From Pycnopodia helianthoides (lineage: Eukaryota; Echinodermata; Asteroidea; Forcipulatida; Asteriidae), in the NCBI GenBank assembly GCA_032158295.1, contig CM063251.1, forward strand, positions 19,345,425 through 19,409,424: 64,000 nt of DNA, in the 5' to 3' direction. The number at the start of each line of letters is the position of its first letter. Position 1 is the stretch's first letter. Positions 1 to 64,000 of this stretch are shown here, piece by piece. The notes below the pieces were generated by a model. It was given only the letters and a program-made list of their open reading frames with translations. It did no database searches and was not told the origin of the DNA. Position numbers and translations under genes: made by a program.

Positions 1-236
1 GTAGCTCAGTACACGTGGACCAGACAATCCCACATGAATCCCTTTCCACTCTGCAAATCATAAAATGTAGTCTATGCTCCTGTGTGATAGCGCCCTCCTG
101 TGATTGATCAACGCAAACCGGGGAGAGTTGTTGAACCAAGGCTAACTTTGATGAAACCCAACAGTTGGGTACTGATCTTACTCGTGTTCTCGGTCCCATA
201 AAAATGTACGTGTTCTCGAAGACGCGACTATCTAAT

Positions 237-621
237 TTAAAGGAACATTACAGAATTGGTTTTTGCTAACAAAACAGTTGCTGGCAGTGTAAGCACTTTA
301 TGTTATCCACCATATACATAAACTGACAAACCTGTAGAAGTTTGAGGTCGATCGGCCATCTAGGTCACGAGAAAATAGTGAAAAACTGATTACACATTTG
401 CATGAAATCATATAGATTCAACAAATGAATAAAACGCTCACTGAGCGATAAACTCCAATCGGAAAATTAGTTTATTCATTTCTCATCAAATATGGCATTT
501 CAGACAGAAATATTTCAAGGGATGTTTTCTACTATTAGATCGTGTAAGTTTTATGTAAATCTGTGATCAAAAAGTATATTTTACAAGTTTTTTTCTTACC
601 AATTCTGTAATGTTCCTTTAA
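237..621 (+). repeat. TTAA-bounded MITE, family A copy 1
   Basis: The element is 385 bp, begins TTAA then AGGAACATTACAGAATTGGT, and ends with the exact reverse complement of that followed by TTAA, so it has perfect terminal inverted repeats of about 20 bp and a TTAA target. Near-identical copies lie at 17031, 46104 and 59441 (inverted). It has no coding capacity. TTAA targeting is typical of piggyBac-type transposases, so it is probably mobilised in trans; that superfamily assignment is inference. It carries the conserved internal core (AAACCTGTAGAAGTTTGAG) also found in families B and C. Confidence 0.9.
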
Positions 622-2825
622 CACAGTCTGCTTGTAGTGTTTTGTTTAATGACAGTTGGAGGATGGGAAGTGTCATTACTAATTCGAAAAGTGTATGATT
701 TGTCATTCCTTTTTAAACACTAACTGTGTGACTGGATCTTTAAATTTAAAGATCGCCACTTTCTACTAAATAATAATAAAAGTACGATACATGAAACTAG
801 TAAGTAATATACACATGTATAAACAAACAGTTCACAGAATACAAACAATCATTATTAAACTAATTAAAACTCAACATTAAACAAGTAAAATATAAATAAA
901 ATAAAACATAAAAAAACATATAATTATACTGTGGCGCGCCACTATGAAACGTACTTAGTCCAACCAATTGCTGCTGTTGAGAAGTTCATCGACGATTCAT
1001 GAAATAAATAATAACTGTTTTTGGGTAAAGCAAAATCAAAGTCTAAATAAATTTTAAAAGATCATAAAGAGCCTGTAATTATATTAATCCCTGGTTATAA
1101 AGTAACAATCCAAATTTCAGTTAAAAACAAAAATCACTCCTCCGGCTATTGTTATAATTATCGTCTAGCAAACTTAGGCTGGCTTCCCTACCAATATTAT
1201 TTCGGCGTCCAATTACTAAGCCCGCCCGAAGACATTTGAGATGGTGGGGATATGTGTATTATGTATATGGGTAATATACAACTGCGCCAAAATTAATCAA
1301 GACCAGCTCTCAATAAAAGTTGTTTGTACTTTGGTGGGGCGTAATTGTATAGGAGCGTGGCTTCGGGGAGAACGAAGTGGAGTAAATCACGATTCACAAG
1401 AATATGGATGGATGGGAGTAAACCGCTATTTCCCCCCCCTCCAATTGACGATGTGATGTTCGTTGGCGCCAAGGTGCTATTGGTACTCGCTCCATAACGA
1501 TCACCAGTCATTACTGGGTAATTATTAGGTCAAACAAGGCCCTTCTTGACGCTCGGTTTTTTGTTGCAGAACTGTGTTTGTCCTTCCCTTCTCGTTGAAG
1601 GCACATATTTATAGACTATTATAGGATAATGGCTACAAGTGGCCTTGTAAATGGTTACTTGAATATAAGTGGCTTGGTTGTTCAAAATAGAAAAATCTTA
1701 AATTCCAAAAAAATTACCGACTTGTGTTCATGAATAAAGAGACGGGTAAACTTTAGACATGTGAAATCATACTATCTAATGTCTGCGTGCACCGCATCAT
1801 TACAACAGGGGTATCTAAAATTTGAAGCCAAGTTATAAATTTCTCACAGAAGAGTTGATTTTTTACCGTAATTTATTTCCATTTTGTGTTTGTGGAATTG
1901 TTGACTTTTTTCTTAATTGCAAAGGTTAATAATTTTTGTGTGTGTAAATGATCAACAATTGATTACTTTATTGACCTGAGTATTACCAAGACTGTATTGA
2001 ATTAGCATATCAGGAAAAAAGTCAATCATTTGATCAATATTTGTTAATTGATAATGTAAGTGTATATAAAATTGACAAAGTTGTCATGACTTCTATCTAA
2101 ATCGCTTCAGAACCTTGTTGCTTGAATCAAGACTTTGGCCCGGCATATTCTTCCAGCGTTTACTCGTGCGCACACATTGCAAACAAAATGTAATTACTAT
2201 TGATCATCATTTTTCAAGTTGATTTTAGACTTCGTTGTAGCCGCAAGATAAAAGAAAATAGGTCAGATCAAGACAACCCGAAGACATTCTGACCAAAAAG
2301 AATACTTCCTTCCTTGTTCAGTAATGGCGCGGTTTAACATGGACATAATTATAGAAGCGATTTGATTTCTTGTTCACTGCAAGATATACCGAGGCGGTGA
2401 GAGAAATAGGAGTTGACTTTTCGATTGCAACAATGGACAAGATTTGTCATAATGACGACGAAGAAAATGTTCAATAGGCTCAAGCAAGAAGATGTTTTAA
2501 TCAAATTTACCGGCCCAGACAGAGTTACATACAATTTAATAGCTTCGCGTATCGGCTATACCTTGGCTGTTGAAAACCGGCAAAGAAACGATTTGGGTTT
2601 TGTTCATCTGATAAAGAAGGTGACAAATCAGGTCTCAGCTGGTGATTGATCGTAGGCATTTGAGAGTAGTTTTTAAAGTGTTTTAAAAGAAGAATACTTC
2701 AAGCTGGCCATACAAAAAAAATTGTTCATCATTTTGTGTTCCTTGATCTATTCGAACCCGCGGAAATGCATGCGAAATGAATGACACTACCATGTAATTA
2801 CATGGTTTTCTTGGGATGTTGATGG
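622..2825. other. AT-rich stretch with no supported gene
   Basis: The stretch is AT-rich sequence with no splice-bounded exon or repeat family that I can support. One 78-codon open frame at 2413-2649 is listed separately at low confidence. Confidence 0.5.
2413..2649 (+). CDS. Unrecognised 78-codon open frame, doubtful
   Basis: This is an uninterrupted ATG-to-stop frame whose product is mixed and charged rather than low complexity. A second in-frame Met (the MTTKKMF start) has a purine at -3. I recognise no domain, signal peptide or membrane segment. No polyadenylation signal or convincing splice site frames it. A frame of this length is expected by chance in 64 kb, so it may be non-coding. 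Transcript data or a homologue in another echinoderm would be needed to upgrade it. Confidence 0.15.
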   Translation: MTFRLQQWTRFVIMTTKKMFNRLKQEDVLIKFTGPDRVTYNLIASRIGYTLAVENRQRNDLGFVHLIKKVTNQVSAGD

Positions 2826-3134
2826 CAGCGCCGAAACTTACAAACTTTTAGGGGGGGGGGGTCTAGCACTTGTGGCCAAACTGTAGTTTCCGTTTGCATT
2901 TTTCCCGAAACAGGGCTCTATTTATGTCAATTATTATTATTTATAAGATAATCTGCCGAGGAGATGCAAACAAATACATTGCCTGCGTGTTAATAGAGAA
3001 ATAGTTTTAAAAACACTGAAAATACTGCTCATGAAATGTAACTTGTCATTCGGGATTTTTTTATTTAAAAAAATCAAGATTCCAAATGGGGGGGGGAGGG
3101 GAGGGGGAGGGGGGTGCCCCGTAGTTACTCACTG
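2826..3134 (+). repeat. hAT-like MITE, family E copy 1 (degenerate)
   Basis: It starts CAGCGCCGAAACT, ends AGTTACTCACTG, and shares an interior (GTTTCCGTTTGCATTT, GCCTGCGTGTTA, poly-G before the 3' end) with the cleaner copy at 47686-48045. Flanking octamers GTTGATGG and GATGAGGG match at 6 of 8 positions, consistent with a decayed 8-bp target duplication. The 3' part (about 3086-3115) is strongly G-rich. Confidence 0.65.
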
Positions 3135-4150
3135 GATGAGGGTGGAGGTGGAGATGAGGGTCCAACGTAGGGTGGCCGTTGTAGAAACTCCCTGTAGCCT
3201 ACAGTTTCTCCTTTTGGAATTAAGCAAACTGTTGGGTCAAGCGTCGGGCGTGGAGATTGAAAACTCCGTCTTCATTCGCTTCGTGGAAAGTGGGGTGAGG
3301 GGTGAGGGGTGACATTTGGGTAATGAAGCAAAATATCATATAGAAGCAGAATATTAAATGTATTGCATCAAGAACTTGATTGTGCTATCAATCAAAGCCC
3401 ATTAATGTTAAAAATAGAATCACATTCCATCTTTTTGTATGGAACAAGGCTTAAGATGTCAAATTCGTGAACAAGGCCGATACATCAGATATGATTACAA
3501 AATAATAGTTAATTTTTTGAAACGGATACACAATGTAGAAAACTGCACACAGATTCCAAGTTAAGCAATATTGGTCTTAATAAATTCGGAGTTGCCACGA
3601 AGTGCGTTGATCTGTTTTTGCGAAGGGATTGGGCGAAGTTACCACCGAATGTATGTGATAGGAGTTTGATTATTTACAGATGGAATAACAATAATGATAA
3701 TGTTTGTGTCACTAGCGATTCATTCTATCCGGGACATTAGGGAGACGCCATCGGTTTGAGAGAAATTGATTTGGATTTGATTGAATTTGAAATGTTCCAC
3801 TCAGTTGTCATTCCCAACCGTTGTCTGTTGGCCTCAGTTGGACTTCTTCAATGATATCGTTGCAGGTACAGCATGGTTGGAATCTATGTATTTGTTTTAT
3901 TATTAATATCATTATTGTTTTCTTTTTCAGCTTTGTTGGCAAATTTACAGAAGAATATTTTGTAGCCCTATTATACGTTCCAAAAAAATAAAATAAAAAA
4001 ATAACAAAATAAAATAGAACACGCACAAAAATTGCCGGACACTGTTACAACGAATGCAAGTGTATAATCAATAAATAAAAGACATATCTACAAGACAATA
4101 GCTTTTAATTTCGCTTTCTGATAAATTACATTGATTTTACAATAGTTTAA
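3135..4150. other. No gene or recognisable repeat seen
   Basis: AT-rich sequence. The open frames are short and show no splice or protein-family support. Confidence 0.5.
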
Positions 4151-4411
4151 GTTGTTGAAAACATCAATTAAGCAACTAAACAAAAGGTAGCTATAAGCAA
4201 ACTTGTGACGTAATAATTTTAGGAGCGTATTAGGTACATGTGGATCTTTTGTACAATTTTTGTCTTGTGGCACGGCAATCTGTTTACTTTCAATACAATA
4301 ATAATATAGTATTTTATTTATTAAGTTTATCACTGGTCAAATAACTGCGTTTTTGTCCACATGTAATACAGTTGTAGTGCAAAATATTGAATTTAATAGT
4401 TTCATGTGTAA
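4151..4411. repeat. Local segmental duplication, unit 1
   Basis: This segment, from GTTGTTGAAAACATCAAT to TAGTTTCATGTGTA, recurs in the same orientation at 5644-5922 with small indels and substitutions. No terminal inverted repeats are visible, so it is either a local duplication or two insertions of an unrecognised element. Confidence 0.8.
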
Positions 4412-5643
4412 CCCTTCTTACGTCAGCAAATAAGACAATGGCAGTCAGGGATGTAAATAGAAGTTTTCAATTTGCCGTGTTTTTGACCACGTGAGGGCTC
4501 ATGCCAACCGAATTCACGTGATGCAAAACATGTAAACGAACTTGGTTTTTTGTCCATTCTTGTTAATTATTATTTTTATGTATCTCGTCATTGATGCAAG
4601 AAAACAACATACAGGCAGTTCAATTAGGATCAAAATGTTATTGAGATGCGATAAAAGTCCCTGCTGAAAGCGCCCTCTTGCGGTCAAAAATTGGGTTCAA
4701 GAAAATAAATGAGGATTATGTTTCAAAATTATATATATATTTTAAATATCTGTGTCTTTAACGTCAGGAAATGACATTTTGGGATAACTCGCTGTAGATC
4801 CGCCAAAAGCTATACACAGTTTGCAGAAGGAAATCACAAAAACCCAACAGCGTTTTAACAAATAAATTAATTCAACCGTAAAACGAACACTTTTAAAAAT
4901 ATGCCATTGCATGCCAAATGAATTAATTAAACAAGTATTCTCATTGTGCTTTGTGTATTGTCGAATTAAAGACGTCAATTGGATTCGACAAACTGTAGAC
5001 AAAGATGCTCGCATAAAATTATGAACAACATTTCATTCTTACAACAGCCAGGCATTTTTCGTCTTCCGAAACAAAACCCATACATGTACAATTTTGTACA
5101 TGAATGTCAACATCTCTCCGCAACCAGAATTAGAACAGAGTTGATGTTCATACGTAATAATCATTAACTCAAGTCAATACAATAATGTAGGTTTCGCTGT
5201 ATATTATATTATAGTTTGGTATAAATATTGATTCTATGCTTCTACTAGGAGTGACATAAATGACACATTCTAATTATTTCATTTTTTTTCTCCAAAGTGC
5301 AATTCCCTTGGAGAGTCAAAGTTCTTTTAATATCCCAGAGTGGACCATTCCACAGAGGGGGATCAGGTCCCAGAGTTGTGTATATATTATTTTTGAGGGG
5401 CTGAAAAATATTTTCACTCATATATTTTGTGCACAAAATTGTACAGATATACAGACCTACCCAGACCTACCCAGCCCCGACTCTCTGATAAAGTGGATCT
5501 ACTTATTGGTAGCAGGCTTCCCGATGTCTTGCTGACAGCTTGCGCTAGGCTCTGTGGTTTTAAAATCCATCGTCCCTGCCAATCAAACGTTTTGGCTTAC
5601 TGGGGAGCCAGTTACTAGTGGAACCTTCAAGCATTCGTAATTA
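4412..5643. other. Spacer between the two duplicated units
   Basis: Contains a short (TA)n near 4731-4742 and a lightly repetitive CAGACCTACC stretch at 5453-5473. No gene is supported. Confidence 0.5.
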
Positions 5644-5922
5644 GTTGTTGAAAACATCAATAATTTAAGCAACTAAACAGAAGGTAGCTAATATTAAGCA
5701 AACTGGTGACGTAATAATATTTTAGGAGCGTATTAGGTACGTGGATCTATTGTACAATTCTCTTGTCAACTTTTGTCTTGAGGCGTGGCAATCTGCTTAC
5801 ATCCAGTACAATACATTATGATAACATTTTATCTATTAAGTTTATCTCTGGTCAAAGAACTGTATTTTGTCCACAGGTAACACAGCTGCAGTGACAAATA
5901 TTGAATTTAATAGTTTCGTGTA
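5644..5922. repeat. Local segmental duplication, unit 2
   Basis: Second copy of the 4151-4411 segment, in direct orientation 1.5 kb away. Shared landmarks in order are GCAACTAAACA, GTGACGTAATAAT, AGGAGCGTATTAGGTAC and TATTGAATTTAATAGTTTC. Divergence is mostly small indels. Confidence 0.8.
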
Positions 5923-6635
5923 ATTGCTGGGGTAAGCCTCTACTCCCGCACTTTCGGGTTAAAACGGCTGTCCATTCTTCCTATAATTGCTATGTTCTTA
6001 GTTGAAGTGATGTGCGTGGATTGATACATAGTGTGTCTTTGTGTAGAGGAGGGGAATTTGAGGTTACGGTGATAATTATTTTGCTATCACCATTTCCACT
6101 CTTCATTCGAAGTGGGCCAGGTGTCGGGTAATGTTGTCCCCACGGACGCAGCGGTCCGGCCGGACAGAATCTCCTGCCACACCGGCCCAACTGAAGTGCC
6201 CTATTGAATTCATCCGGTGAACGGTTTATTCGACTGTTTCATGATTCGAAAACAATCTTCATTGTCTTTATTCTATTACTAATACAGTATTCCTTATACT
6301 ATGTGGTGGGCTTGTGGAAATTAAAAAGGCTCAGGAAAAGTTGTTGCTTAAAGCTACACAGTGTGCATTTTACTTTATAACAAACAGGACTGTTTTTGTT
6401 TTCATAATTATGGCTTACGTCAGTAATAGTGGTCTCATGAAAACAAGTACAAGCATTAATTACAAATTACAGTACATTTGGGATATAGTAGTACTTCGAT
6501 TTCCCGTAATGTACATTACACACACATGGCTATTGCGTGAAAGACAACCTAGAGAGAGAGAGAGACCGTGACTAGACCAATCCGCATAAGTAAATCAGGG
6601 TTTTAGGCATGAAGGCCCGACTGGCCGGAGTTTGA
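5923..6635. other. Spacer with a GC-richer patch
   Basis: A GC-richer patch spans roughly 6110-6190 and a (GA)n run lies at 6551-6565. No homology is recognised and no exon supported. Confidence 0.45.
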
Positions 6636-6775
6636 ATAGACTGTGCAAGTCTCGCGCGTATACGAACACTGGGACCCGTTAAAGTGCGCGAGTTGGTGTC
6701 CCTCGCGTTAAAGCAATACGAGGGACCAAAGTAGTCTCAGACAATGGTCGAATACGCGAGACTTGCACTGTCTAT
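6636..6775 (+). repeat. Short TIR element, GTGCAAGTC family copy 1
   Basis: The 140-bp element has near-perfect 21-bp inverted ends beginning ATAGACTGTGCAAGTCTCGC, with one mismatch. Related ends occur at 26429-26577, near 18755, and in the repeat unit of the 19331-19950 minisatellite. It lies just past the 3' end of the peptide gene. Confidence 0.75.
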
Positions 6776-6841
6776 GAAAAAAGCAGAAAAAACCAATAAC
6801 TTCAAAATGTTTCCTTAAACTTAATGGTGACCTCAGCATAA

Positions 6842-6847
6842 TTTATT
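6842..6847 (-). promoter_or_regulatory. Polyadenylation signal AATAAA
   Basis: The plus strand reads TTTATT, which is AATAAA on the minus strand, 196 nt downstream of the stop codon of the peptide gene. It is the expected cleavage signal for that transcript, placing the mRNA 3' end near 6815-6830. Confidence 0.6.
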
Positions 6848-7042
6848 CCCGTTTTGTTCCCACTTTGAATTTCAAGAAACGTATACAAATGCAAAGCAAA
6901 AAGCCGGATGAAAATGGTCATTAACGCAACACCCGATAAGGTATAAAGTTTATAACGCAAAGTAAAATGATCCATGCCTTCCACGTATGTTTGATAATAA
7001 TCAAATAACAAGTCCGAGTTTCATACAAGAAGCGTCGTCCAA

Positions 7043-7179
7043 TCATGCCGCGTCATCTATTTGAGAAGTCCGTGACGCCAACAGCGAGCTGGAGAGGAGT
7101 CGGTCCACTAGACGAAGCATGTGCAGATTGTTTTGCCGTTCGTTTTGATAATCCGTAGCTTTTTGAACTGCTTCTTCGA
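7043..7179 (-). CDS. Putative neuropeptide precursor, coding exon 3 (C-terminal tail, stop)
   Basis: The acceptor on the minus strand is a pyrimidine-rich tract ending CTTTTTCAG, immediately before 7179. Two bases complete a codon begun in exon 2, giving V56, and 44 codons follow before a TGA at 7043-7045. The encoded tail (residues 56-100) starts VEEAVQKATDYQNERQNN and ends SQIDDAA. It has no Cys, is acidic at both ends, and has an amphipathic stretch LHMLRLVDRLLSSSLL. No further GKR or amidation motif is present. R70, R78, R82 and R92 are isolated basics, so additional peptides are unlikely. AATAAA lies 196 nt beyond the stop. An alternative acceptor TTTTTCTAG 12 nt upstream preserves the frame (adding 4 residues) but is preceded by a less favourable tract relative to the branch region. 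Confidence 0.75.
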
Positions 7180-7814
7180 CTGAAAAAGATTCTAGAAAAA
7201 GAAAGAGGTTGATAATTTAGAATCTACTTCCTCTTCGTCGCAACCGCTCATCGTTAGCAGTTAGGGCATTGCTACAGACGAGGCAAAAGATACACTATGA
7301 CTAAAAGAGAAAACCAACTGTGGCTTTATGCAACGGGAACGCTTCAGTAGCGAAATATTGTCTCACATTTTTTTTTTTTATAACAGTGTCTCCTTTATAT
7401 TCCGAAGAGATTTATGAGTTTTGAAAGGTCAGTAATTGGTTTTTCTTCCAGATTGTGTGGAACGAGACCTAGCATGAAAAACAAAAGGATTTATGCAAAC
7501 CGCGACGTTTGCTTGCGGCGCCATTTTATGACGTGTTTACTAGCCTAATTGATTAGAAACATTAATATAGAACTGTTTGTTAATACCATAGCATAAATGA
7601 ATGGAAGTTACGAAGCACAATAGGGCCTAGCTATTGATATTCTTTGAGTATCATAGGTGTCAAACTACTTTTAGGTTGTCTTAAACAAGTTTTTTAATCG
7701 GTATGCAGGGCTCGTTTGCCTGTTTCTTGTTCATTCTGAAATACACAATACCCTGAGAAGAAAAGACAAGTTTCCTAAATATTTTGAACATAATCTTTTT
7801 TTTGAGTTAAATCC
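7180..7814. other. Peptide gene intron 2, proximal part
   Basis: No repeat family recognised. It includes a T-run at 7369-7379. On the minus strand the last 40 nt form the pyrimidine-rich acceptor of coding exon 3. Confidence 0.5.
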
Positions 7815-8098
7815 TACGGAGCTCTGGAAGTGCCATCCGACATGTTGAGATCCTGACATAGTTGTCTCCGGATGACGACATCCTAAATGCAAATTAGTCG
7901 ACATACCGAGATAATTTATCTCGGGATGTCGACATCCCAGGATAAAATATCACAGGAAGACGACATCCTACTTTTAGGATGTCGACATCCCGACATAATT
8001 ATCTCGGTATGTCGACTAATTTGCATTTAGGATGTCGTCATCCGGAGATAACTATGTCAGGATCTCAGCATGTCGGATGGCACTTCCAGAGCTCCGTA
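7815..8098. repeat. Foldback element with 123-bp inverted arms
   Basis: Two arms, 7815-7937 and 7976-8098, are near-perfect inverted copies (outer end TACGGAGCTCTGGAAGTGCC) around a loop of about 38 bp. AAATCCTAC occurs directly at 7809-7817 and again at 8099-8107, so a 6-9 bp target duplication is likely, its length ambiguous because TAC is also the arm's first three bases. Long arms with a 9-bp duplication fit a Mutator-like or foldback MITE; that assignment is inference. The element is in intron 2 of the peptide gene. Confidence 0.85.
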
Positions 8099-8107
8099 AA
8101 ATCCTAC

Positions 8108-9573
8108 TGAGATAGTGGCTTATAACGTGTCATCAACCTCCCGTCATTTTGGTCAAATTCTTGAGGCAAAAAAGGTTCCCCTTCCACGATGATTTCGCGC
8201 TCGTCAAAACTTCTGCTAGCGGAAGTTTTTATCCTATAGGTCCGGACCTCCGACAAGATTTAGCAATGTTCGAGAAAAAAATTATCACTAGGGACCACAG
8301 ACAGTCCAAACTTCGTTGTCCTCTCACACGAAATGCAGTTTGTGAAATTTCACAACCATGATTTCATTAAGCAAGGGACCCCTGCTAAATTGCTGTCGTG
8401 TGAAAAGAGCCTTTAGATGTGATAGTTTATATTTTGATCTTTCAACTTAACTATAGTTGCACTTTTGGATTTGCAGTTGTGGTTTTGAAAAATGTGGTCA
8501 GGAATCCATTGTGGCACTATTTGGAAAATTTCCTGCTGCGCGACAAATGAGAGGGAAAGTTCTGTTTAAAAAAAGAAGGGAAAAACATGTGGGGGACATA
8601 TTTTCCGCAATGTTAAGTTTTTGAAGAATTTTGTTTTTCACCAAGTGTGGAACTGTAAAGAAACTCAGCACGGGTCCTTTTTATTTGCTGTAAATGTCAC
8701 AAACACTTTCTGGTCCATCATTAAGGACACAGCTGATACGATAGCTGTAGGTTTGTCACGAGGCACACCCTCGGGTTGGACTATAAAAAACAAACTCAAG
8801 GAACAAGTTTAATTATGAGTTTGGAATTCCCTTTATTAATAGCGAATTTGACCCCTTAGGTGAAGTGCGTGTATAAGAGGCATATATCATCGATCGGTAT
8901 GACCGGGGGGGGGGGCTCCTCGTGATCTTTAGACAATTGACATCAAACTTGACTTCCAAAGGTTAAAAAAGTCGCTAACCGTATAGTGGTCATCATCTTG
9001 ACAACCGGAATATTTGAGCTCCGATTATACCTGCTTTTGTGATTTCATGACCCTGAAAAGCAGGCAGGCGCCTCTGTTGATGCCCCTTTTGAAAAAAGAG
9101 ATGCCTCGAATTTAGGTTAATTTCTCATTGTTGCAGTTGTCTTGATAATGATGAGTAGACTATGTTTCATGATCATCGGATCCGAACTGAGAGTATAACA
9201 CTCACGATATGGGAGGAAAACTGAAGTAACAAAAAATGCTCTCGCTAACTATTAAATAACCGCGTAGTCAATTAGAAGTGGACGCCTACACCCACTCACG
9301 CCCCGTACCATGTATTGTTAGAATGCAAACCGCTGTAATTCACTTCATACCGAATACAGAAACGTGTGTATTAAATCCAAGTATGTTCTGAGCTACAACT
9401 AAAAGTGGACCCAGCATGTTTCCCCAAGTACTTAGCGGACTGTTTCGTATGGTAACCGGTATTGAAAACATTTAAATGAAAACTTAAAAGCTCTCAGAAA
9501 TGTTCACCATGCCTCGAGGCCGGCTTATAAATCCACGCGACATATTCAACAGTTATCGCAAAAAAGGGTTTCT
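8108..9573. other. Intronic stretch without recognised features
   Basis: Apart from an 11-G run at 8905-8915, I see no exon or repeat family that can be supported here. Confidence 0.5.
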
Positions 9574-10030
9574 TTAAGGGTAAATTGGTAAGTATTCCAA
9601 AAAATTAATGACCATACAAGATTACTCGATGAAAGGATTCCCTTTCGAAGTAATTTGGTTTGGATATTTTTCCTACCCAAAAACATTTAAATCTGAGAGA
9701 CGATTTTATGGGCACGAATCGTTTCTCTTGATTTCCGAGGGTAGGTGTCCTGTCGCGAATGCTGCGACCATATAAGATGTGGTTGGTACCCGCTGTCAAC
9801 TCGCTATAAAACGCGGATGGATTCGACGTTCGTGTGAAATCACAGTGACAGTTTTTTTTTCTCCTTTCTTCTGTTTTCTCAGCAAGTAGACTCTGTATTC
9901 ATCTGAAACTGTCACATGTGACTTTTATTTATACCGGTATCTTTCTATATAAGTTTGCCTATAAATCAGCATTATGTTGACAAGAACCATGCATGACAAG
10001 AACAATCTAATCTATGACACTACCTTTCAA
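9574..10030 (+). repeat. TTAA-type element, family D copy 1
   Basis: It shares an ordered set of blocks with 27758-28160: GATTTCCGAGGGTAGGTGTCC, GATTCGACGTTC, CAGTGACAGTTTTTTTTTCT, TTTTCTCAGCAAGTAGAC, TATAAATCAGCATTATGTTGAC and a TCTATGAC terminus. Both ends are decayed from TTAA. It is non-coding. Confidence 0.75.
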
Positions 10031-10309
10031 GACTCACCACAAATAAATTACGCAAAATATACTGTCTTATGCATAAAAAAAAGGAAAGTCCCATATGCTG
10101 TGGGCTCACAGTGTGTTCCTTGTAAACAACACTTAAGATTCACTTGAAGAAACAAAAAACATGCAAATTAATTTCATAAAGAAAATAATGAAGCGCTCTC
10201 GACGAGCAATAAATTACATGCTGGTCGGTTCCAAACTCAAATATTAACGCAATCTTAGAAGAAACTCGACCACTTCATAAACGCGTGGTCTTTGTTCAAA
10301 CTCATCCTC

Positions 10310-10697
10310 TTAAAGACACTGGACACCTTTGGTAATTGTCAAAGACCAGTCTTCTCACTTGGTGTATCTCAACATATGGATAAAATAACAAACCTGTAAA
10401 AACTTGAGCTCAATTGGTCGTCAAAGTTGCGAGATAACTATGAAAGAAAAAAACACCCTTGTCACACCAAGTTGTGTGCTTTCAGATGGTTGATTTCGAG
10501 ACCTCAAAATCTGAGGTCTGAGGTCTCGAAATCAAATTCGTGGAAAATTACTTCTTTCTCGAAAACTATGTCACTTCAGAGGGAGCCGTTTCTCACAATG
10601 TTTTATACTGTCAACCTCTCCCCATTACTCGTTACCAAGTAAGGTTTTATGCTAATAATTATTTTGAGTAATTACCAACAGTGTCCACTGCCTTTAA
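10310..10697 (+). repeat. TTAA-bounded MITE, family B copy 1
   Basis: A 388-bp element beginning TTAAAGACACTGGACAC and ending with the inverted GTGTCC-CTGCC-TTTAA terminus, with GGTAATT inside each end. The centre has an imperfect GAGACCTC hairpin. Eight family-B copies occur in this window. Confidence 0.9.
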
Positions 10698-11050
10698 TAA
10701 GCATTTTCTGGGGAAAAAAGAGGCCTCCTTTAATCTCTAGCCCTCTTCCGAAAGTAATCTTCGAGTGTGGACAACTTAATTAAACCCGACATTTATTGAA
10801 TGTTAAGAGTATTTTGAGTAAAGGCCGCTATTCTAGTTGAAGTGTTAAACAAACAAGTATTAGAAGTTGCTTGGAGTATGTGAGATTGTCACATGCTCAC
10901 TATTACATTATTATCTTATCAATCTAGAAGCAAAAATTCCAAGATAAATACAAGATGTTTGTATAAGATACAACGATGCATTAATAACATGCGACCATAA
11001 TATATTTTCATGCCACTTTTGCAATTTACATGTTTGAAATCTATGTAGCG
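10698..11050. other. Intronic spacer, nothing recognised
   Basis: AT-rich sequence without a supported feature. Confidence 0.5.
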
Positions 11051-11445
11051 CGGGCGGGTCGTGGCCAAGCGGTCAAGCACTCTGGTTTCAAGCTGTGGTG
11101 TTTCTGACCAGCAGAGCGTGGGTTGGAGTCCCAGTCGTGACACTTGTGTCCTTATTTAAGCCAGACACTTAGCCATTATTGCGGCGCCCTTCGGATGGGA
11201 CGTAAAGCCGTAGGTCCCGTGTATAGTGTATAATGCACGTAAAAGAACCCATGTACACTAACTTGCTGGTATGGTTGGCTTCAGATTGCGACACAAAACT
11301 TTGTAAACCGTTACATGGTGATAAGTAAATAAGTGGGTCTCGTAGTTCGAACATAGCTCCAAATACCTTGTGGAAAAGGTAATGATTGCTTTTTGGTGCA
11401 CGATAAAAGCGCTATGTAAGAACTATGTATTATTAACATTAATAT
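11051..11445 (+). repeat. tRNA-derived SINE, copy 1
   Basis: The head has an RNA polymerase III A box (TGGCCAAGCGG, 11062-11072) and a B box (GGTTGGAGTCC, 11121-11131), resembling a Ser/Leu-type tRNA. The body contains GGATGGGACGTAAAGCCGT and GCACGTAAAAGAACCC, a core I associate with widespread invertebrate SINEs. The tail reads AAAAGCGCTATGTAAGAACT then ATT-rich sequence. It shares head and body with the minus-strand copy at 19951-20268. Confidence 0.85.
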
Positions 11446-12005
11446 GCCCTAAAATAAAAAGGGGAGATTTTAGTGATGTGAGAGACCTACGTATAAACCA
11501 ATCATTTGTCAGAAATACTGTGCTTTCCTCATTTTGTTTTCAGCCCAATTTGTTTAGATCAAACAGCTGAAATGGCGTGATTTGTTTCCAGTGTAATACT
11601 TCAATAGCTGAGCTTTGTTACACATTTTAGGAACTCCAAATGTAAAAAAGAAAAAAAGTTGCTTAGAATAAAATATGAAAAAAGAGCAATGAGGCATAGG
11701 CCTAATACTTATACCGCGTCAACATTTAGTGTTACTTGTCGAATGACGCAAGACGTTGACACACATCTCGCTCATCAGAGAGTTTTACCAACATTGATTT
11801 TTTTCCACTTCGGTGAAGGATTTCAGTAAAGCAGGCTTTGGAACGTAAAGCCTTCTATTACGTGGCCATGATCAATCGATGCACGCACTGCCCATTTTCA
11901 CACATTTATTCATAATTAATAAGCTCTCATAAAGTGGGTGCCGTAATTTTTGAATATTTCTCACCGACAGATGAATCCAACCGTAAACTCATCTATACTT
12001 TCCTA
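11446..12005. other. Intronic spacer, nothing recognised
   Basis: AT-rich; short A-rich runs near 11646-11660. No exon supported. Confidence 0.5.
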
Positions 12006-12310
12006 TTAAAGGTAAGATCATCGTTTGACATTTGACAATTAATGAATGCGGATTTATGGGCAAAGTTAGGATACAAACAAAGTCAACTGTAAGAGTTTCA
12101 GTTGAACACAGTGTCTACTTGTTGATAAAACATGGAACACTGTGTATTTTCATCAAGAACGTCGAATCCGTCTACGTTTAGCGAGGTGACAGCGGCTACC
12201 AACCGACCGCATCTCTGGCCGCAGCGTTGTGAAACGAACACCGCGGAAATTTGAATCTCCAAAAGTCGCCTTTCTAGGCGATCTTCAAAGATTCCAAGCT
12301 GTCCACTTAC
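12006..12310 (-). repeat. TTAA-type element, family D copy 2 (one end missing)
   Basis: Read on the minus strand it contains GCTGCGGCCAGAGATGCGG, CTGTCACCTCGCT, GATTCGACGTTCTTG and AAGTAGACACTGT in the order of the copies at 9574 and 27758. It ends at a TTAA (12006-12009) preceded by a CCTTTAA-like terminus. The other end is not discernible. Confidence 0.7.
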
Positions 12311-12689
12311 TTTTGTTGACTTCTAATCAACGAGGGCACTTCAGGCAAAAGTATTTTGCAGGATGCTTACTACTATTACAATCTTTACAACAAGTCAATT
12401 TTTAGTCTATTCGGTTTGCGGTATAACACCATGTGTATAAGTTAATTTTTGGATAATGTTTTTTTCGTGTCATTACCAAAGTAGGTTTCGAACTCATATA
12501 AATGTTGCTTTCATGGGAAAATTGCTCTCATTGCATTGAAGTCATTTGAAAAATGAGGTCGTAAAAACAAAATAAGACTTCATTATATTAACAATTTAAG
12601 TTTTCAATGTTGCTGCAATGTAACAATTTAGTCTCAGGTGAAAAACTTACGGTAAAAATGTTGGGCTTTAAAACTACTTCAAATGGGAC

Positions 12690-12770
12690 TATATTATTCT
12701 AAAGTAACACCAAGAAGGGCTGGCGCAGTTCCATTGACTAAATAAAGTATTTGATTTGATTTAGGAAAAG
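12690..12770 (+). repeat. LINE/SINE 3' end-like fragment
   Basis: The fragment reads GGGCTGGCGCAGTTCCATTG then AATAAAGTATTTGATTTGATTT. A short tandem TTGAT tail after an AATAAA is a usual retroposon 3' end. The element itself is not identified. Confidence 0.35.
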
Positions 12771-14124
12771 GTCAAGACATTTAAAAGTTTGTTTAGGGCA
12801 CTTGGTAGAACGGAGACTAGGGCCTGTTTCGAATTTACCCAACATTGTGTTGCATGAAGGAACTGATTGAAAAAAAAAAATTATGTTGCAGTTGATTTAT
12901 GGCGTGCTCCTATGCAGTGTCCCGCCATTTTGTTTCGTACTGTGAATGTTGTAAAACATTAACAATTTTGTTCTTCTTGCATTGACAATGACTTCAACAA
13001 ATTGACTGGCCTGTCAATATCTTGTCTGGTGCATTGTAATGCCTATTACATTAAAAAAACATCCATGGCTTAGCTTATTCCGTGCAGCAAGGACGCTTTT
13101 GTTGTTTGAGAGACAATTATTATCAAGTCGCACTTCGGAGAGAACAAAAGCCTTTGCCGAAATATTATCATCTAAACAATGGATATTGTTTTAGTCAAAA
13201 ACTTGATTAACGTATGATAATTATTGGCTCCTTTCGTTTTGAGAAATATTCCGAATTAAAATGCTGTGATTTTTCCCTTCTGGAGTGATGTTATACTCCA
13301 TTTATTTCGATAACTTCAACAACAAACAACGTCAACAAAAATATCTAATGAACGTTTGCCATTAAATAGCATTAAAATGTTAATGAGGCCCTAGCTAAAT
13401 TTAATAAGGGCTACATAATGTACAGATTAAAGTGAAAAACATCGCGTGAAAAAAAAAAAAAAATGAAAAAGTGGACAACAAAGGTACTTAACTATGGGAA
13501 AGGAAATGTATCTCTTTAAAATGCTATCATACAAAACAATCGGTTCTCTTATTTCATAAGGCGAGAAACAAACAAGATCCAAATCGGCAGGAAATTGGCA
13601 TGCAAAACAATTCTTCTTTGCGTAATTATCTCGAAGTAATCATATTTTTGAGGAACAGAAGAGTTGATCGATTGAAACGCTCGAAAGACCGACACGGTTC
13701 TTGTGACAAATAATTGATAATGGTCCCTATGTCAATAATTAAGAACCACACCGACAACGGTTCTCGTGATGTAGAACCATTCAAATGAGTCACAATTAGG
13801 TAGTAGTGAAATAATATTGAAACCCAATTTGATTCCGTGTACCATGCCAAGCATCAAGTCTTTCACATAACATTTCTATTCTTACTATTTTGAGAAGAAG
13901 AAGAAGAAGAAAACTTGAAGAATGCGAAAATACGAAGAAGAAGAAGAAATAAAAAAAAGCTTGAAAATGTGACTAATTCTTTTGAGGACCATTTGATTTT
14001 TCTCTCACCCCATATTTGGTTATTTCACTTCTATGGTGATTAGGCGCCATGCCAATTATTGTGTTTACTAATTCTTTTGAAACTCGAGAAGGCTCCCTTT
14101 TTTTCGTCTGACACAAGTACTTAC
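12771..14124. other. Peptide gene intron 2, distal part
   Basis: AT-rich. Poly-A runs at 12868-12878 and 13448-13462 and (AAG)n at 13893-13911 and 13931-13949. The minus-strand donor GTAAGTAC of coding exon 2 is at 14117-14124. Confidence 0.55.
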
Positions 14125-14259
14125 CATCTTGTTCGGGAAATGGGGCTATTCTTTTGCCGAAGTGAACCATACAGCCCTTCACCGTGCATCTCCTGTTTGC
14201 GTGGCATGGTCTTAGGCACACCGTTGAAACCATCAGGAAAACCAACAGCCACGTCAACC
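14125..14259 (-). CDS. Putative neuropeptide precursor, coding exon 2 (signal peptide and peptide)
   Basis: On the minus strand a long pyrimidine tract ending CTGATTTCAG precedes the exon at 14259 and the exon ends CAAGATG before GTAAGTAC at 14125/14124; both are near-consensus. The exon is 135 nt and phase 1-1. It encodes the hydrophobic core LTWLLVFLMVSTVCL, a polar RPCHA end (signal peptidase site after A31), then NRRCTVKGCMVHF, GKR and IAPFPEQD. C35 and C40 could form a six-residue ring, F44 is followed by Gly-Lys-Arg for amidation, and R33-R34 is a possible trimming site. The ring size matches vasopressin/oxytocin, urotensin II and arthropod CNMamide peptides, but there is no neurophysin and no clear homology. 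A second frame is also open across the exon but lacks a signal peptide and fits no neighbouring exon. Confidence 0.8.
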
Positions 14260-17030
14260 CTGAAATCAGATTTACAGAAACGAAAAAAGAAAGAACAAAA
14301 AAGAAAGTCATTTTCACTGATCAGAGTTATCATTTCTTATTTTTATTCCATTCAACTTTTGCGTAAACGTTGCTCTTGGAGTCAACTCTTTCCTTTAGTT
14401 TGTAATTGACACCACACAACAAAATACTGATTATTTATTCATTTGTTTTGGTTGCCATATTCATGTTATTCTTTAATTTGACAAATCGAATTATGAATCA
14501 ATCAATGTAGTTTTTTCAATGTAGTGTTTCAGTCGGAAATATTCCTCAAGACAATTGGTAGTCAGTTCATAAAATGCAATATTTCATTCATTCCCGACCC
14601 CCACCCCTCATGTTTTCTTTTTATAAAACAATCATGCACCATGCATTGAAGCAACTCAGTAATATTTGATTGTTGTCAGTTTTTGTCTGCTTGCTGAGTT
14701 TCATCCGTTTGCCGGGTCAAACTGACTCAGACTTTTGACTCCAACTCCAGGTCACTTTGACCCTATATAACCCTTCATCGGGTCCATTCTAACCCGGGAC
14801 TATTATCACAGGTTGGTTTTGGGTCGGTTCCTTTAAGATCTAGGTGACCCCCCAACACACACAAAACCATAATTTGTCATAGCTTTAAACAAATATAACT
14901 AACTGTTGCAAACTGCTTAACAACCGCATAACTGCTTAATGGCCTAACGTTTCGACCCTATAGCAGCTCGAGAAAGATTCTGCTAGGATAGAAGCGTCAG
15001 ACCATGAACTATTTTTAGCTTTAAAGTAATGAACAATAATATCCACACATAAACAAAAAACCCAAAACCGAAAACGAAGCAATCTGTCGAACACGATATC
15101 TGTCCACCCTTTCAGAAAATCGTAGTCATTTTTGCTATTGCAAACCGAAGTTGATAAATTCGTGACATGTTGATGTCACACTCATGTTGTGACGGGTACA
15201 GCGGCCGGGTATATCAGCACTGACAACCAACTCGTCCAGATTAGTGAACCGTCAGTTAGACCCCAATAATATCAACTTTCAAAATATCACCACGCATTCG
15301 GTTATTGGTTTGACCTCATGTGGAGTTTTGATGTCAGTGTGAAATAGATTTAGCGTGAATGTCGTTTATATTATCAGCTCGATTGTCTCGAAATCATATT
15401 AGCTCTACTTCACTGACAACTTATCGATCATAGAAGTAGAAGAGCCCTAAACTCCATCTTTCCGGACTCTTTTTATTGTATTATTTTTGATTTTGTTTAA
15501 GGCCTTATCGACATTTCCTTCGGTGGGCTCCGGTCAATAGCTTGGCTTCCGCGCAGTGAGTGACAAAACCTGTGGAGGTACTGCAAAAACGTTGAGCCCC
15601 TTAAAAAACAATTGCCATGACGAACGTGCACCTAATCAAGGGATCGTTTTTCGTTGCTTATTGCTTCAGTATCGATCGGTTGCGGTTCGTACTGTTGAAG
15701 CTCACAGCATCATTAAACACAACAATTAGAAGCAAATGACGGTTTAGTAGTCCATGTGGTTAAGTCAGATGGGCATTGATCATAGCACGCGTATAACTTT
15801 TTTTGTTTTCTTATTTTATCAAGCAAGGCCCAACTTTCCAATATAGCACAAATTAAAACTAAATACGCGTATAACAAAACCAATTCAAAGTAAAACGTAT
15901 ACGACATTGTTGATTACCAATTTATTGCTGTCTATAATAATCCTTGTCGTCGATAACTTTACAGTCCCCACCGGGCATTGATTAATTAAATTGATAAGTC
16001 CCGTATATACATGCACTTCAAAAGATACGGGCCTTTACACACGGAGATAAGCGGCTAGATTACGGATCGTTAAAATAGTCTAGACCGGTTAGTGACGACA
16101 ACTTCGAGGAAAGAAAACAAACCACAACAAAACCGCCAACCACATGTTCAGACAGTTCTAGTGAGAGGGCCAAAACATACATGCAGGCACAGAAATATAA
16201 CTTTGGTAAAATTACCACACATTGAATTTGAAGTTGATATGGTTCCCTATAAATTATAAACCTTTTATTTTCATCATTTTTCGATCAACCTTTGACAGGA
16301 CCTGTATATCTTGCTTTCTTTTAAAACTTGTACTATTTGAAGTTTTACTTCTCCATGTTGCATTAACTTTTGCACTGAGATCGATGCATTGTCGGTACCT
16401 AATATCCAAATGGGGATGGGAGGCAGGGGTGGGATGGGTGTGTATGGAGTGGGGGGGGGGGGGTGTTGACGTAACTCAGATCGCCAACACACACCAGGGG
16501 TGGAGTGTCGAGACATAATTTTACCCCCATGGTTGAGGCAAACGTATCAGGCTCGTCCGCAATGTTTTTTTTTCGGAAATAGTATGCGCTTGCTCAGAAC
16601 TTTACATGGCAACGGACAAATACGCCTGCAAGTCGCCTAATGGATCGCAAATTGTGTCCGAATTTCTGCCCGAAATGCAACCCTTTGCTCCTAATAAAAT
16701 ATTGATACGTACTGCAACCACCAGGCCTACAACAAGCCTCCACTTCATTCGTTAGAGCTAAAAAGGCAATTCAGAAACACCCCCCCCCCTCAATAGCTTG
16801 TTATACCCAATACAGGCGAATATACTGGGTTAATTAAGTAATCGACTCAATTATTACTCATAAAAAACAGACTAATTTGACGACCCTTTTCAGTGAGCGA
16901 AATAGTATGGAAGAGAACCTCTTGTTTGACGGGGTAATGTTTTGATGGCTTATACTGTTTTTTTCTTCTACCGATTTTGGTGGAAACGTTTTCATTGATA
17001 TTTTGGGGATCCTCGTGTGGGGGTGCTTTT
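14260..17030. other. Peptide gene intron 1, 3' part
   Basis: No further exon recognised. It holds a retroelement-like motif (14941-14990, listed separately), a 15-G run near 16451-16465, and otherwise AT-rich sequence. Confidence 0.5.
14941..14990 (-). repeat. GTCGAAACGT motif, retroelement-terminus-like
   Basis: The minus strand reads CTAGCAGAATCTTTCTCGAG, then CTGCTATAGGGTCGAAACGTTAGG. Phrases of the type 'pairing stem then GTCGAAACGT' recur at the ends of Penelope-like elements and related retroposons, where they can be part of hammerhead ribozyme cores. Here the catalytic box is not intact, so it is only a relic candidate. Confidence 0.3.
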
Positions 17031-17423
17031 TTAAAGGAACATTACAGAATTGGTTTTTGCTAACAAAAATTTGCTGGCCGTGTAAGCACTTTATGTAGTC
17101 CACCATATACATAAACTGACAAACCTGTAGAAGTTTGAGATCGATCGGCCATCTGGGTCACGAGAAAATAGTGAAAAACCGATTACACATTTGCATGAAA
17201 TCATATAGATTCAACAAAATGAATAAAACGCTCATTGAGCGATAAACTCCAATCGGAAAATTAGTTTATTCTTTTCTCATCAAATATGGCATTTCAGACA
17301 GAAATGTTTCAAGGGATGTTTTCTACTATCATCATCATTAGACCGTGTAAGTTTTATGTAAATCTGTGATCAAAAAGTATATTTTACAAGTTTTTTCTCA
17401 CCAATTCTGTAATGTTCCTTTAA
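17031..17423 (+). repeat. TTAA-bounded MITE, family A copy 2
   Basis: 393 bp, same orientation and nearly identical to 237-621, with intact TTAA flanks and inverted ends. It differs by an extra ATCATC block in the interior (about 17327-17338), also present in the 46104 copy. Confidence 0.9.
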
Positions 17424-18754
17424 CGCAAAGGTCTTCCTGAAAAAGCTAATTTTTATTCGCCTATAAGACAATGAGACAACAGATTGAAGAAGAAGAAAAA
17501 AAAAAAAAAAAAAATCTGGAATTAAAAGAGGCAACGTGGAATGATCAGCATATGAAAGTCGAGCAAATCAAATTAATTTATTGCTGCTCAGTTTTTCGTA
17601 AATAAAAGCAATATTTATTTATATTGAATGGTAATCATCATGAGCTCTCTCTGGTATTATTCTCGTCAAGGTTAATATATACTTGTTTTAAAAAAGCATT
17701 CATCAAGCAGTCACCAGATTACATCATAAATTTGTCGTGAGCGACATCAACCGTCTCGGCATAGTCTCCGCTCCAGTGTGGATCATTTCCGTTTAACATA
17801 CCCCAGAACTCACGATCCAGAGATGGAACATTCCGAACCATCGCAGATAAAGAAAGGAGCAATACCCCCCCCCCCCACCTCCCCACAAACACACACATTA
17901 AGTCGGCTAGCTCAATTGTACCATTGAAAACCTACCTCTTCCTTAAATTAATCAAATGTTTTTACTCCGCGGTTCTTTTTTTTGTGGTTCACTTATTGTT
18001 TGCGCTGTGATTTTGCTTACGAAGTAGAGCGTGAAATTTGTGGTATTTCCTATTAATATGACATTTTGTTGTATCAACATGACATTCAGATTCAAAACCG
18101 ACAGGTCATATTTTATATCCTTCAGTGTGAAAAAAAGGTAGAGTGTTTTATATATGCTCTCCCTCAACCACAGTCAATGGAAACAGCTACAAAAAAATAT
18201 ATATACCATTGTGCTATGGTGAGACCCCCATCTCTTAACGTAAACCTCTTTGCAATTTTTTTTAATCTTACAACCTTAGGCCGAAAGCAATATCTATACA
18301 TTACAAATTGATCCGTTGACAAAAAATTGAGTTCAGTGGTTGGTGAGCAGTGTAAGTAAAAATGACAAAAGGATATGAGTCTGCCCTTGGAAACGCTTCT
18401 GTATATCAGTTTGTAATGTATGGTGATACTATTGAAAGGTGCAATGCAAAGACGCGTCGTGTATACTGCTCCATTATTGAGGACCTAGTATAACGTTTTG
18501 AGGTGGATTTCGAAATAAAACTTTATTTGTGGTTCATTGACGGATGTAGGTAAGGCTAGCTGAAGAAACTACTGTAATCACGTGTTCTGAATTATAAGTC
18601 ATCTTTAGCATCATTTTAAGAATATTCACCTTATACAACTAAATTGTAATTATAATATTACAAATAAAATAAAAAAGGAGTAGTAATATTGATAATAATA
18701 GTTTTCATTTATAATGTGCCGTATCGGTCATAAACGACAATCCAGGTGCCGGAC
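17424..18754. other. Intronic stretch with homopolymers
   Basis: Contains a 19-A run at 17496-17514 and a C run at about 17867-17877. Around 18690-18720 the minus strand resembles the AT-rich tail of a retroposon (GGCACATTATAAATGAAAAC then ATTATTATC). No gene. Confidence 0.45.
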
Positions 18755-19346
18755 AGACTGTGCAAGCTTCGCGCAACTCGAAAAAGAGAAAACAGCTCGA
18801 ACAAAGAATACATTTCTGAGATGAAATCAAATGTTTATTATTTTTATGTGATAGGGCCTATTTATACAACAAATCTTGAGAGAAAAAAAAGCAGATGGCA
18901 ATTTGTTATAAATACAAGTTTAATTCTCAGTCAATACAAATAATTTGTTAAAATCAACAATGAAACAAAAATATAACTTGGGACGAGGATGATTTTTCTT
19001 TAGAAACCCCATTTGCCAATTATGCCCAAATGTATCAAAAACAATTGCATGGGGTTTAACGGTAACAAGAACGTCAGTTTGGAAACATTCTTAATTGTTT
19101 ACAGGTAGCCGGAAACTGAGGTCAGGTCTCGGGTTTTCTTTTTTTTGATTTGTTAAATTTATATAACTTTCATATTATTCATGGCTAAGTGTTGCTTTCA
19201 CGACAATAAGGATTTTATTTGTATAGCCATAAACTACTTAAAACTTAAGTAATATAAAAAACAAAATTGCGCACACGTAAAACTCATATAAGGTTGGGAC
19301 CATCGGTTCCGGAAATTCGAATAAGCTCGGACTTGCACAGTATATT
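18755..19346. repeat. Possible TIR element whose right end seeds the minisatellite
   Basis: AGACTGTGCAAGCTTCGCGC at 18755 and the inverted GACTTGCACAGT at about 19330-19341 match the ends of the elements at 6636 and 26429. The right end is continuous with the first unit of the 31-bp array. Boundary calls are tentative. Confidence 0.4.
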
Positions 19347-19950
19347 ACCAAATCTGGTAGCACTTGCACAGTATATTACCAAATCTGGTAGCACTTGCAC
19401 AGTATATTACCAAATCTGGTAGGACCTGCACAGTATATTACCAAATCTGGTAGAACCTGCACAGTATATTACCAAATCTGGTAGGACCTGCACAGTATAT
19501 TACCAAATCTGGTAGAACCTGCACAGTATATTACCAAATCTGGTAGGACTTGCACAGTATATTACCAAATCTGGTAGGACCTGCACAGTATATTACCAAA
19601 TCTGGTAGGACCTGCACAGTATATTACCAAATCTGGTAGGACTTGCACAGTATATTACCAAATCGGTTAGGACCTGCACAGTATATTACCAAATCTAGTA
19701 GGACTTGCACAGTATTATTACCAAATCTGGTAGGACCTGCACAGTATATTACCAAATCTGGTAGGACTTGCACAGTATATTACCAAATCTGGTAGGACTT
19801 GCACAGTATATTACCAAATCTGGTAGGACCTGCACAGTATATTACCAAAACTGGTAGGACTGCACAGTATATTACCAAATCTGGTAGGACTTGCACAGTA
19901 TATTACCAAATCTGGTAGGACTTGCACAGTATATTACCAAATCTGGTAGA
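19331..19950. repeat. 31-bp minisatellite, about 20 units
   Basis: Head-to-tail units contain CTTGCACAGTATATTACC followed by AAATCTGGTAGGA, with a CT/TT dimorphism (GACCTGCAC or GACTTGCAC) and very few other changes. The array is 620 bp. Units contain the near-palindrome ACCAAATCTGGT. High uniformity indicates recent expansion or homogenisation. It lies in intron 1 of the peptide gene. Confidence 0.97.
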
Positions 19951-20268
19951 GGCGAAGCAACTATAAACACAACACCTTGAACGGGATACAATGTGAGCTG
20001 GTGCACATTGCGGCCGGACCATGCCATACTGCATATACACCAGGACAAACCCCTTCTCTTCACGATAATTAAAATGTACTGTGATATTCTACGTGCAGGA
20101 ACACACGGGACATAAAGCTTTATCGTCCCATCCAACTGACGAAGCAATAACGGTGAAGTGTCTTGCCTTTAAGTGGCAAGACAGGAACTCTAACCCACAC
20201 ACTCCTCATCAGAAACACCAGAGAGCTTGAGTTCATAGTGTGCTTGACCGCTCGGCCACGACACGCCC
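19951..20268 (-). repeat. tRNA-derived SINE, copy 2 (truncated at the array)
   Basis: On the minus strand the head GTGTCGTGGCCGAGCGGTCA (A box) and a B-box-like GGTTAGAGTTC are followed by GGATGGGACGATAAAGC and a TCCCGTGTGTTCCTGCACGT block, matching copy 1 at 11051. The expected AT-rich tail is missing where the element meets the 31-bp array. Confidence 0.8.
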
Positions 20269-20413
20269 TCAATGGTAACTGACAATGTATTGTGCAGAAA
20301 TTGGTTTTTCTCGAAACACAATTATTTTAGTGCCTCTAATATGAGCGGGGTTTTTATACGCCAAAAAGTACAGAGAAATCAATATGAATTATGCCCCCCT
20401 AATCAAAATCTAG

Positions 20414-20791
20414 TTAAAGGCAGGTTGTACTTTTGGTAATTACTCCAAAAGTTAATGACCGTAAAAATTACTACTTGGTAAAAAGCACTGGAGAACTGTT
20501 GATATTACAAATCGTTCTTAGAAACGACCCACTTTAAAGAAATGTAGTTTTAGAGAAAGGGGTGATTTTTTTCACCCAAACATTTTAATCGGAGAAAGGC
20601 TTCTTGGATGAAGCCTTTCTTCAGGCATCTGAAAGCACACAATTCTATGCAACAATGGTGTTTTTCTGTCATTATTTTCTTGTAACTTCGATGACCAATT
20701 TTCACAGGTTTGTTATTCTATGCATATGTTGGGATACACCAAGTGAGGACACTGGTCTTTGACAATTACCAATAGTATACCCTGCCTTTAA
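20414..20791 (-). repeat. TTAA-bounded MITE, family B copy 2 (B2 subtype)
   Basis: TTAAAGGCAGGTTGTAC at one end and the inverted GTATACCCTGCCTTTAA at the other. The interior has a hairpin GAAAGGCTTC...GAAGCCTTTC in place of the GAGACCTC hairpin, defining a subtype shared with 22790 and 43929. Confidence 0.85.
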
Positions 20792-22789
20792 GTTTACATT
20801 TTATAGTCAACCTTAACTCTCTGTGCTATACAGATGGTTAATATCTTGAACTTCATTCATCCACACCTGATTAATTATCTCTGTGCTCTTCAGATGGTTA
20901 ATATCTTTAATTTAATTCATCCCGACCTGATTAATTATGTCATATCTCTCAAACCACAGAGCAAGGACACACAAACGTCAATAACATGTACGCTACTGTC
21001 TCACTTTACGTATCAGAATGAAGCAGACATTATATACAAGGAGGAAGGGAGACATCAACAGCAGTATAGGGATCTTTGTTTCATACACTGAACTGGCAGG
21101 TGTTTTGTCGCAGCTCTCCTAATGTGCTGCATTTTTCTTGTAATGGGTGAACTATCGCACATACTATAAATTACATTGGACATTGTAAATAGTTACGACT
21201 AGTTATAGGGTCAACACGTGTGGGGGTATATTTGACTCGTGTATTACGAGGGTGTGTGTGTTTGAGGCGACACACCGGGCATTATTTATAAGTCATTTCC
21301 ATTCAAAAAAGGGTTTCCTTCGTGAGTAAATTGACATGGCCGAAAGCAAACTTCACAATCAACAAAGCAGCGATAACGAAGCCACTTTTTTTCCACCTGC
21401 GCCGAAGGATTGCAGGACCGTGTGGCCTGCATGCTAGGCTTGTTTGTAAGTCACACGACTGGGGAGGAGGGGGGGGGGGTGGTTAATGGAGCAGGCGAGT
21501 TCAAGGAATCAACGAGTGTCTTGTTGGTAGAGTTGCGATTAAACAATTATTATAACCCGTATGTCAAACAGTTGTGTCAACAAATAATATTGACACAATT
21601 CACGTTCTTTCAGTGTACATTTGCTGTACAAGAATTCGAGTGGGCCTAGGTAATGTTTTTAACAGGGGTAGGATGTTTTTAGTGCTCTAATCCCGTGGTT
21701 CATTATCACGCGGTAAAGCCCAAGAAATGATCCTTGTAAACTATAGAGAACCAATGGAAAAATTTCGTAGTGCCCTTCATGATGCTCTTTCGTAACTGAT
21801 GTGACCTTTTTGTTTATTACGACCCCCCCCACCACAATCTTCGAAACTTCAAACATGACAACAGTAATAAATTACGTAGGGTCTATGTGATTTACAGTAA
21901 ACATAAATGCATAATCATAATCAAGAAAACAAAACAAAAACTCGAAGAAATGCACTTCTTGTCGTGTTCTCTTTTACCCGCAAACCAAAATCCCCAAACC
22001 GTCTGTTTTTTTTTTTTACGGTTTAAACATACAGGACACCATCATACTTCAGGGTTTTTAAATTTATCGGTATTTATGTATATACCGAGTCTTTAAAGTG
22101 GACTTATTTGTGGGAGACTCGCATCGCCAGTCACCGGCTGTTATTACGAACATCATCGTGAATCACCACAAAATAGAGAGCGGTCCAATTACAGGGTTCG
22201 ACCCACTCCATTCAAGAAAAAAAAGGAAAAGTACTGACACAAAACTATCCTTAGCCTGAGTTACTGACACTTCTGTTGTGACTGTTCCAGCAGATTCACG
22301 CTGTGTATCAATTTTCATTGAAATACAATACCCGTCAAAAGGAGAGAGAGAGAGGGCAGTCTTGGCCCGGGTCCCCATCCAATGCTATTTGTAGCTAACC
22401 CCGAGAACAGTGTGATGTATAACTCGCCAAGGATTGAATAGCAAGTGGGTTTTAACTTACCTGTAATTAGAGTTTAGGGAAAAAAAGTACAATGTAGGAA
22501 GGGTATGAATTGATGAATTCAAGAGCGATGATACCGGAATAGGTATGGGACGAGCACATTCATCAAAATCGTTAATCCTTTTACAATAGACACCCTTTTA
22601 CCAAGCCCCACATCCATTAAAAGGTTACACATAAGAACTGTATTCAGAAACAAGAGCTTAAGTTTTCAAGCAAAATTTTCTCGTTTATTTCCCTCTCGTT
22701 TCTGTACGTCATTGAGTATTTTTTTCTGGCCAGTTGGTAACTGAGCAGAAGTCATTCTTGCAGAGAAAGTATAACAGTTGATAACATTC
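20792..22789. other. Intronic stretch with a short local repeat
   Basis: CTGTGCTATACAGATGGTTA and CTGTGCTCTTCAGATGGTTA occur about 60 bp apart (20821-20945), each followed by AATATCTT, ATTCATCC and GATTAATTAT: a two-unit direct repeat. The remainder is AT-rich with G and C runs near 21467 and 21824 and (GA)n near 22342. A minus-strand ATTACAG/GTAAGTT donor-like site at 22451-22457 has no coding frame beside it. Confidence 0.45.
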
Positions 22790-23126
22790 TTAAAGGCAAA
22801 ATTCTGAAATACGTTCCATACAAATTGACTTGGTAATGTGCACCTGAGAGCTGCTAATAATAGTATAAAGCATAAAGCAATGTGATAAACGACTCCCTCT
22901 GAAGTAATGTAGTTTTTGAGAAAGAGGTAATTTCACTTCAACCATTTTTTTTTTCTGAGAAAGGCTTCAGGCATGAAGCCTTTTTCGGGCATTTGAAAGC
23001 ACACAGTTCTATGCAACAAGGGTGTTTTTCTTTCATTATTTTCTCGCATCTTCGATGACCAATTGAGCCCACACCAAGTGGGGATACTAGTCTTTGATAA
23101 TTACCAAACATGTATCCTGCCTTTAA
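22790..23126 (-). repeat. TTAA-bounded MITE, family B copy 3 (B2 subtype)
   Basis: Bounded by CTTAAAGGCAAA and ATCCTGCCTTTAA, with the GAAAGGCTTC/GAAGCC hairpin and the conserved GATGACCAATTGAGC core. One end is decayed. Confidence 0.8.
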
Positions 23127-23936
23127 CTATGATTATTACCTCAATGTATCTGTATCACAATTTGCTTAATTTTTGTTTGTAAAAAGGAAAACACAAACAA
23201 AAAACCCCAACAACAGCAACAAACCAAAACGACGACTTAAAAAAACCCCACATGCCTGAAGTATTTCTCTTCAAGAAAGACCAAAATGCGGCTCGTATAA
23301 ACACTATAATTGCCAACGAACTGTGATGGCATAGCAAAGAGGGATGACACAATCGTAAAGCAAACAAACCATCAAAATAGTCAAATTCACTTGGAATTCA
23401 CATTCCCGGCCTTCGTACACCAAGCTCCACGTCCCTCTTCCCATTTGTAAAAAAATATGTAATATAAAAACGAAACATGAAAAGAAAGTGGACCAATTTT
23501 GCACGATCACTGAATGCTAGAAGTGCTTGTTAAAAAGAAACACACGCTGCTGAATAAAGGATACAGTTATTAAGGGAGGAGACATGTCACTTTCAATGTG
23601 AAATGTTTGTTCTGCTGTAGGTATGGTCCTATTCCTGATATCATATTAAAGTGTGGTGGGTCACTTGACGACGAGGGGCCTGCTGCGTTAACTTCCCGCC
23701 ACAACTCTGTTCAACTTGAATGAACTTTCCCGTCAATTTGTTATTCAGAAAACCACATTGTGATAAAACAAAACATTGTATTAAATACTACATAAAAATT
23801 AGTTAGGAATGTTAATTTTTACTAATGTCATTTTATATTTTTGAGATAATGTCTAAATTTACTGCACGAGTAACCGTCTCGTTTTCTCCACTACAATTAT
23901 AATTATTGATGTAACCAAGAAACAGAGGTCGTATCC
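23127..23936. other. Intronic spacer, nothing recognised
   Basis: AT-rich sequence; no supported exon or repeat. Confidence 0.5.
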
Positions 23937-24058
23937 GAGTCGACTGCTACAGCTACGGCTACGACTGTTGCTAAGGGTGTTGCTATGGACGTCCTATTCT
24001 ACAACGCGTGATGACGCGGCAATCCAGAAATAGCCGTATAGCAAATTCGGATACGGCC
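23937..24058. repeat. CGGCTACGGCTACG-type MITE, family F copy 1
   Basis: Inverted ends GGTCGTATCCGA and TTCGGATACGGCC flank an interior with GCTACAGCTACGGCTACG, GACGTCCTAT and AACGCGTGATGACGCGGC. AGA occurs directly on both sides (23934-23936 and 24059-24061), a possible 3-bp target duplication. Relatives are at 51267 and 53222. Confidence 0.75.
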
Positions 24059-24178
24059 AGAGACCAGTTGGGCTCCGTTTTAGTTGGATTGAAAATCAGC
24101 ATTCGTTACTGCTATTAAAGACAGGGGAAGCACGACACATATGACGTCAGCATGATGACGGTTGTTCCATCTATCTAT

Positions 24179-24333
24179 GGCCCTTTTCGAATCCACGGCT
24201 TCGGCTCCAGATTCGGCTTCTGGCCCAGTTTTCTGAAGCCCTGACCGCAAAGCATGCATAAGTTAAAATAATTGAGGGAACCTAGCTAGCCTGAGCCGAT
24301 TTTGGAGCCGAAGCCGTGAATTCGAAAAGGGCC
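24179..24333. repeat. 155-bp MITE with 34-bp inverted ends
   Basis: Ends GGCCCTTTTCGAATCCACGG and its inverted copy GTGAATTCGAAAAGGGCC continue inward through GGCTTCGGCTCCA. The interior is short and AT-rich. It directly abuts the next element at 24336. Confidence 0.85.
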
Positions 24334-24335
24334 TA

Positions 24336-24451
24336 GGGTGCGTTTTCGCGGCTGTAACCAATAACTGTTTTATTCGGTCATTGTCCAGTAAATAAACCAA
24401 TGGCCAAGTCAACCGAAACAGTTATTTGGTTACGACCGCGAAAACGCACCC
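24336..24451. repeat. 116-bp MITE with GGGTGCGTTTTCGCGG ends
   Basis: Nearly the whole element is an inverted repeat: GGGTGCGTTTTCGCGG then GTAACCAATAACTGTTT, matched by its inverted copy, around a loop of about 40 bp. A one-base indel separates the arms. Only two bases separate it from the 24179-24333 element. Confidence 0.85.
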
Positions 24452-24467
24452 CATACGTCTTTTGTGG

Positions 24468-24811
24468 TTAAAGGCACTGGACACTATTGGTAATTACTCA
24501 AAATAATTGTTAGCATAAAAACTTACTTGGCAACGAGCAATGGCGAGCTTTTGATAGTATAAAACATTGTGAGAAACGGCTCCCTCTGAAGTAATGTAGT
24601 TTTTGAGAAAGAAGTAATTTCTCAGTAAAATATTTGAATTGTTTTTGAGACCTCACGCGTGAGGTCTCGAAATCAAGCATCTGAAAGCACACAACTTTGA
24701 CGACCAATTGAGTTCACATTTTCACAGGTTTGTTATTTTGTGCATATGTTGAGATACACCAAGTGAGAAGACTGGTCTTTGACAATTACCAAAGACGTCC
24801 AGTGTCTTTAA
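24468..24811 (-). repeat. TTAA-bounded MITE, family B copy 4
   Basis: TTAAAGGCACTGGACAC to GTCCAGTGTCTTTAA, with a perfect palindrome GAGACCTCACGCGTGAGGTC + TC at its centre (24647-24668) and the core GACGACCAATTGAG. Third element in a cluster starting at 24179. Confidence 0.9.
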
Positions 24812-25894
24812 CATAATATGTACTTTTAGGTTATTTTTGTGTGACACAACGTGCCAAGTTTAAAACAGGTAAAGTATAAAACACATTCACTTAATGTGGG
24901 GTTTAAACACACCACATAAGAACAATAAAAGTAAAAAAACACACAACTGTGTGGAAATTTTAGAAATGAATTTCCAGTTGCTTTCTGCCGCGACTCACTG
25001 CTTTAAGAAGCCTTACCCAGATAGGTTTTTTTTTCTTCCGCAAATTAAGTTATCTTGAATGATCTGAAAATCAGTTGAGAGCATTCGTACGAGAATTTTA
25101 GCCCGAGGAAATAAAACGCTGTGACTTCACATGGGTCTGATTAACGTACAAACTCATCTTACGATGTGTTAAAAAATTTAAAAAAAATGTCGGGCTGTCT
25201 CTGCGAAACGTTTCCGGACCAAACTTTGTCGATCGTTGGACTCAAAACGCGGTCCTAGTCTCCGCGCGTTGTTGACTTTTGACCGGCTGACTGGATACGG
25301 TGCGTTATTAATAGGCCGCCAGCGCGAACCAAGCAGTGAGGGAACTGGAGACGAGTCTAACGGCAATAAATGTGTCGCAATTTGATTGTTTCGTGGCCTT
25401 AAAATAGAATACAGAATAATCGATGTTTACTCGACCAACCTTCGGTTCAGAGAAGACCGATTATTAACCAATTTACGCGGAAAATAAAGACCATCATGAA
25501 GTGAGGTATTGGAGAGAGGGGGGAAATTATCCTTCGCGTAGGGGACAAGAAGCATCACAGTTGATCAACCCCCAAGGTACAAACAATGTTTGGGTGTCAT
25601 TATTAGATGAAACGATCTGAGCAAGTTAACGATTTGTTCTTAAACGAGGAAAAAGGGCCGTGAATTTAAGGTGCTATCTCGAGCGGACTGATCGATCCGA
25701 GAGAAATAAGCCTTCGGGAGGATAAACTTATAATTCCCAACCCCCCATAATTCTCAATCAACTAGACATAAAAAAAAACCACCCCAAAATATAACATTCT
25801 GTCGGTACCATAAAAGTATAATACGAAAACAACACCACCGCCAACCACCTCTTTAAAAACGTCAATGACAACAATGACGACTTTCGCTGTATCC
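24812..25894. other. Intronic stretch with a GC-richer patch
   Basis: A GC-rich patch at 25190-25370 contains an open frame on the minus strand (25178-25366, 62 codons, start MPLDSSPVPS) with no recognised domain or splice context. It could be an unrecognised repeat. The rest is featureless. Confidence 0.4.
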
Positions 25895-26170
25895 GTGTTG
25901 TGGTACTCGTATTCGAGTACTACTCGAGTACCGTGTTGTGGTACTCGTATTTGGTACTCGTATTCGAGTACTACTCGAGTACCGTGTTGTGGTACTCGTA
26001 CTTGGTACTCGTATTCGAGTACTTTTTGAGTACCGTTTTTGTGGTATCGTACTTTGTACTCGCATTCGAGTACTACTCGAGTACCGTTTTGGTGATACTC
26101 GTACTTGGTACTCGTATTCAAGTACTACTCGAGTACCGTTTTGGTGGTATACTCGCACTCGTACTCGGCT
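25895..26170. repeat. 51-bp tandem array rich in TACTCG
   Basis: About five units of roughly 51 bp contain repeated GTACTCG and the palindromic CGAGTACTACTCGAGTAC. Because 51 is a multiple of three, frames stay open on both strands and encode 17-residue repeats; these are not evidence of genes. Scattered TACTCG hexamers continue to about 26290. Confidence 0.9.
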
Positions 26171-26428
26171 TGCAAATTGCTCCCCCTCAAAGTCCGTACT
26201 CGATCCTCGACTGAAAAATAATCAGTACTCGTAGACATGTACTCGGTTCTCTATACTAGAAAACATACTTGGACTTGATTTCCAGTACTCGCGGTCAAAA
26301 TACCACTTTCTTATTAAGGGATAGAGGAACAAAGCTCTGGACAAAGTAGAAGTGAAATTGTCTATGATGTATTCATGTTTGAATGATACCGGTAGTTATC
26401 ATAAAAAAGCACACCATGTCGTCATTGC

Positions 26429-26577
26429 TATACTGTGCAAGTCTAGTCTGTGTTCGGGAATTTTTTAAAAATTGTTTGGGTTCCCATGTAAACTATTTAT
26501 GATGTGTAAAAAGGAAACGAAGTCACCAAATCCACGGGGAACTGCAATCGAAATCGCGCGTGACTTGCACAGTCTAT
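26429..26577. repeat. Short TIR element, GTGCAAGTC family copy 2
   Basis: Left end ATACTGTGCAAGTC and right end GACTTGCACAGTCTAT are inverted copies. About 149 bp. Its right end closely matches the 31-bp minisatellite unit at 19331-19950. Confidence 0.7.
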
Positions 26578-27757
26578 TAAAGAGAACAGACAAACCCACC
26601 AAAAACCACAACATTTTTGGAATAATGTACGTAGTCCTTACCCTCTTAAACAAAAATTTGTGATAATTTTTAAGAATGTTTCAGGTTTTGCTGAATGATC
26701 CTTGCTTTTTGATGATATCATTATTGATTATGATTAGGTATGATTGCGATATTTTTGGTTTGCAGTAGGGCAAATTATTATTTGCGTGTTCAGTAATTTG
26801 GAAAATAATTTTGTTTCATTTATACAGTTAAAAGTAACGTAGGCCCTATGTTGTGAGCGAAGGTTCACGAGAATGTCTATAACAACCTAGACGATACGTC
26901 AGAAGCTTCAAAAATAAACACATCAAAATATGAATTTTTTATAATAATAACTGAATAAATAAAAAAAACCTGTCCCTTATGAGTTCTGAGATACCGCTCG
27001 GACCACGTCGATTCATTGTAGTTGTATGTCTGTAAAAAAAAACCACAACAACAACAAAAAACACAACCCCACACATAATTTTCTTTATCTTCAATCTTTA
27101 ATTTTTATCCGTGTGTTCGCTCTTTTAATGAATAATCCCCGCATTGTATGAAATGAAGCCAGTGTCCATTGTCGTCACCAGATGCTATTTACAAAATCAC
27201 AACAGATGCAAACACCCTTTTTTTTGCGTAGATTGAAACGGGCAGTGACGTTACCAAAGGGCAAGTAGGCCCGGGAGGAACCCGACTTGAAGATGACATG
27301 GAGATCTAGCTAAGATTTCTCACGACGGCTATCAATTAAGGGCATTATTAACACTCTTGGCCCGAGGAGCTTAGCGATGTGGTATCTTGCAGGACAGATA
27401 GAGAGAGAGACAGAGGGAGGGAAAGAGAGAGAGGGAGAGAGCTAGGAAAGTAATAAGAACATCTAGACGTGTAATATGAAATGAATATTGACTGATTTCA
27501 TTACAACATTGTCTACCGATTTCGCGTGCGACCTGATGATTTCAGCTTCCTGTTTGTGTGCATGTGAGACAAGATCTCCTTTGGCGAAAAAAAAGTAGAG
27601 AAAACAAAATATGAGAAAAGACAGATTGAGACTAATATTGGAGTAAGCAAAATACCAGTTCGGGTTATCCTCCAGGTTTCATTCAAGCTCTTAAAATAAT
27701 AATTTTTTGACAAAAATTGTAATATTTTGGTAGGTACACTCTGAGTCTGGACGAATC
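26578..27757. other. Intronic stretch with (GA)n and a lone acceptor-like site
   Basis: Purine-rich (GAGAGAGG)n lies at 27399-27442. On the minus strand a long pyrimidine tract ending CGCCAAAG at about 27579 precedes a 21-codon open segment ending at 27513-27515. Its phase does not join the peptide-gene exons. Confidence 0.4.
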
Positions 27758-28160
27758 TTGAAGGTAGGGTCATAGATTGGTAAATTAAGAATACAAATTT
27801 ATGATCATAAAAACGTACTAAGTGAGAAGCACTGCAGCTGATGACAGAAACTATTTTGAGAAATGATTCATTTTGAATTAATATGGTTTGGATAATAAAG
27901 TTTGAATCTGAGAAACAGTTCACGCATGAACCTTTCCTCAGATTTCTGAGGGTTGGTGTCCATTCGCGAAGCTGCGGCCAGAGATGCGGAAACCTCGCTG
28001 AACGTTGATAGATTCGACTTTCTTGTGAAAAATACCGTGACAGTTGTTTCCCGTTTTCTCAGCAAGTTGACACTGTATTCAGCTGAAACGTTCACACTTA
28101 TAGTTTTGCTTATAAATCAGCATTACGTTGACAAAAACCAATCTATGACCCTGCCTTTAA
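27758..28160 (+). repeat. TTAA-type element, family D copy 3 (best preserved)
   Basis: Inverted ends: AAGGTAGGGTCATAGATTGG at the left and CCAATCTATGACCCTGCCTT at the right, then TAA. The left TTAA has become TTGA. This copy defines the ends used to interpret 9574-10030 and 12006-12310. Confidence 0.85.
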
Positions 28161-28556
28161 ATAATTTACACGGGAAAAATCAACGCATACTTTGAGTATG
28201 AATAGTTAGTAACAACCAAAAATGCGTGAAGAACAAAATTTGCAAAGTTTTTACTTATGCGCTGTATAATATTATGCAAGTTTTTATCGGAAGTGAAGTA
28301 ACTTTCCACGCATCTTTAAAATCAATATTTGTGTGTGTGCGTGTGTGTGTGTGGTGGGGTAGGGGGGTCTGAAATGCCGCCATTTGAGCACATTATAACA
28401 TTTAATTTCATTGTTTCTTTCGCCAATGTATGATTAAAACGCACGATATACTCGTTGTTCCAGAGTCCCATTACAGAACTATGGAGGTACCTCAAACAGA
28501 AACCGAGTCCTTGTCTTTCAAACACATTTTTTTCGTTATTGAACGAAAGGGTTGGA
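28161..28556. other. Spacer with (GT)n
   Basis: A GT-rich microsatellite is at 28329-28352 followed by a G run. No gene supported. Confidence 0.5.
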
Positions 28557-28934
28557 TTAAAGGCACTGGACACCTTTGGTAATTGTCAAAGACCAGTCTT
28601 CTCACTTGGTGTATCTCAACATATGCACAAAATAACAAACCTGTGAAAATTTGAACTCAATTGGTCGTCGAAGTTGCGAGATAATAATGGAAGAAAAAAA
28701 CACCCTTGTCTCACGAAGTTGTGTGCTTTCAGATGCTCGATTTCGAGACCTCAAGCGTGAGGTCTCAAAATCAATTCAAATAAATTACTTCTTTCTCAAA
28801 AACTACGTTACTTCAGAGGGAGCCGTTTCTCACAATGTTTTATACTATCAACAGCTCTCCATTGCTCGTTGCCAGGTAAGTTTTTATGCTAACAATGATT
28901 TTGAGTAATTACCAAAAGTGTCCAGTGCCTTTAA
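28557..28934 (+). repeat. TTAA-bounded MITE, family B copy 5
   Basis: 378 bp from TTAAAGGCACTGGACAC to GTGTCCAGTGCCTTTAA with near-intact inverted ends, a central GAGACCTCAAGCGTGAGGTC hairpin and intact TTAA on both sides. The best full-length family-B copy in the window. Confidence 0.95.
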
Positions 28935-30711
28935 GTTTTAAGGACCGATGGTTTAGGGGTAATGGTTTCAGGGTTTGAAGGTGCAGGGTTAGGCTAAGTT
29001 TTGTATCACCTTTCAACTTTCGCAAATACTTTCAGAAAGCCCGTTGAGTAATATGAGTTATGGTGAGCAAACAAAAATGATACCAAAACTCTAGACTTTG
29101 TACTCATTTGATTATTGTCTCACAGCTGATATTACCATTTGAAACAGGGGAGAAGTTTCTTCGTTGAGTATTGGCCATACGCGGCTGTTTGAAAGTGATG
29201 CTGCCATACAAGACGGTCTTTCTGCATCAACAAGCTGCATTACATCGGTAAAAAAATGACCGATAGTCTGATGGTCAACAATCACCTTTTCATTTCTGAC
29301 TTCTTAACAAATCTAAGAACTGGATGAAGCTTTTAAATTCTAGACGCCAAAAGATGCACTATTTTAGAAATCTAGGTTGCTCATTTGGTGGTCGATATAG
29401 GGCATGGTGTACCCACCACTATTGTTTCTTCATTGTGTGCTTGCAATCTCAGGAATTCTTTAGAGGATTTTACTTGGGGGGGGGGTACTTTTGAACAAGA
29501 GGGAATGGGTGTGTTAAAGCATAGAGAAAGGACCACAGAAAGTATGGGAACATTTGGGGATACCCTCTGCCAAATATTAGGCACGGTATAAGGTTGTACT
29601 CTAATATTAGTCGGGTTCCTTGAATGAATGTGCTGGAAACTCATTGCGCCACACACGACTCGTTCCGTACATAAACCTTCGTAATTGGATAAGGCATATA
29701 AGCGTAACTTGAATTAACTCGTGGTCTGGTAACTTTCATTTTTGCAAAACAAGTACATGTCTGTAGTTTTTTTTTTGACAAAGGGAGAGTGTACATTCCC
29801 AATTGTGTGATACTATCATAAAAACGTTCACGTGAAAACATTCTAATAACTTTTGGCCAACAGTGAATTACTTTGCAGCTTGGGTACCAAACATGGGTGT
29901 CGCTCCTTCTCCCTTTATGCACCGTGTACGTAAATCAACCGTAATAAGTCTCAGACTGCAATAACCGGGTTGCATTATTTATGTTTGTCATGAAGACTGT
30001 ACTTTTTTGCTGTTTTAAGTGCGTGACGACAGGAAGCCAGGCGGAAGCCCCCTTTTGTTCTGTGTTACATCATGCAAGGTTTAAACCGTTTGTCGCAGCT
30101 GTTCAGTATAATTAACCGCACTAGAGCCTGCGTTACAAAAACAGGAAACGAGTATAGGGCTTGGGCTTTTTTGACAGCTCTTTAAGTCAAGCTTCAATCG
30201 AAGAAGTAATAAAGTCACCGTGCCATCGGATTAGAAGGGAGAGAATCCATCGGCAAATAACACTGACTGGGGAAATATCCGCTGCATAACCGCTTGAAGT
30301 CCAAGGATAACATCGCGACACGCGTCCAACGAAGTCGCCACAGGCGTATCTCGAAAAACAGCCATTTCAAAGAGAAGGCGTGAAGGGCTGATTTATTTCA
30401 GTAACCAACCTTTCCCTCTATGTTAACATAACTTTAAAAAACAATTGTTTATTTGCCAGCAACCTACCGGTTGAAACTCAGCATGAAAATCACGCACTGA
30501 ATAAATAGTAGATATACAAATTGTTGCCTTGTTCTGTCAACGTCACTTGAAAAACTCTGAAAAATAGTACACGAATTTTTTTCCAAATGGACAGAATGGA
30601 CTTGAAGTTATTGCACCTGTTCACATCCAATGTTGGTACTTTTAATTGAATAGTATCGTTTACCTAGGACGACAACTTGAAAACCCAAAATATATATATT
30701 TAAATAAATTT
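28935..30711. other. Intronic stretch without supported features
   Basis: AT-rich with a G run near 29476-29485. GC rises between about 30030 and 30370 but no splice-bounded frame is convincing there. Confidence 0.45.
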
Positions 30712-31090
30712 GTGGCTTGTCGTGGCCGAGCGGTTTAGGTTCACCGGACCCGAGCTATATGGTGTTGTCAGCAGCAGAGTGTGGTTTGAATCCTGGTCAT
30801 GACACTTTGTGCCCTTGGGCAAGGTATTGCTACGGATAAATATAGTTGGGTATGTAGTGGATTCTGCTCTACCAGCTAGGCCCTAATGAAAGATACCCAT
30901 CCCTACATCCTTACGGACTGTGAAGGGGGGTAACCCTGTTTCAGCCCCAGGAGTAGGTGGCAACGTGCCCCCGGTGACAGTTTCGACAGCCAAAATCATT
31001 TAAGTGTAGCCCTAACATTGATATGGCTGTCCGACCTTGTAATGTTAGACGATATCTCATAAAACAATGAAATATAAATAAAACAACAAT
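30712..31090 (+). repeat. tRNA-headed SINE, copy 3 (different body)
   Basis: A box in GTCGTGGCCGAGCGGTTTAG and a B box GGTTTGAATCC place a tRNA-like head at 30717-30800. The body (GCCCTTGGGCAAGG, GGCTGTCCGACCTTGTAATG) differs from copies 1 and 2. The tail is AAATATAAATAAAAC. It inserted about 100 bp from the donor of coding exon 1. Confidence 0.75.
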
Positions 31091-31189
31091 GTTTTTTTCT
31101 CGTGCGAGCCCTAAAACGTCTCATCTTGGGGAAGCAGTAGACATTTTCTTCCTCTGTTGGTAAAAATAATTATCAAAGGATGGACTCAC

Positions 31190-31220
31190 CGTTATTTGTC
31201 TTTCCTGGCACCACAGCCAT
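31190..31220 (-). CDS. Putative neuropeptide precursor, coding exon 1 (start codon)
   Basis: On the minus strand the start reads ACAATCATGG (A at -3, G at +4), encodes MAVVPGKTNN, and the exon ends AACG before GTGAGTCC at 31190/31189. The one left-over base makes phase 1, exactly what coding exon 2 requires (G plus GG gives Gly11). Joined to exon 2, these residues form the n-region of a standard signal peptide with one Lys. No ATG occurs in the 165 nt upstream, supporting this as the initiator. The frame is also open upstream without a stop for more than 50 codons, so an internal-exon reading is not excluded, but the signal peptide formed by the join favours a start here. Confidence 0.65.
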
Positions 31221-31385
31221 GATTGTGTTTTGGGAGGATCTGTACGATCTCACGTTGATCAGCCACTCCAGGTGTTCCTCGCTACTGTCTTGAGCTTGGC
31301 ACGCGGGTAGAGAACAAGCCTTGGGACTCAGTCTAGTTGCGCACTGTCCTTGCGTGGAGATGAAATGCGAATCAGCGAGTGTGAT
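31221..31385 (-). other. Probable 5' untranslated leader of the peptide gene
   Basis: This is GC-richer than its surroundings and lacks ATG. Its upstream boundary could be a splice acceptor, CTGTTTTTCCCCCTGTCGTG followed by TAATGACCACAG, ending at 31386. Alternatively transcription starts a few hundred bases upstream, where minus-strand TATTTTAAG near 31636 is a weak TATA candidate. Several ATGs further upstream argue for the acceptor or a close start site. Confidence 0.45.
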
Positions 31386-32439
31386 CTGTGGTCATTACAC
31401 GACAGGGGGAAAAACAGAGTTTTATCGGTTTGCACAACTTCATGAGTCCACGTCATCGAAGCTTGTAAAAGCAGATGAAAGTCAGATCTTTGGTAAACAC
31501 AGCTACTAGGAAACTTGGGAGTATCCTCGGTCGTTACGTTTCAACACAATAACGACTTCACAAATACCTACCAGCGAGATGTACGCACAGTCGTCATTAA
31601 GGAGCTAGGTAGTGAGCGTGTCACACCGACACTTAAAATATGATAATCAAAACCAGGCCCGAGGAGTGCGTAAATTCATTCGCATTCCTGTGATCCAATA
31701 TTTAATGCTAATGTGATTTATTATTGTGATCTCATTTAGTTATTAAAGGATCAATTATTGAAAATGTATTTAGTTTATAACTTATATTCCCTTTCCCAGA
31801 AAGATGGGGGTGAAGGGTATCGACTTTGAAAGCCTGCATTGTTACATTAAAAGTCAAAACATCTTTTTGCCACTACCTTTTCTTTTATTCTTGAGATATT
31901 CCTTTTGAAACTTTATCTAGTAAGTAGCCAGTATTATATTTGAACAACTCATAATTTCTTGCAAAAACGCAGAAAACACATAACAAAAAGTACAACCGTA
32001 ATTTGTGGAAAGTTGAGCGTAAACTGTTTTTGGATTTCGTTGCGTCATCATGGGTGACCTATAAAGGTCATCTAGCTTTTAGCGCGGGCGTAAACATTTG
32101 ATCGGTGACCAATCAGCGTGGAGAAACGAAATGCGTCAGGCTGTAATTCATCATTTATGCACTTTTAGGCTTCGTAGAGGTAAATGATGAGTGACGGGGA
32201 TTAACAATTGTCCGTTTATTAAAAAACTCGACAATTTTTTCCAGAGTGTTCTTTATCCATGAAAAGCTTCGAATAATGAATAAATAAAAAAGAAAGGAAA
32301 GCAATTTTTCGTCGGTAGCTTTGCAGACAGTACACCCAAACGGAAATTATCATAATCTACAATTTAAAATGAAGAAAGATATAGCTTTGGAATGCGATTA
32401 ATTTTTTATATAATAAAAAATAAAAAACCAAAACCCGAT
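31386..32439. other. Upstream region of the peptide gene
   Basis: AT-rich. A CCAAT-like motif (ATTGG, minus strand, about 31695) and the weak TATA near 31636 are the only promoter-like signals. No other gene. Confidence 0.4.
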
Positions 32440-32541
32440 AACAAACAAACAAACAAACAAACAAACAAACAAACAAACAAACAAACAAACAAACAAACAA
32501 ACAAACAAACAAACAAACAAACAAACAAACAAATAAACAAA
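32440..32541. repeat. (AAAC)n microsatellite
   Basis: About 25 nearly uninterrupted repeats of the tetramer AAAC. Confidence 0.97.
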
Positions 32542-32574
32542 CTTAGAGTAAGTGCCTAAAATGCAATTGGTCTG

Positions 32575-32924
32575 TTAAAGGTATTATACAGGATTGGTAG
32601 ACGCAGACAGTGTTCATGTTTTGTGTGATTCAACATATGCATGAACAAACAAACCTGTGGAAGTTTGAGCTCAATTGGTCATCGAGGTCACGAGAAAATA
32701 GTGAAAACAGACCTTATGTGTTTTCTGTTTTTTTAAACATCAAGTTTTTATCATGCGTGATAAAAACTATTGCTTTACTCATTTCTTAGAAACGATAGCA
32801 TTATAGACATAAATATTTTAAGGAACCCTTTCTAGCATTACTTACTTTAACTCATGTAAGTTAATGTGTGAATCTATGAACATTTGTGTTTTTCGATCTT
32901 GCCAATAGTGTACAGGGCCTTTAA
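32575..32924 (+). repeat. TTAA-bounded MITE, family C copy 1
   Basis: 350 bp from TTAAAGGTATTATACAGGAT to ATAGTGTACAGGGCCTTTAA, with partly matching inverted ends and TTAA at each side. The interior has the A/B/C core (AAACCTGTGGAAGTTTGAGC) and a TTTTTATCATGCGTGATAAAAA hairpin, here described as a perfect inverted repeat around ATGCGT. Confidence 0.85.
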
Positions 32925-35786
32925 AGGTGTAGATACTTTTCTATACTAAGATCGCGTTGTGCAAATTTGAAAAGTATACTCATCGTGTGCCCGGAAAAAA
33001 GGGCGCAATAAATTAGTATGGAAAGAAAACTGAGTGTGGAAGGTTACATTCTGCATGGGAATGGGAAAACATGTTTTTGGGGTAATTCAAGGAACACAAA
33101 ATGTAACAGTAATGCTATATTTTTTTTGTCAGGAGCCATTATTTTGCTTAATACGACCTTTCGTTACTGGAAAAAGTACTCTGTGTGCCTGGCAGAATGG
33201 CGTTGAGCCTTTTGCCGCTCCTTCCTGGCACATGGCGATACAGGGAAAGTTTGCTTATTATAGGGAAAAAGTTAGGGAAAGTTGTTTTAACTAATTTCCT
33301 TCCTTTCACTTTTGCGGACCCGGGTGTTATCTCGCCTCAGTCTCGGTTTCCAGTCCCAATGTGTTCTGATCACGTGGGTTTTCCCTACTTGGTACCTTTA
33401 AGTCTAACAGTGCCGTCGCTTTTTTTTTTATTCATTACACGAAAGAGTTCGCATAAATATAGGCTAATAATTAAAACATAAACATGTCTAAGGTCATGTA
33501 CTTCAATGTGTCTGTAATATACTTTATTTTTAAGAGAAAATATTTAGAAGTTATAACTGTCCCCTGTCCCCTGCGATGTTGATGTTGTCTTGGCCGATAG
33601 TTTGGCACCGTTCAATGGGACGTCTGTGCGGTACTGTAAGCCCCAAACGCATGTAGCCCAGATACTGCACCTTTAACAGTGCACTGATCCTTCGGGTATT
33701 GGGTTAGGTTACATTTAGGTTGGGGGCTACATTAAAAGTCTGGCTAGTAGTTTGAATATATTTATGTTATTTGTTTCTTAGACGATTCAAGGACAAAAAT
33801 CAACTGTCAAAACTCTCACGGTTTTGTGGCCGTTGAGCTACCATTACATTTTTGTATACGGATGCATTTACTGACTTTTTTAAAAGTTTTTTTTTTAATA
33901 GTAAAGCTTCTTTAACTAAGAATGAAAAAATAGTTCAGAGAAGAAATGCAGGGGGAATTTATTTTCCTAGAACTGACAGATGATGTGTGCCGAGCTTGAA
34001 TCTGATAAAAGCGTGCTAAACACACCTTGAGCCTTTTTTTTATTAGCATGACACCATTGGATGACGTCAGCAAATTTGCGTAATGAGGTCACCGTCCTCA
34101 GATTTTTCTATATCGTGGAATTCAAACTATTAGATTGTGCACATCCCTTTTATAATGACCTACAAAAAGCTAAAAGGGTGAAAGAAAATCTGATCCGGAT
34201 CGAGAGGGAGGTTTGAGTTCTCTGCGGGTGCTGCACGGAGCGAATTCCTAATTAAATCTAGAGGGGATTAGCTGAAGATAGAGGAGGAGGGGGATGTTAT
34301 CTAGATGCATAACTATGAGACAGCGGGCTAAATAGGACTGTCAAGAACACACTTGCTCTGTGATCTGTGCCGAACCACATCAACGTTGGATGCGCCAGTG
34401 GCAGGTTCAGGAGTCGGCCACGTTCTCCTTTTCCCCAAGAAGAAAATATAAAAAGATTAGGAAGGAACGCAGAGAGAACGTAAAATGGCTACTGGTAGAC
34501 GCTCGAGCGGGAATACTGAACATTCTAACGGAGAATTGCAGAATTAAAACAAGCGGTAACTTGAGGTAACTAGAGGTTGAAACGCGGATAACCCCGGATA
34601 ACCCTGCATAAAGCAGCAGCACCCTTGTGTTAGTTTACAACTGGGGAAATGTATTGTGCTAACTTTCACTACCCTAATACTAACTTTGTATCTACAATAG
34701 TAATTTTGTAAATATTGTCTTTGACCTATTATAATAATGTGGTGACTGAATGAACCTTGGCCTTTGAACTTTAAGCATGAGGTTGAACAAGAAGGATGAA
34801 ATGACCGGAACAAACTGATGACGGTCCTTCTCGTAAAACTAGATGCATCATGGTTTGTACTTGGCGGTGATAAGCTATGTTTGTTTAGATAGTGAAGTTG
34901 GCTAGTTTGCACTGAAACAACAAAATCTTTCAATCTTTCGACTGTCGTAAACAAAACAAAATTTACTGTGATTGGACCTTCTACGTTCTAAGAGGGAGAG
35001 AGAGAAATAGCCACCCGATGCCGCGCTTTAATTGTCAAAAATTTGAGACTTATTATCGATTCTCGTACGACGGGCTCAGCTCAAAGGAAAATTGTAAGAA
35101 AAAATATATTCCCAATAAATGATCATACTAAGTTTCCCATAGTCTAGAGTGTGGGACAGGTTTAATTGGGTTTGACCTAGCTTGGTCATCTAGGAGAGGT
35201 TTACCCTCTATTGTAGTGGTATAGATGATCGGCTGATTGACGAAGAGAGGACAGTTTTTATAAATTACTTCAACTCACAGAGGCAGATGGTCTGAGCTTG
35301 AGTGGTGCTTATTCCATGAAGGTTTGGACATAACACACAAATAATATCAGTACATATAAATACATATATATATACATTTATCAATATAATACACAGATAT
35401 AGGAGTTCATTTACACAGAATTAAAAAAATTAAATTAATTATGGTAAAATAATATCAATGTGAAAGCTCACTGATTATTACGTCTACACCGGTACCAAAC
35501 TTAAGACTGAAATACTAAAGACTGGAAAGTAGCATTTGAGAGTTAAGCCCGGTATGGACGTGCACGAAATCCCGGAAAAAGCAAAAACTGTTTTTCATTG
35601 TTGTTGGTTTTTTTTTTTTTTACTAAGACAGGATCACCTAATTTGATTAATTTTCACTGATATTTGTAATGATAATATTTTTAAAAACAAAAGGATGGAT
35701 CCAAATTTTATAACTTAAACTTTTTCGACAAGTATCTGCAAACAATTAGTGAATAAAACTGAAACATGAGAGACCCTTGCCTTAAA
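32925..35786. other. Gene-poor stretch, nothing firmly recognised
   Basis: Contains CAAACGCATGTAGCCCAG at about 33648 and, inverted, TTAGGTTGGGGGCTACATT at 33715-33733, echoing the 45-bp array at 55553. An open frame at 34360-34569 (69 codons) has no recognised domain. Poly-T at 35610-35621 and (TA)n near 35363-35375. Confidence 0.4.
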
Positions 35787-36010
35787 TCCTAACCCTAATA
35801 ATAAACTTTAACCCTAACCCTAGCTCTAGCCCTAACCTTAACCCTAACCCTAGCTCTAACCCTAACCTTAACCCTAACCCTAGCTCTAGTCCTAACCTTA
35901 GCCCTAACCCTAGCTCTAGCCCTAGCTCTAGCCTTAACCTTAGCCCCGACCCTAGCTCTAACTCTAGTTCTTACCCGACCCAGCTCCGACCCTAACCTTA
36001 CCCCTGGCCC
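35787..36010. repeat. Telomere-like CCCTAA/CCTTAA array, degenerate
   Basis: About 220 bp of TAACCCTAACC, TAGCTCTAGCCCTAACC and related hexamers. CCCTAA is the complement of the TTAGGG telomere repeat used by most animals including echinoderms. Interspersed TAGCTC hexamers show it is an interstitial, diverged tract. A minus-strand open frame (Arg/Val rich) is a by-product. Confidence 0.9.
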
Positions 36011-37429
36011 CATCTCTTTGGTTTTACCCTCATACCAATGTGTAACAACTATTGTTTACTCATTGGATTCCGGGTCCGATTGGGAGAAATACCGTCACGG
36101 AAATCAGTGGAATTCGAACCAATAACCACCGCATTGTAAGAGCACATATCTTAACCACTTACCATTAACTTATAGCAACATCCCATGGAAATGTGTATAT
36201 CGCCAAATTCAACCCAATTGGTATAAGTAGTCCATGCTAAATTAAGCCATTCATAGCACTTAAAAAAGACACAGCACACAAGTACGCAAAAAGGTCCTTA
36301 ATAATCAAATTACTTATTACTTATTTTTTACGCACCATCTTGAACCCCCGTCCATTATGATAATGTATCTCAATAATAATAGATGCGTTTGTACGTGGCC
36401 TTTATACATCATACAATGGGAATGCAATTCACTCAGCGAGTGACATTTAATTAGAAGCACGTTAATTACATTGATTTTAAATTGCCCCGACCTCAACTAT
36501 GGATTTTTTTTGTATTTTTGTTTTTGTGTTCATGTGGTTGCCGACAATTATTCGAACATTAATACATTGTTAAACTATGCTTTGAAGTTCCGGCGGTTGT
36601 TTTTAACAATTGGCAATGTAAGGGTGGCCGGAACTATCGGTTCCGGATTGGGAGTTCATACAAGTTGTCGCCTTTTAGCAAACGTAAAAGTTAACTATGT
36701 AATGATGCATGGTTGCCATTTTGACTTCTCTAAGTCCACCACCTTTATTTTTGCCAGTGTAGTCGGTACAACGGTTGTATTTAACAATTCAATGTCTAAG
36801 AAAAAGAAGAAGAAGAAGAAGACGAAGAAGAAAAAGAAGAAGAAGAAGACAACTTTTTTTTTTGACTTTTCAATGACATATTTATTTCAAGACAGATGAA
36901 ACCACTTCAAGTTGTTTACAAAATTACAAGGTAATTTCGGGGAGAATAATAAACTGAGAGAGCAACATACAAGATAAAAAGAAATGATGGTGGTATCCCT
37001 CGCAAGGGAGAGACAAAAACCCACGCCCACCCCCCTCCAACCAAGCTAGGTGTCTCAAGGAGCCAGACACTCTTTGGACGTGGTAGAAACCTTACACTCT
37101 AAAGGAGCATCGACCTCGGAATGTAAGACTCCTTCGACACCATAAAAACTGATCAAAGGGAGGAACGAACACGAATCCTACCTCCCCTCGCGAAAGACAC
37201 AAAATTAAAACGAGACGAAGAAGAAGAAAATGAAGAAGAAAACAATCTCGTCGAAAACCACTTGTATTCATTCCTTTGTTTTGAATGGCCTGCCAGATTT
37301 GAGCTTGACATCTTTTAGACGGACTCGTTTCTCAGAGCGATCGGTACCATTATTAGTGGGCTTTGAAATTGCAAATTGAAGACTCCCCCCCCCTCAATAA
37401 TCACCTAAAATAGACGTGTTCCAATATTT
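36011..37429. other. Gene-poor stretch with (AAG)n
   Basis: (AAG)n occurs at 36798-36849 and 37216-37241. A 142-codon frame at 36471-36899 runs into the (AAG)n as poly-Lys and has no recognised domain. GGAACTATCGGTTCCGG at 36627 echoes GGACCATCGGTTCCGG at 19297. Confidence 0.4.
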
Positions 37430-37796
37430 TTACAGGCAATAGACACTATTGGTAATTACTCAAAATAATTGTTAGCATAAAAACTTACTTGGTAACGAGT
37501 AATGGAGAGCTGTTGATAGTATAAAACATTGTGAGAAACGGCTCCCTCTGAAGAAACAGAGTTTTTGAGAAAGAAGTCATTTCTCAGTAAATATTTGAAT
37601 TGATTTTGCGAAATCAAGCATCTGAAAGCAAACAACTTCGTGTGACAAGGGTGTTTTTTCTTCCATTATTATTTCGCAACTTCGACGACCAATTGAGTTC
37701 AAATTTTAACAGGTTTGTTGTTTTGTGCATATGTTGAGATACACCAAGTGAGAAGACTGGTCTTTGACAATTACCAAAGGTGTCCAGTGCCTTTAA
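37430..37796 (-). repeat. TTAA-bounded MITE, family B copy 6
   Basis: Right end GTGTCCAGTGCCTTTAA is intact; the left end is decayed (TTTACAGGCAATAGACAC). The central hairpin has lost its GAGACCTC arms. Confidence 0.85.
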
Positions 37797-39114
37797 ATTC
37801 CGAAGTAGCTTCACCCGTTGGCTAAAAAAAATCCTTTGAAATGTGTGGGTAATATTACCTTTGACCCGATATAGACATTGCTATTTAGGACTAGTCTCCA
37901 ATATAGACGTTTACCCGAGCCACTTGACCGCTCAGCCTCATACACTCGCTTTCCCAGCGGCGCTTTGCAGACATTGTGTATAATAGCACGATTGCGTCCT
38001 ATCATTACCGGACTATTTGCCACCGTACTCCGATTATTAAAACGAAGAAGAAGCTAATGACGATGTAACGAAGAAGAGTACAAGAGTTAAAAAAAAAAAA
38101 AAAAATCGCCAAGACGCGCTCGATCACCATACCCGAAAAGAAGAAGAAGAAAACAAAAAAAGTCACCAGGAGGAATCGGTATTGGCTTCTGTTGCTAGGG
38201 TCGGGCACGGCTCGTTGCAGACGGGGCCCCGTATAGCATGTCGCGTGTTGGCTTGGTTTACCACTTCCGATCCAACCTATCCCAGAGGCACGTACTTGAT
38301 TGCTTGAGCGAACCACGGGGTTTTCTTTTAACCACACGTCTCATGTATAGAGCCACTCAAGTGTCTTGCTCTTATGCTCCGCAGATGACTCGAAGGGATC
38401 GAGGGGGAGAAGAAGAAGAAGAAGAAGAAGAAGAATAAGAAGAAGAAGAAGAAGCAGAAAAAACTGTGTCAAGTTGTTCAACGTTAGAAGCTCAAGGATA
38501 ATGAAAGGTGGTTTTGGAACAGCGATTCACGCAAACAAGACTGGTGCCCGCTAGTTATCGGCTGGTAATTACAGGATGAGCATCGGTTGTGTTAGGATGT
38601 GTTCATTTAAAACTTAAATGAAGAAACTATACAAAGACATCAGGTTCGGATGAGGTAGATAGGCAGTTAAATACAACACGGTCACAAAACAAAATCACAG
38701 ACCGGTTTTTTAATTTGTTAAATCTTCATCGAGGAATACTGAACGGTAAAAGTAGACATTTTAATGACGTTAAAACACTGGAAAATTGATTTACAGAATG
38801 TTTATTAATCAATATTTTCGTGTGGGGAGGAATGATATTAACGGGCCGTCTGTCAGACAGGTTATTGAATAATTGAATAATGGCGTTTTCGATACGACGT
38901 GGGTGGGTTTTTAAAAGTAACGACTCGGCATTGATACGTCATCATTATCTCGTCATCATTTTGCAGGTCTTTGACTACCGCCGGAAGTCAATTTGAGAAA
39001 ACTATTTAAATACACTGTTCTGAATGGGAGCTTGCTAGGAAAGGAAAGTGACGCAATTGGGAAATCAAATGACATTGTTCCACTTACAAAAAATGTTTGA
39101 ATGTGGCCCGGGTG
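37797..39114. other. Gene-poor stretch with (AAG)n blocks
   Basis: (AAG)n-like runs at 38041-38080, 38137-38152 and 38408-38456 and a poly-A at 38090-38105. The Glu/Arg-rich frames here follow the triplets. No gene. Confidence 0.5.
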
Positions 39115-39491
39115 TTAAAGGGGACACGTTGACTTGGATTGGGCGCTTTGGGCTATAAACACCGTTTGAAAAACACCACACAATTAATACGGTTAGAAAG
39201 ATGTTTTAAAATTAGAATATAACGATCCACACAAATATGCCTCGAAAATGTGTGGTTTTCCTTTTACAACATGAACTAACATTTTGTGGAGTTAAACAAA
39301 TTTGGTTCTGCAAAATGGCGGACCGTGTTAGTTCACTTAAAAGGAAAACCAAACAATTTCGGGGCACATTTTTGTGGATCATTATATTCTACTTTTAAAA
39401 CATCGTTCCAATCGTATTCATTTCACAACAAATGCTTTCAGACGCTTCTTATAGCCCAAATCGCCCAATCAAAGGCAACGTGTTCCTTTAA
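39115..39491. repeat. TTAA-bounded MITE, family G
   Basis: 377 bp with inverted ends TTAAAGGGGACACGTTG and CAACGTGTTCCTTTAA that continue inward through GATTGGGCG and TTTGGGCTATA (about 45 bp with a few mismatches). TTAA on both sides. Confidence 0.9.
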
Positions 39492-39524
39492 TGTAGCCGA
39501 ACCTTAACTGTAATCCGAACCGGT

Positions 39525-39819
39525 GCAACCTCGTCCCCAGGGTGTGTCGAGCAGTACCCTGGTATTGGATCATTTGCATATCCAACATTTTTGGATACGT
39601 ATGCAAATTAGAATAGTCTGGCTCCTTTTCGAAATTCACATTTTCGTCATGGTCTCGTGGTCCGATACCAGACTTAATAGCCATTGGTTGCCGGTCGGCT
39701 GTTTTGACAAAGGTTAACATTTGGTTTTGTCCAATCAGGGTCCAAGTAAGGAGTTTCCCTCCCAGGGTTTACTATTGTAAACATGGTTGGAAACAAAGTA
39801 AACCATGGGGACGAGGTTG
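39525..39819. repeat. MITE with an 8-bp target duplication
   Basis: GAACCGGT occurs directly at 39517-39524 and 39820-39827. Between them the element begins GCAACCTCGTCCCCAGGGT and ends ACCATGGGGACGAGGTTG, imperfect inverted ends. Eight-bp duplications fit hAT, P or Merlin-type transposases. Confidence 0.85.
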
Positions 39820-39827
39820 GAACCGGT

Positions 39828-41272
39828 ACTGTTGAATGGGCTTGCAGGCACATTCCTCTACCTATATATTTTAAGGAACATGGTTTCGGTTAAATGTTCA
39901 TGTCGCACAAAAGTTTGATTAGTGGAAGGGTACCGGTAAACAGTGTCAAAAGCAGATGGGAGGAGGATCTGTCAGCCTGAAGGGACATGACAGGGTGAAA
40001 CATGCTAAATGCCGTGGGAGTTAGCAACTGTTCATGTTCGGAAACAATGTAACCATCCCAAGCAAACAGCTTTTACACCCACTGTGGAATATCATTTTTT
40101 TTCTTGACAATAGTATCCATCATTCAACCATGCATATTAAATCCCATCACTTCAGCGACACCATAGGGAATACGTCGTCACTTGAACAGTGTTTTCACAC
40201 GAGTTAGAAAAGTCCGTGTTGTTTAGTGAGAAAACGGGCGCGAACAACTTTACTCTCGCAGTTTTTCAGAAATTAATTAGCTGTGTGGTGGTAACAGTTC
40301 TCATTGGAACATTTTTTTAAAACAGTGTTTGATCGTTGGTTGTAGGTGCAACACCCTGACCGAGGACCAGGCTATTTGGCGGCTCAACTGGAGCATACAA
40401 ATACAACTTCTTTTGCAATCAACACTCTCCGACCAGACATGTCACTCCGTTCACAGATAGCACATGAGACTGAGGCTGGTCAATTAAGTAATGTTTTCTA
40501 ACGCCTCTCTTGTCGAGCCGAGTTTCCGGCAGCTCGTCTAAAGTGGTATTTGGACGAAGTCCCATTGCGTCGACCATATGCCAAGAGCCGAGCTAGATTA
40601 TCTGTTCCGTTGCTCTCTAACTGGTCCAGCAATACATAGGTAAGAGCTTTTACACCAAATGCAGGTAAACATTACGGAATATTTGAATATCCTACAAAAT
40701 TTCTATTGTATTGTGCTCAGTTAATTTTATGGCGTAATTGCCTAATTTACCAAGTCGCAGCAGATAGGCCCACGATACAACTAAACAGAGAAAACCCGTC
40801 AATAAGAACTGACCTCCGTTTCCGGTTATTTGTGAACAATTTAGGAATTTTGCCCAAACTGACGTTCATTTTAACGTTAAACTTTTGAAACGGTCGCAAA
40901 GTTCCGGGCTTGATTGGCAAATGGGGTTTCTTTAAGTATAAGCATCACCGTCCCAAGTTTTAATTTTTATTATTTCAATTTATTTGTATTATGAACAAAT
41001 TAGTATTGCATGTATAACAAAATGCTATGGGTATTTTTTATTTTCATTAAGAATGTGATGTAAAATTATATTTAAAATAGAAAGTCTAATTACACACAAA
41101 ACATTATAGTCTTCGTTCGAGTTGATTTCTCGATTTCGTTACGCGCAAGGAGTCTGTAAAGGGCTAATGTAATGTCGGTTACCGATCTTGATTCAGAAGT
41201 CTACTGAGCAAGGAACTGATGATGTTTTATGGGTAACAACCACGTGATAGGGGAAAAAGTATACGACCACGG
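39828..41272. other. Gene-poor stretch with one doubtful open segment
   Basis: GTTGGTTGTAG at 40335-40345 precedes a 51-codon open segment (40346-40501) of ordinary composition that ends in TAA, and a donor-like CATAGGTAAGAGC lies at 40635-40647. No domain recognised; chance is a fair explanation. Confidence 0.35.
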
Positions 41273-41620
41273 GACAGGTGTTCTGAAAAGAACAGGGGTT
41301 TTGAGAAGAACAGGTGTTCTGAGAAGAACAGGTGTTCTGAGAAGAACATAGGTTCTGAGAAGAACAGGTGTTATGGTAAGAACAGGTGTTCTGAGAAGAA
41401 CAGGTGTTCTGATAAGAACAGGTGTTCTGAGAAGAACAGGAGGTCTGGGAAGAACAGGTGTTCTAAGAAGAACAGAGGTTCTGAGAAGAACATAAGTTCT
41501 GAGAAGAACAGGTGTTCTGAGAAAAACAGAGGTTCTGAGAAGAATAGGCGTTCTGATAAGAAGAGGTGTTCTGTGAAGAACAGAGGTTTTGAGAAGAACA
41601 GGTGTTCTGAGAGAAACAGG
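41273..41620. repeat. 18-bp palindromic minisatellite, array 1
   Basis: About 19 units based on GAGAAGAACAGGTGTTCT, each containing the near-palindrome AGAACAGGTGTTCT. Variants swap GGTG for GAGG. A sister array lies at 42255-42686. Confidence 0.95.
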
Positions 41621-42254
41621 TCGCCCGCTCAGAACTATAAGGTCGTTATCGCAATTTTGGCCGAACTGAGTTTAAAAGCGTACCAATTAAACAAGAAATT
41701 AACTAACTACCAAGGGACCTTTTTTTCATTCCACATCATTTTTATTTCACTTATTTGCAATATTAATCGTTAAAAGGTCGTTAGCATGATAAGGACCTTT
41801 TGTTCGAGACGAGAAGCCCGCTGTTTAAATACAGTCGGCTGGGGGTGCATTGAGCGACCTTTTGACGTTCTTTTAAGTATGGATTCTGGAAAAAACTTTC
41901 AGCGACAAAAGGTCTTTTTGACCTTTTGTTGCACAAACATCTTAAGTATCTGCCTAATGCGTTATTGACAAAACGTCACAAACGGATAACGACCTTTTGC
42001 TAAAGATGGCACCTTCACTGTAAATAATGTACAAAAGGGCTGTGACCACAACGGTTGTTTTTTCTAGGGAAATAGCAAATTTTCAGCACAATTTTTGTGT
42101 TGTTGTTGAAATATCGACACAAATCTTCCCCCAAAATACATTCACGTTTTAGTTTACAGATTGTTTTATAATTTTTCCTTGACAACCAAATCTTCAAACT
42201 GGATTTTCAAAAAATCACAAAAACTCGATAAGGACCTTATGGCACTGAGGAAAC
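41621..42254. other. Spacer between the two 18-bp arrays
   Basis: AAGGTC/GACCTT motifs recur (for example AAGGTCGTTA, AAGGACCTTTTG, GGTCTTTTTGACCTTTTG, ACGACCTTTTGC, AAGGACCTTATG), suggesting a degraded interspersed repeat. No gene supported. Confidence 0.5.
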
Positions 42255-42686
42255 GAGGTGTTCTGGGAAGAACAGATGATCTGAGAAGAACAGCGGTTTT
42301 GAGAAGAACAGAGGTTCTGAGAAGAACAGGGGTTCGAACAGGTATTCTTAGAAGAACAGAGGTTCTGAGAAGAACAGGTGTTCTTAGAAGAACAGAGGTT
42401 CTGAGAAGAACTGAGGTTCTGAGAAGAACAGAGGTTCTGAGAAGAACAGGGGTTCTAAGAAGAACAGGGGTTCGAACAGGTATTCTTAGAAGAACATAGG
42501 TTCTGAGAAGAACAGGTGTTTTTAGAAGAACAGAGGTTCTGAGAAGAACTGAGGTTCTGAGAAGAACTGAGGTTCTGAGAAGAACAACGGTTCTGAGAAG
42601 AACAGGTGTTCTGAGAAGAACAGAGATTCTGAGAAGAACAGAGGTTCAGAGAAGAACAGGTGTTCTGGGAAGAACAGCGGTTCTGA
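42255..42686. repeat. 18-bp palindromic minisatellite, array 2
   Basis: About 24 units of the same 18-bp repeat as 41273-41620, including a shared higher-order block with GGGGTTCGAACAGGTATTCT at two places. The period is 6 codons, so LRRTEV-type and SEPLFF-type frames stay open on opposite strands. Confidence 0.95.
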
Positions 42687-43928
42687 TTTTATAGAGTCTG
42701 TACGTTTCAAACAGTGACCTAAACCCGTCGTCATGGATAACCCACGGAACAACTTTAAGTTGCGAAGACAAACCCAACACCGGAGTCCCTCAACAATTTT
42801 CGCTGCAAGTCACAGAAACGGAAATTTGTTTTTGAATTGCTTAATTAAAAGATAGAGGGCAGACCCAGTGGCGGTCCAGCCGTGAACTAATCCGCGGTTT
42901 GACTGGAGAGCAAAATACAGTTACATCGAGAACCACGTTGGCATAGTTTCTTTTGGAACGTAAACCTAGCACCAATTTCCGCTGCAAATTGAGTGGAGTT
43001 ATACTGTTATTGTTTTTCATACGGCGAGAGGGAAGGGTTAACAACGGTCAAATCCCTTGCATTCTTACAATTTATTTATTAAGTTTTTTTCTTCTACTTC
43101 TGGACAGTTATTTGATCCTTATTTAAAATGTTGTAGAGTATATATGAGGGGTAGTAGAGAGGGGAAGGTGTAATACTACACCTGGCGCTCCCACATAACT
43201 GTTATAACGCGGTACCAATTTACACCGGAGTTCGCATGATCCTTTTCATAGGGCAACCGTAGCTTTAAAAAAATAATACATATATACACAAAATGGCCGG
43301 GCCAACTCCCCGGTGAAGACGGAACTTAATCACGTTACTCTCATTTACGATTCTAAAACATTCGAATGGATGGGAAATAATTGAATTGGTAAAGAAACAC
43401 CGGCTGTGGGGGGACTGTATTGCACTGCCAGGGTTTGGACTCGTCTACTACTGTTTGGAAGGCTGTTAACCTCACCCGTGTTGGGTCGGCACCCCATATA
43501 GTCAATCCGAGCTACGGTTACACGAGAAGTTGCGCACTCGTGAAAAATTGGCACATCAGACGTCAGGCATAAATGACACGCGGTTTTCTTCACGATTTTG
43601 GGTGGAGATAGACGGAATAGATGTTGACATTCATTGACAGTAAATTGACGCTGAGTTTACCGTTGACTCTGTGACGACTGAATGCCCGAGCACGGTCTCC
43701 AGTTACGGGCAATATATTGATATAATTAACGGTTTTACACGCAAACATGTTGCTCTTCCGAGTTGGCAGAAGACTAGGCGCACTGCTGATTTGATTTTAT
43801 GTTTAAATTGATAAGTGCCTCCGCGGTTTTGTGTCGGTCGTCTTAAAGCGCGCACACCATGCTTTGCCATAATACTACAGCTTATCTCATTCGCATTACT
43901 TCGCAAAGGACAATTTTGACACGGAAAT
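42687..43928. other. Gene-poor stretch
   Basis: A minus-strand 82-codon frame (43345-43593) has ordinary composition and a donor-like ACGG/GTGAGG inside it, but no recognised domain or matching acceptor. Nothing else is supported. Confidence 0.35.
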
Positions 43929-44311
43929 TTAAGGGCAGTGGATACATTTGATTATTAATCAAGAAATACATACCATAAAAACTTACTTTGCAAGGAGCAC
44001 CTGAGAGCTGCTGATAGTATAAAACATTGTGAGAAACGACTCCCTTTGATGTAATGTAGTTTTTGAGAAGGACGTAATTCCTCACATATTTGAATCCGAG
44101 AAAGGCTTCAGGCATGAAGCCTTTCTCAGGCATTTGAAAGCTCACAATTCTCTGCGACGAGGGTGTCTTTTTTCCTTTCATTTTTTCTTGCAACTTTGAT
44201 GACCAATTGAGCCCAAATTTTCACAGGTTTGTCATGTTATGCATATGTTGGGATACACCAAGTGGCGATACTAGTCCTTGACAATTTCCAAAAGAATATC
44301 CCGCATTTGAA
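43929..44311 (-). repeat. TTAA-bounded MITE, family B copy 7 (B2 subtype)
   Basis: TTTAAGGGCAGTGGATAC at the left; the right end is decayed (ATATCCCGCATTTGA). The interior has the GAAAGGCTTCAGGCATGAAG hairpin and the core GATGACCAATTGAGCCC. Confidence 0.8.
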
Positions 44312-44677
44312 AACGTTGTTATTTTTTTGAAGTGAAGTTGAAATGTAGGTATTGTAAAGTATGCAGGTAGTAAACATTGAATTAATATGTAGCAATGAAT
44401 GCAGGTCCCTGTAATTGGAAACCAAACTGCAGGCATACCCCGGATCACGAATGAAATGTAGTTAAATTAATGTTCCTATCCGTAAATTGTTATCAATAAT
44501 ACATATTTGTTCAGTTAACAATTAGCCATTCTCATGAGATATGCTAATTACATTCACGCATGCGTACAGACATTGTATGCGCATTAGAGTTGTGCAGTAG
44601 GCAGACGCACAAACGCGTATGCGTCACGCAACCATCACCATACGAGAAGGTGAGATGTTCCCTCATTTTGCCCACCC
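44312..44677. other. Short spacer, nothing recognised
   Basis: The 5' half is AT-rich. From about 44560 GCGTATGCG-like and CGCACAA motifs appear, possibly the flank of the outer nested element. Confidence 0.4.
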
Positions 44678-44818
44678 GGGTCCAACTTCATGGCTCTGCT
44701 TACCGTAAGCAAAGAATCGGCGCGTACGGAAGCAGGGCATTCTGCGCTTACGTCAAGCGCATTTTCACAGGTCAGCAGGGAATGTTTAGCTCGTGTGCGT
44801 GCATACTCCACGTTTCCA

Positions 44819-44980
44819 GGGGTCGATTTCACAAAACTCTTCCTTACTTAAGACTAGTCCTAGGCAATGCTAAGAGATAGGACTAGTCCTAAGTACTGGC
44901 CCTAACTTAGGACTAGTCCTATCTCTTAGCATTGCCTAGGACTAGTCCTAAGTAAGGAAGAGTTTTGTGAAATCGACCCC
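44819..44980. repeat. 162-bp near-perfect palindromic MITE
   Basis: Arms start GGGGTCGATTTCACAAAACT and continue through CTTCCTTACTTA, GACTAGTCCTAGGCAATGC and TAAGAGATAGGACTAGTCC; the inverted arm is almost identical, with a loop of only about 14 bp. GACTAGTCC is itself palindromic. Similar GTCGATTTCACAAA elements are, from recall, common in marine invertebrates. Confidence 0.92.
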
Positions 44981-45027
44981 AGGTATTCTTCGCTTACACA
45001 GCTTGCGCAGAACTTCGGCGCTTGTCC

Positions 45028-45224
45028 AGGGCCCTATTTCATCAAGCTGTTCAGCAGAAAATAGTGCTTAACACATTTCTTTGCTAAGCAAAAAATGAGT
45101 GGGGTACCAGTCGCAACATTGTAAACTTTATGGAATGTTGGCTGGTAGCCAGTTTCTGGTAAGCAATATTTGTTGTGCTTGGCATTTTTTTTTATGCTTA
45201 CAGGCTTTATGAAATTTGGGCCCT
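45028..45224. repeat. 197-bp MITE with AGGGCCC ends
   Basis: AGGGCCCTATTTCATCAAGC at the left and ACAGGCTTTATGAAATTTGG then GCCCT at the right are inverted copies; inner blocks GCTTAAC/GTAAGC and CTGGTAGCCAG also pair. Confidence 0.85.
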
Positions 45225-45291
45225 GTAAGCGAGAAGAATGGTGATCGCAAGCGCAGAATTCGGCGGTAAGCAGATCCATGAAAATTGGCCC

Positions 45292-46103
45292 AGCACTCGC
45301 GATGTGCAATTTACATATTATTTCATGGGATTTCCTAATTGAGACAGATCGCAATTGAGGCTTTTACGTCGACACCCTTTAGTTCCAGTATCTTCGCAAT
45401 TTACTGTTGTTGTTTCTTTTTTTTTAAAACAGAAATTGCAGTTAATTGCAGATGGTGTGCCAAGGCTGTCGAATCCATAAATATAAAATACTCGTCGCAT
45501 AGAGTGTACTTTTTATGAATGATGTATCCGTCATGACTCGTTCGCACGGTGCAAACCGTGTTTAAGACACGGTGTGTCGCATGTAAAATGGGCTGTGCCC
45601 ATAAATATAAATGCCTGAGCACTAATTACAAAAAAGCCTCTCCAACATTAAAGGCGTTCGTGTCCACTTGCAAAAGGGGGGTCATCAATTTTGTAAAATG
45701 GGCAACATTGATGCTACGTTAATGGGCTTGTACTTTATGGAGAAGGTGATGATAATGTTTTGTGGGTGTTCATTGTTGGCCTCGTTATTATGGCACCGTG
45801 CCAGTACATGTTATCAAGCGAACACAATTACCCAAGATCTAATTAGAAACAATATCCTTCAGCCAAGGAAACTGTCGTCTCGTTGTGGTCTCCAGACGGG
45901 AAACCGACCCTGTTTTCCCCTTCTTGCTCACGTCTAATCCGATCAAGAATGTCTTTTGTGACAAATTAGAAAGTGGAGAAAGTTCGTAGGCTCTTTATGA
46001 AAAAGTGAGAGAAAAAAAAACATGTCCGGAAAAAAAATCTCCAACAAGGAGTAGTAAGTTGAAAGCTATTAACTCCGTGGAAAGTTGAGATTGGTGTGTA
46101 TGG
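45292..46103. other. Gene-poor stretch
   Basis: Contains a hairpin-prone GCACGGTGCAAACCGTG at 45543-45559. A plus-strand 89-codon frame at 45668-45937 has no recognised domain. Confidence 0.4.
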
Positions 46104-46498
46104 TTAAAGGAACATTACAGAATTGGTTTTTGCTAACAAAACAGTTGCTGGCAGTGTAAGCACTTTATTTAATCCACCATATATTTAAACTGACAAACCT
46201 GTAGAAGTTTGAGATCGATCGGCCATCTGGGTCACGAGAAAATAGTGAAAAACTGATTACACATTTTGCATGAAATCATATAGATTCAACAAATGAATAA
46301 AACGCTCACTGAGCGATAAACTCCAATCGGAAAATTAGTTTATTCATTTCTCATCAAATATGACATTTCAGACAGAAATATTTCAAGGGATGTTTTCTAC
46401 TAACATCATCATTTGACCGTGTAAGTTTTATGTAAATCTGTGATCAAAAAGTAGAATTTACAAGTTTTTTTCTTACCAATTCTGTAATGTTCCTTTAA
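46104..46498 (+). repeat. TTAA-bounded MITE, family A copy 3
   Basis: 395 bp, same orientation as copies 1 and 2, intact inverted ends and TTAA, with the ATCATC interior block shared with copy 2. Confidence 0.92.
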
Positions 46499-47115
46499 AT
46501 AAGCATTCCCCAATATTCCTGAAAATACATTGATGGTTTATATCAAGAGAATAACTAAAACGATTTCTTTAATTCGCGCTGCACTTCCCCCGCGCACATA
46601 ATTATAAAAGTACTTTGTCCCTTTTTCGAATCTTGCATAAATAAATAGCAACAGCTTATGAGGGAGACGTAGACGGCTGCGGGTTACTAAATAGTTATTC
46701 GAATAAAATGTTATATCTTTTTTCATTAACGTTTTGGCTCCAATTCCCCACAAAAAACCGGCAAAATTATCAGGGTATAATTAATGATGATAATACTTTT
46801 TTAAAGATCAACTTTAACAGAGAAATATGAAGCGATGGAAGTAAATAATGCCCCAAGCTGTATTTACATTAAAATACCAATATGTAATCTAATCTATGTG
46901 ATTCATATGTGGTCTCTCTTGATGTTTTGTTTTTTCCACTTGACGATAGCATTGTGATGAAATACCTCGGCTTCAAAAATCTGTTTATTCGTTCATTTCT
47001 GAGTATTAGACAGTACGTGGCGGACACACTTTCATTTGATTTCAAAATAATGATCATTCTTATTATATTCAAAAATCTTCATCTGTGCATTTGTCTTTCT
47101 TTTTACATTATTGTT
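46499..47115. other. Gene-poor AT-rich stretch
   Basis: No exon, promoter or repeat family recognised. Confidence 0.5.
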
Positions 47116-47245
47116 GAGGCTTGAAAGCGCTGTTAGGCTTGCATATGGCGCTTTATAAATCCATTATTATTGTTCTTATTGTTCTTATTCTTCTTCTTAC
47201 TCTTCTTCTTCTTCTTCTTCTTGTTCTTATTATTATTATTCTACG
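47116..47245 (+). repeat. Retroposon 3' tail and ATT/CTT microsatellite
   Basis: GCGCTGTTAGGCTTGCATAT then GGCGCTTTATAAATCC followed by ATTATTATTGTTCTT and CTTCTT repeats. A GGCGCTATATAAAT plus ATT-repeat 3' end is typical of common animal SINE/LINE tails. The 5' part of the element is absent. Confidence 0.65.
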
Positions 47246-47685
47246 TCTAAAATGCACATCATATTCACGTATGAAATGAAATACCTCTTGGCCTCTATTA
47301 AAGAAAAACATTCTTAAATAACAGTGAAATAAGAATGTATCTAGGTTTCGTGACAAAAAGGCAAACTTTTGACGTTTACTTTTTAAATAACCGAGCTAAG
47401 GTTTCAGAGTTACGGCGGGCCACACCTTGCAAGGTTCAAATTCGGATAAAGTTTCTTCTTTCTGTAAGTAAGAAGTTTTACTATTTACTTCGATTTGATT
47501 ATGTTCATTTGACCAGAGAAACCCTAGCCTTGCATGAAAGGAAGCATACATTGATAACAAAATTTTTCAAATAAAGTATGCTTGTTGCTATTTTCCTCCA
47601 CATGACGATGCTTACCACACGTCGGTGTTGAGTAAAAAAAGAAAAAGACGAAGAATAACTTATGCAATGTTCTTATGATTTGAAG

Positions 47686-48045
47686 CAGCGCCGAAACTAG
47701 GGTAAAATTCTTAGGGGGGAGGGGGCACGAGGGGTGCACTTTTTTTCTATGGGGCACTTCCGTTTGCATTTCTCCTAAACAGCCCCCTTTTCAGCGCTCT
47801 TGTTATGACATTTACTATTTTTACAAGATAATGTAACGTAAAGTGTAAAAACAAGTACATTGTCTGCGTGTAAGATTAGTTTTAAAAACATTGAAATATC
47901 CACATGAAAGCTCATAAAATGTGATATTTTACACAGGTAATTTTTAATGTAAAAAGTCAAGATTTCAAATGGGGGGGGGGCACTGACATCAATAGGGGAG
48001 GCACGCAACCCCCGTGCCCCCCCCCCCCCCCCAGTTATGCCACTG
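47686..48045 (+). repeat. hAT-type MITE with 8-bp target duplication, family E copy 2
   Basis: ATTTGAAG is present directly at 47678-47685 and 48046-48053. The element starts CAGCGCCGAAACTAGGG and ends CCCCAGTTATGCCACTG, the CAGTGGCGTAACT-type inverted ends of hAT MITEs. The interior matches 2826-3134. G- and C-homopolymers (47971-47980, 48018-48032) lie near the 3' end. Confidence 0.92.
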
Positions 48046-48053
48046 ATTTGAAG

Positions 48054-49119
48054 AAGAGGTCCGGTACCGCTGCGATAGGTCTCTCCAGCCACGCAGATGC
48101 ACTTTGCGGCAATGTTACTAAGTGTATTTTTGTGTGGGATGTCTTCATGTTGTGCCCATGTCCATGATGTTATTAAGGTTTCTGGCTGATAATAAAGTAT
48201 GAAACACTTACAAACGCAATTTTGATCTCGGCCTTAGCCGTTACCAGACTGTCTACCTAAAGTTACCATTTAATTCGAGGCTGTACCAAGACCAATCAAT
48301 TGCACTTCGCTACCGTTCCCTTCGGGGCACACTTTACGCCTTACCAATTTTGCACGAAGTAGTTATTTCTGGAGCTTTTAACCCAGAAAAAAAGTATGGT
48401 TAAGTTTTTAGCACTGACTACTCGTGAAATTGAGCAGTGTTTCGAGGTATTTTTTAACCGCAGTTTCGGGTTTAATTGTTAATACTTTGAACCCATGTCG
48501 TTTTTCCGGATCGCCATCGGAACTTTTTAAAATAGCGCCCAAATTTCCTGGAAGAAAAATCTTTGTTTTTTTTAAACCCTCAAACGAGGCCGGCACCTGT
48601 CTTTCTTTTAAAGGGTTTGTTTTGCATTTTTTTAATTTACGATTTCTTGATCTAGGTGTGCTGTCTACATGGCCTGGGTAAGTTTAAGCGTATTTGTTTG
48701 ATTAATTATTGATACAATTATGCGTTTATTCAGATCGCTTTTTTATGTTTGTTCGTTTGATTACAACTCGTTATTTGTGTGAACTTCAGCTACAGATCGC
48801 TTTATTATTAATTTTGTTTAAGACTTTGATGTTTGGACATCAATTGTTTTGAACAGCACCATTGAATGACAGTACTGGTTTGCAGTGCTTGTCGTTTTGT
48901 CTTAACATACGCATTGAATAGGGTCCTGTTGGATATTGATTAGTCAGTACAAAATATAAGCACTGTCCCCCGTGTCTATACTCTCAAATCTATAAACATT
49001 TGACAACCCTGCAACTGGGTAGGGACAGAGAGAAATAAAAAGATTCTGCTTTCTCATATCATTGCATTGCCGATTTACACAAAATAAGTATAAACAAGAA
49101 GAAGAAAAAAACAAAACAA
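48054..49119. other. Gene-poor stretch
   Basis: A plus-strand 85-codon frame at 48424-48681 ends beside CCTGGGTAAGT, a donor-like site preceded by TTTCTTGATCTAG, but I recognise no domain and no partner exon. Confidence 0.35.
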
Positions 49120-49141
49120 AAACAACACCAACGACAACAAA

Positions 49142-49233
<92 letters not shown>

Positions 49234-49239
49234 CAACAG

Positions 49240-49270
<31 letters not shown>

Positions 49271-49390
49271 AACAACAACAACAATACCAGCAATAACAAC
49301 AACAGCACCAGCAACAGCAACAGCAAACAGCAATAGCAACGGCAGTAGCAATAGCAACAACAGCAACAACAACAGCAAACAAACAAACAA
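49120..49390. repeat. (CAA)n microsatellite, about 270 bp
   Basis: A pure AAC/CAA core at 49142-49231 is followed by interrupted CAA/CAG/CAT triplets. Long Asn-, Leu-, Val- and Cys-rich frames across it are artefacts of the triplet. Confidence 0.97.
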
Positions 49391-49961
49391 AAACATACAT
49401 CCCCACTGAATACAATAAATACAAATAACGAACACCTAACGTAAACGGAACGAAATCCATTCGTTAAAATGCCGGATGTAACACGCACGGAACTACTAAT
49501 CACGTTCAATGATTTCTAATAGATGCTTATTTTGGGGGTTAAAGTCGGAAAATTTATTTTTGCAAATGTTTTTCAGAGTTGTTTGAGGAGAAATGCTTAA
49601 AAAACCTGCCGAGAGAATGCAGCGAAATATAAATTTGAATTTGGTCGCTACATCCAGGCGGTTAAAAAAAAAAAGTAATTCCAGGTATATTTAAAGTATA
49701 AGCCAGGACTTGAAAGTTTTTTTTAACAACTATAGTTTGTTAAAAACAAGTTTCACGAAAACAAAATCCTTCGGAAATATTTGTCCGATTTAGCACATAA
49801 TTATAGACGACATGCCTTACATAAGTCTTTAAACAAAACAAAAACATAGACTGACATTTTTTTCCTCTATTGTACTTGTAAAATGGCAACAAAAAAGATA
49901 CAACTTTTGATCAAATGAAAAATTATGTGAAGCGTATTGTTCGACGGGAACATTGTCCTAC

Positions 49962-50064
49962 CTTTTGGTACGTGCGCAGCGTTGCTCACAGGCAGCTCGA
50001 CTGGTTTCAATCCAAATGGTTATAGTACACTGGTTGGGATCGGTCGCTGCGCCAGCTTTATAAA
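49962..50064 (-). promoter_or_regulatory. Candidate TATA promoter and non-coding first exon
   Basis: On the minus strand TTTATAAA (50057-50064) sits in GC-rich sequence. About 30 nt downstream lies CCAACCAGTG, and a stretch without ATG continues to ACCAAAAG/GTAGGA, a donor at 49962/49961. That is the expected form of a TATA promoter with a spliced 5' leader of about 70 nt. It faces the peptide gene, whose leader may begin at an acceptor at 31386. The TATA is self-complementary, so direction is not fixed by it. Confidence 0.3.
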
Positions 50065-51266
50065 CGGACGGTTGTACCCTCTGGTTCCCGCCGCGTGTCG
50101 TCATACAACTCAAATCATTATGTCTCAAGTCAAACTCGCTATAATGCATTCTTCGAAATGATTTTTTTTCTTTTTCTTTTAAAGAGCTACATGAAAAGAG
50201 ATCCTTATGGAGACTTAAATACAAATTAATCTATTTGTTTAACGGTAATGTACAGCTTACCTGTATTAATGACACCGGAAGAGGCGGACTGGCCCGATCA
50301 GTACAACGCTCACACTTTGCAGATGCTGTTTGGTTATTGCGTTTATGTCGTCAAAATTGTTTCAGCTGTACTCATCACGTCATGTAAAGGTGTGAAGCTC
50401 AATTGTACATTAGCGGGTGGTTTGAACGCAGAACTCCCCCCTTCCTGACATAGATCCGAAAACCGCAATGCACCTCAATTAAAAAGACCAAGCATTAATC
50501 CGGCGTCGGCATATATAACTATTGTTTTGGTCGGTGCTATTAAGGCTTTTTTTTTTCTCTTCTCACTATACGATGACGTAGGGGCGTCTTTAGCCAAAGA
50601 ACGAGTCCCACGCCGAAGCAGGCCGTGGGATGACGTAGTTTTGTTCTTCCGGTGAACATCACCCCCCCCCCTCCTCCTACTCATCCACCTGAGATGACGC
50701 CAAGCGTTGGTTTCTCCCTGCAGCAACCCCATCGATTGGTTATTGTCAATTCATTAGTAGCTAATATACTGGTCCTTTGGTCATTGAGAAAAGTAGGGGG
50801 GAATATACAGGGACCGTGTTGGTAACACATTTGGATGGTTTAATTACGGAGATATATAGTTTGTGGGAAGGTGTAGATCCGAAGGCGTTGCATGCAGTGA
50901 CCTGTCAGTTGTCATCAACAGTGTTATAATGGCCGACTATATAGGTACGCAACACTTATCCATGCGGGGACTTATTGGCGGATTATTATCTGTAGTTTTT
51001 TCTTTCTTTGGCGGTCTTGCAAATATACTGCAACATTTCCCCTCTAATATAATTAAATTATTTGCACAAAAATTTCCCCAAATGGTTTTAATTTAATCCA
51101 AAATTTGGAAATCAAGCTCTTTGTGAGTACGGGACACGAACCCTCGGGTAGTATTTGTGGAGTGTCTTCGTTGATGAATACGTGTTCATTACGTTTAGTC
51201 TGCAGTAATTTTTATGACCGATTACAATTTGGTCAAATTGATAAACTTGTCGTAGTCCCACTATTA
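50065..51266. other. Gene-poor stretch
   Basis: A donor-like ATACAG/GTAAGC on the minus strand at about 50267-50272 and short plus-strand frames (50248-50448) are present without domain support. A C run lies at about 50661-50670. Confidence 0.4.
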
Positions 51267-51392
51267 GGTCGTGTCCGCATGAACGACTGCGACAGTGGCT
51301 GTGGCCGGAGCGCCGAAAAGTCCTAGTCTCCAACGCTGTCTTGGCAACCACCAGCAGCCGTATAGCCGTAGCCGAAGTCGCCGGATACGGAC
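51267..51392. repeat. CGGCTACG-type MITE, family F copy 2 (diverged)
   Basis: GGTCGTGTCCGC at the left and GGATACGGAC at the right frame CAGTGGCTGTGGCCGGAG and GCCGTATAGCCGTAGCCGAA, matching families at 23937 and 53222. Confidence 0.6.
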
Positions 51393-52287
51393 GCGGATTT
51401 AGTAGTTCTTTTTTTTAACTCGGCCACCACCTCTTGACGACATTATGAGCCTCAATTAGAGGCGAGACCTGAGAAAACAGAACCAAATATCAACCGGAAG
51501 TCCGGTTTAGCCAAACCCTTGCACCATTGAACTCAAGTCCCTCCCATTCCCCATTCGATCCCCCCTTACCCGGTCCCCCTCCACAAATATTGAAACGACT
51601 ATCTTCCGTGTTTTTTTTTCCCGCCAATTCAAACTGACTCCCGTCTAAAGTTGGCCTTCTATGATTGTCGGCATCCTCTTGACCTCGTTCTAGGTTATCA
51701 CTGATTTACCGGTGTCTTTATTTATTTTTTAAAGTTTATTTATAGTTATTGTGAAATTGGCAATCACAAATAACCGGATGAATTTATACCGTTAAAAATA
51801 ATGTTTAAAAAAAAGAAGAAAAAATTGCAAGAAATGATAAAGTGTTTGAAGTACCAGTAGTGTTTCTAAAAACCCACTTAAGAGAAAACAAAATTCGGTC
51901 TGACAGTCAAGGAAGGTGGGAGTAGCTCTGGAGGATACTGAAGTGGGAGGGACAAGATTTTATCGATTTCAATTTTGGAGGTGGAATCTGACTGATGAAA
52001 TGTCAATACTAGGATTGGTGTGGGTGTACGAAATGTTCTAGGAAGTCAGAAGATTTGGTGAAACAAGTTATTATTGAGGGACTAGACCCAATATTAAAGT
52101 GGCGGGGCAATGAACCGACGATCTTTAAACAAAACCCAAAACCAATACAAAACAACTCAAAACTGGTGCACCGATATTGTTGAAATTTTCACAGTCTGGT
52201 GTGTTGATTGAAATCTAGATGATTTGAATTAATTTACTCTTCAAACAATGAATCAAACAAACCAACAGACAAAACAACAAATACAAT
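51393..52287. other. Gene-poor stretch, nothing recognised
   Basis: AT-rich with a pyrimidine-rich patch at 51540-51620. No supported feature. Confidence 0.5.
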
Positions 52288-52351
52288 AACAAACAAACAA
52301 ACAAACAAACAAACAAACAAACAAACAAACAAACAAACAAACAAACAAACA
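52288..52351. repeat. (AAAC)n microsatellite
   Basis: About 16 repeats of AAAC. The minus strand reads as poly(CLFV), an artefact. Confidence 0.95.
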
Positions 52352-52580
52352 GGGACTTATGCTACTTTTCCTTAAATTTGAAATTGATGTACGTTTTTGT
52401 ACAAATAACGAAAATAAAAATCGATCACAACTGACTCTTGGAAAAAGCGACATCTTTCGAGTCACTTTTTTTTAATATGGGGAGTTAAAACAATATTGAT
52501 TTCACATGTTTTTTTTACCTTGTATCTCTGCTGAAAATTGCCCTGCGGAAAAACGTTTTTCTTAAAGGGAAACTATTAAA

Positions 52581-52932
52581 AGGCCGTACTTGATGAGAAA
52601 CGCAGGCCGTGAGGGTGAGAAACCAAAGGCCATGGTGGTGAGAACATAAGCCACGGTGGTGAGAAACACAAGCCGTATGTGGTGAGACACACAGGCCTTG
52701 GTGGTGAGAAACACAAGCCGTATGTGGTGAGAAACACAGGCCGTGGGGTGAGAACATAGGCCGTGAAGGTGAGAAACACAGGCCGTGGTGGTGAGAACAT
52801 AGGCCGTGAATGTGAGAAACACAGGCCGTTGTGGTGAGAAACACAGGCCGTGGTGGTGAGAAACACAGGCCGTAGTGGTGAGAAGCACAAGCCGTAATGG
52901 TGAAAATCTAAAAAGGCCATAGTAATTGGTGA
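52581..52932. repeat. 22-bp minisatellite, about 16 units
   Basis: Units are based on GGCCGTGGTGGTGAGAAACA + CA, with some 20-21-bp variants that drop the AACAC. Because 22 is not a multiple of three, the three minus-strand frames rotate through His/Pro/Phe-rich repeats. Confidence 0.95.
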
Positions 52933-53221
52933 CAACTCACACATATTTTGGTAATAATGTTTATCACGAGGCTCCCAGAAGTTGTCTTAAGATGGGAGCT
53001 GTAAGGGGAATGAGGGTGGGGGTGGAGCTAAGACAAGATCGAGAGAAGTTAACTGTAGACTCATGTTGAGAACAGAGACTGATTAAAGACAGATAGTTGG
53101 CGGGAAGTATGAGACACTGGAAGAGTTCCACAATGAGACGCTGCGTTGGGAAAAGCTGAATGAACATTTTCATTCAATTCTATATGAGGGGGACAGTTAA
53201 TGTTTTAAATGATCGAGCTTC

Positions 53222-53371
53222 GACCGTATATCTGAATTGGCGGCTACAGCTACGGCTACGGCCGTATCCAATAATGTTGCTAAGGACGTCCTATACTTCA
53301 ACGCGTGATGACGCAGCGATCCAGCCTTAGCCGTAGCCGTAGCTGTAGCCGTATCAAATTCGGCTACGGCC
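53222..53371. repeat. CGGCTACGGCTACG-type MITE, family F copy 3
   Basis: 150 bp; GACCGTATATCTGAATT and AAATTCGGCTACGGCC ends, internal GGCGGCTACAGCTACGGCTA, GACGTCCTATACTTCAACGC and GTGATGACGCAGCGATCCAG, all shared with 23937-24058. Confidence 0.8.
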
Positions 53372-55552
53372 TTTCACTCTTTCTTATAGAGTAAATAATG
53401 AAAAGCCTTCTTGGTTTACTTATTGAAAAAACAAACATATTCAAAGCGCAGCCTCTGTACAGTTTCACCCACAGCAAAATGTTATGGCCAGGCAAATTAA
53501 ATACTAAAATATTTAGACAAAATATATAAAAAATGATATTTCGGAAGAATACAAAATATTCACGAAATTGTTTTCGCTTTTGATTTAAATGGTATAATTG
53601 GGTGAAAAAACAAAAACAAACAAACAAGACCAACAACAACAGCAACAACAATAACAACACCCCCAAAGACCCCTGAAACCCCCAAAGTCCGGTAAATATT
53701 GTGTTTGCAATAGAATGACAAAGTTTCTTTATAACAATTGGTAAATCTCAACGAGAAGGGGCCCAATGTCTTTGTGATGTTTACCTCAAAATCATTTGCT
53801 TGTAACGGTGAACTGTTAAGCGCGTTTTTACATGTACGTATTTCTGTTTATGCAAAATATTTTAGTTTAAATAAGTTTATTGCTAAAAGACTGTTTATAT
53901 TGTTGGGAAAGTAAAATTTTGCAATGAAATATTTGAATGTAAAACACATTTAACAAATCAACGCAGAAAATCTGAGAATAAGACTTGACTTCCAATTCCG
54001 GTTACTTGTAAATAATTAAGAATTTCACCCAATTAACGTTCATATTATCACTTAACCTATTTGATGTTTGCGCTATCGGGCATTATGTGCGAAGAGGCTC
54101 AACAAAATTTGCATTTTTGTTTTTCAATGTTAATTTTAACGATGTTTTTGTTTGTATTATATTAAAATTGAAATTGTGTTATAAAAAAATGGCTATCGAT
54201 ATAATATTTTTAGTTTCAAGAATTTCTATGAATAGAATTTAAAAAGGAAGATTTAATTTCATGAAAACACTTCAGTCTTTGCTCGACTTTTTCCTCTTTT
54301 CCGATACACGCGAGACTTGTCAACAGCGCCCCCAAATCGTGTCGACAGCTTTATAATTGTTCACACAACAGCGAAATAAAATTGAAGTGACTCACAAAGA
54401 CGCAGCTTCGGACATCCTTAGTCACGTCTTAGTCTTTTAATAGTCACATTTTATCAACTGAAATTTGACCTGTCCAGCGTTTCATTCTTGTTTTACAATC
54501 TATATCATTAAAAGTTGTTCACAAATGAGTTCTTTCCAATTACCCATTTTTTCCCGAAGCACCCCTTTTCAGCCAGTGTGTTTAAGGGACAATTTAGTGA
54601 AGAAAAAGAAAGAAAGAAGATAGTCCTCTATTAGTTTAATTTGTTTTGCATTTAAAGTCTCAATCTCGTCCATGGCTCGAGGACGCATCGTCGACCGGTA
54701 AATTGGCAGTGAAAGCTCGGCCTGTTTCAGTAAAGAGCAACAGACGCAGAGAAAGCGAGTCACTCCTTTACATTCGGACGGAGAAACGAGAGCATTTTTT
54801 ACGTTCATCGCGATTATATTTCAACGTGGACTCGCTCGAAGGCAAACAATAATTGAAGGTTTTAAGGCAGTGTTTTGTAATATAGTGGTTTTCTAAATAC
54901 ACAAGACAATCAAAATGTTGCCTCCATACTGACGCGACACAGACATTTAATTGAAACCACCCATCTAGTCCTGCTTGTTTTTTCCCCTTATATTTTTTTT
55001 CATTCGAGTCGATAGCACATGAGCAGAACTGACATACGAGCTTTTCGCAGTCTTTGCCCGTTGGCACAAATCTCTGATTTTGCCCGTTGCCGCTTAATGA
55101 TAAATTTTGATGTTAATCTTCGTGCATTGCAGTGCGGTTTCTCTGGTTTGCGAATGAATGTTTTCCCCAAGATTAAACTAAAATGGAATTTGTTGATCAC
55201 CGAGCACACCGTCTCTTGGTCCACGTCTATTTTGACATTTTCCCGAAAGGTTCACCCGACTACTTTGCTCGATAGGAATGGACCAATTTGCTTCCCTAGT
55301 CTTCGGTAACAGCGGAAATCGCATTTCCACTGAACCCGTCTGCCATTTCGGTTTTTGAGCATTTGACATTTTTAAGTCCCGCTGTATGAAAGGACTTTTA
55401 GGGGTCGTTGACTACTGGTACTCTAAACGAACGCATTCAATTCTTGTCAACATTTGCTAGCTCATGGGCCATTTGGTTTAGCTTATGATAAGACCAATGA
55501 CAACTCGAAGAGGCGTGTATGCGGCACATTAAAAAGGGTCCTATATACCACA
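53372..55552. other. Gene-poor stretch
   Basis: CAA-rich microsatellite at about 53620-53660. Open frames on both strands at 54646-54852 and 54768-55309 have ordinary composition but no recognised domain or convincing splice borders. Confidence 0.4.
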
Positions 55553-56263
55553 ATGTAGCCCGAGCTTAAATGTAGCCCGGGACCTTTGTCAGCCCAAACC
55601 TTGTACCTAAATGTAGCACCAGCTCTGTATCTAAATGTGGACCGGGACCGCTGTTAGCACCAGCTTTGTATCTAAATGTAGACCGGGACTGTTGTTAGCA
55701 CCAGCTCTGCATGTATCTTGAACGTGGCCCAGGACCTTTTTTAGCACCAGTTCTGCATGTATCTAAACGTAGCCAATGACCTTTGTTAGCACCAGCTCTG
55801 CAAGTATCTAAATGTAGCCCAGAACCTTTGTTAGCACAAGCTCTGCATGTATCTAAACGTAGCACAGGACCTCTGTTAGCACCAGCTCCTGCATGTAGGC
55901 CTATCTAAACGTAGCCCAGGACCTTTGTTAGCACCAGCTCTGCATGTATCTAAACGTAGCCCAGAACCTTTGTTAGCACCAGCTCTGCATGTATCTAAAC
56001 GTAGCCCAGGACCTTTGTTAGCACCAGCTCTGCATGTATCTAAACGTAGCCCAGGACCTTTGTTAGCCCCAACCCTTTACCTAAATGTAGCCAATGACCT
56101 TTGTTAGCTCCAACCTGTACCTAAATGTAGCCCGGGACTGTTGCTAGCACCAGCTCTGCATGTGTCTAAACGTAGCCCAGGACCTTTGTTAGCACCAGCT
56201 CTGCATGTATCTAAACGTAGCCCAGGACCTTTGTTAGCCCCAACCTTGTACCTAAATATAGCC
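55553..56263. repeat. 45-bp minisatellite, about 16 units
   Basis: Units are GTAGCCCAGGACCTTTGTTA, then GCACCAGCTCTGCATGTATC, then TAAAC. The outer units at both ends are shorter and diverged (GCCCCAACCTTGTACCTAAAT), the inner ones nearly identical. 45 bp is 15 codons, giving a spurious repeated frame at 55925-56107. Confidence 0.97.
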
Positions 56264-59200
56264 TATCAAAACCTAAAAGGTAACCAATTGAAGTGACACG
56301 AGTGCTATTTCAAACATCTTAAATATTACTTCGGACATCCAACAATATGTCTCGGTATAAACATTACATAATTATCAGCCCTATAAAATCGGAATATTAA
56401 TATCTTGTCAATAGTATTACAATTTTCATTTTTGACAACACTGTATAAATTATTTTTCACAAGTTTGATATCATCATAATTGTACTCACAGAGTTTTTAA
56501 CAACAATAAGCTTGGGATGATAATCAATAATGTGTAAGTGCACGTGGGATCGCGTGAAACCGCGAGGCGGTCCCACCGAGACAAAGCGAGTCAATAAGTA
56601 TATTTCATTTACCCAATCATAAATGATCAGAACTTTGCATGGATGTTATGATTGTGCGAGTCTACGTGATCACCTGACGCTTATGCCAAAATCTCCACGG
56701 CCCTCTTGATGATTTTAAGAAGTCAGTGTTAGAAAATGTTCGCGTTCAAACACAAATCGATCGATATCACAGGCGGGCTATTTGCCTACCCATTAGAGAC
56801 GACAGCTCTCGCGATGGGGGAAAAAAAAATTAATAGGCGGTGCTGTTATTGATAATCCTATTTCATCAAAAGCTATACCCGCGTTGTTAAAATGCCATTA
56901 AAAAATGGCGATATAATTAAGAATGTTTGCATGCATTGTTTCGTAAGACACATGTAAACAGTTCTTCATTGTTATGTCTGTTTTTATAACAGTTGCAGTT
57001 GTGCTCTCTTCATGTTAAACACTTATTTCTTGTTTCAGAGCTTAGGAATCAAACCACTCCCATCAAGTTTGGTGTGCTGTTTTAGTTGATTGGTTATAGT
57101 TTTTCTGCTCTGTCTTTTAAACTGAATTCAACTTGTATTTTCAAACTACCTCCGTGCAAGCAAAAAACTGCCTCGATTAAAGTTGTTTACGTCTCTTGTG
57201 TTTCTGCTGCAAACTAATGAAACCAAGAGACTTAATTGACTTGTTGGCGTTGCAGCAAACATTACACGAATGTGTTTACAGTAAATTCAATCACCATGTC
57301 AAACTTGAATACAATATGCAACATGTTTATATGTAATTTCATCGTCTGTTCCCACCGTACCCAGAGGTACGGACACGTGAGAACATGCCCACCACGTGCA
57401 CATTAAAATCATAAAGAATTCATTATTGTTCTCAGCGCTGCTCCATCCCCCAATGATTGGGCCGTATAGCGCTCACGCACAAAAAAAAAAAAAAAAAAAA
57501 AAAAAAAACACACCTCCGTGATGAAATCAATTGTTCACTTAGAAATGCATGGGCGCTTTGGGCCAATTGCTGCGCCGCATCTATGCTGCCCGAGCATCCC
57601 CCGGGTGCTAACGCAAGACGACGTCGATTTGTTCACTGCTACCTTCACATCATATCCCGTGCCACCGTCAAATTAGAGCAAACCAATGAAATTTTCATGT
57701 GAGGTTCGAACAGCGGCGCTTTTGGTGTTTGCTCGGAAGCCCCGGGCCGCCCTACGGGGCCAGCAACGAGTTGATCGTTTTTAATGAACTCGGTTGGCCC
57801 TAAGATAGCAAAGGCACACATATAAATGAGCACGTACAACATGTTTTTTTCTTCTTCTATATCTGAAGTAATATGTATTAGCATTGTGTACGAAATGAAT
57901 TGCCCTGCAGAATCACACCGCCTCACACATCAAATTGTGTGATTGTAATAAATTTATCGTCTTGTTTCTGTCTATCCCAGGAGATTAAATATGAAATATA
58001 TATTACATATTCGAACTTGACTTGCATGACGGGTTGCTTAGTGTGACAGGGCACTGGGTGTGTTACAGTCCAACTCTTCGGCTGATGGATTTCGGATTGA
58101 GCGAGGTCCTAAATGCAGCTTGGACCTTAATGTTGCCCCAACTCGGTACTTAAATGTAGCCACATTCAGGTCTGGGCTACACTTATAGGCCGCGGCTTAC
58201 ATTTTAAAAGCTTAGGCCTATATTTATCACATTTTTTATTATCAACTTGGAACTAGTACAAATTGTCACGTGGAATATACTGCCTCGTGAGAACAAAGTG
58301 TTCACCAACTTTTTATTTCGACTTCTCAAATCTAAACAGGCATTTCGAATATGCACACAGTATTGTATACGTTCCCAGGTTTATTTGATGGTATGTTTAT
58401 TGCTTGAGAAACTTGTATCCGTCGACGAAGTAATCTGTCTAATCACGTCACTTCCACTTAGAATTGAAAACGAAAAGATGGTGTAAGCCGAGAAAAAAAT
58501 CCGTACCAAATAATAACAAGTCGGCGTATTTTCTTGATGACCGAAAGCTATGTACGCAACACGATCCTGAATCAACAAGTCAAGAAAATTTGTTAGAATC
58601 ACATTGCGAGGGGCGACAATGTTGATACGCTGGAAGAACAAAAAAAAAATCGTTGACAGCCAGAGTGCAACCAGCCAACCCCAGTTTGCTGCTGCCCGAG
58701 AGTTCGACAAAAGGAAACAGGAAGATGCGACCGTACCTGTCACGATTCGCACCTGGCAATTGACAAGTATAAACACGACCGAAGAATGGCTTAATCGATG
58801 GATCCGGCGGCTGCAAGGGTTCGGCTGGCCCGGGCGAGCCTTTCAACCGGGTCTGGCAGAGCGAAAGGCCCCCCCCCCCTCTTGACCGACCGAATCGAGG
58901 CTGGTTTGAGTCACCTGCTCTTCACTTTATTCGGAAGTTTGTCTTAGTTTTACTTCCCATAATACGGCTTGAAGGATGGCCCAATCTTGCCGCCGGTAGT
59001 ATCATTAAAGCATGGATATAGAAATGTCTTAAAAAAATTACTGTTACTGTATCTTTGTAAGTATTATGGAGAGACGCAATTTTTTCCCCCGAACCTTCGC
59101 CGACTGAGAGTTTCCGGAAATAAAAAACGAAACGGCACCAACACAACGGAAGAACTTCAAACTCTCGAGAAAATGCTTAAACTTGCCAAGTGATTTACCA

Positions 59201-59440
59201 TCAGTGTTCGTTTTGACAATAATCTTTCAAGAACGACGAAGACCACGATTCGCGCAAAGAACGCACGTTTGAATGTAAGGGCTATGATCACTAAACCCAA
59301 AGCAAGCATAAACAAGAAATCAGGTGCCGCCAGTTTCTTTCCTTGGGAAGCACATGATATTGTGGTACATAAATTGTTTTAATTTCTTAGAAATTGATGG
59401 GGTGCATAAAGATTGTAAAAAAAAGGAGATATCTCTGTTA
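56264..59440. other. Gene-poor stretch with array relics
   Basis: A 28-A run is at 57481-57508, next to a GC-richer patch to 57780. GCCCCAACTCGGTACTTAAA + TGTAGCC at 58134-58160 resembles the outer unit of the 45-bp array. A minus-strand 131-codon frame at 58381-58776 and GC-rich frames at 58600-58885 have no recognised domain. A C run lies at about 58869-58878. Confidence 0.4.
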
Positions 59441-59822
59441 TTAAAGGAACATTACAGAATTGGTAAGAAAAAAACTTGTAAAATATACTTTTGATCACAG
59501 ATTTACATCAAACTTACAGGGGCTAATGGTGATGATAGTAGAAAACATCCCTTGAAATATTTCTGTCTGAATGCCATATTGATGAGAATGAAAAACAATT
59601 TCCGATTGAGTTATCGCTCAGTGAGCGTTTTATTATTTGTTGAATCTATGATTTCATGCAAATGTGTAATCGGTTTTTCACTATTTTCTCGTGACCCAGA
59701 TTGCCGATCGATCTCAAACTTCTACAGGTTTGTCAGTTTATGTATATGGTGGATTACATAAAGTGCTTACACTGCAAGCAACTGTTTTGTTAGCAAAAAA
59801 CAATTCTGTAATGTTCCTTTAA
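59441..59822 (-). repeat. TTAA-bounded MITE, family A copy 4 (inverted)
   Basis: 382 bp, opposite orientation to the other three copies, with intact TTAA and ends AGGAACATTACAGAATTGGT and its complement (one base less at the right). Confidence 0.92.
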
Positions 59823-60411
59823 CAGATGAATATGTTTGTAAAGAGGTATCGCTATTTTTGATGGAGATTCCCAGATTTAAAGCTAAATCCTTGTTTCTCA
59901 TGGAGAGATTTTATAGATTGAAAACAATCTAAAAAAGATGTCTCTGTTTTCATTGGAGATATCTCTATTGAAAACAGTTTTTTCAACTAAAGTATCGATG
60001 AAAGAAATACAGAATAACTTTTAAAGTCAACTTAGTATTTGTTTAATTAATTAATTTATAAACGTATAAATGTATTTTTGTTTTAGGGAAATTTCATTCC
60101 TTGAAGTGATAGGTTTAAAACTTTACAAAAACCACTATTCTGTATACAATAATAACTTCACATTTCACAGCTGGGTTTTATTGGACAGTCCGAGCAGTGA
60201 CACGCCTAGGGCGGGAGGGAGAAAGGCCCACGCTGCGTCGAGCATCCCACCTCTACAGAGGCCTGTCACCTCATAAGGCTAAGGCCCGCACTTTTCGTTA
60301 ACTTGTAAAAGTGGATCTAGTAAGACGACAAAGGAATGTTTCTATCGTTAAACAATGTGTCACATTTATTTGATAAACCTGTAGAATGGTAACATTTATA
60401 CACAGTTATTT
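59823..60411. other. Spacer, nothing recognised
   Basis: Contains a loose repetition of GGAGATATCTCT/GGAGATTTT phrases (59423, 59864, 59960). No gene. Confidence 0.4.
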
Positions 60412-60685
60412 GGTTATACCCATGTGTGTGTAAAGCACTGTATCAAACACTTTCCTAAGTCCCGTGAAAAAAATCCACTGGCATGGTACTGAGTGGGATT
60501 CGAACCACAACATTTGCCAGCTCTGGAGCAGATGTCTATACACCTATACATCTGCACTGGAATTGGCAAGGGGTCGTGGTTCGAATCCCACCCGAGTAAT
60601 ATTAAGCCTGTGTATTTTGTTTTCACAGGACTCGGGAAAGTACTGAGAGTGTATACAGTGCCTCACACACATCGATGTATGGTTA
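60412..60685. repeat. Long inverted-repeat element carrying tRNA B-box sequence in each arm
   Basis: Arms of about 120-130 bp: the left includes ACCCATGTGTGTGTAAAGCA, CTGTATC, and GTGGGATTCGAACCAC; the right has the inverted GTGGTTCGAATCCCAC and TACAGTGCCTCACACACATC. GGTTCGAATCC is a textbook Pol III B box / tRNA T-arm. No A box or acceptor stem is seen, so it is not a tRNA gene. Confidence 0.8.
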
Positions 60686-61364
60686 AAAACCGAATAATAA
60701 TTGTTTTTTTTTTTATCCCCACTGCAAATTTAACATCTATGAGTCCTTTTCCAAGGCGTACGGGGTACCTCATGCACGCGCTGCTGTTCTCTAAAACTAA
60801 CAAGTTACCCCGCTTGCAATTATCTTTGTGGAGCTGAGGTGTGATACGATCGTGAGGTTTCCACGATAACGGGGATCAATGGACGACGGGTAACCTCCCC
60901 CAATCTGAATAATTAATCACTTCGTATATTTTTTGCCCCAAACTGCTTGAAGGCGTTTCGAAGCAAATGAAATGTATGGCTTAACACGGCCTGAAACTCA
61001 AAGAGAATGACTGAGGGTTTTTGTGTTAATTTCCACTCAAACGTGGAGTGCGATGACGTCACTGATAACAAGTGGCCGTTAAGTTAATAATGTTGTCTTT
61101 CCCCCTATTATGCTAACGAAAGAATGCATTGTTATACTACATTATTTCTCGATGCTTTATTGTAACTGGACGATTACAATACATTCAGTACAATGAAAGG
61201 TGAAAATTACACAACTGTGTGATTCGGAGAACCCGCGTTTCAAACAGACAAAGGAAACGCGACCGGCTAATAAGGGTCCTGCCTAATGCGTGATTTTAAC
61301 CAGGTTTAGTAGTCATTACTGAAGTGTGAGTGCTTTTGGCGGTAGAACGTCGTGATAATCTGTC
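60686..61364. other. Spacer, nothing recognised
   Basis: AT-rich; no supported feature. Confidence 0.5.
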
Positions 61365-61973
61365 TTAAAGACACTGGACACCTTTGTTAATATTGTCAAA
61401 GACCAGTCTTCTCACTTGGTGTATCTCAACATTATGCACAACATAACAAACCTGTGAAAATTTGAACTCAATTGGTCTTCGAAGTTGCGAGATAATAATG
61501 GAAGAAAAAACACCCTTGTCCATGTTGTTACACGAAGTTGTGTGCTTTTAGATGCTTGATTTCGATTTCGAGACCTCACGCGTGAGGTCTCGAAATCAAT
61601 TCAAATATTTTACTGAGAAATTACTTCTTTCTCAAAAACTACGTTACTTCAGAGGAGCCGATTCTCACAATGTTTTACACTATCAACAGCTCTCCATTGC
61701 TCGTTACCAGATAGTGTGGAAGAAAAAACACCTTTGTCACACGAAGTTGTGTGCTTTCAGATGCTTAATTTCGAGACCTCATGTTAGAGGTCTCAACATC
61801 AATTCAAATATTTTACTGAGAAATTACCTCTTTCTCAAAAACTACGTTACTTCAGAGGGAGCCGTTTCTCACAATGTTTTATACTATCATCAGCTCTCCA
61901 TTGCTCGTTACCAAGTAAGTTTTTATGCTAACAATTATTTTGAGTAGTTACCGATAGTGTCCAGTGCCTTTAT
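61365..61973 (+). repeat. TTAA-bounded MITE, family B copy 8 with internal duplication
   Basis: Ends TTAAAGACACTGGACAC and GTGTCCAGTGCCTTTA. The interior from TGGAAGAAAAAACACC to CTCGTTACCA is present twice (61499-61710 and 61717-61914), making it about 220 bp longer than other copies. A perfect 32-bp palindrome with GAGACCTCACGCGTGAGG is at 61565-61596 in the first unit; the second unit's hairpin has diverged. Confidence 0.9.
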
Positions 61974-62321
61974 ATCACATTGTACAACATTGGTAATTTT
62001 CAAAGACTAGTATCCGCACTTTATGTGACCCAACATATACATGAAACAACAAACCTGGGAAATGTTAAGCTCGATCACGGTCATCGGAGTCATGAGAAAA
62101 CAGTGAAAAACCCCATTATAAATCTTCACTGTTTCCAAACATCAGGTTTAAGACATGCGCAATAAAATTGTTTTACTAATTTTCTAAAATCTATAGCATT
62201 TCAAGCAAAACTATTTCAAGAGAAGTTTACCACCATGACCATCTTTACACCATGTAAGTTATGTGCAAATCTGTTCACGATCACATTTTTCAATCTCACC
62301 AATGTTGAACACACCCTTTAA
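61974..62321 (+). repeat. TTAA-type MITE, family C copy 2, fused to family B copy 8
   Basis: Begins at the decayed CCTTTATATCACATTGTACA shared with the preceding element and ends TGTTGAACACACCCTTTAA. The interior matches 32575-32924 (AAACCTGGGAAATGTTAAGC, TTTAAGACATGCGCAATAAA). Confidence 0.8.
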
Positions 62322-62360
62322 GCAGTTTTAGCTCTGAAAAAACAGATTTGGTTTTTCACT

Positions 62361-62400
62361 CGACGTTTCGACCAGTGTGCTCTGACGGTCTTCATGAAAG
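62361..62400 (-). repeat. GTCGAAACGT motif, retroelement-terminus-like
   Basis: The minus strand reads TTCATGAAGACCGTCAGAGC then ACACTGGTCGAAACGTCG. GACC pairs with GGTC before GAAAC, the layout of a hammerhead stem II and core, but the CTGANGA box is altered (CATGAA), so self-cleavage is unlikely. Such motifs are known from Penelope-like element ends; no reverse transcriptase frame is visible nearby. Confidence 0.35.
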
Positions 62401-64000
62401 CAGAAGCCACAACAACTGTACGAAATCCTGAGCTCCGTTTGCAATGTTGCTCCTTACAGCGGCTAGCATCCAACATAGTGTGTTCATAGACAAATAGTCT
62501 GCTTTGGCAAATCAAATAAACATCTTGATTGTTTTGGGACATTGTTTAGGTCACACTTTTTAGTATATCTTAAGCAATTGAATTGAAAAACGTAATAATA
62601 TAGGTTTTTCCCGTCCAATTTCGACATAAGTTCATTGAATTGAACACCCGGATCATTTGATTTCGTTTGAAAACGATTGCTCCGTTGCATCAGCATTCAA
62701 CAGTCAAAAGGAGCAATTCAATTTCATCAAGTTCAGCACTCACTGGTCAAATAAGAATCATTCAAATTCATTAGGTCGCAAAGATCATTCAGTTTCTCGA
62801 AAGCCAGCAGCAAGAGGGCTGGTCAATCATTCAATCTCCATCAATTGTAAATAGGTTGTAGAAATTCAAACCGAAGAATTGCGAAAATGTAGTCTTTGAC
62901 TGTCTATATTTAATTAAATAGAATGACAGAAACGAATCGAACATGGATGAGAAGGAACGAAATCAAGCGTGCACGAAAAAAACGAAACTGAATGCTGTAT
63001 AAAAAAAGCTGAGCTAAAAAAAAGTAACCCTAGTTTGAATAAATCAGGGAAACATGCGTGGATGTGAATGCCTTTTAATGAAACTGAATTAATTTGTTTG
63101 CTGAAAATGATAAGGAAAACCTACCGGTATAACAACAACAACAACAACAGCAACAAAAACAACAACATTTTCTTTTTCCAGTGATGTATTTGCTCTTTAA
63201 ATTATACAACGCAACTCAAATCTGTTATAGGTTGGTTTCAACCGTTGTTTTTAGTTATTCTACACCCCGAAGCATTTACACGATCTTTGCAAGTCAGTCT
63301 TCCCCAATACCTGTTTAGAGATATTTAACGTACCGTACTTAATACGTTCGTGGGCAATTCTTTTATCACACCGTTGCCTGGATCTTTGCGAGGAAACGCA
63401 GAATGTCAACTCCTGACGGGAATAAAGATTGCCTTTGAAATGTCTTTTAAAAATAATCTTAAATTGAAATTTCAAAACAATAACAGAGAGGCGGAGATTT
63501 GAATGTGGGATTGCTCAAACGGAAGGGACACCAACGTGTAAGTTAAAGGAGTATGGGGGGTGAACTTTCTCCAGTGAAAAGTCACAGAATGCACTTAGAA
63601 CATGTTGACAAAAGAAATAAAATGAAAGCCGATACCCAGACGGGACAAAAGGAGACGCCATCACCATAGGAAAGCCACAGTGACGGACTAGCTGAACAGA
63701 CGGCTTGAAGAAAGACTAAAAGAGCAAAAGTAACACCCGTATGGAAGCCAGTTTATTCCTGCCTAAACAATCGAACTTTACATTTTATAGAATTTGGAAA
63801 CGAGGTTAATCTCCAGGCCCATTATACCAATGACGTATTAAATCAATGTAAAGGCATTCATAACATGGATCTGCTGCTGATTGTAAGTGCCCTATTTGAT
63901 GACAACGTCGTCGTCATGACAAATTGATGATCTCCATTGAGAGGACGTAACTGTTGGCTCACTCAAATTAGCTTTCAGTGTCATACTAAATGTTATAGCA
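62401..64000. other. Gene-poor stretch to the window end
   Basis: TTCATT/TCATTCAA phrases recur at about 62630-62835 and a short (CAA)n is at 63131-63168. No gene is supported. Confidence 0.45.

Follow-up and report, generated by a model that had tools for sequence, protein, structure and literature searches.

A three-exon minus-strand gene for a probable np25-type neuropeptide precursor in the starfish Pycnopodia helianthoides

Do three short minus-strand segments, lying kilobases apart, form a gene for a neuropeptide precursor in Pycnopodia helianthoides, and if so, to which family does it belong? The initial annotation of the window, i.e., the whole 64-kb stretch of DNA analyzed here, proposed that the segments join in phase 1 at both junctions into 100 codons and a stop. 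Splicing and translation bear this out: the exons of 31, 135, and 137 nt sum to 303 nt and encode 100 amino acids followed by TGA, and the homology described below agrees with it. The three-exon gene model is correct (Table 1). The find is sound, in that this is a real gene, predicted to encode a small secreted signalling peptide that is probably ring-shaped.

Table 1. Features of the gene, in positions of the window.
Feature	Position	Strand	Description
Coding exon 1	31190..31220	-	31 nt; encodes MAVVPGKTNN and base 1 of Gly11; N-terminal part of the predicted signal peptide; phase-1 donor GTGAGT
Intron 1	14260..31189	-	About 16.9 kb, phase 1; contains interspersed repeats and a tandem array (31 bp x 20)
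Coding exon 2	14125..14259	-	135 nt; remainder of the predicted signal peptide, entire Cys-ring peptide, GKR processing site
Codons 32-47	14150..14197	-	NRRCTVKGCMVHF-G-KR: predicted mature peptide, amide-donor Gly, dibasic cleavage site
Intron 2	7180..14124	-	About 6.9 kb, phase 1
Coding exon 3	7043..7179	-	137 nt; final two bases of Val56, Cys-free C-terminal tail of the precursor, TGA stop
AATAAA, candidate polyadenylation signal	6842..6847	-	Starts 196 nt downstream of the stop, at 6847; motif match only

The splice sites had been described as near-consensus. The donors are GTGAGT for intron 1 and GTAAGT for intron 2; the acceptors, ...GATTTCAG and ...TTTTTCAG, have modest pyrimidine tracts (8/14 and 10/14, respectively). 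The start codon is in a context with A at -3 and G at +4. Both introns flank the region encoding the peptide, and intron 1 falls within the predicted signal peptide, which does span the junction of exons 1 and 2 as had been claimed (residues 1-31, judged by eye and from the printed boundary in the Asterias rubens precursor Arnp25). The single Cys-ring peptide ending in Phe-Gly-Lys-Arg is also there, but the count of cysteines had to be corrected, since Cys25 and Cys29 are two additional ones within the signal-peptide region. There is no cysteine past residue 40, so the tail is Cys-free as annotated, and the downstream AATAAA was found. In contrast to the claim that scans for open reading frames miss the exons, exon 2 is picked up by a plain ORF scan, as part of a stop-to-stop frame of 115 aa (13973-14320). 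None of the 72 repeat pairs (at least 60 nt long and more than 1 kb apart) overlaps any exon. This short neuropeptide gene, with its long introns, was found by eye in raw sequence.

Protein searches with the product retrieved homologues in two starfish. An uncharacterized protein of Asterias amurensis (P0001) matches 100% of the query with 84% identity (E 7.9e-46), and LOC119729796 of Patiria miniata (P0002) matches 98% of it with 63% identity (E 3.7e-34). Hence, this is a starfish gene and not a chance assembly of segments. Counted by exon (codons 1-10, 11-55, and 56-100), the identities are 10/10, 41/45, and 33/45 in A. amurensis and 8/10, 33/45, and 22/45 in P. miniata, and the stretch MAVVPGKT is identical among the three sequences. 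Both homologues have the same peptide architecture and processing site, residues 32-47 differing at 2/16 positions in A. amurensis and 3/16 in P. miniata. The peptide region aligns as [NS]R[RK]C[TS]VKGCM[VI]HFGKR in all three sequences, and each of them keeps the dibasic pair ahead of the first cysteine. Junction 1 is gapless in both alignments. Insertions and deletions are confined to residues 48-100; one of them is a gap of one residue in A. amurensis at junction 2, at Val56, whose codon is split by intron 2, while P. miniata is gap-free there. The A. amurensis entry is labelled 'isoform X2', and this label, together with the missing residue, suggests that splicing at junction 2 may vary.

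Neither of the two matched proteins carries the np25 name. The gene had been called unlisted, which does not hold, as these relatives are in public databases, albeit uncharacterized, and the np25 family is already named in the literature. The search with the single sequence gave two candidates, both from starfish. When the alignment of the three sequences was used instead, only the A. amurensis and P. miniata proteins were recovered among 109 candidates at E up to 10. No relative in sea urchins, sea cucumbers, or brittle stars was reached by these protein searches, and it is therefore published papers that link the product to the proteins of brittle stars and sea cucumber.

These papers point to np25. 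Arnp25 of A. rubens (GenBank KT601742) is described in section 3.4.10 of PMC4772807, and its printed description, which we used for the comparison in place of the KT601742 sequence, agrees with our product in the signal peptide (1-31), the peptide with its Gly (32-45), the dibasic site (46/47), the RR before the first cysteine, the C-x4-C spacing, and the single peptide copy. The precursors have 97 and 100 residues, respectively. In the sea cucumber Apostichopus japonicus, the reported orthologue Ajnp25 (MF422084), as described in PMC6586643, likewise has three coding exons, a comparison of exon number. It also has a single two-Cys peptide directly after the signal peptide, with an amidation Gly preceding the dibasic site, but it differs in its length of 147 residues, its 17-residue peptide (Gly included), and its longer tail. 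The brittle star Ophionotus victoriae has a CCHamide-like precursor 1 (MF155229), given as an orthologue of Arnp25 in PMC5627052, and by this description too a single cyclic amidated peptide lies between the signal peptide and a dibasic site. The main text of a survey of crinoids (PMC9793003) mentions neither np25 nor CCHamide.

The product has the features of this family: a signal peptide followed directly by one C-x4-C peptide that ends in Gly and a dibasic site, with a dibasic pair before the first cysteine. Such a neuropeptide precursor has already been described in other echinoderms, and the gene is its starfish version, not a new kind. The initial reading as a three-exon echinoderm precursor with one amidated Cys-ring peptide thus fits the published account of Arnp25 (PMC4772807), its role being a prediction. 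We put at about 95% the probability that this is a starfish np25 (Arnp25-type) precursor that would be secreted and processed to a cyclic amidated peptide acting on a G-protein-coupled receptor; its structure and conservation are observed directly. In the available passages of the np25 literature, we found no mass-spectrometric or receptor evidence for the peptide. The locus provides the exact gene structure of a starfish np25 precursor, with two phase-1 introns flanking the peptide-coding region, and this structure offers a basis for comparing np25 genes with those of CCHamide, endothelin, and bombesin.

The processing can be proposed as follows. Residues 1-31 would direct the secretion of the precursor, and cleavage after Lys46-Arg47 would release the peptide, from which the basic residues would be trimmed. 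Gly45 would then be converted to a C-terminal amide and a disulfide between Cys35 and Cys40 would close a ring of six residues, giving NRRCTVKGCMVHF-NH2 as the predicted mature product. If the conserved dibasic pair at 33-34 (RR) were cut, the product might instead be CTVKGCMVHF-NH2. For the starfish bombesin-type peptide ArBN, which has an internal RR, PMC12002301 describes the detection in nerve cord of the uncut peptide as well as of a form cleaved after RR, and ArBN is hence a precedent for both forms. The np25 peptide would presumably serve as a neural or gut signal through a G-protein-coupled receptor; the role of a secreted amidated neuropeptide is a prediction.

Is np25 then a true member of the bilaterian family of CCHamide, excitatory peptide (EP, GGNG), and endothelin, signalling through a receptor of that group? 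This would be compatible with the np25 identity. A single copy directly after the signal peptide, two cysteines with a predicted disulfide, and a predicted amidation are in its favor, as is the classification of the brittle-star orthologue as CCHamide-like in the account of PMC5627052. However, the features common to EP and CCHamide include GG/GA after the second cysteine and an aromatic residue, often His, between the cysteines (PMC6617912). In the product, neither GG nor GA stands between the second cysteine and the predicted amidated end (CMVHFG), and the cysteines enclose TVKG, which contains neither an aromatic residue nor His. A Pfam scan of the 100-residue product matched no family at E up to 10. 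As two of the common features are absent, membership is unproven, and we hold it as a tentative reading, somewhat on the doubtful side. The orphan receptors ArBNR2-11 of A. rubens are candidate receptors of np25. That the peptide is the missing echinoderm ligand of at least one of these expanded receptors, which are related to those of bombesin, endothelin, and CCHamide, is a more speculative idea that we think unlikely. If true, np25 would be a deuterostome counterpart of CCHamide/EP or endothelin signalling, would fill a gap between protostome peptides and vertebrate endothelins, and would bear directly on the origin of CCHamide/endothelin-type signalling in deuterostomes.

Peptides of the vasopressin/oxytocin (VP/OT) type carry Pro-x-Gly in the tail, whereas the predicted tail MVHF-NH2 lacks it. 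There is no neurophysin either: the tail of the precursor has no cysteine and the Pfam scan gave no match. Moreover, the VP/OT type is already represented in A. rubens, by asterotocin. A cut at RR would leave an amidated tail and a ring from Cys1 to Cys6, and the passage on Arnp25 in PMC4772807 points out this likeness, possibly a convergent one. With the defining features absent, we rejected membership, and a relation to VP/OT or a similar way of working is very unlikely. The identification as an orexin-type precursor is less credible still. It is suggested by the name 'Orexin-A' given in UniRef to the Patiria relative, and it would fit a peptide that adjoins the signal peptide and has an amidation Gly. 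Yet NCBI lists the same protein as uncharacterized, and residues 32-45 have two cysteines, against six in both orexin-type peptides of A. rubens described in PMC4772807, which led us to reject it. ArBN, from its description in PMC12002301, resembles the np25 product in having an internal RR and an amidated peptide that adjoins the signal peptide, but its peptide has no cysteine. In its gene, a phase-1 intron interrupts the peptide and a phase-0 intron the tail, while both introns here are in phase 1 and neither lies within the peptide, unlike those of echinoderm bombesin-type genes.

A gene model that arose by chance from splice-like sites is conceivable in principle, given short exons, introns of 7-17 kb, and modest acceptor tracts, but it is refuted by the two homologues matching over their full length across both junctions, with a lone one-residue gap at junction 2 in A. 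amurensis, and is practically excluded. We also scanned for an open segment with a GTRAGT donor, an upstream YAG, and a hydrophobic run followed by C..C..G[KR][KR]. The window has this pattern at exon 2 only (two overlapping models sharing one donor), and shuffled sequences yielded it in 0/200 cases with a mild pyrimidine filter (7-of-14) and 1/200 without the filter. As a stricter pyrimidine rule (100 shuffles) had missed the real exon 2 and the 7-of-14 rule was picked afterwards, the scan is supportive only.

Some other searches were made of the product and the window. A sequence search of the PDB gave one weak match, to a ParM fusion (E 0.045), which we took as chance. Scanned with Rfam (at the gathering cut-off) and for tRNA genes, the 64-kb window had no matches. 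Of its 32 stop-to-stop frames that reach 110 aa, 10 were compared with Pfam, giving no match above a curated cut-off and five weak ones below it (E 0.0076 to 0.094). A scan for bacterial-type promoters in 31000-31600 is uninformative for an animal gene. Finally, a search of the species' own genome with the product (E up to 0.001) returned two matches, which are exons 2 and 3 of the np25 locus.

The observation of a three-exon gene on the minus strand is confirmed: the segments reported in the initial annotation are present (see table), and on joining they give a coding sequence of 303 nt, i.e., 100 codons and a TGA stop, with both introns in phase 1 as had been proposed. The donors are GTGAGT and GTAAGT, both acceptors end in CAG, and the ATG is flanked by A (-3) and G (+4). 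The expected AATAAA was found downstream. The remark that ORF scans miss the exons does not hold for exon 2, which sits within a 115-aa open frame listed by a plain ORF scan. Its frame continues open upstream (14125-14316) as far as a second acceptor-like site, at 14316, and this site is closely followed, on its downstream side, by an ATG in the same frame. It is therefore conceivable that a shorter transcript exists which has a start of its own.

Coordinates of the probable np25 gene and of repeats in the window
Feature	Position	Strand	Description
Coding exon 1	31220-31190	minus	31 nt
Coding exon 2	14259-14125	minus	135 nt
Coding exon 3	7179-7043	minus	137 nt
AATAAA	begins 6847	minus	motif match
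First interspersed family	236-625, 17030-17427, 46104-46498, 59441-59822		~390 bp, four copies, mutual identity about 92-95%
Second interspersed family	10308-10707, 20405-20792, 22806-23127, 24468-24811, 28557-28934, 37427-37796, 43929-44292, 61363-61972		up to ~390 bp, pairwise identity about 67-93%
Core matching both families	32620-32707		77-88 bp
Tandem array	19329-19949		31-bp unit, 20 copies, 95% matches
Interstitial telomere-like array	35804-35966		TAACCC, 26 copies, 74% matches; 30-bp unit over part
Neighbouring arrays	41274-41621, 42260-42686		related 18-bp units
Tandem array	55626-56242		45-bp unit; longer periods 171 and 187 bp

When the product was compared, by a word-based method, with about 5.8 billion proteins, two candidates came up, both strong matches from starfish: an uncharacterized protein of Asterias amurensis (P0001; 84% identity, query coverage 100%, E 7.9e-46) and LOC119729796 of Patiria miniata (P0002; 63% identity, coverage 98%, E 3.7e-34). 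This homology is firm evidence against a chance assembly. Neither alignment has a gap where exons 1 and 2 meet. At the boundary of exons 2 and 3, P. miniata is gapless and a single residue is absent from A. amurensis: Val56, the one encoded across intron 2. Identities to A. amurensis and P. miniata were respectively 10/10 and 8/10 in exon 1, 41/45 and 33/45 in exon 2, and lower in exon 3 (33/45 and 22/45); for the peptide and its processing site (residues 32-47), they were 14/16 and 13/16. UniRef labels the A. amurensis protein, with its missing residue right at this second junction, 'isoform X2'; there may also be an isoform X1, perhaps through an alternative acceptor.

We also counted open segments with an upstream YAG, a hydrophobic run followed by C..C..G[KR][KR], and a GTRAGT donor. 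In the window this pattern occurs only at exon 2, as two overlapping models sharing one donor, one of them beginning at acceptor 14316. Among 200 dinucleotide shuffles it was found in none under a mild pyrimidine rule and in one without the rule. The scan is only supportive, because its setting was tuned after a stricter one had missed the real exon 2. In the species' own genome (479-Mb assembly, 742 contigs, E up to 0.001) the product matched only exons 2 and 3 of the locus, exon 1 being too short for detection, and thus no close paralogue was seen at this cut. As its protein is nearer to that of Asterias than to that of Patiria, the animal is probably a forcipulatid starfish resembling Asterias.

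The layout of the product is that of Arnp25 from Asterias rubens (KT601742). As described in the relevant passages of PMC4772807 (2016), Arnp25 has 97 residues, a 31-residue signal peptide, a peptide at 32-45 with C-terminal Gly, a dibasic site at 46/47, and two Arg preceding the first of two Cys, with four residues between the Cys. The product (MAVVP...CHA / NRRCTVKGCMVHF-G / KR) shares every one of these printed features and differs in total length (100 vs 97). This layout, known by description rather than by letters, together with the two starfish relatives, indicates that the product is probably orthologous to Arnp25. The initial reading as a neuropeptide-type precursor was hence right in kind, but the gene is not 'unlisted': its novelty is low, as the precursor type is known and this is probably a starfish orthologue of it. 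In the excerpts available, a brittle-star CCHamide-like precursor 1 (MF155229) is stated to be orthologous to Arnp25 (PMC5627052, 2017), and the sea cucumber Ajnp25 (Apostichopus japonicus, MF422084) is tabulated with three protein-coding exons (PMC6586643, 2019); a further sea cucumber paper (PMC9598280, 2022) is cited beside these.

Concerning wider families, np25 remains an echinoderm family for which a tie to CCHamide has been suggested. Like EP/CCHamide precursors, the product carries its peptide once, behind the signal peptide, with two Cys and an amidation Gly. Unlike them, it has neither GG/GA after the second Cys nor an aromatic residue or His between the Cys, which are among their common features in the passages of PMC6617912. 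Vasopressin/oxytocin was ruled out as the product has no neurophysin, echinoderm bombesin by the intron positions of the bombesin-type gene (as given in part of PMC12002301), and starfish orexin by its six Cys (A. rubens, per the PMC4772807 passages); because of the latter, 'Orexin-A', as the Patiria protein is called in one database, appears to be an automatic annotation.

The exon structure, open frame, and conservation of the np25 gene are direct observations, and the processing of its product can be predicted. The signal peptide would be cleaved after Ala31 and the precursor cut at Lys46-Arg47, the peptide would be amidated from Gly45 with its ring closed by Cys35-Cys40, and it might be released as a neural or gut signal. 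According to excerpts of PMC12002301, two forms of the starfish bombesin-type peptide ArBN were detected in nerve cord, one intact and one cleaved behind an internal RR, and of these the intact form alone was potent at the ArBN receptor. Since all three starfish sequences retain a dibasic pair ahead of Cys35 (RR, RR, RK), and given this precedent, both forms of the np25 peptide, whole and cut at this pair, are plausible; by analogy, the longer may be the active one.

The passages of the np25 literature gave no receptor or function. A. rubens is reported to have eleven receptors akin to the bombesin-type ones (ArBNR1-11; PMC12002301, 2025), and one idea is that np25 is a ligand of one or more of the orphans among them, ArBNR2-11. 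In the parts of that paper used here, which mentions CCHamide once in its text, a CLANS analysis places ArBNR1-9 together with the receptors for bombesin, endothelin, and CCHamide/EP, which favours the idea. Against it, in trees the receptors besides ArBNR1 form a clade distinct from those of chordates and protostomes, with ArBNR10 and 11 still more distant. ArBNR1 responds to ArBN; ArBNR2 and ArBNR3 gave no response.

Comparison of the window with itself yielded 72 repeat pairs, none of which overlaps exons 1-3. The second interspersed family is more diverged than the first, and the segment matching both leads us to guess at a common core, as in SINEs. The 31-bp array lies within intron 1. 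The two neighbouring 18-bp arrays are both open in long frames, which resemble coding sequence but are repeat-derived.
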